From NCBI GenBank assembly GCA_027627225.1, contig CM051038.1, forward strand, positions 43,135,848-43,199,847: 64,000 nucleotides of DNA, given 5' to 3'. The stretch is from Congeria kusceri (Eukaryota > Mollusca > Bivalvia > Myida > Dreissenidae). A program made the position numbers and the translations under genes. The notes beneath the pieces were generated by a model. The model saw only the letters and a list, made by a program, of their open reading frames with translations. It searched no databases and was not told the origin of the DNA. Positions 1-64,000 of this stretch are shown piece by piece. How positions within the stretch are numbered: position 1 is the first letter of the stretch; each line of letters opens with the position of its first letter.

Positions 1-825
1 TGATTTTTGAACCTACATGTATATATTGCATATGATAGTAAACTATTGGACCTTAATCGTTAACTTTGAGAAAATAAATGTCATGTCTTTTTGATGGTAT
101 ATAGAAATTGTCCTCTCAGTTTGCACTGTCTTTTGCACAAATCCCTATTCCAGGCACTATTGCTTGCTGTTTTACTAATTTTATAGCACTGTACGAAATT
201 TTAAGTGAGCATTGTGAGTGTTATTCAATTTTGTGAGTTGAACTGTTTACTGTTTCAGAGTAAGAATATTGAAAACTTCTTACTAGGTCATCAGTTTGCA
301 ATATTTTCAGCTAGTGGGGGATACTGATGCTGTTGAGTTCCATTGATATTGTAGCATAAGTATAGTTGTTTTGTTTACATTTCTGTAAATCGGTCAAGCG
401 TAGAAGTAGTGCAATATCCATGTGCTTATGTAGGCATTTACTGTTAGCTGACTGAATCAGGTGTATAGTAGTAGTAACAGATATTGTTATTTTAGTCAGT
501 CAGTAGAACACTTATAATGTAGCTTAATCATTAAAGTTGTGCATTGAAACCTTTTAAAGGTGCTTATCCACATTTAGTATCAGTGTATACAGTAAGTTTG
601 TAAATCAATTTCTCTTGTTACTTAATAGCATTTAGTTTAGTTTATTTGTGTTCAATTATTTTTTATAGAATTTGTGCTGTCTGTTATGGTCAGCATCGCT
701 ACTGCTGATATAAATTTGTCAATGGAGGGAATACTTGCTGAAATCAGCAAACATTATGATTTTACGTCATAAGTTTTGGACTGGGTTGAACTCTCCAATA
801 TTAAAAGCACAAACACGTCATAAAT
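1..825. other. Leader of retroelement or flanking DNA, no gene
   Basis: I see no supported gene here. The stretch lies upstream of the gag-like frame at 826 and could be the untranslated leader of the Gypsy-type element. No sequence matching the 3' LTR at 2849-3257 was found, so a 5' LTR is either outside the window or lost. A short ATG frame near 723 is closed by a stop at about 771. Confidence 0.4.
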
Positions 826-1275
826 GTGATCTTATGTCAGATTACAACTCCTTGTTACGGGAGATTCGACAAGGAAATTTCAACTTCTTTGTCTCATGAT
901 GGTCACTTAAACCCAGCGGCCCCTACAAAGCCCAAAAGAGCCACACAGTGTGCTCTCTGCACACCTTCCAATGCTGAACAGCTGTCATCTATGGGCAACA
1001 GGATACAACAACTTGAATCTCGTCTAACTAATATTGAATCTAACCTGGAAACTAAAATTAATTCCAAGTTTGACATGTTGCTACGCAAACTTGATGATAA
1101 GCTGCCCTCTACTGTTACACCACCTATCGTTACACCAGCCCCAGATGTACCTGCAGTAAGGGGCCGTGGTAAACCTTGGCGTGGCAATTTTCGCAACACG
1201 CAGCAATGCAACCCTGCCCGATCATTAAATCAAAACCCTTCTTTTCAGTCTCAACAACTGGACGTGGACAGATGA
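826..1275 (+). pseudogene. gag-like fragment of Gypsy element
   Basis: A 149-residue frame. The middle (MGNRIQQLESRLTNIESNLE) is a coiled-coil-like segment, followed by a Pro/Thr-rich stretch and a basic Arg/Gly patch (GRGKPWRGNFRN), as in the C-terminal part of many Gypsy nucleocapsid regions. No CCHC zinc knuckle is visible. The downstream protease frame overlaps the end in another frame, so gag and pol were probably joined by frameshifting or have drifted apart. The assignment rests mainly on position. Confidence 0.5.
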
Positions 1276-1312
1276 GCAAGAACTACAACCACCCAAACTT
1301 TTAACCGCCTCC

Positions 1313-2257
1313 TTGAATGGCCAACCGGCGGCGGGTGATCATGAAAGTGATGGCCAATCTTGTGAGTCTGATGTTCAATCCAGACTGATTGGAGATTTTA
1401 ACTCCTCAGATATTTTGCTTCACAATGTTTGTGTGAAAGCATTGATCGACACTGTGAGTATGGTAACTACAATGTCTCACTCATTTTATTTGTCGTTGCC
1501 TGATAAACCAACTTTGTTGAATGTTGACAGTCTTGGTCTTAATGTGTCATTGGCTGACGGATCGAAACTGAATATGTTAGGATATGTTGAAACAAGTGTT
1601 CTAATACCAATTTTATCCTCTTTTAACAGTGTTCTTCCCATTCTTGTTATTCCTGACAACTCTGAAAATGCTTCTTGTCCGGTGATTATCGGTACAAATG
1701 ATATCAGGAGATGTAAAGCTGCTGTTTCACAAAGGGTTGAATTAATAATTCCAGACTCTTGGAAAACTGCATTTGATTCTTTGACCTGCCATCCATGCAC
1801 GGTAAGGTCAACCAACAAACGTGTTGTTGAGGTTGCACCGTATGAGACTGTTACTCTCAATGGAATTGCACGACGTCTCGAAAATATGGAAAGTGTTGTG
1901 ACAGAGAACATTGAATGTGACAAACCGTATCTTGTTCAACCTGCAGTTGTACGTTTGTCTGCACATGGTTCTACAACCAAAGTTCCAGTGAAGATTTGCA
2001 ACATTGACCAGGGAGTCCTTTTTCGTTCTACACTTCTGGATGGCCAAAAGGTGCGCCAGTTAGTTATCCCAGATTCTCATAAAACCATTGCATTAAGGGT
2101 ATTCATGAAGATATTGGTCACCCTGGTAAGGACAAATCTCTTTTTGGCTTGCTCGGCAGAGGTTATATTGGCCCGGCATGGAGACGGACATTACGTCACG
2201 GGTTTACAGTTGCCTTCGTTGTGTTTGCAGGCAAACGCCTGTCAAACCTATGGCTAA
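1313..2257 (+). pseudogene. Retropepsin-like region fused to start of integrase
   Basis: Residues around VCVKALIDTVSMVTTMS match the retropepsin active-site neighbourhood, but the catalytic Asp-Thr/Ser-Gly triad reads Asp-Thr-Val, so the protease is probably dead. LPILVIPDNS and CPVIIGTNDI fit the rest of the protease fold. After residue 240 the frame reads RQLVIPDSHKTIALR, typical of the linker just before the integrase HHCC domain; the expected 1.5-2 kb of RT and RNase H are missing. The HHCC histidines appear in a different frame (2102 onward), so a frameshift follows. Confidence 0.65.
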
Positions 2258-2624
2258 GTTGATGTCAGGCGGATGTGAAGATATACTCGTTATCACTGAC
2301 CATTTCACTCGTTTTGCCAAAGCAGTCCCTTGCAAACGCACATCCGCGCAGGCCACTGCAAAAGCTCTCGTTGATAACTTTATTGTGCATTTTTCATTTT
2401 CCGAACAATTGCACCGTGATCAAGGTAGAAACTTTGACTGTAACAGAGAATCTACTCTGCCTCTCCAAACTCCAGATCCTACCTCTCAACCAACCCCAGG
2501 CCTTCAAGGCAATATCGGCCACCTGACCGGTACGGGGAATGGGTCGTGTACATGGCTGCGTTTTAACTCCTTTCATGCAACTCAGATGTCACTAGTACAC
2601 AGTAACATGTATTGCTTATTTTAA
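2166..2624 (+). pseudogene. Integrase HHCC cysteines and core fragment
   Basis: The frame opens with YWPGM, then the Cys-x2-Cys pair of the integrase zinc-binding domain (SCLRC), and continues into the catalytic core: ILVITDHFTRFAKAVP holds the first catalytic Asp and LHRDQGRNF the second. The text then loses similarity after about 2440, so the last catalytic Glu is not seen. The His half of the zinc site lies upstream in another frame, with a one-base shift near 2160. This is a non-functional remnant. Confidence 0.75.
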
Positions 2625-2833
2625 TGTTTGTTTATTGTTTTAATTTGATGTTAATATGTGAATTACCATGTATTTTATTCTTTAATCCAATATCAAGCTT
2701 TATGTGGAGCAAGTAATTATGTGGAAGTTTAAAACTTCATATATTCTTTCGGATAGTTTCAGTACTTGTATTATTATTATGTGTACATCTGTAATGTTTA
2801 GTTGTTGCTTCTATTTCTCAATTCGAATTTTCT

Positions 2834-2848
2834 CGAAGAGGGGGGATA
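2834..2848 (+). promoter_or_regulatory. Polypurine tract
   Basis: CGAAGAGGGGGGATA lies directly before TGTAAC, the first bases of the 3' LTR, as expected for the plus-strand primer of an LTR retrotransposon. Confidence 0.7.
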
Positions 2849-3257
2849 TGTAACCTGTGTACAGTTATGTGTGTAAGGTGATGTGTGAATTAAGTATGAT
2901 AGGTTTTCACTGTCCGAATTGGTTATGAGCACCTTTCAATGTAATCCCCATACCAAGCTATCAATTAACTAACATATCCATTTTTCTAACAAGAAACCCA
3001 GCACATTCTTACGTTTGTCACCAGAGACTTGAGTCATTATATAGATATAGTATCCTGCAAAGGAATATTTGACCAAGTCATTTTGCCCTGCTTGGTAAGA
3101 TTTGTATTTTATTTTTGTCTTTATTGCATATTAATTATTGCATGTAATATATTTAATGCATAATTTCTATTTTTCAGGTTTATAATTTTATATTTAAAAT
3201 ACTGGAATAAATATCGAAACTTTACAACGAGTTGACCTCATTCAACACCCCGTTACA
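2849..3257 (+). repeat. 3' LTR of Gypsy element
   Basis: A 409-bp block beginning TGTAAC and ending GTTACA, a six-base inverted terminal repeat, placed immediately after the polypurine tract. An AATAAA signal (GGAATAAATATC) lies in its last 60 bases. No partner LTR is visible in the window. Confidence 0.7.
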
Positions 3258-3629
3258 TTGAGTATTTTTCATTTATTTTTATTTTTCACCTGGCATCAGG
3301 ACGCTTCCATACAATGTGTATATCATGTGATTTATTATAATTACAGTTTCTAAATTTATTTAAAAAGTTACTTTGATGACACAATTACTTTTTGCTATTT
3401 ACGTGTATGTAACTGAAATATTCACCAGAATGTACTGGAATAAGACCATCAAATTAATACGCTACATTATTTGTGACTCGCTGCGAAAGTGATATTTCTT
3501 GTTACCGATTCTAATTCTGAATATTTTGACAACTAATTACTGCAATTTATTAATTTTAAACTCAAGTATGGAAAATCGAGAGCTTGCTCCGTATGACCTA
3601 CTTTTGACTCTGTAGGCTACAAAGCACTA

Positions 3630-4366
3630 ACAATCGGTGCTCCTAGCTAGGTCAAGATCACAATTCATGGTCAAATATAAAAAAAAATCAATCCTTACCA
3701 CTTTGTTAGGAGCATATCTTTGTCAAGCATGAATGGATTTGCAAATACAGCAGAAATGGTAACCTTGCTGAGCCAGAGTTTCGCGTGCAAGAACCAGGTC
3801 CCTATGCCCAAGGTCAAGGTCTTAATTTAAGGTCAAAGGTCAAATATAGGACATCAATCCTTACCACTTTGTCCAGAGCATATCTTTGTCCAGCATGGAT
3901 GGATTTTCAAATAAATTGGCGGAAGTGATGCGTATGTTGAGAAGGAGTGTTGCGCGCAAGAACCAGGTCCCTAGATCCAAGGTCAATTACACAATTTCAG
4001 GTCAAAGGTCAAATATAGAAATTCAATTCTTACCACTTTTTCCGGAGCATATCTTTGTCAAGTATGGATGGATTTTCAAATAACTTGGCAGAAGTGGTAA
4101 GTATGGTGAGACGGTGTGTCGCTCACAAGAACCAGGTCCATATTGCTAAGGTCAAGGTCACAATTTAAGGTCAAACGTCAAACATAATAAATCAATCCTT
4201 GCCACTTTGTCCGGAGCATATCTTTTTCCAGCATGCATAGATTTTCAAATAACTTGGCAGAAGTAATAAGCATAATAAGACCAAGTGTCGCGCTTTAGAA
4301 CCAGGTCCCTAGGATTAAGGTCAAGGTCACAATTCAATGTCAAATGTTAAATATAAGAAGTCACTA
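3630..4366. repeat. Tandem array, ~168-bp unit, four copies
   Basis: The marker AGCATATCTTTGTC or close variants occurs at 3711, 3877, 4046 and 4215 (spacings 166, 169, 169). Each unit contains CAAGGTCAAGGTCACAATT, GGTCAAA and AAGAACCAGGTCCCTA. The units differ by scattered substitutions. One diverged single copy lies at 33030-33200. Short open frames inside are not coding. Confidence 0.85.
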
Positions 4367-4441
4367 TTGTTGTTGTTGTTGTTGTTGTTGTTGTCGTCGG
4401 CGTCGTCGTCGTAGTCGTCGTCGTCATCATCATCATCATCA
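4367..4441. repeat. Trinucleotide microsatellite (TTG/TCG/TCA)n
   Basis: A run of TTG triplets passes into GTC/TCG triplets and then CATCAT triplets, directly at the end of the 168-bp array. Confidence 0.95.
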
Positions 4442-5272
4442 ATATTATCCATAGTATCCGTATTATAAATATATTCATAAGTATTTCATTTTAATATCAC
4501 AATTATCGCAGTTCGTTTTTTACAATGTGGTCTTAACATGCACAAGTTAAATCAAGTCTAGTACTGACAGCCTACATGCATATTTACAACAATTATTAAA
4601 TGATATTAATAATGACATAGTTATTACATTTTGCATACAACAGACAGGTCACTAAGCAATAGTAGAACAATGTATATTTACGAATAAAGTACTGTTGAAT
4701 GTTACAATACGCCTTCACCATTCGCGGCCCTTTTTATTTATCCGATCAAGATTCTAAACTTTACATGATAAAAGCTATTAAAAATCGATCATTTAATTGA
4801 TTTTGTAATTATAAAAACGCAAATCCTTTAGTTTGAAACCATTCGCGGCCCTTTTTATTTATTCGATCAAGATTTTTTTATGATAAACATGCCAATACTT
4901 AAGTTTGAAACCATTTTCATCAGCGGTTTTATAAATACAATTATAACATCAAACAGGAATTTTAATATCAGTATGTAAACTCTCTACTGATTTTACACGT
5001 GGCGGAACTACAATGGTGAAGCTGTGGTCTGTGACCTTATCCGATCAAGACTGTTAATTGTACATTATATACATGTATTTATATTTTAATAATCCTCTTA
5101 AACCTTTGTTTGGAATTGGATATGTTACAGTTGGATTTTATAATAGGTCAAGACCGTTTGCTGCCTTATTTAATTGTATTTAATTATTAAATATCCCTGC
5201 ATACTAATCATTGGACGTTTGATCTTCTTTAGGTTCCTCAAGACCTTTCTCCAGGGCTTGCTAATGTGTCGA
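4442..5272. other. No gene; 38-bp direct duplication at 4718 and 4838
   Basis: No coding signal. ACCATTCGCGGCCCTTTTTA with following bases occurs at 4718-4755 and again at 4838-4875 (spacing 120), and a diverged third start (GTTTGAAACCATTTTCATC) lies near 4903, so a decayed 120-bp tandem repeat is likely. Confidence 0.6.
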
Positions 5273-6205
5273 ATTTATTCTATGTTTTCAGACACACTAA
5301 GTTTTCGGACACCCGCAAAATCTGTCGAAATAATTATTGTTTGCGCCTCTTTATTTTCAGACACTTTCAGAAAATGAATTGAAATGTTTTCGGACGGATA
5401 ATTGATGTCAACTATATAAGTATATACAACGCAACTACGATGGGCGAATTTTCATTTGTAACGATAAATGACTTACCGGCACATACCGACATATAGTACA
5501 TGTTAATGTGTTAATGTCCGACCGGTCGCTTTGGAGTCGAACGCGGCAACAGTGAAGTCTTCCAGCCTAAAAGCAATGCTTCATCAGCACTGCTGTACCG
5601 ACGTCAAACTTATCCATTAATGACAATATCGAAATATCCTAAGCCAATATGCAATCACCACACTTGATTAAGAAAAAATGAATGCAATGTAAAGGTAATT
5701 CATTTATTTCAATATATTATATACGATATAAAATTTCAAACCAATCAAAATATTATAATCAGTTACATATATTTAAATAAATCACATTTTTAAACCAATC
5801 AACACCAATTTACTCTTCCTGAAAAACAAATATTTTGAATCGATAATTGGTAATTAACACCAATTATACTAAAACCTTTCATAGGGAGCGACAGGTTTTA
5901 TCACAGACATGTCTCCTATCGTTTGCCAATTTAATCTTGCGAACAATTTGCAGCACCATTCTGCATGTCGATTATCAGGTTAGGGACAATATTATGGCTT
6001 CAATAAACAACCTCCAGTCAAAAGTCCATAACCGCATACAACTATAGAAACAAGTGCGTAGCTTATTTGCGATTGTTCGACTTGAACATTTTTCAGATTC
6101 TTTGTTTTCGGACAGATTTCAATCATTTATTTTTTTGTGAATCTAAGAATTCAGACGCTGAATTTTTTATTATTATTTTTAAGCGTCTGAAAACATAGAA
6201 TAAAT
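5273..6205. mobile_element. DNA-transposon-like element with perfect 21-bp TIRs
   Basis: Positions 5273-5293 (ATTTATTCTATGTTTTCAGA plus C) and 6185-6205 are exact reverse complements. Both ends carry further TTTTCAGAC/TTTTCGGAC motifs just inside. The 933-bp interior has no long frame, so it is probably a non-autonomous element. No clear target duplication was found next to the TIRs. Confidence 0.6.
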
Positions 6206-7661
6206 ACGGTATATTCTATTAAAATTATTTTTAATATACAAATGAAATGTAAAAATCAGTTTAACTGAGTTATTTTACTTATTCCTATACTATGTTATAG
6301 TTAAATATTAATATAATGTAATTTTATAAATAGTTAAAAAATTAATACGACAAAATGTATGGTTGATTGTGTTATTTTTAAATTGATCAGATTTCGGACT
6401 AAAATCAAGAATACAAGAATGCTATGTTTGAGTGTTTTTATGTTATTTACTTTACATGATATCTTTATATAACAAAGTACAAAGTTTGTTTATTATATTA
6501 TTATTATTGGACTTTTTCGAATAATATTTACATTTACTCAATTATTTCTGAATAACGATTTGCATTATTGTATTTTTACGCTATGATATTAAACATGTTA
6601 ACTGAAAAATAGATCTGCGAGGTATGTAAACGAAGCTCGCGCCAGTGCCAAAATAACATGACCGTTATACCAACCAGAGGTCATTTGTAACTATTGCGAA
6701 ATGGTTGGATTATCATAATCCCACATGAATACGTATTATGGTCCGAAAGTGTTTCCCTCATTTCGGGTGTGAACTTGAGACAAAGAAGTACTTCTGAGAC
6801 CTGTGTTATAGTCGGTCCCGCGAGGGCTTTCCTGCCTGTTACGTCGGTGCTTCTTATTCAGGCATTGCCATGCTAACGTGCCAGCTGTTTTGTTTTGCTG
6901 GGTTCACGTTCTGTTTTCTCAGTGCACTGCTTAAATATAAATTTGGAACTTTTGAAATTCTAAAAAATATATATAATAAATTATAAATGATACAAATAAT
7001 CAAATAAGTAATAAGCGAAAAAAAAACACCACCAAAATAAACTTCAGTTTTAATTTTACTTATTAGTTAGTGTTGTTTTTTTTTTTTGTAATCTTTCACA
7101 TTGCAGATAACATAAATCGTAATTTCGATGTTTCAAGCTTAGTTTGTAGTTTTTCGTAGAACAACTAAATATACCACAACTACACATAGCAAATGCTCTC
7201 AAGCGCTATGATAGGAACGCATTTACTATATATACATAAACCAGTCAGATTCGCCTACGCTAAAGTAAGCAGTGCCGTTTTGAATATCATGCACGTTTGT
7301 CAAATGCTTATCATTTTGAAAATGAATGTGATTTAAACTCGAATGTTCGGAAAACTCAAAAGCGACAGGGCACGGCTTTCAATATAGGATCATATTATAA
7401 TGGCAATCGTGGAAGAATACATTATTGTATGTAGTACATAATTACTGTCTACTGTCATTGATTTCGATAATGGGGTCTCAGTTATTTTAAAGGTAAACAA
7501 CATAATTGTTTTTTCTTCTTTGTTCGATGCAAAACTTCTCGACAATGGCCCAATGACGATGTTTAGTGTCTTTAAAACAATATGAAACATAATCACACAA
7601 CATGTTTGCAAATGTGGTTGAAATGCCTTTCACACATACTTGGCAAGTATATATATTATAT
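6206..7661. other. AT-rich intergenic DNA, nothing recognised
   Basis: No domain, splice-consistent exon or clear repeat was recognised. The short frames at 6694-6876 and 7390-7611 have no recognisable protein features. Confidence 0.5.
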
Positions 7662-8000
7662 ACAGAACAGAACAGAACAGAACAGAAATTTTATTAGACA
7701 TAAACTTTACAGTTTCTAGTGTTTAACAATAATACATTGTACATTATACATTATAGTAAGTGATAATTTATTTTAATATTTCTAAAACTGGATGAACTTG
7801 TCTAAATATAAATGAAACTTGCATTTTCACTCATAAGAATAGTACATCTATTTAAAATGGAACTGTTTTCGTGTGTCCATTTGAAGTAAACAACAATTAT
7901 ATAACTATAGCCACATGAATATCAAATTAATTAAGCAGTAGTGGTATAGAATATGTTTACAGATATACATCAATATGCACATATATGCAAACATCTGTTA

Positions 8001-11000
8001 TTAATTGTTCATCATAATATTTTGGCGAATACTTAATGCCTCTGATATGTACTTGCTTAACCTAAACATTTCACTTTTATTCTGTGTATTTAGCAATTGC
8101 GTGAGTTTGAACATACTAGGCCTGATTCTATAATAATTTTTAATATATTTTTCTCTTATTTGAACGAATGTAGTACATTTCAACAAGAAGTGGAATTCAT
8201 CTTCCACTTCATTATTTTGGCATAATTGACAAAGTCGCATGTTTCTATCTACCTGATCGTATCTACCAGTTTGTATTCTCAGATTATGTGCACAAAGACG
8301 TAGTTTTGTAATCGCTGTTCTCAAATTTCTTGATACGATTGTTTCTAAATATGATTCAAATGAAAATGTTGTTCTTATTGCTTTATACACAATCAAAACT
8401 CTATTATCAGTTACGTCACGTTGCCACTCTTGTAAGTATTCATCAATAACTCGTTGCTTAAACAAAGACAAAAAATTACGTTCATTGATTAGTGAGTTAT
8501 TGGCCCATACATAATTAAATCCATATCTAGAGAGTAGGTCCTTAACCTTTCCAAACCAATTTATCTTGTTATTATTTAAATCAGTCAGACCATCTTCCAT
8601 GCTTGATCGCAGTATTATATTGTCACTTTTAGTAAGTTTAAACCAATATTTGATAATGCGTACATATCTGCTAACATGTAACGGGTATCTACCAAGTTCG
8701 CCGTATACGGCAACATTTGAAGTTGATTTTCTGACACCAAGAATAGCCTTGCAGAATTTTAGGTGTAATTTTTCTAACTCGTTAGACTTAGAGAAACCCC
8801 ATATTTCGCATGAGTATGTAATAATTGGCGAAACAAAAGCATCAAATAACTGTAAGGCTACCTTTGGTTTACAATCATATGTTTTCAAATTTGATAGCAA
8901 TGTGTTTAGTGCCTTTAGACCTTTACCACGTAAAGTATTAGTATTAAGATTAAAATTTCCAGTATAATTCAGTGTTACACCTAGGTAGATAAAATCGTTA
9001 ACCATGTCTAGGTATTCATTTCCATACATCCACTTCTCATTACGTTTTTTACCTCCTTGTTTACGGAAAACAACAATTTTGGTTTTTGCTATATTGACTT
9101 GTAAGCCCCATGTATTACAATAGTCATAAAGACAATTTAGAGACATTTGTAAATCTTCAGGCGTTTCACCAATTACAACCATGTCATCTGCAAAAAGCAA
9201 TAAAATCAAACATATATTTTGTAGATTAATTCCAGCACTATGTCTATTTTGCAGAAACATTTCTAAATCATCTACGAAAAGTGAAAATAGTATCGGTGAC
9301 ATTATCTCCCCCTGTCTTAAACCTACTGCTATATTAAAGTAATCTGAATAGGTATTACAATGCTTTACACATGATTTGACAGATTGATACATGCTGCGTA
9401 TAATACGTAAAATTTTACCATCCAAATTGGACTTGTATAACTTCAACCATAGTGCGTTTAAATATATAGAATCGAAGCAACGTTTCATATCAATGAAACA
9501 GCAATACAAACGTTTATTCGTATTTACATATTTTTGAATAACTGAATGAAGGATAAAAACTGCATCTATAGTTGATCTTCCTTTTCTAAAACCAAACTGA
9601 GCGTCAGAAATAACATCATTACTTTCGCACCATATTGATATTCTGTGGTTTAGTACACATGTAAATAACTTTGCAAAATTGCTTAACAATGTGATACCTC
9701 TATAATTACTAACGTCTGATTTGTCACCCTTCTTATGTAGGGGAATTATAATTCCTTTGGTCCAACATACAGGGAAATTCCCAGCGTTTACGATTATATT
9801 GAAAATCGTTGTGATATAACCAGCCAAAATATCGCAAGCTTCTATAAAGTATTCATTTGACAATTTATCTTCTCCTGGCGATTTACATTTCTTTAGAAGA
9901 GCAATAGCTTTAATAACTTCATTACATGTTATTTGGTTATCTAGATCCCCGAATACATTGGTGAAATTATCAAATTTGTGATTCAAACTAAAATCTTCTG
10001 CATCAGCATTTGTTGTATAATTAATATCAGAAAACATTTGCTCAAAATGATTCTTAAAATCATCAAGTGGCACATGGCTATTATTACATGTTGTATTTTG
10101 GGATCTAAAGTACCTCCAAAAGTCTTTTGGTTTATTTCGTTTAAGATCTTCAAACTGTTTACAGCGTTTAAAATTGAATGCCTTACGCTTCTTTTTTGAA
10201 ATTAATTTATAATTTCTATTCAATCGACACATTTCTATTATATCAGTATCACGATGTGAATTATTATAGATATACAAGGCGTCTTTATACAATCTTTTCG
10301 CTTCCCTACATTCTTGGTCAAACCATTTATAGCTGTCTGAAATAATATGTTTTTCGAATTGTCGATATTTTTTAACACGTTTGATGAATAAGGGGTCAGC
10401 AACATCTCTTACAATATTTGTGAAATTATTTACTATCTTATTAACATTTGTTTCACTTTGCTCAGTATAATTTAGAAATAAATTGTTAAAATCCGAGGCC
10501 CTACTAACTAAACCATCACGAAAATGTTGCTTTTCATCCTCACTCCATTTTACGTACTCACTTATATATGGCTCTTCTATAATAACCCGCCTGTTACATA
10601 TCATATTGAAAGATAGTGGGGCATGATCACTAAAATTATTAAAATCTTCAACAGTAAAATTGTCTACGGCATTAAAAGAATGTTCGCTGAGTAACAAGTA
10701 ATCAATTACGCTTGCGCCATTTGTATTACAGCATGTATATTTACCAATACTAAAGTCTGAACCCAATCTCCCGTTTGCGATTCTCAATGCCGTAGCCTTA
10801 CATAAATCTAGTAAATTATTTCCTTGAGAGTTAATTCCCTTGTCCATTGAATCTCTTGGTAACGCGTTATCAGATGAATAATATTCAGGGTCGATATCAC
10901 GTATATATGAATCACAAATAATAGTATCACTTTTACAAGCTGTTCTAGCATTAAAATCACCAGCTAACAGAACGGTGCCCACAGCACAATAATGATTTAT

Positions 11001-11426
11001 ATCGTTACCAAGTCATTGAAACAGGTCCGTATCTATCAAATTAGCAATCGGCGAAGATCTACCCCACATATATACTGCTGCAAGGTATATGTTTTCATTA
11101 TTATTAAAATAATGTTTATCTATTTTAAGCCATATGATAGTATCATGTGTATTTTTATCAATAGATATTCCACTGCTAATGCTTTTGCGCGTGTATATTA
11201 CTATACCTCCACTATAGCGCTTTGCTTGCCTATGTCTATATTTCCTATAAAAGTTATGACAATCATAGCCAGAAAGTTCAATTTTGCTTGATTTACAAGT
11301 CCATGATTCCAACAGAATAATCAAATCATATTGTAAGATAAAAGAGAGAAAATCTGGGTCTTCTCGTTTTGCTGCACTTAACCCATTGCAGTTCCAGACT
11401 AAGCACTTAAGTCCATCCGGTCCCTC
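8001..11426 (-). pseudogene. LINE-A ORF2: endonuclease + reverse transcriptase, one nonsense codon
   Basis: The reading frame runs from just after the amber codon at 11427-11429 to 8001, about 1,140 codons, interrupted only by TGA at 11013-11015 (LINE-C and LINE-D have an Ile codon at the aligned place). The N-terminal part is an exonuclease-endonuclease-phosphatase fold: LLESW, GGIVIY, AGDFNAR, SVIDYLL and SDHAPLSF are its landmark motifs. The reverse transcriptase follows with IIIPLHKKGD, NYRGITLL, FGFRKGRST, CFIDMKRCFDS, GLRQGEIMSPILFS and the FADD catalytic box. Near the C-terminus CQLC-x9-H-x4-C is a CCHC zinc motif. The protein nicks target DNA and copies the LINE RNA there. A single point mutation separates this copy from an intact frame. 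Confidence 0.92.
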
Positions 11427-11429
11427 CTA
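11427..11429 (-). promoter_or_regulatory. In-frame amber codon between ORF1 and ORF2 (LINE-A)
   Basis: The context is GACGCG-TAG-GAGGGACC. The frame is open on both sides: ORF1 ends YDTLYIDGRPVKDA and ORF2 continues EGPDGLKCLVWN without a shift. LINE-C and LINE-D have a TAG at the same place. Confidence 0.8.
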
Positions 11430-11515
11430 CGCGTCCTTTACTGGCCTGCCGTCAATGTATAAGGTGTCGTATGACACCCACGCCCTTTTTCCCGCCTGCT
11501 TTTCCTCTTATATAT
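11430..11515 (-). pseudogene. LINE-A ORF1 C-terminal remnant
   Basis: The minus-strand text EEKQAGKRAWVSYDTLYIDG aligns with LINE-D ORF1 (RRLGKRAYLAYDTLYIDG). Upstream of this the frame is closed (TAA) and similarity ends, marking the 5' truncation. Confidence 0.75.
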
Positions 11516-11789
11516 ATTTAATATTTTCAAATTTGCAGGGTCTTAGTGTTTTTTATGGCGAAAAATGAGTTTGGTCCAAAGCCTTACTAGGTCCTCTATT
11601 TCTTGTCTCTCACAGAGTATGCCAGCTAATAAAACTGATAACGGTCGTTATTCGCATTTAGTCGTATCTGTATATTCGGCGAATGTGTGTTAGTCACGAA
11701 CAAATTGTACACTATCACGTAGGTATATCTTTAAAATAATCCATGTATAAAATAATACATAATAATAAAAATAATAATGACGATGATTG

Positions 11790-13620
11790 TATTTTTGATG
11801 AATTGGATGTACCAGTTACAATCCTTGAAGTGGAATCCGTTATACATAACCTGAAAAGGAATAAATCATTCAACTCTTAAATGAATACTTTATTGAATCA
11901 TGTGATATTTTAGCTTCGCATTTAGGCGATGTTTTAGGCGATCCTTAATTCGGGCATGTGTCCAGACTCATGGATGAATGGACTTATTGTACCCATTTTT
12001 AAGAAAAATGACCCCATATATGTAAACAATTACAGAGGCATGACGTTGAATAGTTGCTTTTCCAAAATATTCACTGGTATCATTAATAAACGTATTGCTA
12101 AATGGGCTGCCGATAATAATATAGCACGTTTTAAAAAAGCGAGTTCCACAGTATATGCTATATTCGTGTTAAATGCAATAATTAGTAAAATATTAAATGA
12201 AAATGGGAGACTAGCATGTGCGTTCATTGATTTTAAAAAAGGCATTCAATAGTATATATAGGAATGGTTTATGGTATAAATTATTTAAACTTGGTCTGAG
12301 AGGTAAAACTTCAGGTGTAATACGGGATATGTACACGAAAGTGCGTGCATGCATAAAAGGATGTAAATCGTATTCAGAATTCTTCGAACGCTCTATAGGT
12401 TTAAAACAAGGCGAAGTAATGTCCCCAATATTGTTTTCTCTCTTTTTATAAGACCTAAAATTATTCCTTTGCGATGATGTTAATAGTGGCGTATCCATTT
12501 ATTAAAATGCTGTTTGCAGATGATATGGTTATCCTTGGGAAAACCCCAACAGATCTGCAACATAGTGAAGTAAACACGGACAAAAGTAAAGTTTTAGTAT
12601 TTAGAAAACGGGGTCCTTCAAAGCTTGATGAAAAGCGGTTTTACAATAACATCCCATTAGAAACTGTAGACAATTTCAACTATTTAGGAACTGTTTTTAA
12701 TTATACAGGTAGCTTCATACTTAATTGTGAAACCATTTCTGGTAAAGGACTAAAGGCTCTAAATACCCTTACGAACAATATCAAAACAGCCCTTCTAAAA
12801 CCTAGTACCATATGTCAATTATTTGACGCCTTTGTAGGATCAGTATTGAGCTACGGTTGTGAAGTATGGGGTTTTGGCAAATCTGCAAAAGTAGAGAGAA
12901 TTCATTAAAATGTTTGTAAAAATTTTCTTTCAGTAAAACAATCTACATGTTCAATGGCTGTTTACTGAGAACTTGGCCGATATCCACTGTATATCACTAG
13001 ACACACACGAGTTATTAAATATTGGTTAAAAATATTAAATAGCGACAATATTGCATTAAAGGTAAATCTAACTGGTTAACCAATCTTAAATCTCTTTTGG
13101 ATAGTAGTGGTTTCTTATATGTTTTGGTTACCCCCTATTTAGTTAATCAGAATAGTTTCCATCTAGATTTTAAACAAAGACTGCTAGATCAATCCAAGCA
13201 GTCGTGGTATACTGCTGTTAATAACAGTCGAACATTGTGCACTTATAAGCTGTTTAAAACTGATTTTGAGTTTGAATATTATCTTGATAAAGTACCATTA
13301 AGATATCGTGTTGCATTATCTAAACTGAGAGTGTCGTCTCACCAATTAAAAATAGAAACAGGCCGTCACGGCAATAACAGAATCGAACATTGTAACAGAT
13401 ATTGCACTTTTTGCAATAAAATTGATTTGGAAGACGAATATCATTTTATATGCATTTGTCCTCCGTTTAGTAACATCCGGAAGACATATATAAGTAAATA
13501 TTACTATAATAAACCTAGTGTGGTCAAATTTATTAGCCTATTTAAATCAAACAGTATCAAATTTGTGTAAATATACATACCATGCTTTTAACAGACGAAA
13601 GGGTGTGATTAATACTGACC
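11790..13620 (+). mobile_element. LINE-B: degraded 5'-truncated relative of LINE-A
   Basis: Reverse-transcriptase pieces lie in three frames: 11790-12252 (VINNL-like start, YRGMTLNSCFSKIFTGIINK), 12218-12451 (GLKQGEVMSPILFSLF) and 12474-12908 (LFADDMVILGKT, DNFNYLGTVFNYTGSF, SYGCEVWGFGK). The C-terminal zinc segment YCTFC...YHFICIC is at 13097-13570. The endonuclease part is missing. The copy starts about 275 bp from the 5' end of LINE-A in the opposite direction, so the two are head to head. No simple tail repeat was seen at its 3' end. Confidence 0.88.
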
Positions 13621-13725
13621 ATTAATTTTTTTCTGTACAGTTGCATATATTAGCGTACATATTGTACATACTGTGAGTATGTCCCTTTAAACATTGCCCG
13701 ACGATTAGATTTGACAATATTACAG
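13621..13725 (+). promoter_or_regulatory. Upstream of WSC/EGF gene; possible 5' UTR acceptor
   Basis: TTGACAATATTACAG immediately before the ATG at 13726 looks like a splice acceptor, so the first coding exon may follow a 5' UTR intron. No core promoter motif is clear. Confidence 0.3.
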
Positions 13726-13783
13726 ATGGTGTCGGCAACAGCGCTTGTTGTGGTGGCGATAGCGGCGCATAATGCATCTGCAG
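13726..13783 (+). CDS. Exon: signal peptide
   Basis: ATG opens MVSATALVVVAIAA..., a hydrophobic alanine/valine-rich signal peptide with a likely cleavage after ASA. The exon ends CTGCAG|GTAATG in phase 1, matching the entry phase of the WSC exon. Confidence 0.7.
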
Positions 13784-13853
13784 GTAATGTGTGACCAATA
13801 TTTATGTACACCAATTTCTCATTAAAATATCCTTTATGATGTTGCAATGTATT

Positions 13854-13919
13854 TGAGGCGTGTCGTGGGAAACACTTTACGCACATGCTTTAAGCCCGAT
13901 TTTCCTAAGACACGCCTCA
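13854..13919. mobile_element. MITE copy 1 (66 bp, ends only)
   Basis: TGAGGCGTGTCGTGGGAAA and its complement GACACGCCTCA enclose only the CTTTACGCACATG stem; the central hairpin is absent. It lies 70 bp after the donor of the signal-peptide exon. Confidence 0.85.
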
Positions 13920-14248
13920 TTTTTTTAATGCCAGAGTTTTTGTATTAATGGGTTTACGGGAACGCCGCTCATAGACTTTGAAAATCCAAATAATAATAAA
14001 ATTTGAAATTTGGGTTTAATATTTATATTTTCCGCCTCATTTACCCTTGAAAGTGTTAAATTGTTAAATTGGTGTTCTGTAACTTGTCCGATATCGTACG
14101 ATTGCTAACTTTACATACCAGCAGATATATTGCGTAAGTTTATAATTTATTCAGCTTTGTAAAACATTAATTTTAAAACTAAAGTATTTATTCAACATTA
14201 AAAATATTAATTTAATGTGTCCTCTTCTTTAAACAAATTTGTACACAG

Positions 14249-14390
14249 ATCTTGCAAATATGGGAAACAGTGACTACCAGTCGCGAAAGCGATGTGGGGA
14301 AGCATTACTACAGCCTATATTGGGGGTGTAGTGTTGAATGCCAAACGGGATGAACTGAATGTTTGCGCAATTCTGAGAAGTGATGCATAC
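14249..14390 (+). pseudogene. Possible decayed Cys-rich exon
   Basis: An acceptor (TGTACACAG) is followed by a phase-1 frame with YQSRKRCG. After a one-base shift the next frame reads HYYSLYWGCSVECQTG then a stop. The Cys-rich character fits the gene, but the frame is broken and no clear donor is present. Confidence 0.3.
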
Positions 14391-14667
14391 GAAATAACTT
14401 TACCGTATAAATATAAAAAAATAACTAAAGTAACTAAAATAATGGATATTGTTGGAGTTGAACATTTTAAAAATAAATAACTTCAGGAATGCAAGAAAAA
14501 GTCAAAACGAAGAGCACTAACAAAACAAGTGTGTACACCACATAACTTAATATTTTGTTCAGTCATAGCAGAATCCTGAACATAGAAAAATATATCATGT
14601 TTTTATTAATTTGTGAAGTTATTATTAAGACTTGAAAAAATTATTGATTTTATCATTTTATATTTTA
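14391..14667. other. Intronic, nothing recognised
   Basis: AT-rich sequence between the first exons and the foldback repeat; no feature supported. Confidence 0.4.
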
Positions 14668-15440
14668 GCTCACCTTAGCACAGGGTGCTAATGTAGAGCT
14701 TTTGTGATCGCCGTTTGTCCGTCGTAAGTCGGCGGTCATCCGTCGTTCGTCGTTACTCGTTAAGCTTTAACCTTGTTAACACTGTATAGACCACATCTAT
14801 TTGCCAATCTTCATGAAACTTTTCCAGAACATTTGTTCCAATGATACCTCGGACGAGCTGAAACTGATTCATGTGGTGTTAAAAACTAGGTAAATAGCTA
14901 AATTGAAAAAAAAAGCTTGTGAACACTCTAGGAGCTAAATTTAATGCCCAATTAGTACGAAACTTGCTGATAATATTTTTTCAAAATGGTTCCGCTCCAT
15001 TGAAAATTATTGCCACTAGGGGGCGGGGCAGTTTTCCTTATATGAGTATATTGAAAACTTAAAAATAAATATTTTCTGTAACCACTGGCTGGATTTCTAA
15101 ATAATTTCATAGAAATCGTTCTTGGCTGACCATCTACCTAATTACTTCAATTTTAAAGCGTTTTGATTCGATATAATATGGTCGCCAGAGGTGGGGGCGA
15201 GGCAGTTTTTTTAATATGGCTATATAGAAAACTTTGAAAACCTTCTTGTCGGAAACCGCTTGCTGGATTTCAAATTAATTTCACATAAATGGTTTTTGAT
15301 TGACACTCTAACAAATTGCTTCAAATTATTTTCATTCGTTAAAAAAAATTCCGCCAGGGGGGCGGGAAAGATTTCCATATATGGCTATAAAGAAAACCTA
15401 TAACATGACAAATTTAGGGCAATTATGTCCATGTCAGTAA
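14668..15440. repeat. Bivalve foldback repeat with ~174-bp subunits
   Basis: It begins AGCTCACCTTAGCACAGGGT, the end motif also found at 56573. It then contains units marked by CTGGATTTC (15089, 15263; spacing 174), GGGGGCG and ATATGGCTATATAGAAAA. A related piece is at 15998-16300. No coding potential. Confidence 0.75.
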
Positions 15441-15997
15441 ACGACCAGTGCTCAGAACTGTTCGTGTTGTGTACAGAGCACAGCGACGGCTGCTTTATCA
15501 ACCATACATTAACAATTGCTCTTGTTAAAATGCTACGCAGGGTTAATGCTTGATCTGGTTTTAAAGAGTGATAGCTCGTAACTTAGTCTTAAATTTCGAT
15601 TTCGTTTAAGGCTTAACACTATGAGACTAAACCCTTATAAAATATTATGCATAAGCTTCCTACTTAATTTGTCTTGTTTTTGTAACCAAGTCAAATTTAT
15701 ATTATGTAGGTAATGCTAATATATAGCAGGATACATTGTGTTGTTATTATGAGATGTTTGCTATAACTTGCATTGTTATATTTTAAACTGCTTACCTGGA
15801 AATGTGATATTCTTTTGAACACATTCGTTGTATATGATAAAACATCTTAGATTTATTTTTCTTTATTGGAATGTACGTAGTGTGAACTCTTATTGTGATC
15901 ACACAAATTGCATTATTTATATTTGCATGCTGTATTAATTTGTTAATTTACTGTGTACATATGTTCAACTCTTCAAATATGGAGGAAATAAAGGAAT

Positions 15998-16300
15998 CAA
16001 TCAATCAAACTCTACTAAATTCCTTCAAATCATTTGTATTCGTAAAAAAAAAAGGCAACCAGGGGACGGGGATGCTTTCCTTTTATGGCTATATAGAAAC
16101 CTTTAAAAATCTTCTGGTCAGAAACCGCATGCTGGATTTCGAACTAATTTCACAGAAATGGTACTTGAGTAAAACTCTACTTAATTCCGCCTTTTGTACA
16201 TCCTGCGTGCCTCGCCACTAGGGCAAATTAAAGAAAAAGCTTGTAAACACTCTAGATGCCACATTTGTTGCCCAATCAACTTGAAACTTGCTTAGCGACC
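15998..16300. repeat. Second piece of the same subunit repeat
   Basis: CTCTACTAAATTCCTTCAAA, TATGGCTATATAGAAACC and CTGGATTTC (16132) match the 14668-15440 repeat. About 550 bp of unrelated AT-rich sequence separates the two blocks. Confidence 0.7.
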
Positions 16301-16745
16301 TAGGGCCTTACGGCTTACTTGTATTATTTTCCCTATGCTTGTTTTTTTCTCATTAAAAAATATCCACGCTTCCATACGCTCATTTTTTAAAAATCGCTCG
16401 TAAACTAATTACCCAAAAAAATTCTGACCTAAATGAAATTTGTTTTAATTAATATGTGCCATTTTGTAACGCTGTTCAAAACAATTTTAAAACAATAGCT
16501 TTATCAATTAACGTATTTACAAAATCAAAGAAAAACGTCTTTAAATAGCTATCGACAAAGGCACTATTAAGATAGAGAATACGCTGTAATATAGAACTTC
16601 CTGTGGTTGTTCTATAAGACTGTAAATATAATGAAATCACATTTTGCTTTTAATCCACACGGAAGAGTTTAATTGTTTATTACACATAAGGGCCTTCAAT
16701 AACGTAACGATACAAACACCGTCATTGCGAGCACGTCTGTTTCAG
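16301..16745. other. Intronic, nothing recognised
   Basis: No feature beyond the acceptor GTCTGTTTCAG ending at 16745. Confidence 0.4.
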
Positions 16746-16973
16746 GGATCGTGTACATGGTCTGCTACGTGGACAACGAGAACCGTATCCTGCTGCCGTT
16801 GATAGAAAAAAATGACCCGCATTTTTTTCAGTTCTATTTTGAGTGTTTCTGTGGCAGCAACTTCCTCTGGGAACCAGAGAAGCGCCCGGACTCCGAATGT
16901 TGGACGGAATGCTCCGGAAATACGACCCTCAAATGTGGCGGAGTCTGGCAACTGTCGGTATACAGCAACTGGG
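16746..16973 (+). CDS. Exon: WSC domain, shortened
   Basis: This 228-nt exon (phase 1 in, phase 1 out) reads YMVCYVDNENRILLPL, FECFCGSNF, ECWTECSGN, LKCGGVWQLSVYS, the cysteine pattern of a WSC carbohydrate-binding domain. The usual middle part with two cysteines (before FECFCG) is missing. The bases at the join, CATTTTTTTCAG before TTCTATTTTGAG, look exactly like a splice acceptor, so two formerly separate exons may have been fused by deletion of an intron together with the end of the first exon. Confidence 0.75.
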
Positions 16974-17452
16974 GTACTGTCATTACATCTTTATTGAACT
17001 AGTATTACATTTGACTCTTGAATAAATTTAAAACGTTTTTCTGAAATTACGTGGGTCCTTCTACTGACGGTTATATCCATTTTTAATCTTTCTTACAGAA
17101 ATATGATTTTGATGATGCATACTCCATAATTATAACTTAATAATAATTAACTTGATATGTTTTGGACAAGGCCAGTCCTCAAGATTATCGAACCAAAACT
17201 GATATAAAATATACTCATTATTTTGGTTACAGTTTTACATCAACAACAATGATTAGCTTACACGGAGCGTGTGTCATTTAATCTGCTCGGCGGAGTCTTT
17301 CAGTCATTACAACAAGATATAAGAGTCTGTTGCAGTGGTCAACACTTTATAATAAATCGTATTTAATGTAGTTTTAAATAGCCTGTGTTTGAAGATAACT
17401 TCTCTATAATCCCAAAAATATGGAACTTTCTCACCACCACCCCCCCCCCAAG
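16974..17452. other. Intron, nothing recognised
   Basis: It ends in a run of C (17441-17449) before an AAG acceptor at 17450-17452. No gene or repeat recognised. Confidence 0.4.
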
Positions 17453-17556
17453 GTTGTGACGGATCCCCGTGTAAGAACAATGCCACGTGCACAGGGGACA
17501 GGGAGGCTACTCGTGCAAATGCGCGGCGGGCTGGACTGAAACTAACTGTGATATCA
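17453..17556 (+). pseudogene. EGF exon 1, one-base frameshift
   Basis: CDGSPCKNNATC begins an EGF domain. After about 17500 the remainder (GGYSCKCAAGWTETNCD) is in the next frame. The exon is 104 nt instead of a multiple of three, consistent with one lost base. The donor ATCA|GTAAGT is intact. Confidence 0.75.
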
Positions 17557-17586
17557 GTAAGTATCAGTAGATGGCAAATAATGATA

Positions 17587-17711
17587 TGAGGCGTGTCGTG
17601 TGAAATCCGGGCTTAATGCTGTGCGTAAAGTGTTGTCGCGGATTAGCCTGTGTGGTCGGGACGGTACTTTACGCAAATGCATTAAGCCCGGGTTTCCCAC
17701 GACACGCCTCA
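17587..17711. mobile_element. MITE copy 2 (125 bp, one hairpin)
   Basis: TGAGGCGTGTCGTG end, GCTTAATGC...GCGTAAAGTG stem, one GATTAGCCTGTG hairpin, then the complementary end GACACGCCTCA. It starts 30 bp after the EGF1 donor. Confidence 0.9.
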
Positions 17712-17802
17712 TATGTAGACGAAGAATAAGATAACACACGTCTACCATCAACATTATTATCATCATAATCACCATCCACAACAAAATTATCACTAATAAT
17801 AA

Positions 17803-18016
17803 AATGGGTGGGTGGGATTGGGTGGATGGGTGGATGGGTGGGTGGGTGGGTGGGTGGGTGGGTGGGTGAGTGGGTGGGTGGGTTAGTTTTGGGTGGGTGG
17901 GTGGATGGGTGGATGGGTGGATGGATGGATGGATGGATGGATGGATGGATGGATGGATGGATGGATGGATGGACGGACGGACGGACGGACGGACGGACGG
18001 ACGGACGGATGGATGG
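17803..18016. repeat. Tetranucleotide microsatellite GGGT/GGAT/GGAC
   Basis: Runs of GGGT, then GGAT, then GGAC. Long open frames on both strands (rich in His-Pro-Ser or Gly-Trp-Met) are by-products. Confidence 0.97.
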
Positions 18017-18028
18017 ATTATTATTAGC

Positions 18029-18285
18029 CACATGAAATGGACACATCCCCGTACATTTGTTTATTATAATCCACATAAAATGAACACATCCCCGTTCATT
18101 TGTTTATTATAAGCCACATGAAATGGACACATCCCCGTACATTTGTTTATTATAAGCCACATGAAATGGACACATCCCCGTACATTTATTAGTTATAAGT
18201 AACATGAAATAGACACATCCCCACACATGTGTTTAATATATATAGCCACAAGAAATGGACACATCCCCGCACGTATATTGCTGTT
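18029..18285. repeat. 43-bp minisatellite, six copies
   Basis: The unit begins CCACATGAAATGGACACATC and ends TTTATTATAAG. Copies start near 18029, 18072, 18115, 18158, 18201 and 18245, the last two more diverged. It directly follows the tetranucleotide run. Confidence 0.9.
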
Positions 18286-18416
18286 GCATTCATGTATAAA
18301 GAGTGTGTCACAGAGACAATGGTCCTCTACCAATAGATTGAAAAGGGCTCAAACTTAATTATATTAAAAGGGTATTTACGAAATGTATTGTATTATTGAA
18401 TACAATTCTTATCCAG

Positions 18417-18527
18417 ATATCAATGAGTGCCAGGGAGTCTCGTGCAACCACGGTTCATGCATCGACGGTATCAATTCCTATACGCGTAATTGTGAGGCGG
18501 GATGGCAGGGACAAGCCTGCAATGTCG
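18417..18527 (+). CDS. EGF exon 2 with Cys replaced
   Basis: 111 nt, phase 1-1, reading DINECQGVSCNHGSC...YTRNCEAGWQGQACNVG. The cysteine expected between Thr and Asn is Arg (CGT for TGT), which removes one disulphide. Splice sites ATCCAG| and GTCG|GTAATG are good. DINEC fits a calcium-binding EGF. Confidence 0.85.
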
Positions 18528-18623
18528 GTAATGTTTTAACGCAGTAAGGATTATTTTTATTCGGTTCCTTAATTTCTAATTATTTATCAACTAACTACGT
18601 CTGTTAAGTCTTTTCCGAAACTT

Positions 18624-18745
18624 GGTATTATATAATATCACACCCTATAGAGGGTTATACAACGTATTGTCAACCGAGAATGGTAATGTCAACCGAGGCG
18701 TAAGCCGAGGCCCTCTTTGGGGTGTGATATTTATTGTATTATACC
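18624..18745. repeat. Short hairpin repeat (~122 bp)
   Basis: GGTATTATATAATATCACAC at the left pairs imperfectly with GGGTGTGATATTTATTGTAT-TATACC at the right. It is a MITE-like inverted repeat; part of the same motif recurs near 19660. Confidence 0.6.
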
Positions 18746-18951
18746 GAACAATAAAACAAGGAAACTTTGGCCTGATTACTTAATTTATAGATCTACTTTT
18801 TAAATGCCCATTAAAATAAACTAATAACATAAAAGTGTTAAAGCTAATTTACCACGGATTATTTCCATTATTTAAGATGTGTATAACATTTATGGTTACT
18901 TTACAATACAATAGTTAAATAATACTGCAAGAAAAGCCTTCTGTACTTTGT

Positions 18952-20413
18952 ACCGGCATGACCGGTGAGTGTGTACAGTGCAGTTATATTTTGATGTGTC
19001 ATGCTTGATCGATAGGAAGTTTCTACAGCGCGTTAGTTTAAATCAGTAATATTAATGGCAAAATACGTGCGAAAATTATTGTTGGATACAAAACGAAATA
19101 TTATAGTTGATGGGAAGTGTTTAATGGATATTCAGAACACTTGAACGCGATAAATGTGTACAGTAGAGTAGTGCAGTAACGACACAAACCAGTTTTCACT
19201 CGACTGACATAGGATTGTGCTGTGTCGTGTTAGTTTGTTTTTAACATGTTTAAGCACTCGCGTAACACATAATTAAAGGAACCATGGATTGACGATATCT
19301 AACTTATTTTGGACGGCAATACGGATAATCAGATACAGGTTTGGAGATAAAATACGATTTAAAAAATAAGTTCTGACCAGTCATGGCGATTTCAAAACAA
19401 ATCGCGTTTCTGGTTCTGGTTAGCACGGTTCGCATGAAATAAATATGGCACAACTTTGTGGATACTTGAAAATGAATTACGAAAGCGTGTTGCTGGATAT
19501 TTATTGTAAAAGCAGTGGATTGACGTTAGCATTACTAAAGCCTTAAAAGGTAAACGTTGTTTTGTTTTGAGAAACGGTTGTTCTATTTTTGGCTCCACGC
19601 GAGGGTGACAGTATAATGTCGCATGTGACATTATATAAATAACACATGGCTGAGAGGGTGATATAAAATATTATTACACCTCACGTGACCACTCTGTGTA
19701 TTTGTCCATAGACCAAAAGTTATATCCCAGGGTAATATTTTTTCATATCACCCTCGCGTGGTGCTAAAAATCGAACAGCGATTTTTTTTTCAAAACAAAA
19801 CAAACGTGAACGACTATGCAAATATTACCTCCAAAGTGCTGACGTCGATCCATGGCATTTTACAATAAATATCCAGCTACAAGCATTTGCAATTCCAGTT
19901 TGTATCCACAAAGCTTATATATTTCAATTGTTCACGTGAACCGTGCTAACCAGATATGCGATGAGTTTTCGAAATCGCCATGACTGGTCAGAACGTATCT
20001 TTTAATTCGTATTTCGTCCCCAAACCTGTATCCGACTATCAATATTGTCGTCCAAAATAATTTTAGACATCACCGATTCATGGTTTCTTTAATTCTGTGT
20101 TTAAACACGACCCAACACAACCTATGTAATAATATCAGTCCATTGAAAACTGGTTTGTGTCGTCATTGCACTTTTTGGGAACAGATTACTCACCGTGCCA
20201 CACATTTATCCGTTACTTGATCGGAATATCTATTAAACACCTTCCATCAACTGCATATTATTCCTTTTTGAATAAACGATAACGTTCGCCCGTATTTCGT
20301 CTTGTTTATAACCAATTTAATCTAACGCGCTATAGAAACTTCCTGTCGATCACGTCATCTTTAAAATTGACACGTTTAAATATAGCTGTACACACTCAAT
20401 GGTCATGCCGGTT
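18952..20413. repeat. 1.46-kb imperfect palindrome
   Basis: The left arm 18952-19609 and right arm 19748-20413 are reverse complements over most of their length: ACCGGCATGACC with GGTCATGCCGGT, GGAAGTTTCTACAGCGCGTT with AACGCGCTATAGAAACTTCC, GGATATTTATTGTAAAA with TTTTACAATAAATATCC, CCACGCGAGGGTGA with TCACCCTCGCGTGG. The spacer is about 138 bp. No protein frame; a foldback element is likely. Confidence 0.8.
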
Positions 20414-20955
20414 AAAGGTTTAGGTCATGTCTGCGAATCATTGGAAAGTATGGTAGGCTGATTCTGCAATATTTTAACTAGATAACTATTGTATTGTGAA
20501 ATGGTACTTTCTCCGCAACTACTGGACAGAATACAATGAAACTGATGATTCCGTATCAAAATGATGTGTGCAGAGTACAGGATGTTTCCTTTAAGTGATT
20601 TTCCTTGGAGTTATTTGCAATTCTTGTCTGGACTGTTTCTCAGAAACTACTAGCCAATATTCAATAAAACTTTATAAGAAGCTTCATTACCAAGAGGAGG
20701 TGTTCACTGTACCAAAATGCTCCTCTTCAATGGTTTTTTCTTACAGTTATGGGACTTTGATGATTGCTGAAATTAATATAAAGAGCACAATTGTCTGGAC
20801 TCTTCACATCTGATTGGATTCCCATTACTTGGCAAAGCGCATTGGGGAGCATCCATCAGTTCACTGATATCCTTGTCAAACCTGTCACAACAGTACGGTC
20901 TTCATCTTAGCCAGTACTCAGGTGAGCGGTTTGTGCCATCATGACCCTCTTGTTT
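20414..20955. repeat. Dispersed molluscan-type repeat fragment
   Basis: It contains TGTCTGGACTGTTTCTCAGA and ends CAGTACTCAGGTGAGCGGTT...TGACCCTCTTGTTTT, the end motif shared with 58700-58760. No coding signal. Confidence 0.55.
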
Positions 20956-20965
20956 TATTTTACAG

Positions 20966-21079
20966 ACGATGACGAATGTGCCTCAAACCCATGTAAAAAC
21001 GGAGCCGTCTGCAACAACCTACAGAACAAGTACACGTGCAACTGTGCGACCGGGTGGCATGGAACCAACTGTGATAAAT
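20966..21079 (+). CDS. EGF exon 3, weak donor
   Basis: 114 nt in phase 1 reading [18 protein letters not shown]...CNCATGWHGTNCDK. All six cysteines are present. The expected donor is degraded: the only GT at the correct place is in AAAT|GTCGGC, so splicing may fail here. Confidence 0.8.
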
Positions 21080-22249
21080 GTCGGCCGAGACACTAACTAA
21101 CCAAAAATACCGTGCCTATAACCTTAAAGACTATTTTGATTAGGACGAAGAAAATACGACACCACTATAGAAGTGTTTCAAAAGGGACACAAAGTCATTG
21201 GACTGACCAAATGCTTATACTACCTCTTTAGTTGTAGTGTCGCATAATATTAATGCATATTACATCTTAACAAAATACATGCTTTATCAATCGGTGAAAT
21301 ACTTGTCGACAGAAATAAAATCCCGTATTATGCTACTTGCTGTTTTTCCGATCCCTTATATTAATTACCATACCAGCTGGGCTACTTTTTAATGACGTCA
21401 TCATAGAGTTATGTAAAGAAATATCATCTATACCTGGCGCTAAACTAAAGCGTCACTTTAAAGTCGGACACCAAATTGAATGTGAGCTACAATGTCTCCG
21501 AAATTCTCGACCGACAACTGAGTTGTCAACCAACCTTTACGACCGACAACTGAGTTGTCAACCAACCTTTACGGCAGCAGCATCTGACTGGTGTACTTCT
21601 CACCTGCAACACGACCACTACATACGCCGCCATTTACTATCAATAACTACTCTGCCAAATCCCCGACACAGAAAAACAAAAGAGACTTCGCATAACAGAG
21701 AATGACAGCAATTTTTTAAGTTTGTGCTAAATCCGGAAAACTAACAGAGTTCATACAAATACCATGTTTTTGTTTCACATCGTTTCTGGTTTGTTTGAAT
21801 GATGACGTCTTAAATATTATTCTTACGCGTCATACGAAATCAAAATACGGCGTATCATTTGAGTCTGTATTGTAGTTTTAACAAATAAAATAAGGTAAAT
21901 GAACATTTGAAGTTTATCGTCGTATACATAAATAATAAAAGCCTCTCGTGTGATACGTTATCACACAAGCCACTCGACTAATACATACTCTTGGAACAAT
22001 TGACTAGTGTAATATTCCGTATTGATCTATACTATTAATTGTGTATGCATTGAATTTCATTTCATAGCGATCAAAGCCGTTTTATAGTAAAGGTTTTAAA
22101 ACACAAATAGGCCATAGTCTTACGAAATCCTTAAAATGGAACTTGATTGTCGCATCCGAGTAATGCAGTACAATTAGCGTTGATTGTAAGTCAGTTAACA
22201 ACATATATATGTAATGATCACAAATACAGCCCCAATTTGCCTGTTGTAG
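21080..22249. other. Intron; small tandem duplication at 21508-21572
   Basis: CGACCGACAACTGAGTTGTC with following bases occurs twice in tandem (33-bp unit). The 122-residue frame spanning it (21337-21705) has no domain. Otherwise nothing recognised. Confidence 0.5.
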
Positions 22250-22363
22250 ACATCAACGAGTGTGCCAGCAACCCGTGCAAGAATGGAGCAGTCTGCAACA
22301 ATCTTCTCAACAAGTACACGTGCGTCTGTGCGGCCGGATGGCAGGGAACAAACTGTCACCAAG
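22250..22363 (+). CDS. EGF exon 4
   Basis: 114 nt, phase 1-1: [20 protein letters not shown]...[15 protein letters not shown]. It is a calcium-binding type EGF with all cysteines. Acceptor TTGTAG|, donor CAAG|GTTGAC. Nearly identical to EGF exon 5. Confidence 0.9.
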
Positions 22364-22933
22364 GTTGACCATAACGCAATAAAGAAGCAGTAACGTTCTT
22401 GTTGTAGTTGTTCTTCATTCTTTAAAAAAATTAATAAAGCATCTCATCAAGGTATCATCAACATATTTGGTTGAATACGAAGGGCAGTCAAAACGTTCAT
22501 GAACAATCTCTTTTTTTTCGCATAATTGTAGACCTATGTAGATGAAAATACAGCTATAAAATAGTTAATGTGTGTTGAATGAAACGGAATACGCATTTGG
22601 TTAGTTTAATAAATAAATATCTTCAGACTACTTCATTTGAATATATCGTGAATAGTGCGGGGCACTGCAGATAATCTTTTCTAAAAAATTCGATACTATC
22701 TAAAGAATAATAGTCCTCGTTTCTCTGTCACAAGATGCTCATGGTACATTTATTACCATTTTTGCATTAGAATGTAAGTTACTAGTAGCAAAGACGGGCT
22801 CACTATTTTTCGGATCCCCGGTGGACGTGTGGCTAGGGGTTTTGTTCAGAAATAGGGAGCCTTCAAATACGTTCAGTATTTAAAACATTGAAACCTAGAA
22901 ATAACTTTTCGCAAATATCATTGTTAAATTCAG
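22364..22933. other. Intron, nothing recognised
   Basis: No repeat or coding feature recognised. Confidence 0.4.
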
Positions 22934-23047
22934 ACATCGACGAATGTGCCAGCAACCCGTGCAAGAACGGAGCCGTCTGCAACAATCTTCTGAACAAGTA
23001 CACGTGCACCTGTGCGGCCGGGTGGCAGGGAATCAACTGCGACGTGG
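22934..23047 (+). CDS. EGF exon 5
   Basis: 114 nt, phase 1-1: [20 protein letters not shown]...CTCAAGWQGINCDVG. Acceptor ATTCAG|, donor GTGG|GTACGT. Its close match to exons 3 and 4 suggests recent tandem exon duplication. Confidence 0.92.
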
Positions 23048-23265
23048 GTACGTTGCGAAATGAATTAATTTACATGAATACGGCGCTGAGTATTGCACTA
23101 TGTCAACGAAAAATTGTTTTCCTATTGCACTATAAATTATATTATTTGATAGAAAAGCGATTTACTTAGAAATGTTTATTAAAAAAGATAATATAGTACT
23201 GTATTATGTACTACATAATACGATATTTCATAGAAACTAATTAGAAAAAATGTCTGAAAAATATA

Positions 23266-23356
23266 AACCCCCAAGCGGTTATCGAACTCACGACTTAGGA
23301 GCCATTCGAAGAAATGACACTAGACAGCGCTTTAACCAACTGCGCAATCATGCTTG
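23266..23356 (-). repeat. tRNA-derived SINE
   Basis: On the minus strand TTGCGCAGTTGGTTAAAGCG resembles a pol III box A and GTGAGTTCGATAACC a box B, about 50 bp apart. The arms do not fold into a clean tRNA, so this is a SINE head or tRNA relic. Confidence 0.6.
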
Positions 23357-23744
23357 GTAAGGAGTCGTGTGTAAACTATGATTTTACATAATGCTCACAA
23401 TTATGACGTCAAAATGTAAACAGGAAAAGGGCTAAACAAACACAACTCATATCATATTATAAATTGATTTTTATCTCAGAATGCGTACACTCTTGTCCCA
23501 TTACATATACTCTGTTTTAACCGTTATTATTTTCCAGTATTTTTATCTAAATTTCTTTTTTTTTTCTCATAAATTGCCCGCTTTAGGCCCTTTTCGATGA
23601 TATAGTCCCTTTAAACTTTAACAATGTTTTTGTTGAACCGAAAAAGACAGTTTTATACAAAATAGTTAGAAGACTTGCTGCGTGACACTTTATTGAATAT
23701 TTTTTATATTGTATTACCTGTCATGTTCGAACAAATATGTGTAG
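23357..23744. other. Intron, nothing further recognised
   Basis: AT-rich; no other feature. Confidence 0.4.
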
Positions 23745-23773
23745 ACATTGACGAGTGTGCTAGAAACCCTTGT
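23745..23773 (+). pseudogene. EGF exon 6, truncated after ten codons
   Basis: TGTGTAG| acceptor followed by DIDECARNPC in phase 1, then abrupt loss of similarity (TTTTTATACCTC...) and a stop. The remaining ~85 bases of the exon are gone. Confidence 0.8.
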
Positions 23774-25104
23774 TTTTATACCTCATTTTTCTGTTTTCCT
23801 TCTTTGTTCATATAAAAACAGAGCAGTCAACAATTGGAAACATAATATGACAATATCACCGGCTATGACGTCGTGGCAATAGACAATGAATTGATCGGAG
23901 TCAATAGGCACAAATGGGACACTAAATGGGACAGTGAATTAATTACTCCATGGCACAATCACTCATCGTTTGTATCGCTGCGTCGGTATAATATAAAATG
24001 AGGCTTCGCCTTGGACAACATTATTTTCTCAGGTTGACAAAATGCACTCCAATGCATTATTTATATAGTGTGTCTTGTCAGTATGTCCAGCCGTGCGTCT
24101 GTCCGTTTCCTAAATATTTTACAATTGTACGAAACCAAATGTATTGCATAGAAGTTAGCTTCTGTTAAACGATTTGTATAGCGCTCAACCCTTTGAACTG
24201 CGGTACATGTTGTTCGTCATTGGATGGCGCAGGAGATATGTAAAAGGTGAAACAAGAAATGTCTTTAAAAAAGACAATCGGCGTAGAAAATAATATTGAA
24301 ATGTCCTTTTTTTGCCCTAAATATAATACAAGAGGACCAAGCTGTGACTTCACGGACCCCATATTTTTCGTTCCCTACTAAGGAGACTTCTCGGACCCCA
24401 GATTTTTCGGTCCTTACTTGGGAGACTTCTCGGACACTAGATTTTTCGGACACTATAAGAAAACGTATCGGCCCCAAATATTAATTTGAAATAAACTCTA
24501 ATTATTAATATCTGTACCGTGAATAAACCGATCATATACCGCCCCATGTTTTCACCAGTAATACATGAATAAGCTAAATACTAGTAATTTACGTAAACAT
24601 AATTGATACATGAATTTGTCAGGCAATTTTAACAATTTAACATTGAGCCGTTAGTTTATAAATTCCTCATTTATTGCAATTCTCGGGTTTAGGATTCTCC
24701 AGACGCTAATTGATGCATGTGTATTATGCACCTATCAATGTTTCCCCAGGGGGGGGGGGCGGCATGCATATACGGGACTTTAGACTGAAAGCGATTCCCG
24801 ACAGGCGGGAATTTGACATTTCAAATGATTATGGGTTCCGTGGTAATATACTTTGATCGGATTTTGGATCCTGGTAATATAAGCCCCCGGGCCATTTGGT
24901 AGACATATAGCATCTCCCACTCAGGGGATTTAGACAAATATGCTTAGATCTAGAGTGGGGAATTAGACCCCCAAAAATAAAATATGTCAAATTCCCCTGG
25001 GTCAGCACGCCGCTCCCCCCTGGGGGGAAATATGGATATGTGCATTAACACAGATTTACCCCGCGTTATTTTTAGAATGATTCTCCTGCTGGAGATATAC
25101 TCGC
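23774..25104. other. Intron; 3x ~40-bp repeat at 24337-24460
   Basis: GGAGACTTCTCGGACCCCAG-ATTTTTCGG repeats three times with small changes. A G run (24750-24759) and C-rich patches occur near 24.75-25.02 kb. No gene seen. Confidence 0.5.
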
Positions 25105-25326
25105 TAGAATTAATTCACGGGGACGACAGTCGGTTACAGCGTACAAAAATATTTTTACACAATGATAAAATAATAGCAAATATAAGCTCAATCAAATTTG
25201 CTAATATTTGGTTTGCTTATTTATCAGAAAAATACCAGAAATTTACCATTTTATAGTTTGTGCTTGCGAGCTCAACAGGCAACATTGTACGTTGTGACCG
25301 ACTGTCGTCCCCGTGAATTGTAGCAT
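25105..25326. mobile_element. Small inverted-repeat element
   Basis: AATTCACGGGGACGACAGTC-GGT at 25113 onward pairs with ACCGACTGTCGTCCCCGTGA-ATT near 25300-25319, continuing inward (CAGCGTAC / GTACGTTG). The interior is about 130 bp and AT-rich. A non-autonomous DNA transposon is likely. Confidence 0.6.
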
Positions 25327-25789
25327 TGTAATTGCTATTTATAGAGCGTTCCGATTGTATAGGCTTAACAATGTTTATAGTTTTTTCATTATGTAAATGA
25401 ATTTAACATTCTGATCATGACATACAATGAGTAAAATTGTTCATAATTATGTTCATTTCTAGAGTGTTTGTTGAAGATATGTTTATAACTTTAATTGAAC
25501 CTCTTATGTAAACAATTGTGTAAACTTTTAATCCCCAAAAGTATGCAACAGTTATTGGTATACGTTAAACCATTGTTTGAAGTTTGCATTCTCTAAAATT
25601 AGAAAATTTGCTCAATTCTATTGGCATTCAATTTTCGCACTGCATAATTATCGCAAGAAATCTAGGTCAAAAGTGATCTTAGACAGCTACAACGAAAAAT
25701 AACAACAAACAAAGTTAAATGTTGCTCGCGATGGTGATTTGCTACTGTCCTGATTTGTTACGTTTATACGGTCACATATCCGGTTTCAG
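25327..25789. other. Intron, nothing recognised
   Basis: No feature seen before the acceptor GGTTTCAG. Confidence 0.4.
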
Positions 25790-25903
25790 ACGTTGACGAA
25801 TGCCAGACAAACCCGTGCAAGAACGGCTGCACGTGCATGGACCTCGTGAACGACTACAGCTGCACTTGCATCTCGGACTGGGAGGGAAAAGACTGCGAAC
25901 AGG
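25790..25903 (+). CDS. EGF exon 7
   Basis: 114 nt, phase 1-1: DVDECQTNPCKNGCTCMDLV...CTCISDWEGKDCEQG, six cysteines. Donor CAGG|GTTAGG. More diverged from exons 3-5. Confidence 0.9.
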
Positions 25904-26237
25904 GTTAGGGAGAACCTTTACTCTGATTTACGGTTGAATCACGCATTAAATCCGTACTAAACTGCAACTGTTACGGAAATAAAATTCGTTTCTACAGATC
26001 TTTCTCAAATAGTACAATGGTTCCAAATATTTAACAGTAAACTAAACTATAAAGAACTAATCAAAAAGTTTTAGACTGCATTACTAAATATGCAATGTTA
26101 AAGACAGAGTTAAGGTAAGTGTTGTAAAGTATGACGTAGCCACGAACGTAACCATATCATAAATGCGTGTAGTTGGGCACATTTTGTAGTGCAGGGTCAC
26201 GCACGGATGCCGGTTCACTCAAGAAATCTGATTTCAG

Positions 26238-26348
26238 ATCAGGACAAGAGCGCGGACCACCCCTGCCAGTTCGGACAGTGTGTGGATAAGCCGGAAGGCT
26301 TCGTCTGCAACTGCGTACCTGACTACACCGGTCGCCTGTGTGACTATG
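26238..26348 (+). CDS. EGF exon 8
   Basis: 111 nt, phase 1-1: DQDKSADHPCQFGQCVDKPE...VCNCVPDYTGRLCDYG. The first cysteine position reads Ser (DKS), so this unit may lack one disulphide. Donor TATG|GTAACG. Confidence 0.85.
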
Positions 26349-26377
26349 GTAACGATGTTTGCTTTCTCGTTAATTCA

Positions 26378-26418
26378 AATCTACTGTGTAGAAAATTCTG
26401 TTTTCTACACAGTAGATT
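26378..26418. repeat. Perfect 18-bp hairpin, 5-nt loop
   Basis: AATCTACTGTGTAGAAAA, loop TTCTG, then the exact complement TTTTCTACACAGTAGATT. It lies 29 bp after the donor of EGF exon 8. Confidence 0.9.
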
Positions 26419-26790
26419 AGAATTTTCGCGAAAGCATGGTCTTGGGAAAAAAGTTTAAAATTTCGGAATTAATTTGATTTAAATTTGTAGATCTATAATT
26501 GATTTGTTACATGTCTTGAGTCCATGCACGCGTTTTTAACTTAATTTGATTGGCAACTCAGTAATGACTAACTATCACCTTCTTGTATTTAGTTCAATAC
26601 CAACAGTTGTGTGTAACCGAAGCATATGGCGGAACGAAACAATCTGAGCGAAGAACATTCACAGAAATAATATATGATTTGAAGAGGTCTTCTACGACGT
26701 TCACGAGTTTGTTAGTGATAAAAAAACACCGTAACAATTGATGATAAAATATATTTATTTTATATTCAAATCATCCTCTTTGCCTTATAG
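26419..26790. other. Intron, nothing recognised
   Basis: No feature supported. Confidence 0.4.
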
Positions 26791-26977
26791 ATCCATAAGC
26801 CTATGGACGGCCAGTGGAGCGCGTGGCAGCCATGGCAGGGGTGCGCGGTCTCGTGCGGGGACGGCGTGCGCAAACGATACCGCAAGTGCGATGATCCGAA
26901 ACCCGATTATGGCAGGAAGCCGTGTATAGGAGAGGCGTTCGAACAGGAAGTGTGCTGCGGTGCCACGTCTTGCCCAG
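26791..26977 (+). CDS. TSP1 domain exon 1
   Basis: DGQWSAWQPWQGCAVSCGDG, RKRYRKCDDPKP, GRKPCIG and QEVCCGATSCPG give the Trp, Cys and Arg layout of a thrombospondin type-1 repeat. The donor TGCCCAG|GTAGGC is in phase 1. From acceptor TTATAG the exon has 187 nt, one more than the 1-1 phase allows, and in the expected entry frame meets TAA at once, so a small indel lies at its 5' edge or the true acceptor is elsewhere. Confidence 0.8.
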
Positions 26978-27450
26978 GTAGGCGTGGTTAACGAATGCTT
27001 GACCTGTAACAGCGGATGAAATTTACAACCATATGGTATCGTTTGCTATTGCTAATTTACGGGCTACTGTGATATACTCTGATCATTATATGAATTTAGC
27101 CTGGCTGGAAAAAAATAGCTGTGTGGAACCAGTCTGTGTTAGTTGCTTTAAGGAGTCTGTGTTAGTTGCTTTTAGGAGTATTCCTTCTTCGGCTGATAGT
27201 TTGCATGATTTTGTTTTATAAACTGCGGACTATAAATATTTTACAACATTGTTTAATCAAGTAAACAAAAGTCATTGGCATCGTTTGTGTTCCATAATGT
27301 TTCTTATGCTTAATTCATGTCCAGAGACTATTATAACATAGAAGTCGTATCCATTATTCCACTGCTGTTTAGCGATCTGTATTTTTTTAAATTTAATTAA
27401 CCTTGAAATACACAAAAACTATAATTTAATAATTATAACAATTATTCCAG
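26978..27450. other. Intron, nothing recognised
   Basis: A short direct repeat (GTCTGTGTTAGTTGCTTT twice near 27130-27170) is the only structure noticed. Confidence 0.5.
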
Positions 27451-27535
27451 TGGCTGTTAGCGGACAGTGGGGCTCGTTGTCGGAACCAGGTGGCTGAAGT
27501 GCCACGTGCGGGGAAGGAGTTGCCATGAGAACCAG
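27451..27535 (+). pseudogene. TSP1 domain exon 2, first half, nonsense codon
   Basis: VAVSGQWGSLSEPGG-stop-SATCGEGVAMRTR. The stop TGA stands where TSP1 has the conserved Cys before Ser-x-Thr-Cys-Gly (TGC to TGA). Acceptor ATTCCAG|; the exon ends ACCAG|GTCTG in phase 2. Confidence 0.8.
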
Positions 27536-27943
27536 GTCTGAACAGTATAACTGTGTATGTGTAAAACTTTGTGTAGCGAACAACTAGTGATTACACTGCA
27601 AACGTACTGGATTTCTCAAGCAATTTTTTGCAGCCTATTCCACAATCGTGTATACCTTAAATGAGACACACATTTTCAAATGCAGGACACGAATCAACGG
27701 TAGTTCTGATTTGTTGTGAATTTGTTAGTGTTATTGGTTACACATTTGCTTCAACATGTGCTACAGGCATATCAAATATAACCAATTCAATGTGTTAGTT
27801 TTATTGCTTACATGTTGGCTTCAACGTGTGCAAAAGACATATCAAATATAATATAAAATATCAAATATAATAAAGAAAGTATATAGATCATAATAATAAG
27901 ACCTAGTAAGTATACATATGTACACGTACTTATATTTCCTCAG

Positions 27944-28085
27944 GTAATGCGACAGCCCCGGCCCCCCCCCCCCCCCAAAAAAAAATGGCGGCAAACCTTG
28001 CCAGGGCAAGTCGACCCAGACCGAGAGCTGCACCAAGAGGAAATGCACGAGCGACAGCATCAGCTACAGCGACAACTACAAGAAC
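27944..28085 (+). pseudogene. TSP1 domain exon 2, second half
   Basis: After the acceptor CCTCAG, a TAA stands just before the expected Cys (likely CAA to TAA). NGGKPCQGKSTQTESCTKRKC completes the TSP1 pattern. A run of about 16 C followed by 9 A (27961-27985) interrupts the Pro-Ala-Pro-Lys part. Exit phase does not match the LDLa exon by one base; the donor AAC|GTAAGT may have lost a G. Confidence 0.75.
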
Positions 28086-28100
28086 GTAAGTGAACATGTT

Positions 28101-28306
28101 TGAGGCGTGTCGTGGGAAACCCGGGCTTAATGCGTGTGCGTAAAGTGTCGTCCCGTATTAGCCTGTGCAGTCCGCACATGCTTAACCGGGACGACACTTT
28201 TCGCTTGTATGGTATTTTCGGTTTCGAGGTACTGTCTTCTAAACATAAATCCAAAGACGACACTTTACACTCATGCATTAAGCCCGGTTTTCCCACGACG
28301 CGCCTA
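28101..28306. mobile_element. MITE copy 3 (206 bp)
   Basis: TGAGGCGTGTCGTGGGAAAC start, one TTAGCCTGTGCAGTCCGCAC hairpin, part of the linker, and CGACGCGCCTA end. It begins 15 bp after the exon end at 28085, the closest of all copies. Confidence 0.9.
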
Positions 28307-28599
28307 TTTTGTTTATCAAACATTCAGTAGGCATGCATTCAAGTGACTGTACAAGGTCTCGTCTGCTGTATGGGTGCTTGGTAACTGATCTGAAATAAAA
28401 GACGTTCAGATGTTAAAAATGGTTTCTTTATTGATGCATCTTGAGTTTGTTTGATATCTTTTTTAGTTGCTTAATGCAATGACATAATTTTAAGTGGACA
28501 TAGTTGAAAGGTTTTTTTTCTACAACGTTTAGGGGCCTACCGGTTGGTAACAATAATTAGCGGTTTATTGACATGGCAAATGCATTAGACATAAATTGG

Positions 28600-28990
28600 T
28601 ACTCACATGTTTAATTAAGAAATAACTTTCGATTTAGAGTTGTTAACCGGCTTTTAAACAACGATTTGGAGTTCATATGCGCAGGAATTAAACTACGGTT
28701 TAATATACCGCATCAGAACGACATATCGTTGTTTATTAGCCGATAAACAACGATAATGCGAAAATTATTTCGATTCTAACATGACCGAACAATATATTGT
28801 TCATGTGCATTTTATAATGCTGTATATTCTACAGTTTCGGAACTATTTTTTCGGGTTGTTTATTGGTAGTTTAACAACGGAAAATTGTGTTCCTTGTCTA
28901 CAGAAAACTCTGCGTGTCATGTTAGAATGTACGTTTTGTTTCAATAATGAACTCGTTTATTGTTAAATCGTATTGTCTTTCAAACATGCG
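28600..28990. repeat. Dispersed palindromic repeat, copy 1
   Basis: CGTTGTTTATTAGCCGATAA and surrounding text (GGAATTAAACTACGG, GCATCAGAACGACA, TTGGTAGTTTAAC) are shared with 49085-49460. Internal segments pair with one another. Confidence 0.7.
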
Positions 28991-29188
28991 AAATAAGTTT
29001 TATGGACAATATTAGCATCCCGTGGATATATTAGAGTAAGTGAATTAAAGGTATTTCCCTATTACAGTACAATGTCTATGGACACTTATTTATTCAGAGA
29101 AATCAACACATGACATTCTATCACTTTTCACAAATGCCTTACGTTATTTTGAGAATAAAGCTTAACCGCTGTGCACTGTTGTTCACAG

Positions 29189-29350
29189 TTGCCCCCAATA
29201 ACTACTTCACGTGCGCTAGCGGAAGTATCACGTGCATCGAGAAGGCATTCGTCTGCGACTGTACGAGCGACTGTGATGACTCGAGCGACGAGCAGCCCCA
29301 ATGGGCCGGATGTAAGGACTACTTCTGTGCCGGAAAGAGTGGCGCCGAGG
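29189..29350 (+). CDS. LDL-receptor class A exon
   Basis: 162 nt, phase 1-1. YFTCASGSITCIEKAFVCDC, DCDDSSDEQPQWAGC give six cysteines and the acidic calcium-binding SDE box of an LDLa domain. Acceptor TTCACAG|, donor GAGG|GTGAGT. Intact. Confidence 0.9.
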
Positions 29351-29450
29351 GTGAGTGGTTCTTTTCTATGAGAATTGTTTAAATATCAATTCAGACTGTT
29401 TTGATACCTGATCAGTCTTAGGTACCGGGTCGCCTACTGCATTAATTAAT

Positions 29451-29712
29451 TGAGGCGTGTCGTGGGAAACCGGGCTTAATGCATGTGCGTAAAGTGTCGT
29501 CCCGGATTAGCCTGTGCAGTCCGCACAGGTTAATCCAGGACGGCACTTTACGCCAACGGTGAATTTATGTTTAGAAGAGACTTTCTTAAAACAGAAAATA
29601 CCATAAAAGCGGAAAGTGCCGTCCTGGATTAGGCTGTGCAGACTGCACATGCTTATCCGGGACGACACTTTACGCACATGCATTAAGCCCAGTTTTTCCA
29701 CGACACGCCTCA
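29451..29712. mobile_element. MITE copy 4 (262 bp, two hairpins)
   Basis: TGAGGCGTGTCGTGGGAAAC end, hairpin, linker with TTTATGTTTAGAAGAGACTT, second hairpin, and GACACGCCTCA end. It starts 100 bp after the LDLa exon. Confidence 0.93.
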
Positions 29713-30357
29713 TTTTTTTAATGTTTGAAAAAAAAGCCTATTAAAGCCATACAATTCGTTTCCATTTTTTCTAAATTTATCTGAAGTTCAATGTTTCAAC
29801 CCACTTATAGACGTAAATGGCTCTTTGGTTAATTTACTTGTATTTATTAAGAGTATTAATTACGTTCTCACGAAATTAAGTGTCAACGCGGTTTAAGTCT
29901 TGAAAATATCCGAAAATGTGTTGTGTTGCAAATATAGGTTTCTCGATTTTATTTAGAATGGTTTACGTGTTTTATTACTACTTATCGACTAGTTTTGATA
30001 AACACCTTGTGTGGTTGACATTTCATTCGTCTGATTAAGAGAAACCATTGCTAACTCTTATCGTACTAGTGCACCGAATATTGACATGTCTGTCGATGTT
30101 TTAACTTTAAATGGCAAAAAATACAAATACCGTATTCACTTTATGCGCAAAGCAAATGGATGTCGTTTTAATGTTGGTTGCTACATACACGAATTAAATA
30201 ACTCAATGAAATATCATTGAAATAAATGTTTTAGCGAAATCAGCCAACAATAATTATAATGAACTTAATAAAATTGACCGGACAACACTACTTCAAAAGT
30301 AATTCATTTTAGACTATTTCGACTGTGCATTTGGTGTCAAACTGACTCGTTTTTCAG
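29713..30357. other. Intron, nothing recognised
   Basis: No feature supported before the acceptor TTTTTCAG. Confidence 0.4.
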
Positions 30358-30428
30358 GTGCAAACGGTCTCACATGGCTGATGTTGCTGGCCGGTCTGCT
30401 AGCTGCCCTTTTTGTCCAGTACATGTAA
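30358..30428 (+). CDS. Last exon: hydrophobic C-terminal tail (GPI-type)
   Basis: Phase-1 entry; reads GANGLTWLMLLAGLLAALFV and ends QYM-stop at 30426-30428. Small residues followed by a terminal hydrophobic stretch with no cytoplasmic tail is the layout of a GPI-attachment signal; a very short transmembrane end is the alternative. Confidence 0.75.
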
Positions 30429-31719
30429 TAAGACCGAGCTACTGATACCCGGCTCTACACCACCAGGCCAACGGATAACATGGACTGTGATTGAACGCTT
30501 TTTTGTATGACTCATATCAATAGTCCATGTATTATGTTTTATATGTGATAGTCGTTATAACGAGTGTGTATATAAGCGCGTACTGATTGTGTATCAAGTT
30601 CGTTTGACAGTTTTAAACGTTTGCCGCATATTCCGTTTATACAAGATCCTTAAGGCGAGAGTTTTTTTAATTCCTGGTTCTCGGATCCGCCGACCCGATT
30701 TTTTTCCAAAAAGCAAAAAAAAAAAATGTGTAGCATGTAACCCATATCATAAAATTGACATTTTGAAAGGGTTTCAACCTGTAGCACGGAATGCAAAAAA
30801 AAAATAATGTCATGGCATGGTTATCATGTAGTGATTAAGTTAATGTTGTGTAATATGATTTTTGTAAGTAATAATGCATTAAGATTTTAATATCAATGTC
30901 CATTTCCAGTTGTGAAATTCTAGTCATTAATTTACTCAATTCTTTGGTGGTGTGTTGTTGTTTTTTTCCCTCCTCCAATCGGACACTTTTTCAAACATGT
31001 ACGAGAACAAAGAAATTAAAAACAAACTCTGGCCTAAGGGACATTGGTAATGCAAGTATGCTATGTACGCTATTAAAGTGCATATGAAGATCACTGTAGT
31101 GTCTTAATACAGTAAATGTAGAACATGGTCATCCCCAGTACCATTTCGTAAGCTCAGATTGTTTATTTGCATACTAGTTTGAACCATAAAAGTCTATGCC
31201 TTCTTTTGTAATGCAGGAATGTGAGCACATTGCAACATCACGTGACCAATAAAAGTAACAACAATGGCGACCAGTACAGCACCGTATATGATTTTTACGT
31301 ATTGATGCATATCACAATGAAAAAACAACTTTCATCGTACTGAGTTTTGTTTTGTAAATGCGTGTACTTACATGCCCTCGTTATGTGTTATTTCTTGTTT
31401 TGTTATTGGTGTTTTTGTTGTTCATTATCATTAAATATGAAACATCAACAATGTGTTTTTCGCTTTGATTTAAACAAAATTAAAAATGCTTGGACTAAAC
31501 AATATAATATTTGTGGCCCCAGAAGTGGAGGCGGTAAAATATGGCAAATCTAGATTGTTTTGATAGACATTTCCCTTGATCTTGCACACTTTATTCATGA
31601 CACTTTGATCTCAGAAGAAACCTAAAAAGGGACCTGATAGGGCTACACACACCGAGTTATTTCCCACTGTTCGCAAAATGCAAAAATGATTGAATGCACT
31701 ACTGGCAATTTCTTTTTAT
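30429..31719. other. 3' UTR and downstream DNA
   Basis: Candidate polyadenylation signals are ATTAAA near 31071 and AATAAA near 31247. No other gene seen. Confidence 0.45.
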
Positions 31720-32405
31720 TAGGGATGTCAACGAATAATCGAATATTCGATTATTCGAATACCTAACCGAGTATTCGAATAAAATACAGTTATTCAAATA
31801 ACAAAATGAAAAATATCTTAAGAAATGAAAAATATACATATCCTCTGCACGGTGATCTTTTGTTTAGACGGTTTGCTATTTTGTCACACCATTTAACACC
31901 TTGGTGCTAGAGTGCGCAACTTGTGAAAAAAGTTTATAATCAACAGGAGGTAGATTGACACCTATGATGTGGACCCATATGTCGTCTGCAGATCTAATTA
32001 TGTTTTTAAAGATAGCATGTCTAAGAAACGGGACTTCAAGTGTAACAAAATGATTACACCTAAAAAAAAAAGATTAAAAAGTTAAACAAATAATGTTTAA
32101 CTAATGTGTATATAGATCTAATGTGAAAAGCGTTTACGCATTTTGATTTTTTATATCATATTGTTTTCACGCAAGCTTTACAAAGCAGACTCGCGTAGTT
32201 TTAAGGGCGCTGCCTACTGTTATTTTTTCTTAAGACTACTTAAATATGAGTTTGATACTCTCTTAATGGTTTGCATTTTTCAAGCATTTTTTGTTGATCG
32301 GGTATTATAAAAATCGCATGATGTTCTATATTTTTAAACATACATTTTATATAATCTCTTCTAATATTTATACTAAATCAGATGATAATGATTATGCTGC
32401 TGATG

Positions 32406-32438
<33 letters not shown>

Positions 32439-32540
32439 ATGATGATTGTGATGGTCGCAAAAATGACCAAATATTCGAATATTAGTCAAATACTGACTTC
32501 GAATATTCGAATAGCGTTTTAGTATTCGTTGCCATCCCTA
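31720..32540. mobile_element. hAT-like MITE, complete
   Basis: It begins TAGGGATGTCAACGAATAAT and ends TATTCGTTGCCATCCCTA, with CGAATATTCGA motifs inside both ends. Flanks CTTTTTAT (31712-31719) and CTTGTTAT (32541-32548) form an 8-bp target duplication with one mismatch, the hAT length. The interior holds a GAT/GCT trinucleotide run (32380-32450) and no transposase frame. Confidence 0.75.
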
Positions 32541-32548
32541 CTTGTTAT

Positions 32549-34344
32549 TCCATCTTGACCAAACTTGCCCTGTTTGTGTATGACAATACAAACTCGGACG
32601 AAGTCGAATATGGTCCAGAACAGACCAAAAACACAAGAGTTATTGCCCCTTGTTCATTTCAAAAACTTCGTTGTTTTCATGTTGATCACACTAGCGCAGT
32701 CTTTGAATGATCATATTATCTCAGAAAGAAAACTGTTGTTATATCAGGCCTCAAATACAGTTATATTCCCTTAATCATGTTAAAGACTGCGCAAGATAGA
32801 GACTCATTTGTCATGCAATTTTGACGAAACGTCCAAAGTTTATGTATATTCATTATCATTAGGTCACGGAGAGATTTGAATGTGGCTCAGAATCGAGGAT
32901 TAACATTAAAACACACGGTGTCTATACTTTGGTACCCAGTTTTACAATGTGCCCTCTAGAATAAGGTAATGACTGTGCCAAGTTCTTACATTTTACACGC
33001 CCGTCTCAATTAGCCAAGAACGGCGTCGGAGTGTACGGCGTCCAAAGACTTTGTCCGGAGCATAACTGTGTCCGGCATGGAATGCTATATACAAATATTT
33101 ATATTCAGATGAACATTATAAGTCGATGTGCTGCGCGCAAAGATCAAGTTCCTAGGTCCAAGGTCAATGTCACATACAAAGATCAAATGGCAATAATAAG
33201 AATGACATTTTGTGTCTGAACCACATAATCAGCATACATTAATGTGACTATGTCTTCAAAAACAGCTTCGGGGGGATATCAGAATACAATCGGATATAAA
33301 GATAATAATATTGGCATATAATAAAATTACAAATTATGTTTACATACTGGCAAAAGCGTTTTCGCATACTGAGCAACAAAAACTTACGGATTACTGAAAT
33401 ACTCAACGAGACACATCGTGAGACAAAAATAACCGTGAAATTGTTGGTTGCTCCCCAATAATGAGCTTTTTCAGTTAATGAGAATGCAATAAAAAATAAA
33501 ACAAAAGGCTACCAATTACTGCAAGACCATTTTTGTAATCATGAAACAAAAATACCGAACTAAACTGTAACTGTAATAACAACAGTGAGGTGGAACACGA
33601 CCACTAGTATCTTTATTTATTCCCACCCAGTATCATTGAATTCCAGACGATTGTTCCATAGAAACAGTCGTGACAGAAAGAATGATCATTATTATTTGAT
33701 AACGTAATCAAACCAGCGACTTTATGTTCCCCCAAACATTTTCGGAAATAATCAAAATAATCAGATTGGAATTACCCTACAGTTTTAACATGTCATCTTG
33801 GTAGCAATGCTGCACATAACGAATCATTGAAAAATACCACATTTTATAATCAAAGGACAACTCAGACAAAAATCATTAGACTGAAATAGCCAAACGATGC
33901 TAACAACTAGCGCGGAAACAAACAATACCATATTTTATAACCAAAGGGCAATAACTCTATGAAAAATAATCTGACGAAAATCACGTAATTAATATGCATA
34001 TGTTCTCTCCGTATAGCTCGGACCAATTAACCTGACACTGACCTTTATACGCGCATATATTAGGCCGCTTTTCCATATAGCCGCATTTACATCCCTATCC
34101 ATTAACGCGTCCGTATCCGCATAATTACTATTCGGAAAGCACTGTTCCTGTATCCACACATTCACCGCCGAATATTTTAATTTAATTGTGTTCTTATTTG
34201 CAATAAGTAAATATGCCAGAGTTAGAAGAATTTTAACAACTTGACATTTTCGGTTGCAAATATTTAATGCGATTATGTGAACGTTATTCACACATTAATC
34301 GTTCGAGTCATTAGTTCCTGAGAACTAGCGTAAGAAAATACCCA
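32549..34344. other. Intergenic; single 168-bp repeat unit at 33030-33200
   Basis: ACTTTGTCCGGAGCATAACT and CTAGGTCCAAGGTCAATGTC at 33030-33200 match the unit of the 3630-4366 array. The rest shows nothing recognisable. Confidence 0.55.
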
Positions 34345-34532
34345 AGTTTATCCGCAAGCGCTGGAAGGAACTAGATGGGTCTGTACACCGTGTTTTCGAG
34401 CAATTCCCACAAGATGTCATCGAAAAGCGACGTAAACTGGTACCAAAGATGAAAGAGACGAAGCGGCTGGGTAAGCGAGCATACCTTGCCTACGACACCC
34501 TTTACGTCGATGGAACCGCGGTCAGAGCGTAG
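34345..34532 (+). pseudogene. LINE-C ORF1 C-terminal part
   Basis: RKRWKELDGSVHRVFEQFPQ and KRLGKRAYLAYDTLYVDG align with LINE-D ORF1; it ends AVRA followed by TAG at 34530-34532. Confidence 0.88.
34530..34532 (+). promoter_or_regulatory. In-frame amber codon between ORF1 and ORF2 (LINE-C)
   Basis: The context is AGAGCG-TAG-GGGCACGAT. Aligned with LINE-D, the following 50 bases match with one missing base near 34561 that shifts the frame only in this copy. Confidence 0.75.
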
Positions 34533-37500
34533 GGGCACGATGGCGGTGAGATATCCATATTATCTGGAATGTTCATGGATTGACTGATTGTAAAAAGTCT
34601 AGTGCAGAATTTGTAAATATTTTAAGTTCAGCTGATATTTGTTTCTTGATTGAATCGTGGACAAAATTATCTAGTAATATTAATTTAAACGGTTATCAAA
34701 CTTTACATTTCTTTAGAAAATTTCAACATAGGAACGCCAGAAGAAGTAGTGGTGGTATTGTTATTTATATTAAAGATCAGATAAAAGCTGGCATCGAAAT
34801 TATAAGAAATCATTACGACACTATTATTTGGTTAAAACTTAAGCGTGATTTTTTTAATACTGCAAATGATATATATTTATGTGGAAGCTATATTTGGGGA
34901 GAAGATTCACCCGTGTATAACACTGTTAATGTAGACCTTTTTGATATTTTAGAAAATGACATTACATATTTTTCTGAATTTGGTAGTGTTTTTATCACAG
35001 GGGATCTGAATAGTCGAACCAGTAATAAATGTGACTTTATTGTTCATGACTCATTTAACACAATCTATGATAATATAGACTACACACCAGATCATTCCTT
35101 TATCAGGGCCTCAGTAGACAAAGTACATAATAGCTACGGGACTAAACTGCTTGATTTATGTAAGTCAACTTCTTTCCGTATTATCAACGGTAGAATAGGC
35201 GATCGTTGTAAACATACATTTGTTTCAAATAACGGTACCTCTGTAATTGATTACCTGTTGACCAAAGCAATTTTCAATTGTTAGCAAACTTTACTGTTGG
35301 TGATTTTAATGAATGGAGTGACCATGCTCCGTTGCATTTTTCATTATATTGTAACAATTGTTCACCCAGTTATGAGACATTCACGGATGTTAAATATAAA
35401 TGGAATAGTTCATTTCGAGATGAATTTCGTTCAGGAATTATTTCAGAATTACTGACAGTTGTATAAACCACGCCGATTGGTTCGATAATGAGTGTTTGAC
35501 CGCACGAAATCAATACCATGACGCTTTAAGATTTTTTAATCTGAATAAGTCTGATCACAATAGAATGGAGCTGTGTGAAAAGAAAAGGCTGTATAAAGAG
35601 TTAACAAGCAAAAAGAAAAAGAACGCATATAAACGCAAGATGACAGAAATTGAAAATTTAAAAAATAAAAAGCCGAAAGAATTTTGGAAATATTTCAAAT
35701 CGAAAAATAAAATAAATTGCAATAACATTTCAATAAACGCATTAAAAGACTATTTTTAAAATTTGAGTAATAAAACGTCAGACAGTAAAAATGCTGAGGC
35801 AGAAGATTTTTGTCTAAATAACGACTTTAATGGTGAAAATTGTACTTTTCCGGAACTAGATCAACCGATAACAGTAAATGAGGTCATGAATGCAGTTAAA
35901 CACTTAAAACGTGACAAAGCGGCAGGTATTGATTGTATTTTAAATGAATATTTCATTGAATGTATTGATATTTTATCTAATCATTTGTGTGATGTGTTTA
36001 ATAGTATTTTAACTTCTGGCTATTTTCCAGATCAATGGACAAAAGGGATTATCATTCCTCTTCATAAAAAAGGTTCTGTTGTTGATGTTAATAATTACAG
36101 AGGAATAACGCTTGTAAGCTGTTTCTCCAAATTATTTACAACCATTTTAAATAAACGTATTGAATCATTTTGTGAAAATAATGGTAAAATTTCGGACGCA
36201 CAATTCGGATTCAGAAAAGGATGTTCGACTGTTGATGCTATTTATATTTTGATGTCTGTTGTGCAGCATTTTTTAAAAGAAAACAAACGCTTGTATGTTG
36301 TGTACGTGGATATGCTTAAATGTTTTGATAGTATATATCGCAGTGCACTATGGTTAAAAATGTATAAATCTGGAATACAAGGTAAATTACTACGAATAAT
36401 TAAGAATATGTATGAGAATGCAAAATCATATGTCAAATCTTGTACAACATACTCTGAATATTTTAGCTATGCTGTTGGTCTAAGACAAGGGGAGGTAATG
36501 TATCCGATTCTTTTTTCACTGTTTGTAGAAGATTTAGAACTGTTTCTACAAGATGACACACTGTCTGGCTTAAATATAGATGACCTAATTTTAATTTTGT
36601 TGCTATTTGCAGACGACATGGCCATTTTAGGTAAAACACCAGAAGAAGTACAATCCCAATTAGATAAACTTTACATATACTGTAATTGTTGGGGGCTTAA
36701 TGTGAATACGTCAAAAACCAAAATAATGGGTCTTTCGCAAAAGGGGTAAAATTCGCCAAGATGAGAAATGGACTTACAATGGTCAAAAAATAGAAGTCGT
36801 CGATAATTTCAACTATCTCGGCACTGTAATTAATTACACTGGTAGCTTTACATTAAACCAAGAGCATTTGGCTGGAAAAGCCCTTAAGGCTACCAATACT
36901 TTACTCTACAAATGTAAGCAATATGATCTTAAGCCTAAATTATTTTGTCAATTGTTTGATTCTTTTGTTGGCTCCATTTTATGTTATGCCTCTGAAATAT
37001 GGGGATTTAATAAATCTAAAGAGATCGAACGCATCCATTTAAAATTTTGCAAAAGGTTGTTAAATGTAAAAATAAACACATGTAATGCTACGGTATATGG
37101 AGAGTTAGGTAGATACCCGTTATATGTAAATAGATATGCACGAATTGTTAAGTATTGGTTTAAAATTATTAACAGTAAAAATATTATTATACAAACTGTG
37201 TATAAACAAGCAGTGGATGATTGCAACAAAGGATACAACAATTGGGTTGCGGATGTTAAAAAATTGTTAAATCAATACGGATATTCCTATGTATTTGAAA
37301 ATCCCAATGTTTCTAACACTCATGCTTTTGTATGTGAATTCAAATGTAGAATTATTGACACATTTAAACAAGAATGGTTTGGTAATATGAATAATAGTTC
37401 TGTTTTAGACATGTATAGAATGTTTAAAACATCTCTCGAATATGAAGACTACTTAGATTTATTACCCAAGAGCCTACGTTTTACTTTGTAAGATTACGAG

Positions 37501-37718
37501 CGTCTGCCCATCCATTGAGAATTCAGACAGGCAGATACTCCCGTAACAATATCCCTCGTAACGAACGTTATTGCCTATGTTGTAACCAAATAGATACAGA
37601 GGATGAATTCCATTTCACTTGTATATGTCCTTGTTATCGTACACCCCGAGAAAAATATATTAAATGTTTTTACTATATCAGGCCATCTGTTCCACATTTT
37701 ATTGACATCAACGTGTAA
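34533..37718 (+). pseudogene. LINE-C ORF2, fragmented
   Basis: Endonuclease: 34580-35284 and 35278-35466 (LIESW, GDLNSR, GTSVIDYLL, SDHAPLHFS). Reverse transcriptase: 35763-36749 (IIIPLHKKG, FGFRKGCST, YVDMLKCFDS, GLRQGEVMYPILFS, LFADDMAIL). C-terminal part: 36868-37491 and 37515-37718 with the CLCC...HFTCIC zinc segment. Breaks: base loss near 34561, frameshift near 35272, internal deletion near 35466, Glu to TAA at 35757, extra base near 36727, base loss near 37485. Inactive. Confidence 0.92.
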
Positions 37719-37799
37719 ATCTGAGATTGTTAATTTATGTAAATATGTAAAAGAAGCTTTAACTATACGAAATACTATTATAAATACCACAGTAAATTA

Positions 37800-38199
37800 T
37801 TAACAATAATGCAATGTAATATACTTTTTCTAACTTTTAAACCATAGATATATTTATTTTAATAATTATTTTGTTTTTATTTTATTTTCCGCAAAAATAT
37901 TTTGTCTATCTTTACTGCGTTTAAAATTGTACTTTTTTTGTTGTTTTTTTTCGTAACATTGGTTATTGTATAATTAAATTGTTTTCATTGTAACATATTG
38001 ACAAGTGACAGTACTTTATTTAAAATTTATAAGTTCCATGAAAATTAGAATTTTTTCGCAAATTTGGTTTTTGTATAATTAAATTGTATTCATTGTAATA
38101 TATTGATACGTGACATAACTTTATTTAAAATTTGTATGTATTTAAGACGATGTACATATGTATAAGTCTAAATAAATTGTCTGTCTGTCTGTCTGTCTT
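37800..38199 (+). other. LINE-C 3' UTR and TGTC tail
   Basis: AT-rich; TTGTATAATTAAATTG recurs about 110 bp apart, then GTCTAAATAAATTGTCTGTC. LINE-D has the matching complement, which defines the shared 3' end. Confidence 0.7.
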
Positions 38200-38420
38200 A
38201 ACAACAAACAACAGTAGGACAGACAGACAGACAGACAGACAATTTATTCAGACTTATACAACAGTACATCGTCTTCATACATAAGTATAAACATTATTTC
38301 TGTCACGTAAATAGGTATACAAAATAACATTATATACATAAAATATTCATTTCAGAATACAAATAAACACAATCGATGGCAACAACACTTAAGTTCTATC
38401 GAGGCGGTAATGAAATTTAT

Positions 38421-41400
38421 CTAAACAGTATTATATAGGATCGCACTTCTTATAACAAAAGCTTCTTTGATATATTTACATATATTAAAAATTACTGATT
38501 TGTCACATGAAATTAATAACTTGTGGTGATTATATACGGATGGTTTAAAATAAAATATACGGTTAATATATTTTTTTATTAAATCAGTGTAACAGCGGCA
38601 TATACTTATAAAATGGTATTCATCTTCTAAATCAAAGTCATTACAACATAAACGATAACGTTCATTTCGTGGTATGTTATTCTGAGCATATCTGCCGGTT
38701 TGAATTCTCAACGGGTGTGCAGAGACTCTTAGTCTTACAAAAAATAAGTGCAGACGTCTAGGGAGTAAGTCTAAATATGCTTCATATTCCAAAGAGGTTT
38801 TAAAAACTTTATACATATCTAATACTGAACTGTTATTCATTTTACCAAACCACTCTTGTTTAAAATTGTCAACAAGTCTACATTTGAACTCATTAATAAA
38901 ACTATTTGCTTGCACAACGCTTGGATTTTCAAATACATAACCAAATCCATACTTATTTATAAAAAAAATTGACATTCGAGACCCAATTTGTATAACATTT
39001 ATTACAATCATTTAAAGCTTGTTTATAAACAATTTGCATTATGATATTTTTATTATTTTAAACCAATATTTTAGAATTTTAACAAACCTGTTTACATACA
39101 AAGGATATCTACCTAATTCTCCATAAACAGCAACATTACATGTATTTATTTTAACCTGTAGCAATCGTTTGCAAAATTTCAGATGTATGCGTTCAGTATC
39201 ATCTGACTTTTCGAAACCCCATACTTCTGAAGCATAATTTAATATAGAACCCACGAAAGAGTCAAACAACTGACAGAATATTTTGGTTTTATGTCAAATT
39301 CATTGCATTTAAACAATAATATATTCATGGCCTTAAGGGCTTTACCAACCAAATGTTCCTGGTTTAGTTTAAAACTTCCAGTATAATTCAACACTGTGCC
39401 TAAATAGTTAAAGTTATCAACCACTTCAATTTCATTGCCATTGTATGCCCATTTTTCATTTTCCTTTAATCCACCCCTTTTCCGAAATACCATTATTTTC
39501 GTTTTTGCCGTGTTAACATTTAGCCCCCAAGAATTGCAATATAAATATAAGTTATCTAAATGGGATTGTACTTCAGCAGGAGACTTGCCTAAAATAGCCA
39601 TGTCATCGGCAAATAATAGTACAATCAACACAATATCATCAATATTCAAACCAGAGTTAATGTTATCTTGTAGGTAAAGTTCTAGATCTTCAACAAATAA
39701 AGAAAACAGAATCGGCGACATAACCTCCCCTTGCCTCAGTCCAACCGCATAACTAAAATAATCTGAATAAGATGTACATGATTTAACACGTGACTTAACT
39801 TTCGCATACATATCCTTCATTAATCTAAGTAATTTGCCTTGTATACCAGACTTAAACATTTTTAACCATAATGCATTGCGGTATATACTATCAAAACATT
39901 TTAACATATCGACGAATATAACATACAAACGTTTATTTGCATTTAAATAATTTTGTACAATCGACATCAATATATAAGTAGCATCAACAGTTGAATAACC
40001 TTTCCTAAATCCGAACTGCGCGTCCGAAATAATATTGTTTTCATTGTAGAAAGTTTCAATGCGCTTATTTAAAATCGTGGTAAATAATTTTGAAAAGCAA
40101 CTTACTAAAGTAATCCCTCTATAGTTATTTACATCATTAACATCACCTTTTTTATGCAAAGGGATTATAACCCCTTCTGACCATTTATCGGGAAAGAAGC
40201 CCGATACAAAAATACCGTTAAACATATCGCACAAATGGTTAGATAAAATATCACTGCATTCAAGGAAATATTCGTTCAATATACAATCACTACCCGATGA
40301 TTTATTTCGTTTTAAATGTTTTATTGCATAATTAACTTCTTCGACAGATATCGGTTTGTCAAGTTCAGGAAATACAGAATTTTCTAAGTTAAAATCATTA
40401 TTTAAACAAAAATCTTCTGCTTCAGTATTACAAAAATCTGACATATTGCTACTAAGGTTTTCAAAAAACTTTGTAAATTCTTCTAGAGATATTTTATTTT
40501 TAGTGACGCTATTTTTTGATTTGAAAAACCGCCAAAAGTCCCTTGGTTTGTATTTTCTTAGGTTTTCAATCTCCAACATTTTTTGCCTATAACAACAGGC
40601 TTTCTTCTTGCGTATTAAGTCCTTATAATACCTCTTACTTGTACATAAATGTTCTCTGTTTATATCTGTTTTACTCGAGTTAAAATTACGCAAAGCGTCA
40701 TGATACAAATTTCGTGCAGTATCGCACTCGTTATCAAACCATTCTGCCTTCTTTATACAGCTATTTAAATTGAAAATAGGGTTTGTTTTTTTAACACATG
40801 TTTTAGAAAATAACGGGTCTGCAACACTGCGAATGGTTTCAGTAAATCTATTCAACACGTCATTAATTGACGTTCTACTTGAGTAATCTATATGTTGTAC
40901 AATAGTATTAAATACAGGTAACATGGAGATAATTCCTGAACGAAAATGCCCACATAACGCATCGTCCCATTTGTACTTAACGTCTGTGTAAGACTGATAC
41001 TCAGACGAGACATTATTACATAATAAGGAAAAATGTAACGGGGCGTGATCACTCCATTCGTTAAAATCATGCACGGTAAAATCAGATATACTTGAAAAGC
41101 TGCATTCGTTTGCCAACAAATAATCAATGGCAGACGTACCGTTATTAGAATAAAAAGTTTGCTTGCCGCTATTGCCTACTCTACCATTAACAATACGTAA
41201 ACATGTGGATTTACATAAATCTAGTAATTTTACCCCATGGCTATTAAGTGTACTATCTACTGAGGCCCTAACAGAGGCGTTATCAGGGCAGTAATCAGCG
41301 TCATCGTATACAGTATTAATTCTATCTTGTACAATATAATCGCATTTATTGCCAACTCTACTATTGAGATCGCCAGCTACAAAAATTTTACCAAATTCAG

Positions 41401-41842
41401 AAAAATTAGTAATATCATTTTCTAGGATTTCTAACAGATCTACATTAAATGTGTTATAAACTGGGGACTCATGCCCCCATATATAAGTTGCACAGATATA
41501 AAAGTCATCTGAAATATTAAAAAATGTGTGATCAAGTTTTAACCAGATAATTGTATCATAATGGTTTTTTACAATTTCTATTCCATCAGCTAATTCTTCT
41601 TTAATATATATAACAATGCCACCACTATTTCTATGAGCTTTTCTATGTTGAAATTTTCTGAAGAAGTTAAAAGACAAATATCCACTTAAATTGATATCAC
41701 TAGAACTATTCGTCCAAGATTCATACAAAAAACATATATCATGGGAGCTCAGAATATTTACAAAGTTAGAAGATGACTTCTTTCTATCAGTCAGTCCGTT
41801 AATGTTCCACGACAGGATCGATACTTCACCACCGCCGTGCTC
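38421..41842 (-). pseudogene. LINE-D ORF2: endonuclease + reverse transcriptase
   Basis: The frame is open from the codon after TAG (41843-41845) to about 39283. Endonuclease landmarks: ILSWNINGLT, LYESW, GGIVIY, AGDLNSR, TSAIDYLL, SDHAPLHFS. Reverse transcriptase: VIIPLHKKGD, NYRGITLVS, FGFRKGYST, FVDMLKCFDS, GLRQGEVMSPILFS, LFADDMAIL. The last quarter (39239 down to 38421) is in other frames after shifts near 39283, 39045 and 38960. In the C-terminal zinc motif the first Cys is Arg. The upper 85 percent is intact. Confidence 0.93.
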
Positions 41843-41845
41843 CTA
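41843..41845 (-). promoter_or_regulatory. In-frame amber codon between ORF1 and ORF2 (LINE-D)
   Basis: The context is CGCGCG-TAG-GAGCACGGC. The frame is open for ORF1 before it and ORF2 after it, with 38 codons to the first methionine-like start used by a simple caller. Confidence 0.8.
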
Positions 41846-42583
41846 CGCGCGCACCGGGGTTCCGTCAATGTAGAGCGTGTCGTAGGCCAGGTACGCCCGT
41901 TTACCCAGCCGCCTCGCCTCCTTCATTTTCGGCACCAATTGGCGCCTTTTCTGTATTACTTCCGGGGGAAATTGTTCAAAAACGCGGTACGCCGTGCCGT
42001 CAAGTTCCTTCCACCGTTTTCTTACCATTTCCCTGTCTTTAAAGTAGGTGAACTTGGCAACAACGTTTCTTATTTTGCCATGCGTCGGCGACCCCGGAGA
42101 CCGGTGTACACGTTCAAACTTAATATAAGTTGCTACTTCCTGTGAAATCTTGAACGCGCTCACCAAATGCTGGCGCAGCTTTGCTTCCGTCGTCTCCGGC
42201 GTCTCGTTCTCGTTTCCGGCGGCCTCCGGTACCGAAGTAAAAATTAAGTTATTTCGCATGGTTTGCGATTGTAGATAGCTGACGTCATCCCGCAGGGTTA
42301 CACGCTCCTTCTCTAGTACCTGTACCCTCTCCGCTAGCTCCGCAGCATGTATATCTGCCCCTTCCACCTTATCCTCCAGGTACGATACCCGCTCATCCAC
42401 CCTCTTAGCTCTCTCCTCATGCACCACCCACAGCCTTTTCATGTCCTTCTCAAAACTCTCCATGCGTTTCTCAATGGACTCTATGACATTCATTCTCGTT
42501 TCCAAACACTCTAAACGACCACTGACGGCCTTCAATAGCACCATTACGTCGCGAATTGTGGGTTCAACACTACTTTCCGCCAT
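41843..42583 (-). CDS. LINE-D ORF1, coiled coil + RRM-like
   Basis: 246 residues from an ATG in good context (AAAATGG). Residues 15-105 are heptad-rich coiled coil (ECLETRMNVIESIEKRMESF); from about 108 NNLIFTSVPE and RNVVAKFTYFKDREMVRKRW fit the RRM and C-terminal domain layout of L1-type ORF1 proteins, which bind LINE RNA and trimerise. It ends DGTPVRA at the amber codon. Confidence 0.85.
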   Translation of the reverse strand: MAESSVEPTIRDVMVLLKAVSGRLECLETRMNVIESIEKRMESFEKDMKRLWVVHEERAKRVDERVSYLEDKVEGADIHAAELAERVQVLEKERVTLRDDVSYLQSQTMRNNLIFTSVPEAAGNENETPETTEAKLRQHLVSAFKISQEVATYIKFERVHRSPGSPTHGKIRNVVAKFTYFKDREMVRKRWKELDGTAYRVFEQFPPEVIQKRRQLVPKMKEARRLGKRAYLAYDTLYIDGTPVRA

Positions 42584-42849
42584 TTTGGATTGTTCTCCTC
42601 CACACCGATCTCACTTTTAAGATTTCCACTAATATTTATACTACCACTGGGACTACTTACAAATACACTATTTTCTAAATTGTCTACGCTATACAACACT
42701 GAGTTCGCCTTATTTAGAATATCATTTACTGAAACGTTACCGCTATCGGAGTCCGCAGACGGGCCTCTTTGTTTATGTACTTTGCTAACCTTAGGATCAT
42801 TGTCACTACTGGTTCTTTCTTTTCTTTTCTCATATCTCGCTTTCGGCAT
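42544..42849 (-). CDS. LINE-D ORF1 N-terminal segment, other frame
   Basis: MPKARYEKRKERTSSDNDPK..., basic then Ser-rich, overlapping the next frame by 40 bases. It may be the original N-terminus of ORF1 separated by a frameshift, or a short upstream frame. No domain. Confidence 0.5.
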   Translation of the reverse strand: MPKARYEKRKERTSSDNDPKVSKVHKQRGPSADSDSGNVSVNDILNKANSVLYSVDNLENSVFVSSPSGSINISGNLKSEIGVEENNPKWRKVVLNPQFAT

Positions 42850-43013
42850 CGTAATTCATAACGTTCCGATAGAGATCACTTTTGCACATATAATCCAGTT
42901 AGAATCCAAGCAAAATCCAAGCAATATGTTAATTTAAAACAGTTATTTCGATAAAATTTGTGTTTTTTTCATCCCGCTAAAAACATGCGACCGATCCACC
43001 TAGATCACGTGAT

Positions 43014-43463
43014 CAGTAGGCAGCGCCCTTAAAACTACGCGAGTCTGCTTTGTAAAGCTTGCGTGAAAACAATATGATATAAAAAAAATCAAAATGCGTA
43101 AACGCTTTTTACATTAGATCTATATACACATTAGTTAAACATTATTTGTTTAACTTTTTAATCTTTTTGTGTGTGACGTTTTAATCATTCTGCAGACGAC
43201 ATATGGGTCCACATCATAGGTGTCAATATACCTCCTGTTGATTATAAACTGTTTTCACAAGCTGCGCACTCTAGCACCCAGGGTGTTAAATGGTGTGACA
43301 AAATAGCAAACCGTCTAAACAAAAGATGACCGTGGCAGAGGATATGTATATTTTTCATTTCTTAAGATATTTTTCATTGTGTTATTCAAATAACTATATT
43401 TTATTCGAATTCACGGTTAGGTATTCGAATAATCGAATATTCGACTATTCGTTGACATCCCTA
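43014..43463. mobile_element. Inverted half copy of the hAT-like MITE
   Basis: Reverse complement of 31720-32217: GGCAGCGCCCTTAAAACTAC, GACGACATATGGGTCCACAT, and the terminal CGAATATTCGACTATTCG...GACATCCCTA. The inner half is missing exactly where LINE-D begins. Confidence 0.85.
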
Positions 43464-43518
43464 AAAACAATGTTTCATTTTTAAGCAAAATTGCACTCAT
43501 AATTGAATTGTTTGTACA

Positions 43519-44280
43519 GTGAAACCTGTCTAAACCGATCGGCGTCGGGACCGGGCCGATTGTTCGGTTTCTGAGGTGTTCGGTTTATCCAGGTTTTTTT
43601 TATCAAAGGTCATTTTTCTTTAAAATGTACATTATATTTTATATCTTTATTCGAGTATGCAATAAGACAACACAATGTTAATGTCTACACTTATATTATT
43701 GTTTATTATTTTCATTATTTGCATGGCAAAAATGTACATTGTGTACATAAAACAACACACTAATCAAGCACGTGCATGTTTTCTATAACAACTTATTTGC
43801 ATAAAACGACACTCAAAGTACATGTATCAATCAAACGAGTTCATGTATTGAACATTAGAGATGTTATAGTCATGTATTAACAGTTTGTAACAACTTACAG
43901 GACTATTTTTTGCCAACGGGCATGTTTTAATATAAATTAATTACACTGGTGTGAAGCATTTAAAATATTACACTGCACGTAAATTTCTACATAAAACACG
44001 ACCGACTGAAATGTTTTTCACAAGTTGACTATGGTCGTATGCACCGATCGCTAATTGCACCACTGCCCCGTTATCAACATGGCGATTATGCCCTTTATGT
44101 GTAATCGTGTCACCAATTATCGGGTTCACGCCTCTGCGGTATCGCGATGTGACACTTGACAGAATACACCGTTCGGTTTATTCAGGTTTTTTAAGGTTGA
44201 ATGAGATTAAATTTGCGATAAAATCGTTCGGTATTCGGTTTTGACAGGGTTCGGTTTATTAAGGGTTGTTAAATAACATG
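43519..44280. mobile_element. Possible DNA-transposon remnant with GTTCGGTTT ends
   Basis: ACAGTGAAACCTGTCTAAAC opens the stretch and the far end carries GACAGGGTTCGGTTTATTAA, roughly its complement. TTCGGTTT recurs four times near the ends. No transposase frame. Confidence 0.45.
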
Positions 44281-45542
44281 TTAAGTAACGATATACATGT
44301 CAATATAAATGGATTCATTGCCAGTTAATAGTGGCAATTTGTTACCGAAGATCACCAAATCAACGGCACATATTGCATATACATTAGTTCAACATCGCAT
44401 TAGCGTTGAGACAATTAAATGTGACATGTCGATGGCGAGGGTCTAGTTATCGAAAGTTAAAACAACTTCAACAATCAAAGCGCAGAATGCACTCAAGTTG
44501 TTCGCTATATTGCGTTACACTGGGCAAAACTGTCTTCAATTGTTAATAACCACACATTTAAATTGAGCATTGCAGTTCCGAAAGATATTGTTGAGATTTT
44601 GCCTTAACAAAATTATAGACGCTTCCACAAATGTCAATCATATTAATCTGCAATATTATCCTATCGTCGTTCTTGGATATCACGTGTTTAGAGGTCAAAC
44701 TATTTCATACAAAAAGCACGTGCATAATGTTTGTGATATTCAAATGAGTACGTGGTAATGTTTGTGATATTCGATGAACGGAAATTAATCCTTTAACAAT
44801 AGATGGGGAATAGTTTAAACTATTCGTGGCAAAACCCGGATCGATGTATTTATGCAGTCACTTACGTTTGTATATTATAAACAAATAAAAAAATTAAGTT
44901 GTATAATTCTCACTCAAAACCCATTATTGAAAAAGTTACTGCAAAGTACAAAGGAATTTTCTATTTAATTGAATCACAATAGGTCCGTTGAAACTCATTG
45001 ATGAAATTTATTGGTCTATGACTTAACCTCATTGCCAATTTAGAAAAGAGGCATGGCAAGTTTAAAAACAAATTTGGTGTTCGTAACCCATTTATCAAGA
45101 CTAATGGGGTTTTTTATATCACGCTCGGATGTGTTTTAATTATTTAGTTTCCAGTCATTTTATATTATATTAACACATTTTTGAATAGGATTTTAGTCTT
45201 AGCGGTTCAATTTCATCAACAACAAAAAAATGTTCTACAATGCGCGTTACATCTGTTTATTTATTAACAAGCTAAATACACAATAAATATAACGTGACAA
45301 TTATAAAATTAATCATATCATAACACACAAAATGCGTTCAGTTAAAAAAATACATATATACATGTGTACAGAATAGAATCCAACAAATATTTGCACACAT
45401 AGAGTTTGATAGTCAGTAGTAAAAAACACGCTATTATTTTAGATCGATTGTGTCCAAAGCCACAGGTTATTTGAGACACTTTCCCGTTCGTTTCCTGGGA
45501 AGAACCAGTACTTGATGTCGTTTGCGAAAAGATCATTCGAAC
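44281..45542. other. Intergenic, nothing recognised
   Basis: AT-rich. GTTAATAAATAAAC on the minus strand near 45256 could serve as polyadenylation signal for the SLC23 gene. Confidence 0.4.
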
Positions 45543-45618
45543 GCTCCCCAAGTAAGGATCGAACTCACGACTTCCCGACTGCAATGCAGACACTATACCC
45601 ATTACGCCACTGCGACCT
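45543..45618 (-). repeat. tRNA-derived SINE or tRNA relic in 3' UTR
   Basis: Minus strand CAGTGGCGTAATGGGTATAG is box-A-like and GTGAGTTCGATCC is a good box B. The acceptor arms do not pair, so a functional tRNA is unlikely. It lies 24 bp beyond the SLC23 stop codon, in the sense orientation. Confidence 0.55.
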
Positions 45619-45642
45619 AGTTTTCTGTTGTGATCATCAAGG

Positions 45643-45854
45643 TCATTCAGGACGCTTCCCCATCTCCTTCTCGACGGCGCCTCGTTTGTACGGCAGGAAG
45701 GGGACGTACTTCATCAGGCGCGAGTACATTAAGCGCTTGGGCATCAGCGGCCTGTACACATCATAGCCCTCGTTGTAGAGCGACCTGTCCACTTCCCCGT
45801 CCTCGTCGGCGTCGCTCACCTTCCAGGCGGCGATACCGCGCTCTTCCGGCGTCC
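45643..45854 (-). CDS. SLC23 exon 12, C-terminus
   Basis: Phase-1 entry after CCCCCAG; GTPEERGIAAWKVSDADEDG..., a cytoplasmic tail ending GKRPE-stop (TGA at 45643-45645). GTPEERG is a family hallmark after the last membrane segments. Confidence 0.93.
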
Positions 45855-48800
45855 CTGGGGGATCGGAAGTGTTATTGAGACGGTTTAACGATAATACTGT
45901 AGTAAAATAACAGCTGATAAAAAAGCATACAATAACATATGCCTGAATTTTTATCTATAATTAATATAGATTATATGATATTATAGTGTTATAACAGGAA
46001 TATTCGTACTGGTTTCGTGATATGGTAGCAATTTGTTGGTTTATGATATCCACACGCAGTCCGAGAACATAAATTATCGACAGTTCGTCCAGCGCGCTAG
46101 TTGTGGTGTATACAAGACAAAGATCTCCTATCAAAGTGCTGCTCACAAGGAAAAGATCTCCTATCAAAGTGCTGCTCACAAGGAAAAGATCTCCTATCAA
46201 AGTGCTGCTCACAAGGAAAAGATCTCCTATCAAAGTGCTGCTCACAAGGAAAAGATCTCCTATCAAAGTGCTGCTCACAAGGAAAAGATCTCCTATCAAA
46301 GTGCTGCTCACAAGGAAAAGATCTCCTATCAAAGTGCTGCTCACAAGGAAAAGATCTCCTATCAAAGTGCTGCTCAGAAGGAAAAGGAGGTGGGGTGGGG
46401 AATAGACGGAGCAGTTCTTTGACATTTTCTTATAATTTGGTAAGTCTTATGTGTATTCATCAGTTTAAGACTAATAAAAGTTTAATAGTCTAATAAGGGA
46501 TTGAATAAATACACGCTTCATTGTCATTTGCAAAAATTCTAAAATTAAAAAAAATGTTCAACCTAGTTTGTGTTGACAAGCCAGGGAGCACAGGGCGTTC
46601 TATTATGTTGCTATTGTTTGTAAGAAGCTCAAAGTTTCTTTTCACTTTCAATAACTTTTCATGTAACACTACTATATTCACGTATTCCGTACTTTATTCT
46701 AGTAGTGCGTAACTCACCTGGTACGGTATTGTCAAGCACGAACGCAATAATCGTCCCGACTAAATTTGGATTTCCAAGAAGCATGGACATGACCTTGTCA
46801 AACACCACGTGACCTGAAATATCCGCAATTGTTCTTAAGCACGATATTCACGTGACGACAATACTCAACAATATCAAACAAACAACATGACAAGAACATC
46901 AACCCATCAAGTCTTCGATTGAACGCTGACGTCTACAAACACACTATTGTTTAGATAGTCGTGAAGTCGACGTTTTTCTTCCCATTTTGTCAGTGCAGAA
47001 TTACAATTAGTTAAAGTCATATTTTTAACATATCATATTAGCTTAGCATGTATCCCGCAGCTTCGAAAGTAAACATTAACATTTAGCTCAAAAAGAAACG
47101 ATTGCCCGGACGGTTTACGCAACTCTTCTGCTCATTATCTACATGTATCATTGATTCAACTAGTAACACACCTTAAAACGCGCATCAACAAATTCATATG
47201 TTATTATATAATATAACTGAAATTCGAATGTGTTAAAAAGGTCTTAACATATATATATTAGTTTTAGATAGTTTTATATATATCTGTGTATAATCTATGG
47301 TTACGGGAACGAAGACGTTGCCTGTCAGGTTGTGTGGCAGTTGGACAATATTGACATAACTCGATTAGCGACACCTATTTTTAAATCGCGGAATCTTAGG
47401 AGTTTAGCTACATGTGTGGGGTACTTGCTGTCTACCTGTCTGCACGGGGTTTTTCGCCTTCTGGGCCCACGTCGGCACACACAGTCCGATGAACACGGAC
47501 AGGCCAAGTATGGCGATGTTGCGAGGGGATGACATGTTGGTCACCTACAACACATGCAATAATGTGTAGATTGTTTCTTTTATGAAGGAGATTAAACAGT
47601 TTTGAGGCGTGTCGTGGGCAAACCGGAATTAGTGCATTTGCGTAGTGTCGTCCTGGATCAGCCTGTGCAGTCCGCACAGACTAATCTAGGACGGCACTTT
47701 CCGTCTACAGTGGATTTATGCTTAGAAGAGACTTCATTGAAACAGAAAATAAACTAAAAGCGGAAAGTGCCGTCCAGGATTCGCCTGTGCGGACTGCATA
47801 GGCTAATCCGGGACGACACTTTACACACATGCACTAAGCCCGATTTTCCCACGACACGCCTCATTTGTATTTTCTGTGGGGGGTTTTTTACCAGCATTTT
47901 AAACAGTGTACACTATTATCTAGCTTCACTTTAAAAGTTATTAAAACAGTAATTCACAGAAGTTGATGTACTGTGTTGAATAGTGAAGTACCGGGAAGCA
48001 TAAATTACCTTAATTCTCATAACGCTGTAAAATATTTTACGATAAAACAAAAGATAGTTCATTATTGTGCATAGTATGCATTGACTTAATTTATTCATTT
48101 GTTCTAATAACAGAACACATATCTTTCAATCGTGATAAAACATTAAATATGAACTAATTTTTGAAATATATTATCAAATGAGTGTTTAGGCGCTGCCTTC
48201 CGTAATACATGCTACGTAGTATTCTTTATGTAAATAACGAAGGGGTAGAAGGGGTACTAGTACGTCTCTGTTATAAAATAATTATAAGGATTGTTGGATG
48301 GAAAATTGCAGTTATAAATATCAAACTCAAAATCTAACACTAAGATACACTAATAAATAAAATACACTTTATGAATACAATAAAATACACTTCAACCTCG
48401 TCGTACCTCTAAATTCGATATGACGACGCCGAAGAAGATCCCGAACATGATGACAATGGCCCCACCGAGTACCGGATATGGTATACTGATGAAGAGAGCC
48501 GAGAACTTGCCGAATATGCCGAACAGGATGTAGATGATGCCGGTACATATGAACACGTGGCGGCTCGCCACCTGAATGGAAAAATAAATGAGGCCTGTCG
48601 TGGGAAACCCGGGCTTAACGCACGTGCGTAAAGTGTCGTCCCGGATTAGCCTGTGCAGTCCGCACAGGCTAATCCGGGACGGCGCTTTCCGCCTACAGTG
48701 GAATAACATTTAGAAGAGACTTCCTTGAAATAGAAAATACCATAAAAGAGGAAAGTGTCGTCCTGGATAAGCCTGTGCGGACTGCACAGGCTGATCAGGG

Positions 48801-51800
48801 ACGACACTTTACGCACATGCATTAAGCCAGGTTTTCCCACGACACGCCTCAAATACACGTTTACCTTATCCTAAACTACATGTTTTTTTTACCCATATAT
48901 ATTGCGACATTCGTTTTATGCAACGTAGAAAATCACAGTAGGTTCATCAAGTTTCATTTAGTAGTGCATTATGGAATTCAGTTTAGCGCAATATACTCTT
49001 AGGCAGTTAGACTCTCAGTTTCTTCTACAATATTATAAATCACAGTGCACAATCGTTATTAAACTAAACTGGTCTATACGTCTGATTTTAGTATTTTTTA
49101 TTAAGAAATAATTTTCGATTTATCGTTGTTTATCGGCCAATAAACAACGATTTAGAATTCTGATGCGTAGGAATTAAACCACGAGTACGTTAGCCCGAGT
49201 TGTTTAATAGCCACGCATCAGAACGACAAAGAGTTGTTAATTGGCTGATAAAGAACGATAAGGCAAAAACTTATTTCGATTCTTACATGATTTTACATAT
49301 ATTTTTGCAATTGTAATTGGAACTACTTTTTATAATACTCCGCTCAGAATCGGGACTACTTTTTGCGTTGTTGATTAGGTAGTTTAACGACAATAATTTT
49401 GTTATTTGTCTATAGAAAATTAGCGAGTATCATGTTAGAATAAACGACATGCGAAAAACGTTTAAATATTACTTACATAAGTCTAATGTTATACCAAGTT
49501 CCTGTTCATTATTGAGTACACTGCGATATGTTTAGTACAAGGAACCCATTTTATGAGAAAATAATCTTAAGTAGTTACACTCTCGGTTTCTTCTACAACA
49601 GAGTTAACAGCGCACCTTCGTTACCCCAATGGCGCCTATGTTGCCCCCATATGTGGAGGTGGCGTGACCGCACCCCACTGCGCCCGACATCATACTGCTG
49701 AGGCCCTCGATCATGATGCCGCGATTGACAGCGTGTTTTGGGGGGGCCGGAACTCGACACACCCTCGCGCATGCGTAGTAGTCGCCAATGGAATCAAGGA
49801 CGGAGATCATGGTAGCTATCATACAGGACAGGAACGCTGCGCTGTTGAAACTGAAAGCCCCGAACTGGCCTACAGTGGGAGGAGAAAAATGTTGTACTAA
49901 AAATATAATACTATTAAAGTTAGATAAAATATATTGTTTAACCAAACATAGGATCCAGCAAAACGATTAATTCAGTCCGCCTGAACACGATTTTTGTCAC
50001 TAATTATAATTGTATATACGAGGAGTGTCGTGGGAAACCCGGGCTTAATACATGTGCTTAAAGTTTGTTCCAGGATTAGCCTGTGCAGTCCGGACAGTCT
50101 ACTCCAGGACGACACTTTCCGCTTTAATGGTATTGTCTATTTCGAGGTAGTCTCTTCTAAAAATAAATCCACTGTAGGCGGAAAGAATCGTTCCGGATTA
50201 GCCTGTGAGGACTGCTAATCCGGGGCGACACTTTACGCACATGCATTAAGCCAGATTTACCCCCCCACCCCACCCACCCCACCCCCAAACGCCTCATTTA
50301 TTAAAATGTAGACAGTGACGTGCCTGGATACGGAAACGTGAACCACGGGTTGTCATAGATGACCTGTATTCTGGCGTCCGTGCGGGTGTTGTAACCCACG
50401 GAGGTCGCGTCCTCCGTCAGCACCCCCGCGTATGTCAGCGCGCCGCACAGCAGCCAGTTGAGGATGATGGATATCAGGATCTGTGGCAGAAATGTATCAG
50501 ACATTTGGGACTCATGGGCAGGTAAGTGTATACCCGTTTGCTATGTAGAGGACACGGGATGGGAATATTAACCCTTTGATAAATAGATCTCGAGCAACCA
50601 GTTGTGACTTTACGGGAGTAGTTTTAAGGACTTTACCTAACAAATGAAATGTTTTCAGCATACTGCGTAGAATTTACACCACTTTACTTACCGCGAACAC
50701 CTGGTGTAGGGGGTATCGTATGATCCGAAACCCTAGGGACGGTGTCCACACGGGGACGGGCATGTTGTACTTGGCCAGGTACAGAAACAGCACCATCGCA
50801 ACCACAATGGTCCTGCAAACACACGTAGCAAGTTGTTTACAAATTGAAATAAAAAACTGTGGTTTAATGCATTTTGGTACATTAATGACGATATCAGGTA
50901 ATAATTAAATAATAATAAAGCTGGCGTGTGTAGTAGCACAAATAGTGCTAATTAATGAGTGAGCTGGTCATTGCGTTCAACGTTTCCTGTTTTGAAACAC
51001 CACACTGTTTATTCTATTGTTGGTAAGGAGTTTGGTAAAAATTGTTTTACTTGCACAATTTGCTCTTGTTGCATACATACTACTCATGAAAATGACACGA
51101 GACGAGTGTTTGATTTGTATGATAACAAGGTGACATCTGCTTCAAATCAGCAAAATCAGCAACAACAAAACACAACGTAAAGAGTGTATAACGTAAAGCA
51201 TTAAACTTGTTATCATGTCCACATACGAGAAAGCAATTCCCCAGTTGGCCTCAACAAACTTCAGTACGGGTCCCACGATGAAGACAAATATGAGGATAAG
51301 GGTGGGCACGATGGTGAGCGGCCCAACGAAGCGCAGAAGCTGCCCAATCAGCCCTGAGAACCCCAGCAGTGCGTGGATGAAGCCGGCCACGAGTAGGCTC
51401 CCTTGGATCTGGATATTGATTAGATTCATTGTTCATTGTAGAATTTATGTTGGAAAATACATTTTAATAATAGCTGAGTGGAATTAGCACTGCAACAATT
51501 CCATAAGTAACAGCATCGTCGCCGTCATCATCATGATCATCACCATGATCATGATCATAATCAAAATTTGCATCGTCATCATTATCATCACCACCATCAT
51601 AATCATTGTAATCATTATCATCATAATCATCATGATAATCCTCCTCCTCCTCCTCCTGCTCCTCCTCATCATCATGCTCTTCTTCTTCTTCTTCGTCATA
51701 ATCATATTATTCATTATCATCATAATCACCATCATGATCCTTCACCTCCTCCTCCTCATCATCATCTTCTTCTTCTTCTTCATCGTCAACCTCATCCTCA

Positions 51801-54800
51801 CACTCATGCTCATCTTCAACATCGTCATCGTCGTCATCGTCTTGGAGCTCATTATCGTCTTATATGTAACTCTGTTGTTTTTTTCTTACCATTCTGACGT
51901 TATTTAGTATCCTATCCATGGCTATTTCTGCGTCCGTAGTAGCATTGGCTCCGAAAGCGCTGGAGTTTGCTCCTACAAGGCTGTTTGTCTGACCGCCTCC
52001 TGAAAGAAACATACTAAACTTATCAGTAAAGATATTGTTAACACTTTACAACAAACAGGGGATGCAACACAATAATTGCGAGTATAACCTATTTAGTAAG
52101 ACCGCTGAGCCTTGTAGTTGCACAGTGTATGCAGTGGGGTTATGCCCCATGTACCAAACCAAATCCAGTTATAAAATATTGCTACTGAGATTTAGAATGG
52201 CCGTAATTTAAGTTGAAAGAGCTAATTTGTTTTACGACAGAGGGTAAATTGGATTAAGTAATGTGCTGTTGGGGAAAGTGGATCATCCGAAAAACAAAGT
52301 ACCTTCAAAGGTCATACTCACTTGAGTTTGGTCAGAAATAGTGAACCAAACACTGCGCTGAAGGAATAGCCACATGACACTTACTACTACCACCACTGCG
52401 GTACTCGATAACAATACAGCCCCACACTGACCTGGCGAGGCGTTCCTGCTGCTACAGAAGGAGTCATCGGCGCTGGCCACCAGCAGCAGTGGTACCACGT
52501 ACTCCGAGGCGGCCCCCTGGAACAGCGGCAGTCTGCAGAGAGGGCATAGCACATCATACGTATAATCGGTCATGTAGTTAACCAAACTCGTCGGAGCGGT
52601 TACTTCCCCTAGCGGTTATCAGTAACCGCCATTACAAGTAAAATCCTACCTGATCAGGAAGGAATTCATTTTTGTAAGTTTAACTTATTAAAAGCAACTG
52701 ATTGCGATTTGCTACATAAATGGACTAACTATATATCATTTAGGGTCAATAATGAAACAAAAGAATTGAAAAATCTAGTCAAAAGCATAAGTAATAACTT
52801 GAAGATTTGAATCGATCATCATCACGTGGTTTTGGTATGACGGCAATGAATTGATTTGAGCTATGCTCGGAACCATTCAACTCTCTGCGCGGTGGTTTGT
52901 AGTTAACAAGACAAACCGAGATTTTTACACATTACCGTATCCCAAAGAGGTTCATGCACATGATTACACATTACCGTATCCCAAAGAGGTTCATGCAGAC
53001 GGTGGTCAGGCCGCTCATGAAAAGAGTGGAGCTGAGAAGCCTCGCCTTGAACACGTCATTGGTGGAGGCACAGACCGCCTCCGCCACCAGGAGCGACACG
53101 ATCAGCTGACTGGACAGCGACAGAAGGGCTTGCTGCAGAGGAAAGCATAAGAGACTTGTCGTGGGAAAATCGCGCTTAACGCATGTGCGTAAAGTGTCGT
53201 CCCGTATTAGTCTGTACAGTCCGCACATGCTAATCCAGAACGACAATTTCCGCCTACAGTGAATTTATGTTTAGAAGAGACTTCATTGAAACAGAAAATA
53301 CCATAAAAGCGGAATGTGCCGTCCCGGAATCCGGGACGACAATTTACGCACATGCATTTAGCCTGATGTTCCCACGACACGACTCATATTATACCGTGAA
53401 CAAACATTGAACAATACTGTGTAACGACAATGGCCCAGCATCTCTATTTCTCTGTGTCAGTATGTACATGTAAGCCTGACGGGGATGTCAGCTGGACATA
53501 TACACAGCAAATTATTATAATAAGCGTCTAATAATATGAAAATCATGTAGTTAGTGTAATAGTATAGTTATACTATTATTTAAAACACAATTGCATATAA
53601 ATACAATAAGAATCACAGGTCTTTGGTACTAAAATCGATAATCCGTTGTACCTGATCTCCCCGCGATTTAGCTTCCGGTACTTAAAATGGAATGACCCGG
53701 GCGAGCTTATTGTGTTACATGACCTGCGGCTATATAATCGGTAGCGCGCTATGTATAACGAAGAACCGTTCTTGCTACCGAAGAAGACAGTTGATTAAAT
53801 ATAAATTTAAAGTAATTAATTGCGCTGGTGAGAGCTGATTCTTGATCTTCTGCTCGCGACTACCTCGTACCAAACTTGACATTAGAAACACTCGCTATTC
53901 CTTGTCCGTGGAGTATTATTGCACAAGCATTGCGTTTAATGCGATCTACAAAGCGACAAGGATAGTGAGATCTGCTGTACCACGCTTGGTTCCAAACCTT
54001 GTTTAGACTATAAGATACTGTGCTAGCCCATCACATATTAGGATATCAGTGTTCCATTCGCCCGTCTTGTACATAAGTGATTCCATCCACTGATTTTGTT
54101 TGCCCATCCAATTATTTTAAGAGATCACATCCTTTAATTTATGTTGATTGGGTATCTTTAATAATCATCGTGTATAATCATTTGTCTAATCATCAGACAG
54201 GTAGCCCCAAGGAAAATTCATATAGAGTTGTTTAGACTCATGTTAATACTTTGCGTGCATTAGACCCCCTGCATGTTACAACTGTAATGATATATTCTAA
54301 TAGCGTGTTGCAAACATATCTGATTACCTTTTGATGCTATGGCATACAAGAATCTGGAAAAGTGACGATAACATTTTGTACGATAAATACATTATATAAC
54401 CTTTTATTTAATGCTAAGTAGTAAAATATAGAAAAGTATCAGTGAGATATATCCCTAACTCACAGTGAGGGACTACTTTTTTAATATTCATTTGATTTGG
54501 ACAATATTTTATTAAATGTATTGTCACCATTTATCATACAAAATTACCAAAAAGAAAAGTAGTAAAGATTAATAACAGCAAATGTTAAGAATACCTCTCC
54601 GATATATTGAACTGTATGTATTTCCTCTTTTTTTCTCTTGGATTTTCCTCAGTCGTATTGAGCCAAGCAGACTAGTGCAGACAATGTCTTGCGGGTACAA
54701 GTTTTACCCACAAGGCATTGGAGCTGGTCACCTTAGTCCAAACTTAATTTTATAATAAAACTTATTTATTTTATCCTGTGCACGTTATTAATTCCCGCAT

Positions 54801-57800
54801 ACTATACTTGCAGTTGCACTTATTGTTTACTGTTGCTGTGAACAGTAGTTTCCCTTTGTTTACATAATCGCTGTATTGCCGGTTCTCCAAAATCCAACAA
54901 GAATCCAACGTTGCCTTAAGTAATAACTTGTGTTCATTAAGCAAGCACATATTTATATATTCGTTTCTGTGTATTTCTTACGTATTTAAGTATTCAATGT
55001 GCTGGTGTAAGAAGTGTTCAGCGTTCCATTATCCGCCATCTTGTTTTCTTCAAATTCTCGACTTTTAACCCAATTGTGTTGTTAAATTCGAATCACTAAT
55101 ATAGAAAACTCTTTATACGTATAAGTAACCCATTTCAGAACACTCTTTCACTTTTAACGCGCGTCTACGAGTTTAATCATCTTGAATAGCTTTCGAAAAC
55201 ACATAGTGCGTTTGAATGTCGTGACTGCGTTAACTATTGTTTACATCATAACACGTATGTTCACGCTATTTTAAGAAAATGTGAATTTCTGAGAACTGAA
55301 CGCACTTTCACTTTCAATACGTACTTTTATTATAAATGTATTTAAACCTAGCTTTGATTGTTGACTGTTTGATTTAAAAGCTGGACATTATTGAACGACT
55401 ACGTGTATCCAATAGCATGTATTTTAACTTAAATAAATTTAGAAACCCGGATTCTGCGTTGCCTATGAATATACTGTACAGCATAGTAGACCCTGAAAAC
55501 ATCGTGTTAAAAATCCTTTAAAAATAATTCAAATGTAAAGAATACTCAATAGCTCGTGAAAATATTAACTGTCTCCCTTTCCGGTGATTATATCACGCGT
55601 TATCACACCGGATACAAACAAATATCCTCTATATATCCAAGTTTAACTGCATGTTTGTTTTAAGCAAAACTTATAAATATAGATCGAACTCTTTACAATA
55701 TAAATGCATATGTTATTGTATCAGTGTCTTTGGAACCGGTCTCAGATTCGTTCTTAATAAAAAAGCAAGAACATTTTAGTGTAGTCTTCTTCTGTATTAT
55801 TAGAATACTAACTAACATATTTTACATACAATAATAAATTTACATAAACTAAACATGTGTGCCTATCTAAATTGTGTGCAAGTGTTGTACTGTGTACCGC
55901 AATCTTCTATACATGCCGGATAAATGAATGGCTTTAAATTTATGTCCTTATTAAATTACTGCGCGCCGTAAAATATTTAAATGTGAGCGCATATCTTACA
56001 TAAAGTTTAACAACATGCAAGCACACGTACGACGAAATCTTGTCGCTTTGTTTAGTGTGCACACATGTGACACGTGATGTATACAAACAATACATTTACA
56101 AATTACTAGCTGCCACATTCAGGTTTTACGGTCGTTTAAAATTTACGTTTACATCTACGTTAACAAACGTAACATCGACGTATGCTGTTTTGTTTCGTGC
56201 TAATGTAATATGTCATAAAATAACAGCTTTTGCCACTCGGTATGCGTTCGATAATTGTACTGTTGCTGCACTTAATTATCATTACCTCTGATAACACCAG
56301 AACTGGTATGTATAAAGAATCTTATGGTCGAAAATTAAGAAAAATCTTTGCATTTTCTGAACTTGTATAATTAGATTTCCTGACAAAGAATTGCATTGTT
56401 TTCAAGGATCTGTCTCAGATGTTATAATATGATTTCACGTGTGTACATATGAAGTATTTATCATGCACATAATCCAAAGTATAGTGTTTGAAACACACAA
56501 TCTAATTTTTTTTTATCTATTTTCAACTGTAAGTTAGAATAGCTTAAGAATGTGTGTGTAGTACATTGTTAGCTTACCTGAGCACAAAGTGCTCATGGTG
56601 AGCTTTTGTGATCGCCCGTTGTCCATCGTCCGTGCGTGCGTATGTGCGTACGTGCGTCCGACCGTCGTCAACATTTCATTCAAACAATATCTTCTCCTAA
56701 ACCACTTGGCAGATTTTCACCAAACTTCACAGGAATTATCATTGGATGACCCTCTTTCAAGGTTGTTCAAATCATTACGGTCCGCTGCATATGTAGGTCA
56801 CCAGAGCTAAAAATAGATTTAAAAAGTGTAATTTAAAAAAAAAACTCTTATCTGAAACCGCAGGACCCAGAGGTTTCATATTTGGTATGTAACATCCTAT
56901 AGTGGTCCTCTACAAAGATTGTTCAAATTATGCCCCTGGGGTCAAAAGGGGCCACGCCCCGGGGTCACACGGTTTCTATAAAATATATAGCAAAATTACT
57001 TTAAAAATCTTCTCCTCTGAAACCACAAGGCCCAGAGGTTTCATATTTGGTATATAACATCCTATAGTGGTCCTCTACAAAGATTGTTCAAATTATGCCC
57101 CCGGGGTCAGAAAAGGACACATGGTTTATATAAAATATATAGCAAAATGACTTAAAAAATCTTCACCTCTGAAACCACAAGGCCCAGAGGTTTCATATTT
57201 GGTATGTAACATCCTAAAGTGGTCTTCTACAAAGATTGTTCAAATTATGCCCCTGTGGTCCAAACTGGCCACGCCCCGGGGGTCACATGGTTTATATAAA
57301 CTTAAATAGCAAAATGTCTTCAAAAATCTTCTACTCTGAAACCGCAAGGCCCAGAGGTTTCATATTTGGTATGTAACATCCTATAGTGGTCCTCTACAAC
57401 TTTTGTTCAATTTATGCCCCTGGGGTCAAAGCTGGCTACGCCCCGGAGGTCGCATTATTTATATAGACTTAAATAGCAAAATGACTTTAAAAATCTTCTC
57501 GGAAACCGCAAGACCCAGAGATTTCTTATTTGGTACGTAACATCGTATAATGGTCCTCTATAAAAAAAAAAATCAAATTATGCCCCATTGGTCAAAACTG
57601 GCCACGCCCTGGGGGTCACATGGTTTTATATAAACTTAAATAGCAAAATGTCTTTAAAAGTCTTCTCCTCTGAAACCGCAAGGCCCAGAGGTTTCGTATT
57701 TGGTATGTAACATCCTATAGTGGTCCTCTACAAAGATTGTTCAAATTATGTCCGATGGGTAAAAACTGACCACAACCCAGGCGTCACATGTTTTATATAG

Positions 57801-60415
57801 ACTTAAATAGCAAAATTACTTCAAAATTATTCTCCTCTGAAACCGCAAGGCCTAGAGGTTTCATAGTTGGTATTTAACATCCTATAGTGGTCCTCTACAA
57901 ATATTGTTCAAATGATGCCCCCTGGGGTCAAAACTGGCCACGCCCCGGGGGTCATATGATTTATATAGACTTAAATAGCAAAATGACTTTAAAAATCTTC
58001 TCCTCAGAAACAGCAAGGCCCAGAGGTTTCTTATTTGGTACGTAACAGCGTATAGTGGTCCTCTACAAATATTGTTCAAATTATGCCCCTGGCGTCAAAA
58101 CTGGTCACGCCCCGGGGGTCACATGGTTTATATAAACTAAAATAGCAATATGTCTTTAAAAGTCTTCTATAAAACCGCAAGACCCAAAGGTTTTTTATTT
58201 GGTATGTAACAACCTATAGTGGTCCTCTACAAAAATTGTTCAAATTAAGCCCCATTGGTCAAAACTGACCACACCCCAGGGATCACATGGTTTATGTAGA
58301 CTTAAATAGCAAAATGACTTTAAAATTATTCTCCTCTGAAACCGCAAGTCCTTGAGGTTTCATATTTGGTATGTAATATTGTATAGTGGTCCTCTAGAAA
58401 TATTGTTAAAATTATGCCCCTGAAGTCAAAACTGGTCACGCCCGGGGGGTCACATGGTTTATATAGACTTAAATAACAAAATGAATTTAACAATCTTCTC
58501 CTCTGAATCTCTCCAAAGATTGTTCAAATTATGCCCCTGGGGTCAAATCTGGCCACACCCTGAGAGGTCACGTGGTTTATATAGACTTAAATAGCAAAAT
58601 GACTTTAAAAATCTTTACCTGAAACCGCAAGGCCCAGAGGTTTGTTCAAGATTGTTTAACTTATGACCCTGGAATAAAAATAAGCCACGCCTTGGGGATG
58701 CAAATTCCAATTGGGTTACAAGAACTCAGGTGAGCATCCTAGGGCCCTCAGGGCCCTCTTGTTATCGATTGCACCGGGATTCTCTCCCATACGGCCATGA
58801 TTGCCCCAAGAAGACTTGGTAGTTGGTTACGGGGGATAATGCGAGATACGGGAGATATCCGGGTATTTTAATGCCAAGTGTGCAGCACCTAATACACTGC
58901 AATTTGGTTTAACTTTCCATGCTAAAGATGAGTTAGTAGATGAGGGTGTGGCGGTGGCCCGAACCTGCGATCCCGGGATTGTGAAGCCAGTGCGTTACCA
59001 CTAGACCACGGATCCGCCACCTTAGCATAAGAGTCCTTATAGATACGGGCTCAGCACCAGCTAACACAATTATTGAATGCACATACAGTACCCCAGTCTC
59101 AACTGCATAAGATTTTAATTCAAGAAAATAAAGCATGTTGTTCACTAAGTGTTATATTATCAAATTTGTGCTGCTGATAATAAAACGTGCTTTCTTAATT
59201 AACTAAGTGTGTTAATATAACTACGTTTTGAATTAGAGCCAAAAGTTACTGTGTTAAGTAAAAAAAACTTACATCTAAAGGGTATACATTTTATTTGCGA
59301 TAAAATATACACTAATATATTGCTCCATACACAACAGCACTGTGTTTAGACAGACACACGAGACCTCAATATATTCAATAGAAGAGGTCTTTGCAACGAA
59401 CATTTCATCTGCACTTGCCTAAGTAACATTAACATAACAATAACATCCGAAACATCTAACACCGATATGTAAATTATTTGAATTTAATCTAGTCTTGCGA
59501 AAAACATCAATCTTAATTATAATAATATATTTACAAAATCATTCAACCATACATTGACTTAGATGTGCTTACGATCAAAAAATATATCGGCCGCTGACAT
59601 ACATAAATAATCAATTGTAATGATAATAATACAGTTTTAAACTCATTTAACCATGCATTGACTTATTATATGTGTTTACGGCCATCAATTATATCTGCCA
59701 CTGATACAAAAAAAACACAACCAAACAAAACGCGTGTCTTGGGAAAACCGGGCTTAATGCACGTGCGTAAAGTGTCGTCCCGGAATAGTCTGTGCAGTCC
59801 GCACTGGCTAATCCGGGACGACAGTTTCCGCTTTTATGGTATTTTCTGTTTCAATGAAGTCTCTTCTAAACATTAATCCACTATAGGCGGAAAATGTCTT
59901 CCTGGATTAGCCTGTGCAGTCCGCACAGGTTGATCCGGGACGAAACTTTCCGCTTTTATGGTGTTTTCTGTTTCAAGGAGACCTCTTCTAAATGTAAATC
60001 CACTGTAGGCGGAAAATGTCTTCCTGGATAAGCCTGAGCGGAGTGCACAGGCTGATCCGGGACGACACTTTACGCACATGCATTCAGCCCCTTTTCCCCC
60101 GGCACGCCTCAGTTATATGTTACTTGCCCGAGTACCCACCTGTAGAGCGCACACGACCGTCACGTGCAGCGGGGGCGAGTCGTTGACGCCGTATATCAGG
60201 TACCTCTCCTTGAGGCTTTCCACAGTGACATCTAGCAGTACTTCCGGCTTTTCGTCTGCATCCGCCTTTCTCGTGTGCTCATTGTCGTCTGCGTTTGGTT
60301 TCAGTTCAATGTCAATGCCTTGTACAGTGTTATCCGTACAGCAGACGTCTGCCAGGTCTATTTCTCGTTCACTACCGCGTTCATTATTTATAACTACGCC
60401 GTTGACGTTTGCCAT
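45643..60415 (-). CDS. SLC23 / nucleobase-ascorbate transporter family protein, 12 exons
   Basis: Exons (plus coordinates): 60140-60415, 52975-53132, 52432-52532, 51890-51999, 51227-51408, 50692-50812, 50324-50480, 49616-49869, 48407-48571, 47436-47544, 46718-46813, 45643-45854. They sum to 1,941 nt, 646 residues plus stop, with every junction phase matching. Family landmarks: RLPLFQGAASEYVVP, GFSGLIGQLLRFVGPLTIVP, SIGDYYACAR with APPKHAVNRGI, GNIGAIGVTK, FVLDNTVPGTPEERG. SLC23/NAT proteins are polytopic plasma-membrane carriers, Na-coupled for ascorbate in vertebrate SVCTs or for nucleobases in others. Three substrate-site positions differ (see findings), so the substrate is uncertain. One donor is GC instead of GT. 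Five palindromic MITEs sit next to its exons. Confidence 0.93.
46118..46388. repeat. 33-bp minisatellite, eight copies
   Basis: The unit ACAAGGAAAAGATCTCCTAT-CAAAGTGCTGCTC repeats eight times almost without change, inside the intron between SLC23 exons 11 and 12. Because 33 is a multiple of three, several frames on both strands stay open; this is not evidence of coding. Confidence 0.97.
46718..46813 (-). CDS. SLC23 exon 11
   Basis: 96 nt, phase 1-1: GHVVFDKVMSMLLGNPNLVG-TIIAFVLDNTVPG, the last membrane segments. Acceptor TTTCAG|, donor CCAG|GTGAGT. Confidence 0.92.
46814..47435. other. SLC23 intron 10, nothing recognised
   Basis: No repeat recognised. Confidence 0.4.
47436..47544 (-). CDS. 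SLC23 exon 10
   Basis: 109 nt, phase 0 to 1: VTNMSSPRNIAILGLSVFIG-LCVPTWAQKAKNPVQTG, matching the family MNSSRN...GFS.FFGL.VP stretch. Confidence 0.92.
47603..47863. mobile_element. MITE copy 5 (261 bp, two hairpins)
   Basis: TGAGGCGTGTCGTGGGCAAA end, two CCTGTGC hairpins around the TTAGAAGAGACTTC linker, GACACGCCTCA end. It lies 58 bp upstream (mRNA sense) of exon 10. Confidence 0.93.
47864..48406. other. SLC23 intron 9 remainder, nothing recognised
   Basis: AT-rich with no supported feature. Confidence 0.4.
48407..48571 (-). CDS. SLC23 exon 9
   Basis: 165 nt, phase 0-0: VASRHVFICTGIIYILFGIF..., ISIPYPVLGGAIVIMFGIFF, two membrane segments; matches the family SIP.P.LGG motif. Confidence 0.93.
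48589..48851. mobile_element. MITE copy 6 (263 bp, two hairpins)
   Basis: TGAGGCCTGTCGTGGGAAAC to GACACGCCTCA. Only 17 bp separate it from the acceptor end of exon 9, so the branch point must lie in or at the edge of the MITE. Confidence 0.93.
49085..49460. repeat. Dispersed palindromic repeat, copy 2
   Basis: Matches 28600-28990: TTCGATTTATCGTTGTTTAT, GGAATTAAACCACG, GCATCAGAACGACA, GTAGTTTAACGACA. Confidence 0.7.
49616..49869 (-). CDS. SLC23 exon 8, signature region
   Basis: 254 nt, phase 1 to 0, residues 369-453. Carries LDSIGDYYACARV, PAPPKHAVNRGIMIEGLS and GGNIGAIGVTK. In the family the residue before SIGDYYACAR is Glu and the first residue of the NAT signature is Gln, Glu or Pro; here they are Asp394 and Gly444. 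Donor AAG|GTGCGC. Confidence 0.93.
50019..50295. mobile_element. MITE copy 7 (277 bp, C-run in right end)
   Basis: CGAGGAGTGTCGTGGGAAAC start and GCATTAAGCCAGATTTA end region, interrupted by a C-rich tract (50261-50287) before ACGCCTCA. It ends 28 bp from exon 7 on its donor side. Confidence 0.88.
50324..50480 (-). CDS. SLC23 exon 7, GC donor
   Basis: 157 nt, phase 0 to 1: ILISIILNWLLCGALTYAGV..., RTDARIQVIYDNPWFTFPYP. The exon end CCAG is followed by GCACGT, so a GC-AG intron is required for the phase to match exon 8. Confidence 0.9.
50692..50812 (-). CDS. SLC23 exon 6
   Basis: 121 nt, phase 2 to 0: TIVVAMVLFLYLAKYNMPVP-VWTPSLGFRIIRYPLHQVFA. Acceptor TTTGCAG|, donor GCG|GTAAGT. Confidence 0.92.
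50813..51226. other. SLC23 intron 5, nothing recognised
   Basis: No repeat recognised. Confidence 0.4.
51227..51408 (-). CDS. SLC23 exon 5
   Basis: 182 nt, phase 0 to 2: IQGSLLVAGFIHALLGFSGL..., RFVGPLTIVPTLILIFVFIV. Donor TCTC|GTATGT. Confidence 0.93.
51516..51850. repeat. Long CAT/CTC/CTT microsatellite
   Basis: Pyrimidine-rich triplets (ATC, CTC, TTC) fill most of SLC23 intron 4. Long frames (poly-His/Pro or poly-Ile/Leu) are artefacts of composition. Confidence 0.95.
51890..51999 (-). CDS. SLC23 exon 4, extracellular loop
   Basis: 110 nt, phase 1 to 0: GGGQTNSLVGANSSAFGANA-TTDAEIAMDRILNNVRM. Two N-glycosylation sequons (NSS, NAT). Acceptor TTTCAG|, donor ATG|GTAAGA. Confidence 0.9.
52000..52431. 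other. SLC23 intron 3, nothing recognised
   Basis: No repeat recognised. Confidence 0.4.
52432..52532 (-). CDS. SLC23 exon 3
   Basis: 101 nt, phase 2 to 1: LPLFQGAASEYVVPLLLVAS-ADDSFCSSRNASPG. PLFQG is a family motif. Donor CCAG|GTCAGT. Confidence 0.93.
52925..52997. repeat. 39-bp tandem duplication over a splice donor
   Basis: TTACACATTACCGTATCCCA-AAGAGGTTCATGCA occurs at 52925-52958 and 52964-52997. The second copy contains the end of SLC23 exon 2 and its donor; the first copy repeats both inside the intron. Confidence 0.93.
52975..53132 (-). CDS. SLC23 exon 2
   Basis: 158 nt, phase 0 to 2: QALLSLSSQLIVSLLVAEAV-CASTNDVFKARLLSS..., FMSGLTTVCMNLFGIR. Acceptor CTCTGCAG|, donor ATACG|GTAATG. 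Confidence 0.92.
53150..53386. mobile_element. MITE copy 8 (237 bp)
   Basis: AGAGACTTGTCGTGGGAAAA start, linker TTTAGAAGAGACTTCATTGA, CGACACGACTCA end; the second hairpin is shortened. Only 17 bp from the acceptor end of exon 2. Confidence 0.9.
53387..56572. other. SLC23 intron 1, first part, nothing recognised
   Basis: AT-rich; the frame at 56040-56291 has no domain. No repeat was identified. Confidence 0.4.
56573..58760. repeat. Foldback-ended satellite, ~166-bp unit
   Basis: It opens AGCTTACCTGAGCACAAAGT-GCTCATGGTGAGCT, a hairpin end, and closes AACTCAGGTGAGC...GGCCCTCTTGTT. Inside, AGTGGTCCTC or variants occurs at 56901, 57066, 57219, 57385, 57549, 57719, 57886, 58054, 58218 and 58385, so most spacings are 164-170 (one is 153). 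Each unit has CCGCAAGGCCCAGAGGTTTC and CTGGCCACGCCCCGGGGGTC. Confidence 0.93.
58952..59022 (-). repeat. tRNA-like SINE head
   Basis: Minus strand GGCGGATCCGTGGTCTAGTG has a box A, GCAGGTTCGGGCC a box B, and GGCGG...CCGCC could pair as an acceptor arm, but the anticodon arm does not fold. A tRNA pseudogene or SINE is likely. Confidence 0.5.
59023..59729. other. SLC23 intron 1, nothing recognised
   Basis: AT-rich without a supported feature. Confidence 0.4.
59730..60111. mobile_element. MITE copy 9 (382 bp, three hairpins)
   Basis: ACGCGTGTCTTGGGAAAACC start and GGCACGCCTCA end. Three GCCTGTGCAGTCCGC-type hairpins alternate with two linkers (TTTTCTGTTTCAATGAAGTC and TTTTCTGTTTCAAGGAGACC). It ends 28 bp from exon 1 on its donor side. 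Confidence 0.92.
60140..60415 (-). CDS. SLC23 exon 1, N-terminus
   Basis: ATG in context ATTATGG opens MANVNGVVINNERGSEREID..., a ~75-residue hydrophilic tail, then LIYGVNDSPPLHVTVVCALQ, the start of TM1. The exon ends CTACAG|GTGGGT in phase 0, directly joined to QALLSLSS of exon 2. Confidence 0.9.
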
Positions 60416-60953
60416 AATTACAATGCAAGCAGAAAGTTTGTTTAGTTATGAAGTTAGATAATTACATTTGATGATAAATAGCGCTTGGCAAAAGTAATAA
60501 CTTAGCTTATAAATGTCAACAAACGCTTGTGTAAGATGATTCTTATTTAAGCATGCGATTAATTAATTATCATTTAGATCTACACCGTATATAAAATAAA
60601 ACAACTACCGTGCCTATCAAATTTGTTACACTCTACATCTTCAGTAGCTAATTGCCTTTGAAGACAGTAAGCTTGTAACCTAAGGGTGAAATTGATGTCC
60701 TGATTAATTCTGACTGTGGCATGTTCTTGTTTTGACGGCCGGACCAGGATTACGTCGTGTGCGTGAATAATTCGACCCCACTTTTATGTAAAATAACACC
60801 GTTATTATAATTTATCATGTCCAGAACAGAGCATGTTTAAAAGCATTGTTCCCACTTGTATGTGTATATAATGATTAATTAACGTCATACTATTCAGCGT
60901 GTTTGATCTCAATGACATGAAATGAAAATATATTAACGTGAAGAATATATATA
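60416..60953. other. Upstream of SLC23 start
   Basis: Presumed 5' UTR and promoter region; no core promoter motif is convincing. Confidence 0.35.
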
Positions 60954-61178
60954 TGAGGCGTGGCGTAGGCAAATCGGGTTTAATGCATGTGCGTAAAGTG
61001 TCGTCCCGTTTAAGCCTGCGCAGTCCGCTAAACCGGGACGGCACTTTCCGGATTTATGGTACTTTCAGTTCAAGGAAGTTTCTAATAAACATAAATCCAC
61101 TGTGTGGACTGCAGAGGCTTATCCGGGACGACACTTAACGCACATGCATTAAGCCCGGTTTTTCCCACGACACGCCTA
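60954..61178. mobile_element. MITE copy 10 (225 bp)
   Basis: TGAGGCGTGGCGTAGGCAAA start, shortened hairpins, linker CATAAATCCACTGTG, CGACACGCCTA end. It lies about 540 bp upstream of the SLC23 ATG, the only copy not next to a recognised exon. Confidence 0.88.
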
Positions 61179-61329
61179 ATATATAATTTAAGGAGGATCT
61201 TAATCCCATATACAATGTATACGAACGTACGTCACACGCACATGTTATCTGTAATGTGAATGATGTTTCATGCAAGATTTATCTGGAGCCCTCAGCTGAT
61301 TATCTAGTGCTGCAAGTATGAGTTGATTT

Positions 61330-61600
61330 TTTTATACCCCAGTCACTGTGTCACATTTTCGTCGTCTCGTTTAGCTACGTTGCGCAACGTGCCATGTACG
61401 TAGTTCAACGAAGCCGAAACGCGCCTCTGTAAACGTGGCACAAGTTGGCAGGTACGTAGTTCAACGTAAACGACAAATCTGAATTTTGAACATGTTCACA
61501 ATACTGCTACGTTACACCACAACGTACTTGTACGTAGTGATACATATTGCACAACGTAGAACAACGTGGCCTGTACATAGCACAACGTGAACATAACGAG
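61330..61600. repeat. Cluster of CAACGT / TACGTAG motifs
   Basis: ATGTACGTAGTTCAACG and AGGTACGTAGTTCAACG, plus CACAACGTAG, ACAACGTGGCC, CACAACGTGAAC and others recur within 250 bp. It may be a degraded short repeat. Confidence 0.5.
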
Positions 61601-62699
61601 ATAGTCATTAATAGTCAGTCGGGTTGTATTTATATTATTCGGTTCCAGTCGTAGCTCAAATCGTGATCTCCATCTATAATGATTGTGAAAGACATCGCGA
61701 CCACAGTCGTATCCTTATTAACGTAGCGCATTGATTCGTGATACGCGTATCGTAACTTATCTGTACGTACTAGAACGTCCTAATTCGGGGAACTCGATCT
61801 TGATGATCGTGTCAGATCGAGACCGAATCGTGGACTTGATCGAAACAATCCCAACTGAACGTATGTAATCGTATCTAAACTGGAGATCAGATCGTGACTC
61901 CTTTAATTTACAAATCGTTGCCAGATCGCAACAGAGCGCAAAAAAAAAACATCGTACCAAAGCGTATGGACGCGCATCACATTTTATCCATGCAGTCATG
62001 TGCAAATTTATCTAGCGTTTTGTCCTATCATTCAGTCGGAAGCCAGATGTTAAACTGTACAATAATTAACACAAATGAGCATTTCGAAAGGTTTGTAAAG
62101 CAAGTGTTAAACTGGAAAAAATTACATGAACGAGACAATTTCACAGTTTGGGGTTCCAAAAGAACATTTTTTATAAAAAAAGGAATTTGAAGAATGTATC
62201 GAACCGTTTGTTTGCTATGCTGTTTTGGTTGCATAACACAATTATTATGATATTTATTATGACTTTTTGAGTTAACAATTGCTAGGTTTTGTTTACCAGA
62301 CTGCTGTTTTTCTAAAAATATAACAGATATTTGTCAAAAGTTTAACTTTACCCAAGCAATGTGCTTTTCTTATCTTATATGAATGAAAAAACATTCAACA
62401 TGAAAAAGTCAGTTTTATAAATTATTTCTCACAGCCAAAAAGCTTTGAAACTGCACCTTTGAACAATGGCTAATTGTGAGTTAAAGAAGTAGTGGCTGAG
62501 GCGCTATCATTCAAAAACAAGACATAGTTCGTGATATATTATATTTCAAACTATTTGTGAATAAACAGACACAACACAAAACATATGTCAGCGAAATTGG
62601 CACTAAGTCGGCATCATTTGCCTTATTAGTTCACAACGCAATCATATGAGTATTCTTCACAATTGTTGATGACATATGGACGTTGTTTCTACACACAAG
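61601..62699. other. Intergenic, nothing recognised
   Basis: GATCGTG/ATCGT-rich text at 61650-61940; frames at 61894-62190 have no domain. Confidence 0.4.
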
Positions 62700-63135
62700 G
62701 GGCAATTAATACGGTCTTTCTGGTCCGACCTTGCTAAAGTTTGACTTCATCTGAGATCGTATGACCATAGACAAACTGTGCAAGTTTGGTGAAGATTGGA
62801 TGAAAAATGAAGTCTCTATCCTGAATAAAGTCCATACTTTATTCACAAACAAGGGCAATAAATCCGATGTTTATATCCTGAACTAGCCAAGTTTATCTTC
62901 TGCTGAGATCGTATGGTCATACACAAACAGTGCAAGTTTGGTCAAGATTGGATGGAAAATAAAGAATATATCTTGGAAAAAGGCTTTTTGCATCTCTGCA
63001 TTAAAAAAGGTGCTATAACACTAGTGTTACTGGCGCGATCTTGCCCAATATCAATCCCGTCCGCGATTTTAGTCGCATGAGAGGTCCCTATACATGTACC
63101 AATAGTCACCGAGCGCTTTGTGTTCAGGTGAGCTA
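62700..63135. repeat. Two-unit dispersed repeat ending in AGGTGAGCT
   Basis: GAGATCGTATG with GTGCAAGTTTGGT-AAGATTGGATG occurs near 62752 and 62904 (about 152 bp apart). The end GTTCAGGTGAGCTAAAAAT matches the foldback-end family of 56573-58760. Confidence 0.65.
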
Positions 63136-64000
63136 AAAATTAGAAAGAAAAAAATCTCCTCTTGATTGAATGTTTGTATATTTAACAATATACGTTGTAC
63201 GTTAATATGACATCTAAATTAGGTCTTGATGAATGTCATACGTAGCCATCAAAGAACGAGTTCCCTAGCAACATGCCAATTTACTATTTGATGTAAGCTT
63301 TTCTGACGGTACAGTGTCTTCAGAGACTCGTGTTTAGCCATTATAAGTTCACGACCGTGCGGGTGATATATTGCATATAGTAACTGACAGTGGTTGATTT
63401 TAAACAGCTGCTGTGGCCCAAGGGTATATTTGGAAAAAAAAACAATCAACTCCTCTTCCTAATAACTTCCTAATAATAGGAAGTAAATGGACTGCCAAAA
63501 CTGTTTTACGATTAAAGACATCAGAAAGCAATAAGTGAATAATACATGGAATAAATAAGTAAATGATATTCGTTTTGTCTGATGATTGGTATTATCTGAT
63601 TGCACTTTCTGTGTTGCATTTAGTGAGTTTGTTCTGGTCAAATATGGACAAACATTCCTTAGCATTTGCCGGTATTCGTTTCCGATTGAACAAACGTGCA
63701 GAATACCTTCAGAAATGTGAAATGAAAAGTAAGAACGCCTCCTCTCAATTTTACAAACGCCTAAGACAATGGAATTGGTTATGCATATTTAATAAAAGTT
63801 GTAGCTTCTTGGAACGACCGGACCAAGTTATGCATGCCTTCGTTTCAGTACCACGACTAACCAGTACCACAGCTTGCCTGACAATTACACATGGAAAGGT
63901 TTATAGCCCTGATAAAACTACTAAGGTTGTTGAGTAATTAGGTTACACTGTTGGACATTCCTGATGGTTGAGAAAATGAAGTTTATCTTGAAACGCTGAT
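63136..64000. other. Window end, no supported gene
   Basis: A 124-residue frame at 63563-63937 (MIFVLSDDWYYLIALSVLHL...) starts with a hydrophobic stretch but has no recognisable domain or neighbouring exon; it is probably chance. Confidence 0.35.

Follow-up and report, generated by a model that had tools for sequence, protein, structure and literature searches.

Crowding of a palindromic MITE at exon edges in a 64-kb window of Congeria kusceri: a probable local coincidence, with no more than a mild bias

RESULTS AND DISCUSSION

In a stretch of 64,000 nucleotides of the Congeria kusceri genome (contig CM051038.1, 43,135,848-43,199,847; hereafter the window), the copies of a palindromic MITE found inside two genes lie closer to splice sites than placement by chance predicts. 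Outside the window no clear deviation from random placement was found, and we attribute the pattern in the window most probably to local coincidence, or otherwise to no more than a mild bias.

Copies of the element and their host genes

The terminal repeat of the element, TGAGGCGTGTCGTGG, was matched 19 times in the window at three or fewer mismatches, against a mean of 0.47 in shuffled sequences, and these matches resolved into 10 MITE copies of 66 to 380 bp. A low-stringency blastn search of the window (E ≤ 0.01) added just a 22-bp scrap (25041-25062), which was left uncounted. The genes and copies are as follows.

Gene A, 13724..29350, + strand: signal-peptide-like, WSC-like, EGF, TSP1-like and LDL-receptor class A exons
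Gene B, 45650..60416, - strand: xanthine/uracil/ascorbate permease family, 10 coding exons recognised
MITE copy 1, 13854..13919: 66 bp, shortened; 70 bp past donor 13783/13784, gene A
MITE copy 2, 17587..17711: 125 bp; 30 bp past donor 17556/17557, gene A
MITE copy 3, 28101..28307: 207 bp; 15 bp past donor 28085/28086, gene A
MITE copy 4, 29451..29712: 262 bp; 100 bp past donor 29350/29351, gene A, downstream exon not found
MITE copy 5, 47603..47863: 261 bp; 58 bp before the acceptor of exon 47544-47436 (-), gene B
MITE copy 6, 48589..48851: 263 bp; 17 bp before the acceptor of exon 48571-48407 (-), gene B
MITE copy 7, 50019..50296: 278 bp; 27 bp past the apparent GC-type donor 50324/50323 (-), in a 454-bp intron, gene B
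MITE copy 8, 53150..53386: 237 bp; 17 bp before the acceptor of exon 53132-52975 (-), gene B
MITE copy 9, 59732..60111: 380 bp; 28 bp past donor 60140/60139 (-), gene B
MITE copy 10, 60954..61179: 226 bp; 538 bp upstream of the gene B start codon, not among the nine copies described earlier

Exon edges in the window were set by reading frame and splice consensus. An earlier note on this DNA had placed nine copies within 100 bp of a splice site in two genes on opposite strands, and both statements hold: the gaps are 15-100 bp, with one value off by 1 bp (27 instead of 28, copy 7), and copies 1-4 lie in gene A (+) and copies 5-9 in gene B (-). The donor side holds six of the nine. Copy 10 lies in a 5'UTR, in an undetected 5' intron or in intergenic DNA.

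Gene A begins with a signal-peptide-like exon ending at 13783 and its LDL-receptor class A exon ends at 29350. In it, the Pfam models EGF and Ldl_recept_a were matched above cut-off and WSC at 1.5e-5, below its cut-off; the putative signal peptide and two putative TSP1-like exons were named by eye. In gene B, PF00860 was matched at 1.6e-25 in a frame over exon 49869-49616 and at 6.7e-5, below cut-off, over exon 53132-52975. We take this gene to be SLC23-like, its name and remaining exons having been assigned by eye.

Several irregularities were seen in these genes. In the EGF exon 17453-17556, next to copy 2, the reading frame seems to shift by one base after a C-run, through either an assembly error or decay of the exon. 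In gene B, the intron with copy 7, which makes up most of it, starts with an apparent GC donor (50323-50324 on the - strand, CAG/GCACGT), and a tandem array with a 167-bp unit (56841-58500) occupies part of a 7-kb intron that carries a MITE at either end. Misplaced exons or an assembly error might have made the whole pattern, and the frameshift, the one GC-type donor and the near-identical duplicated stretches on contig C1 (see below) would fit such an origin. We nevertheless regard it as very improbable, given that the 19 exons that served to train the codon score (17453-17556, 18425-18526 and 27944-28085 not among them) have no in-frame stop and that Pfam matches were obtained in both genes.

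Structure, target duplication and abundance of the element

Terminal inverted repeats, with TGAGGCGTGTCGTGG at both ends at three or fewer mismatches, are present in 9 of the 10 copies; copy 9 has one end only, and its interior holds 2.5 repeats of a 122-bp period. Each of the ten copies folds into a hairpin that takes up most of the element (-28.3 to -229.1 kcal/mol), with the lowest regularity in copies 7 and 8. In the genome (1.549 Gb, 1071 contigs), the terminal repeat has at least 44,109 matches with one mismatch or fewer (21,970 + 22,139), genome-wide counts of repeats being lower bounds.

For the target duplication, both end motifs were found in 28 copies out of 85 blastn intervals. The flanking 2 bp are identical in 22 of these 28, compared with 8.4 expected by re-pairing, while identity over 3 bp occurs in 3 (1.4 expected). 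All 22 agreeing flanks are W-W (TT 9, TA 9, AA 3, AT 1) and mostly lie inside A-WW-T, with an A-rich left side and a T-rich right side, the right flank starting with T in 21 of the 28 copies. Having terminal repeats, a target duplication, short length and high copy number, the element qualifies as a palindromic MITE, one that duplicates a 2-bp WW target. In Stowaway-like MITEs, which derive from Tc1/mariner, the target duplication is TA only. Here, insertion at TA alone is ruled out by the flank types, with just 9 of 28 copies flanked by TA/TA against 9 by TT/TT, 3 by AA/AA and 1 by AT/AT, and a Tc1/mariner-derived (Stowaway-like) MITE was rejected on the same TA/TA count.

The element resembles MITEs in general in being short and palindromic, in its terminal inverted repeats and short target duplication, and in having end matches in the tens of thousands. 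It differs in that the 2-bp duplication is WW (TT, TA, AA or AT) instead of TA alone, and in the crowding of copies at exon edges, which is local to this window. Among the matches listed in a search of open-access titles and abstracts, no report of the element or of exon-edge crowding of MITEs in a mollusc was found, and the PDB, searched with a single frame from a sampled locus (L032), gave no match.

Placement of the copies within the window

As the null, each bounded copy was placed uniformly in its own intron, with the elements removed. Since copy 4 has no known downstream exon, the bounded test comprises eight copies (seven introns), and all eight lie within 100 bp of a splice site, compared with 2.23 expected (28%). 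The resulting probabilities are 3.8e-7 for the product, 2.7e-5 by Fisher and 1.3e-4 for the threshold-free KS test, with placement quantiles of 0.049, 0.082, 0.035, 0.194, 0.045, 0.311, 0.005 and 0.009. The threshold-free values are the fairer ones, because the 100-bp limit was picked after seeing the data (copy 4 lies at 100). Also, a large share of the signal comes from two copies in one 7-kb intron, without which the Fisher value is 0.003, and for copy 7 a position within 100 bp was unavoidable, as its 454-bp intron has just 176 bp of other sequence. The intron of copy 2 measures 0.87 kb if the coding-like EGF segment 18425-18526 is counted as an exon, as in the bounded test, and 3.4 kb if it is not. 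Finally, the pattern was spotted by eye in one 64-kb window out of ~24,000 in the genome, against which a KS value of 1.3e-4 is modest.

Short introns alone were rejected as the cause in the window, with 2.2 copies expected and 8 seen. Dispersed repeats other than the MITE point the same way: in the window's 20 bounded introns they are unskewed, with 1 of 8 closer than 100 bp to an exon against 1.01 expected. Part of this control is a second repeat family of ~320-350 bp, grouped by eye (window 28607-28928 and 49093-49441; L018:8296-8641, L019:7944-8288, L020:739-1090 and L012:6591-6925), whose copies in introns of the two window genes are 260 and 174 bp away from exons.

One way in which an element could come to lie next to exons is that it created the introns. 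According to PMC9860276, elements with terminal inverted repeats and target site duplications can be introners, and some introners are MITE-like and biased to nucleosome linkers. The element described here shares with those in that paper the occurrence of TIR/TSD elements in introns, but their ends meet the splice sites, whereas here the ends do not and the introns exceed the element in length. Among the bounded window copies (n = 8), none has a splice site at each of its ends, the gaps on the far side being 149-6753 bp; six of the seven introns keep at least 601 bp besides the elements, and the 454-bp intron of copy 7 keeps 176 bp. On this anatomy, with element ends that do not abut both splice sites, introner origin was rejected and we give it next to no chance, in agreement with the caution in the earlier note that such an origin lacked direct support.

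Placement at other loci

The sample from outside the window consisted of 33 loci (218 kb) around MITE ends, taken from the first 21 Mb of contig C1 and from 40 kb of sequence next to the window. Of 48 loci in all, 15 had been removed before counting as duplicate, overlapping or closely similar. Exons at these loci were identified by codon scoring, with 952 codons from the window's own exons as the training set. Near-identical stretches, up to several Mb apart and some inverted, recur on contig C1 (L014/L024, L015/L017, L016/L028, L034/L042, L035/L043, L036/L044, L037/L048, L038/L047, L039/L046 and L040/L041/L045), representing either segmental duplication or haplotypes that the assembly has retained.

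At the outside loci, 13 intronic copies are bounded, and of these 5 have an exon no more than 100 bp away, compared with 3.72 expected (P 0.29, KS 0.32, Fisher 0.44, median quantile 0.47). The 95% interval of this fraction is 14-68%, and therefore a twofold bias is allowed while a rule is excluded. The difference from the window is marked (8/8 versus 5/13, Fisher exact 0.006), and other bounded repeats at the outside loci gave 4 of 7 within 100 bp (2.02 expected, P 0.05). The interpretation given in the earlier note thus stands in part: the local non-randomness is supported (8/8 against 2.23 expected, KS 1.3e-4), and so is its caution on introners, but a habit of the whole family of hugging exon edges is not borne out by the outside copies.

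A looser test, in which an exon was needed only within 1.5 kb, gave an excess for the MITE (10 of 27, 3.9-4.0 expected, P 0.002). Other repeats at the same loci behave alike (6 of 13, 1.5 expected, two of the six touching an exon call), and because of this the excess is not specific to the MITE and the null is poor. Of 10 outside segments near a MITE, 5 were matched by Pfam at E ≤ 0.001, 3 of these above the Pfam cut-off. Copies close to exon-like segments were found at acetyl-CoA carboxylase (17 and 89 bp), anoctamin (29 bp), DEAD helicase (55 bp), CAP-Gly (91 bp) and macoilin (~20 bp), with distances measured to segment edges; the anoctamin segment falls below the exon-score threshold and is absent from the outside counts.

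Donor-like words next to the element genome-wide

The word AGGTRAGT occurs 20 times in the genome 10-40 bp before an exact MITE end (17 non-duplicate) and 4 times at 400-430 bp, the near excess having a binomial probability of 0.0008 (17 versus 4, 0.004, without duplicates). In the opposite orientation, the word occurs at 10-40 bp 20 times before a CpG-degenerate end, and 11 of these cases (10 non-duplicate) have the exact end. The contrast between orientations is weaker, with 20 versus 11 (P 0.07) or, for non-duplicate cases, 17 versus 10 (P 0.12), and the reversed word near the element is commoner than the forward word far from it (11 versus 4). When one upstream frame from 10 of the 17 non-duplicate near-donor copies was run against Pfam, a single match was obtained, a macoilin exon (E 5.7e-27).

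Of the 20 element ends in the window, 4 are found 10-40 bp past a donor. Extrapolated to the genome, this rate would give 70 exact-end hits if there are 7,000 ends and the word fits 5% of donors, or 240 with 12,000 ends and 10%, these numbers of ends and donor shares being assumptions. The bound is weaker than it appears, because only intragenic copies should count; with one third of the copies intragenic, 70 becomes ~23, near the 20 seen, and 240 becomes 80. It is thus unlikely that the window rate is general in the genome, although the bound is not tight, and the word counts suggest perhaps a mild enrichment on the donor side near exons.

A real, moderate enrichment at exon flanks would arise if the transposase has a preference, at exon borders, for DNA that is open or at a nucleosome edge and if hits in exons and splice sites are purged, leaving a pile-up 12-100 bp outside the exons. 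The skew of the eight bounded window copies, the 20 near against 4 far donor-like words and the copies found elsewhere 17-91 bp from exon segments with a Pfam match are all consistent with this. However, words in the wrong orientation are also frequent at the same distance (20 versus 11, P 0.07) and the placement of the bounded copies outside the window is compatible with chance, so we hold such an enrichment as possible but doubtful.

Hairpins, possible branch points and possible retention by selection

The 3' end of the element is CTCA, followed by T in most copies, and CTCA+T resembles the branch-point consensus. Copies 6 and 8, both 17 bp before an acceptor, have a CTCAT or CTTAT pentamer 16-18 bp before it, and judging from these motifs they may carry the branch point through the element terminus and the base that follows. 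Selection might in this way have retained hairpins near exons as aids to, or modulators of, splicing, with an insertion 17 bp before an acceptor supplying the branch point; the stability of the hairpins and the T that begins the right flank in 21 of 28 copies would suit this. With six of nine window copies on the donor side and the bounded outside copies placed as if at random, we find retention of this kind quite improbable.

A combination of the two ideas, to which we also assign a low probability, is that insertions accumulate 10-100 bp outside exons, where the transposase would favour exon-border DNA and CTCA+T termini would replace the branch point, making insertions near acceptors harmless. 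If true, this niche would be the reverse of the depleted zone in mammals. In the introns of human and mouse, as described in PMC3088655, DNA transposable elements taken together are underrepresented close to exons, within 50 bp in human and 100 bp in mouse. The mammalian underrepresentation zones were likewise defined there by comparing the distance from a transposable element to its nearest exon with random placement, but the MITEs of the window show the opposite of depletion, and those outside it no clear deviation. Crowding at exon edges, if general, would contradict the mammalian depletion and would provide a tractable system for studying how elements insert or are kept at exon borders, with an effect on splicing that could be tested.

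The preferred explanation

The reading that we favour, as the probable one, is an ordinary high-copy MITE in a local cluster recognised post hoc, possibly over a weak exon-flank bias. Such a short, palindromic and very abundant element is presumably moved by a cut-and-paste transposase, and it inserts into A-WW-T in AT-rich DNA with duplication of the central 2 bp, as the flanks show. Insertions in exons or breaking splice sites would be purged by selection, and because of this removal the copies surviving in gene-rich stretches would be intronic. As many introns are short, a good share of copies cannot but lie near an exon (in the window, random placement puts 28% within 100 bp). Other repeats and the tandem array in the long introns may postdate the MITEs; the MITEs would then have entered introns shorter than those seen today, which would make the null used here too strict. 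Neither short introns nor later growth alone should explain the window, since its other repeats are unskewed (1/8 versus 1.01). The rest of the excess would most likely be the local post-hoc cluster, possibly with a mild exon-flank bias.

This preferred reading is favoured by the outside copies (5/13 against 3.72 expected) and by the Pfam match in just 1 of 10 near-donor frames. Against it count the window product of 3.8e-7 and the difference of 8/8 from 5/13 (Fisher exact 0.006), as well as the 20 near versus 4 far donor-like words and the close exon-like segments of acetyl-CoA carboxylase, anoctamin, DEAD helicase, CAP-Gly and macoilin. Nine copies in two genes are, in this respect, a warning against reading a rule.

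Besides the MITE, the window contains long frames at 8004-11426 and 34550-41842 that by eye are LINE reverse transcriptase-like. The second of these regions also holds a large inverted pair, with arms at 35628-36745 and 39474-40591 that are 75% complementary.
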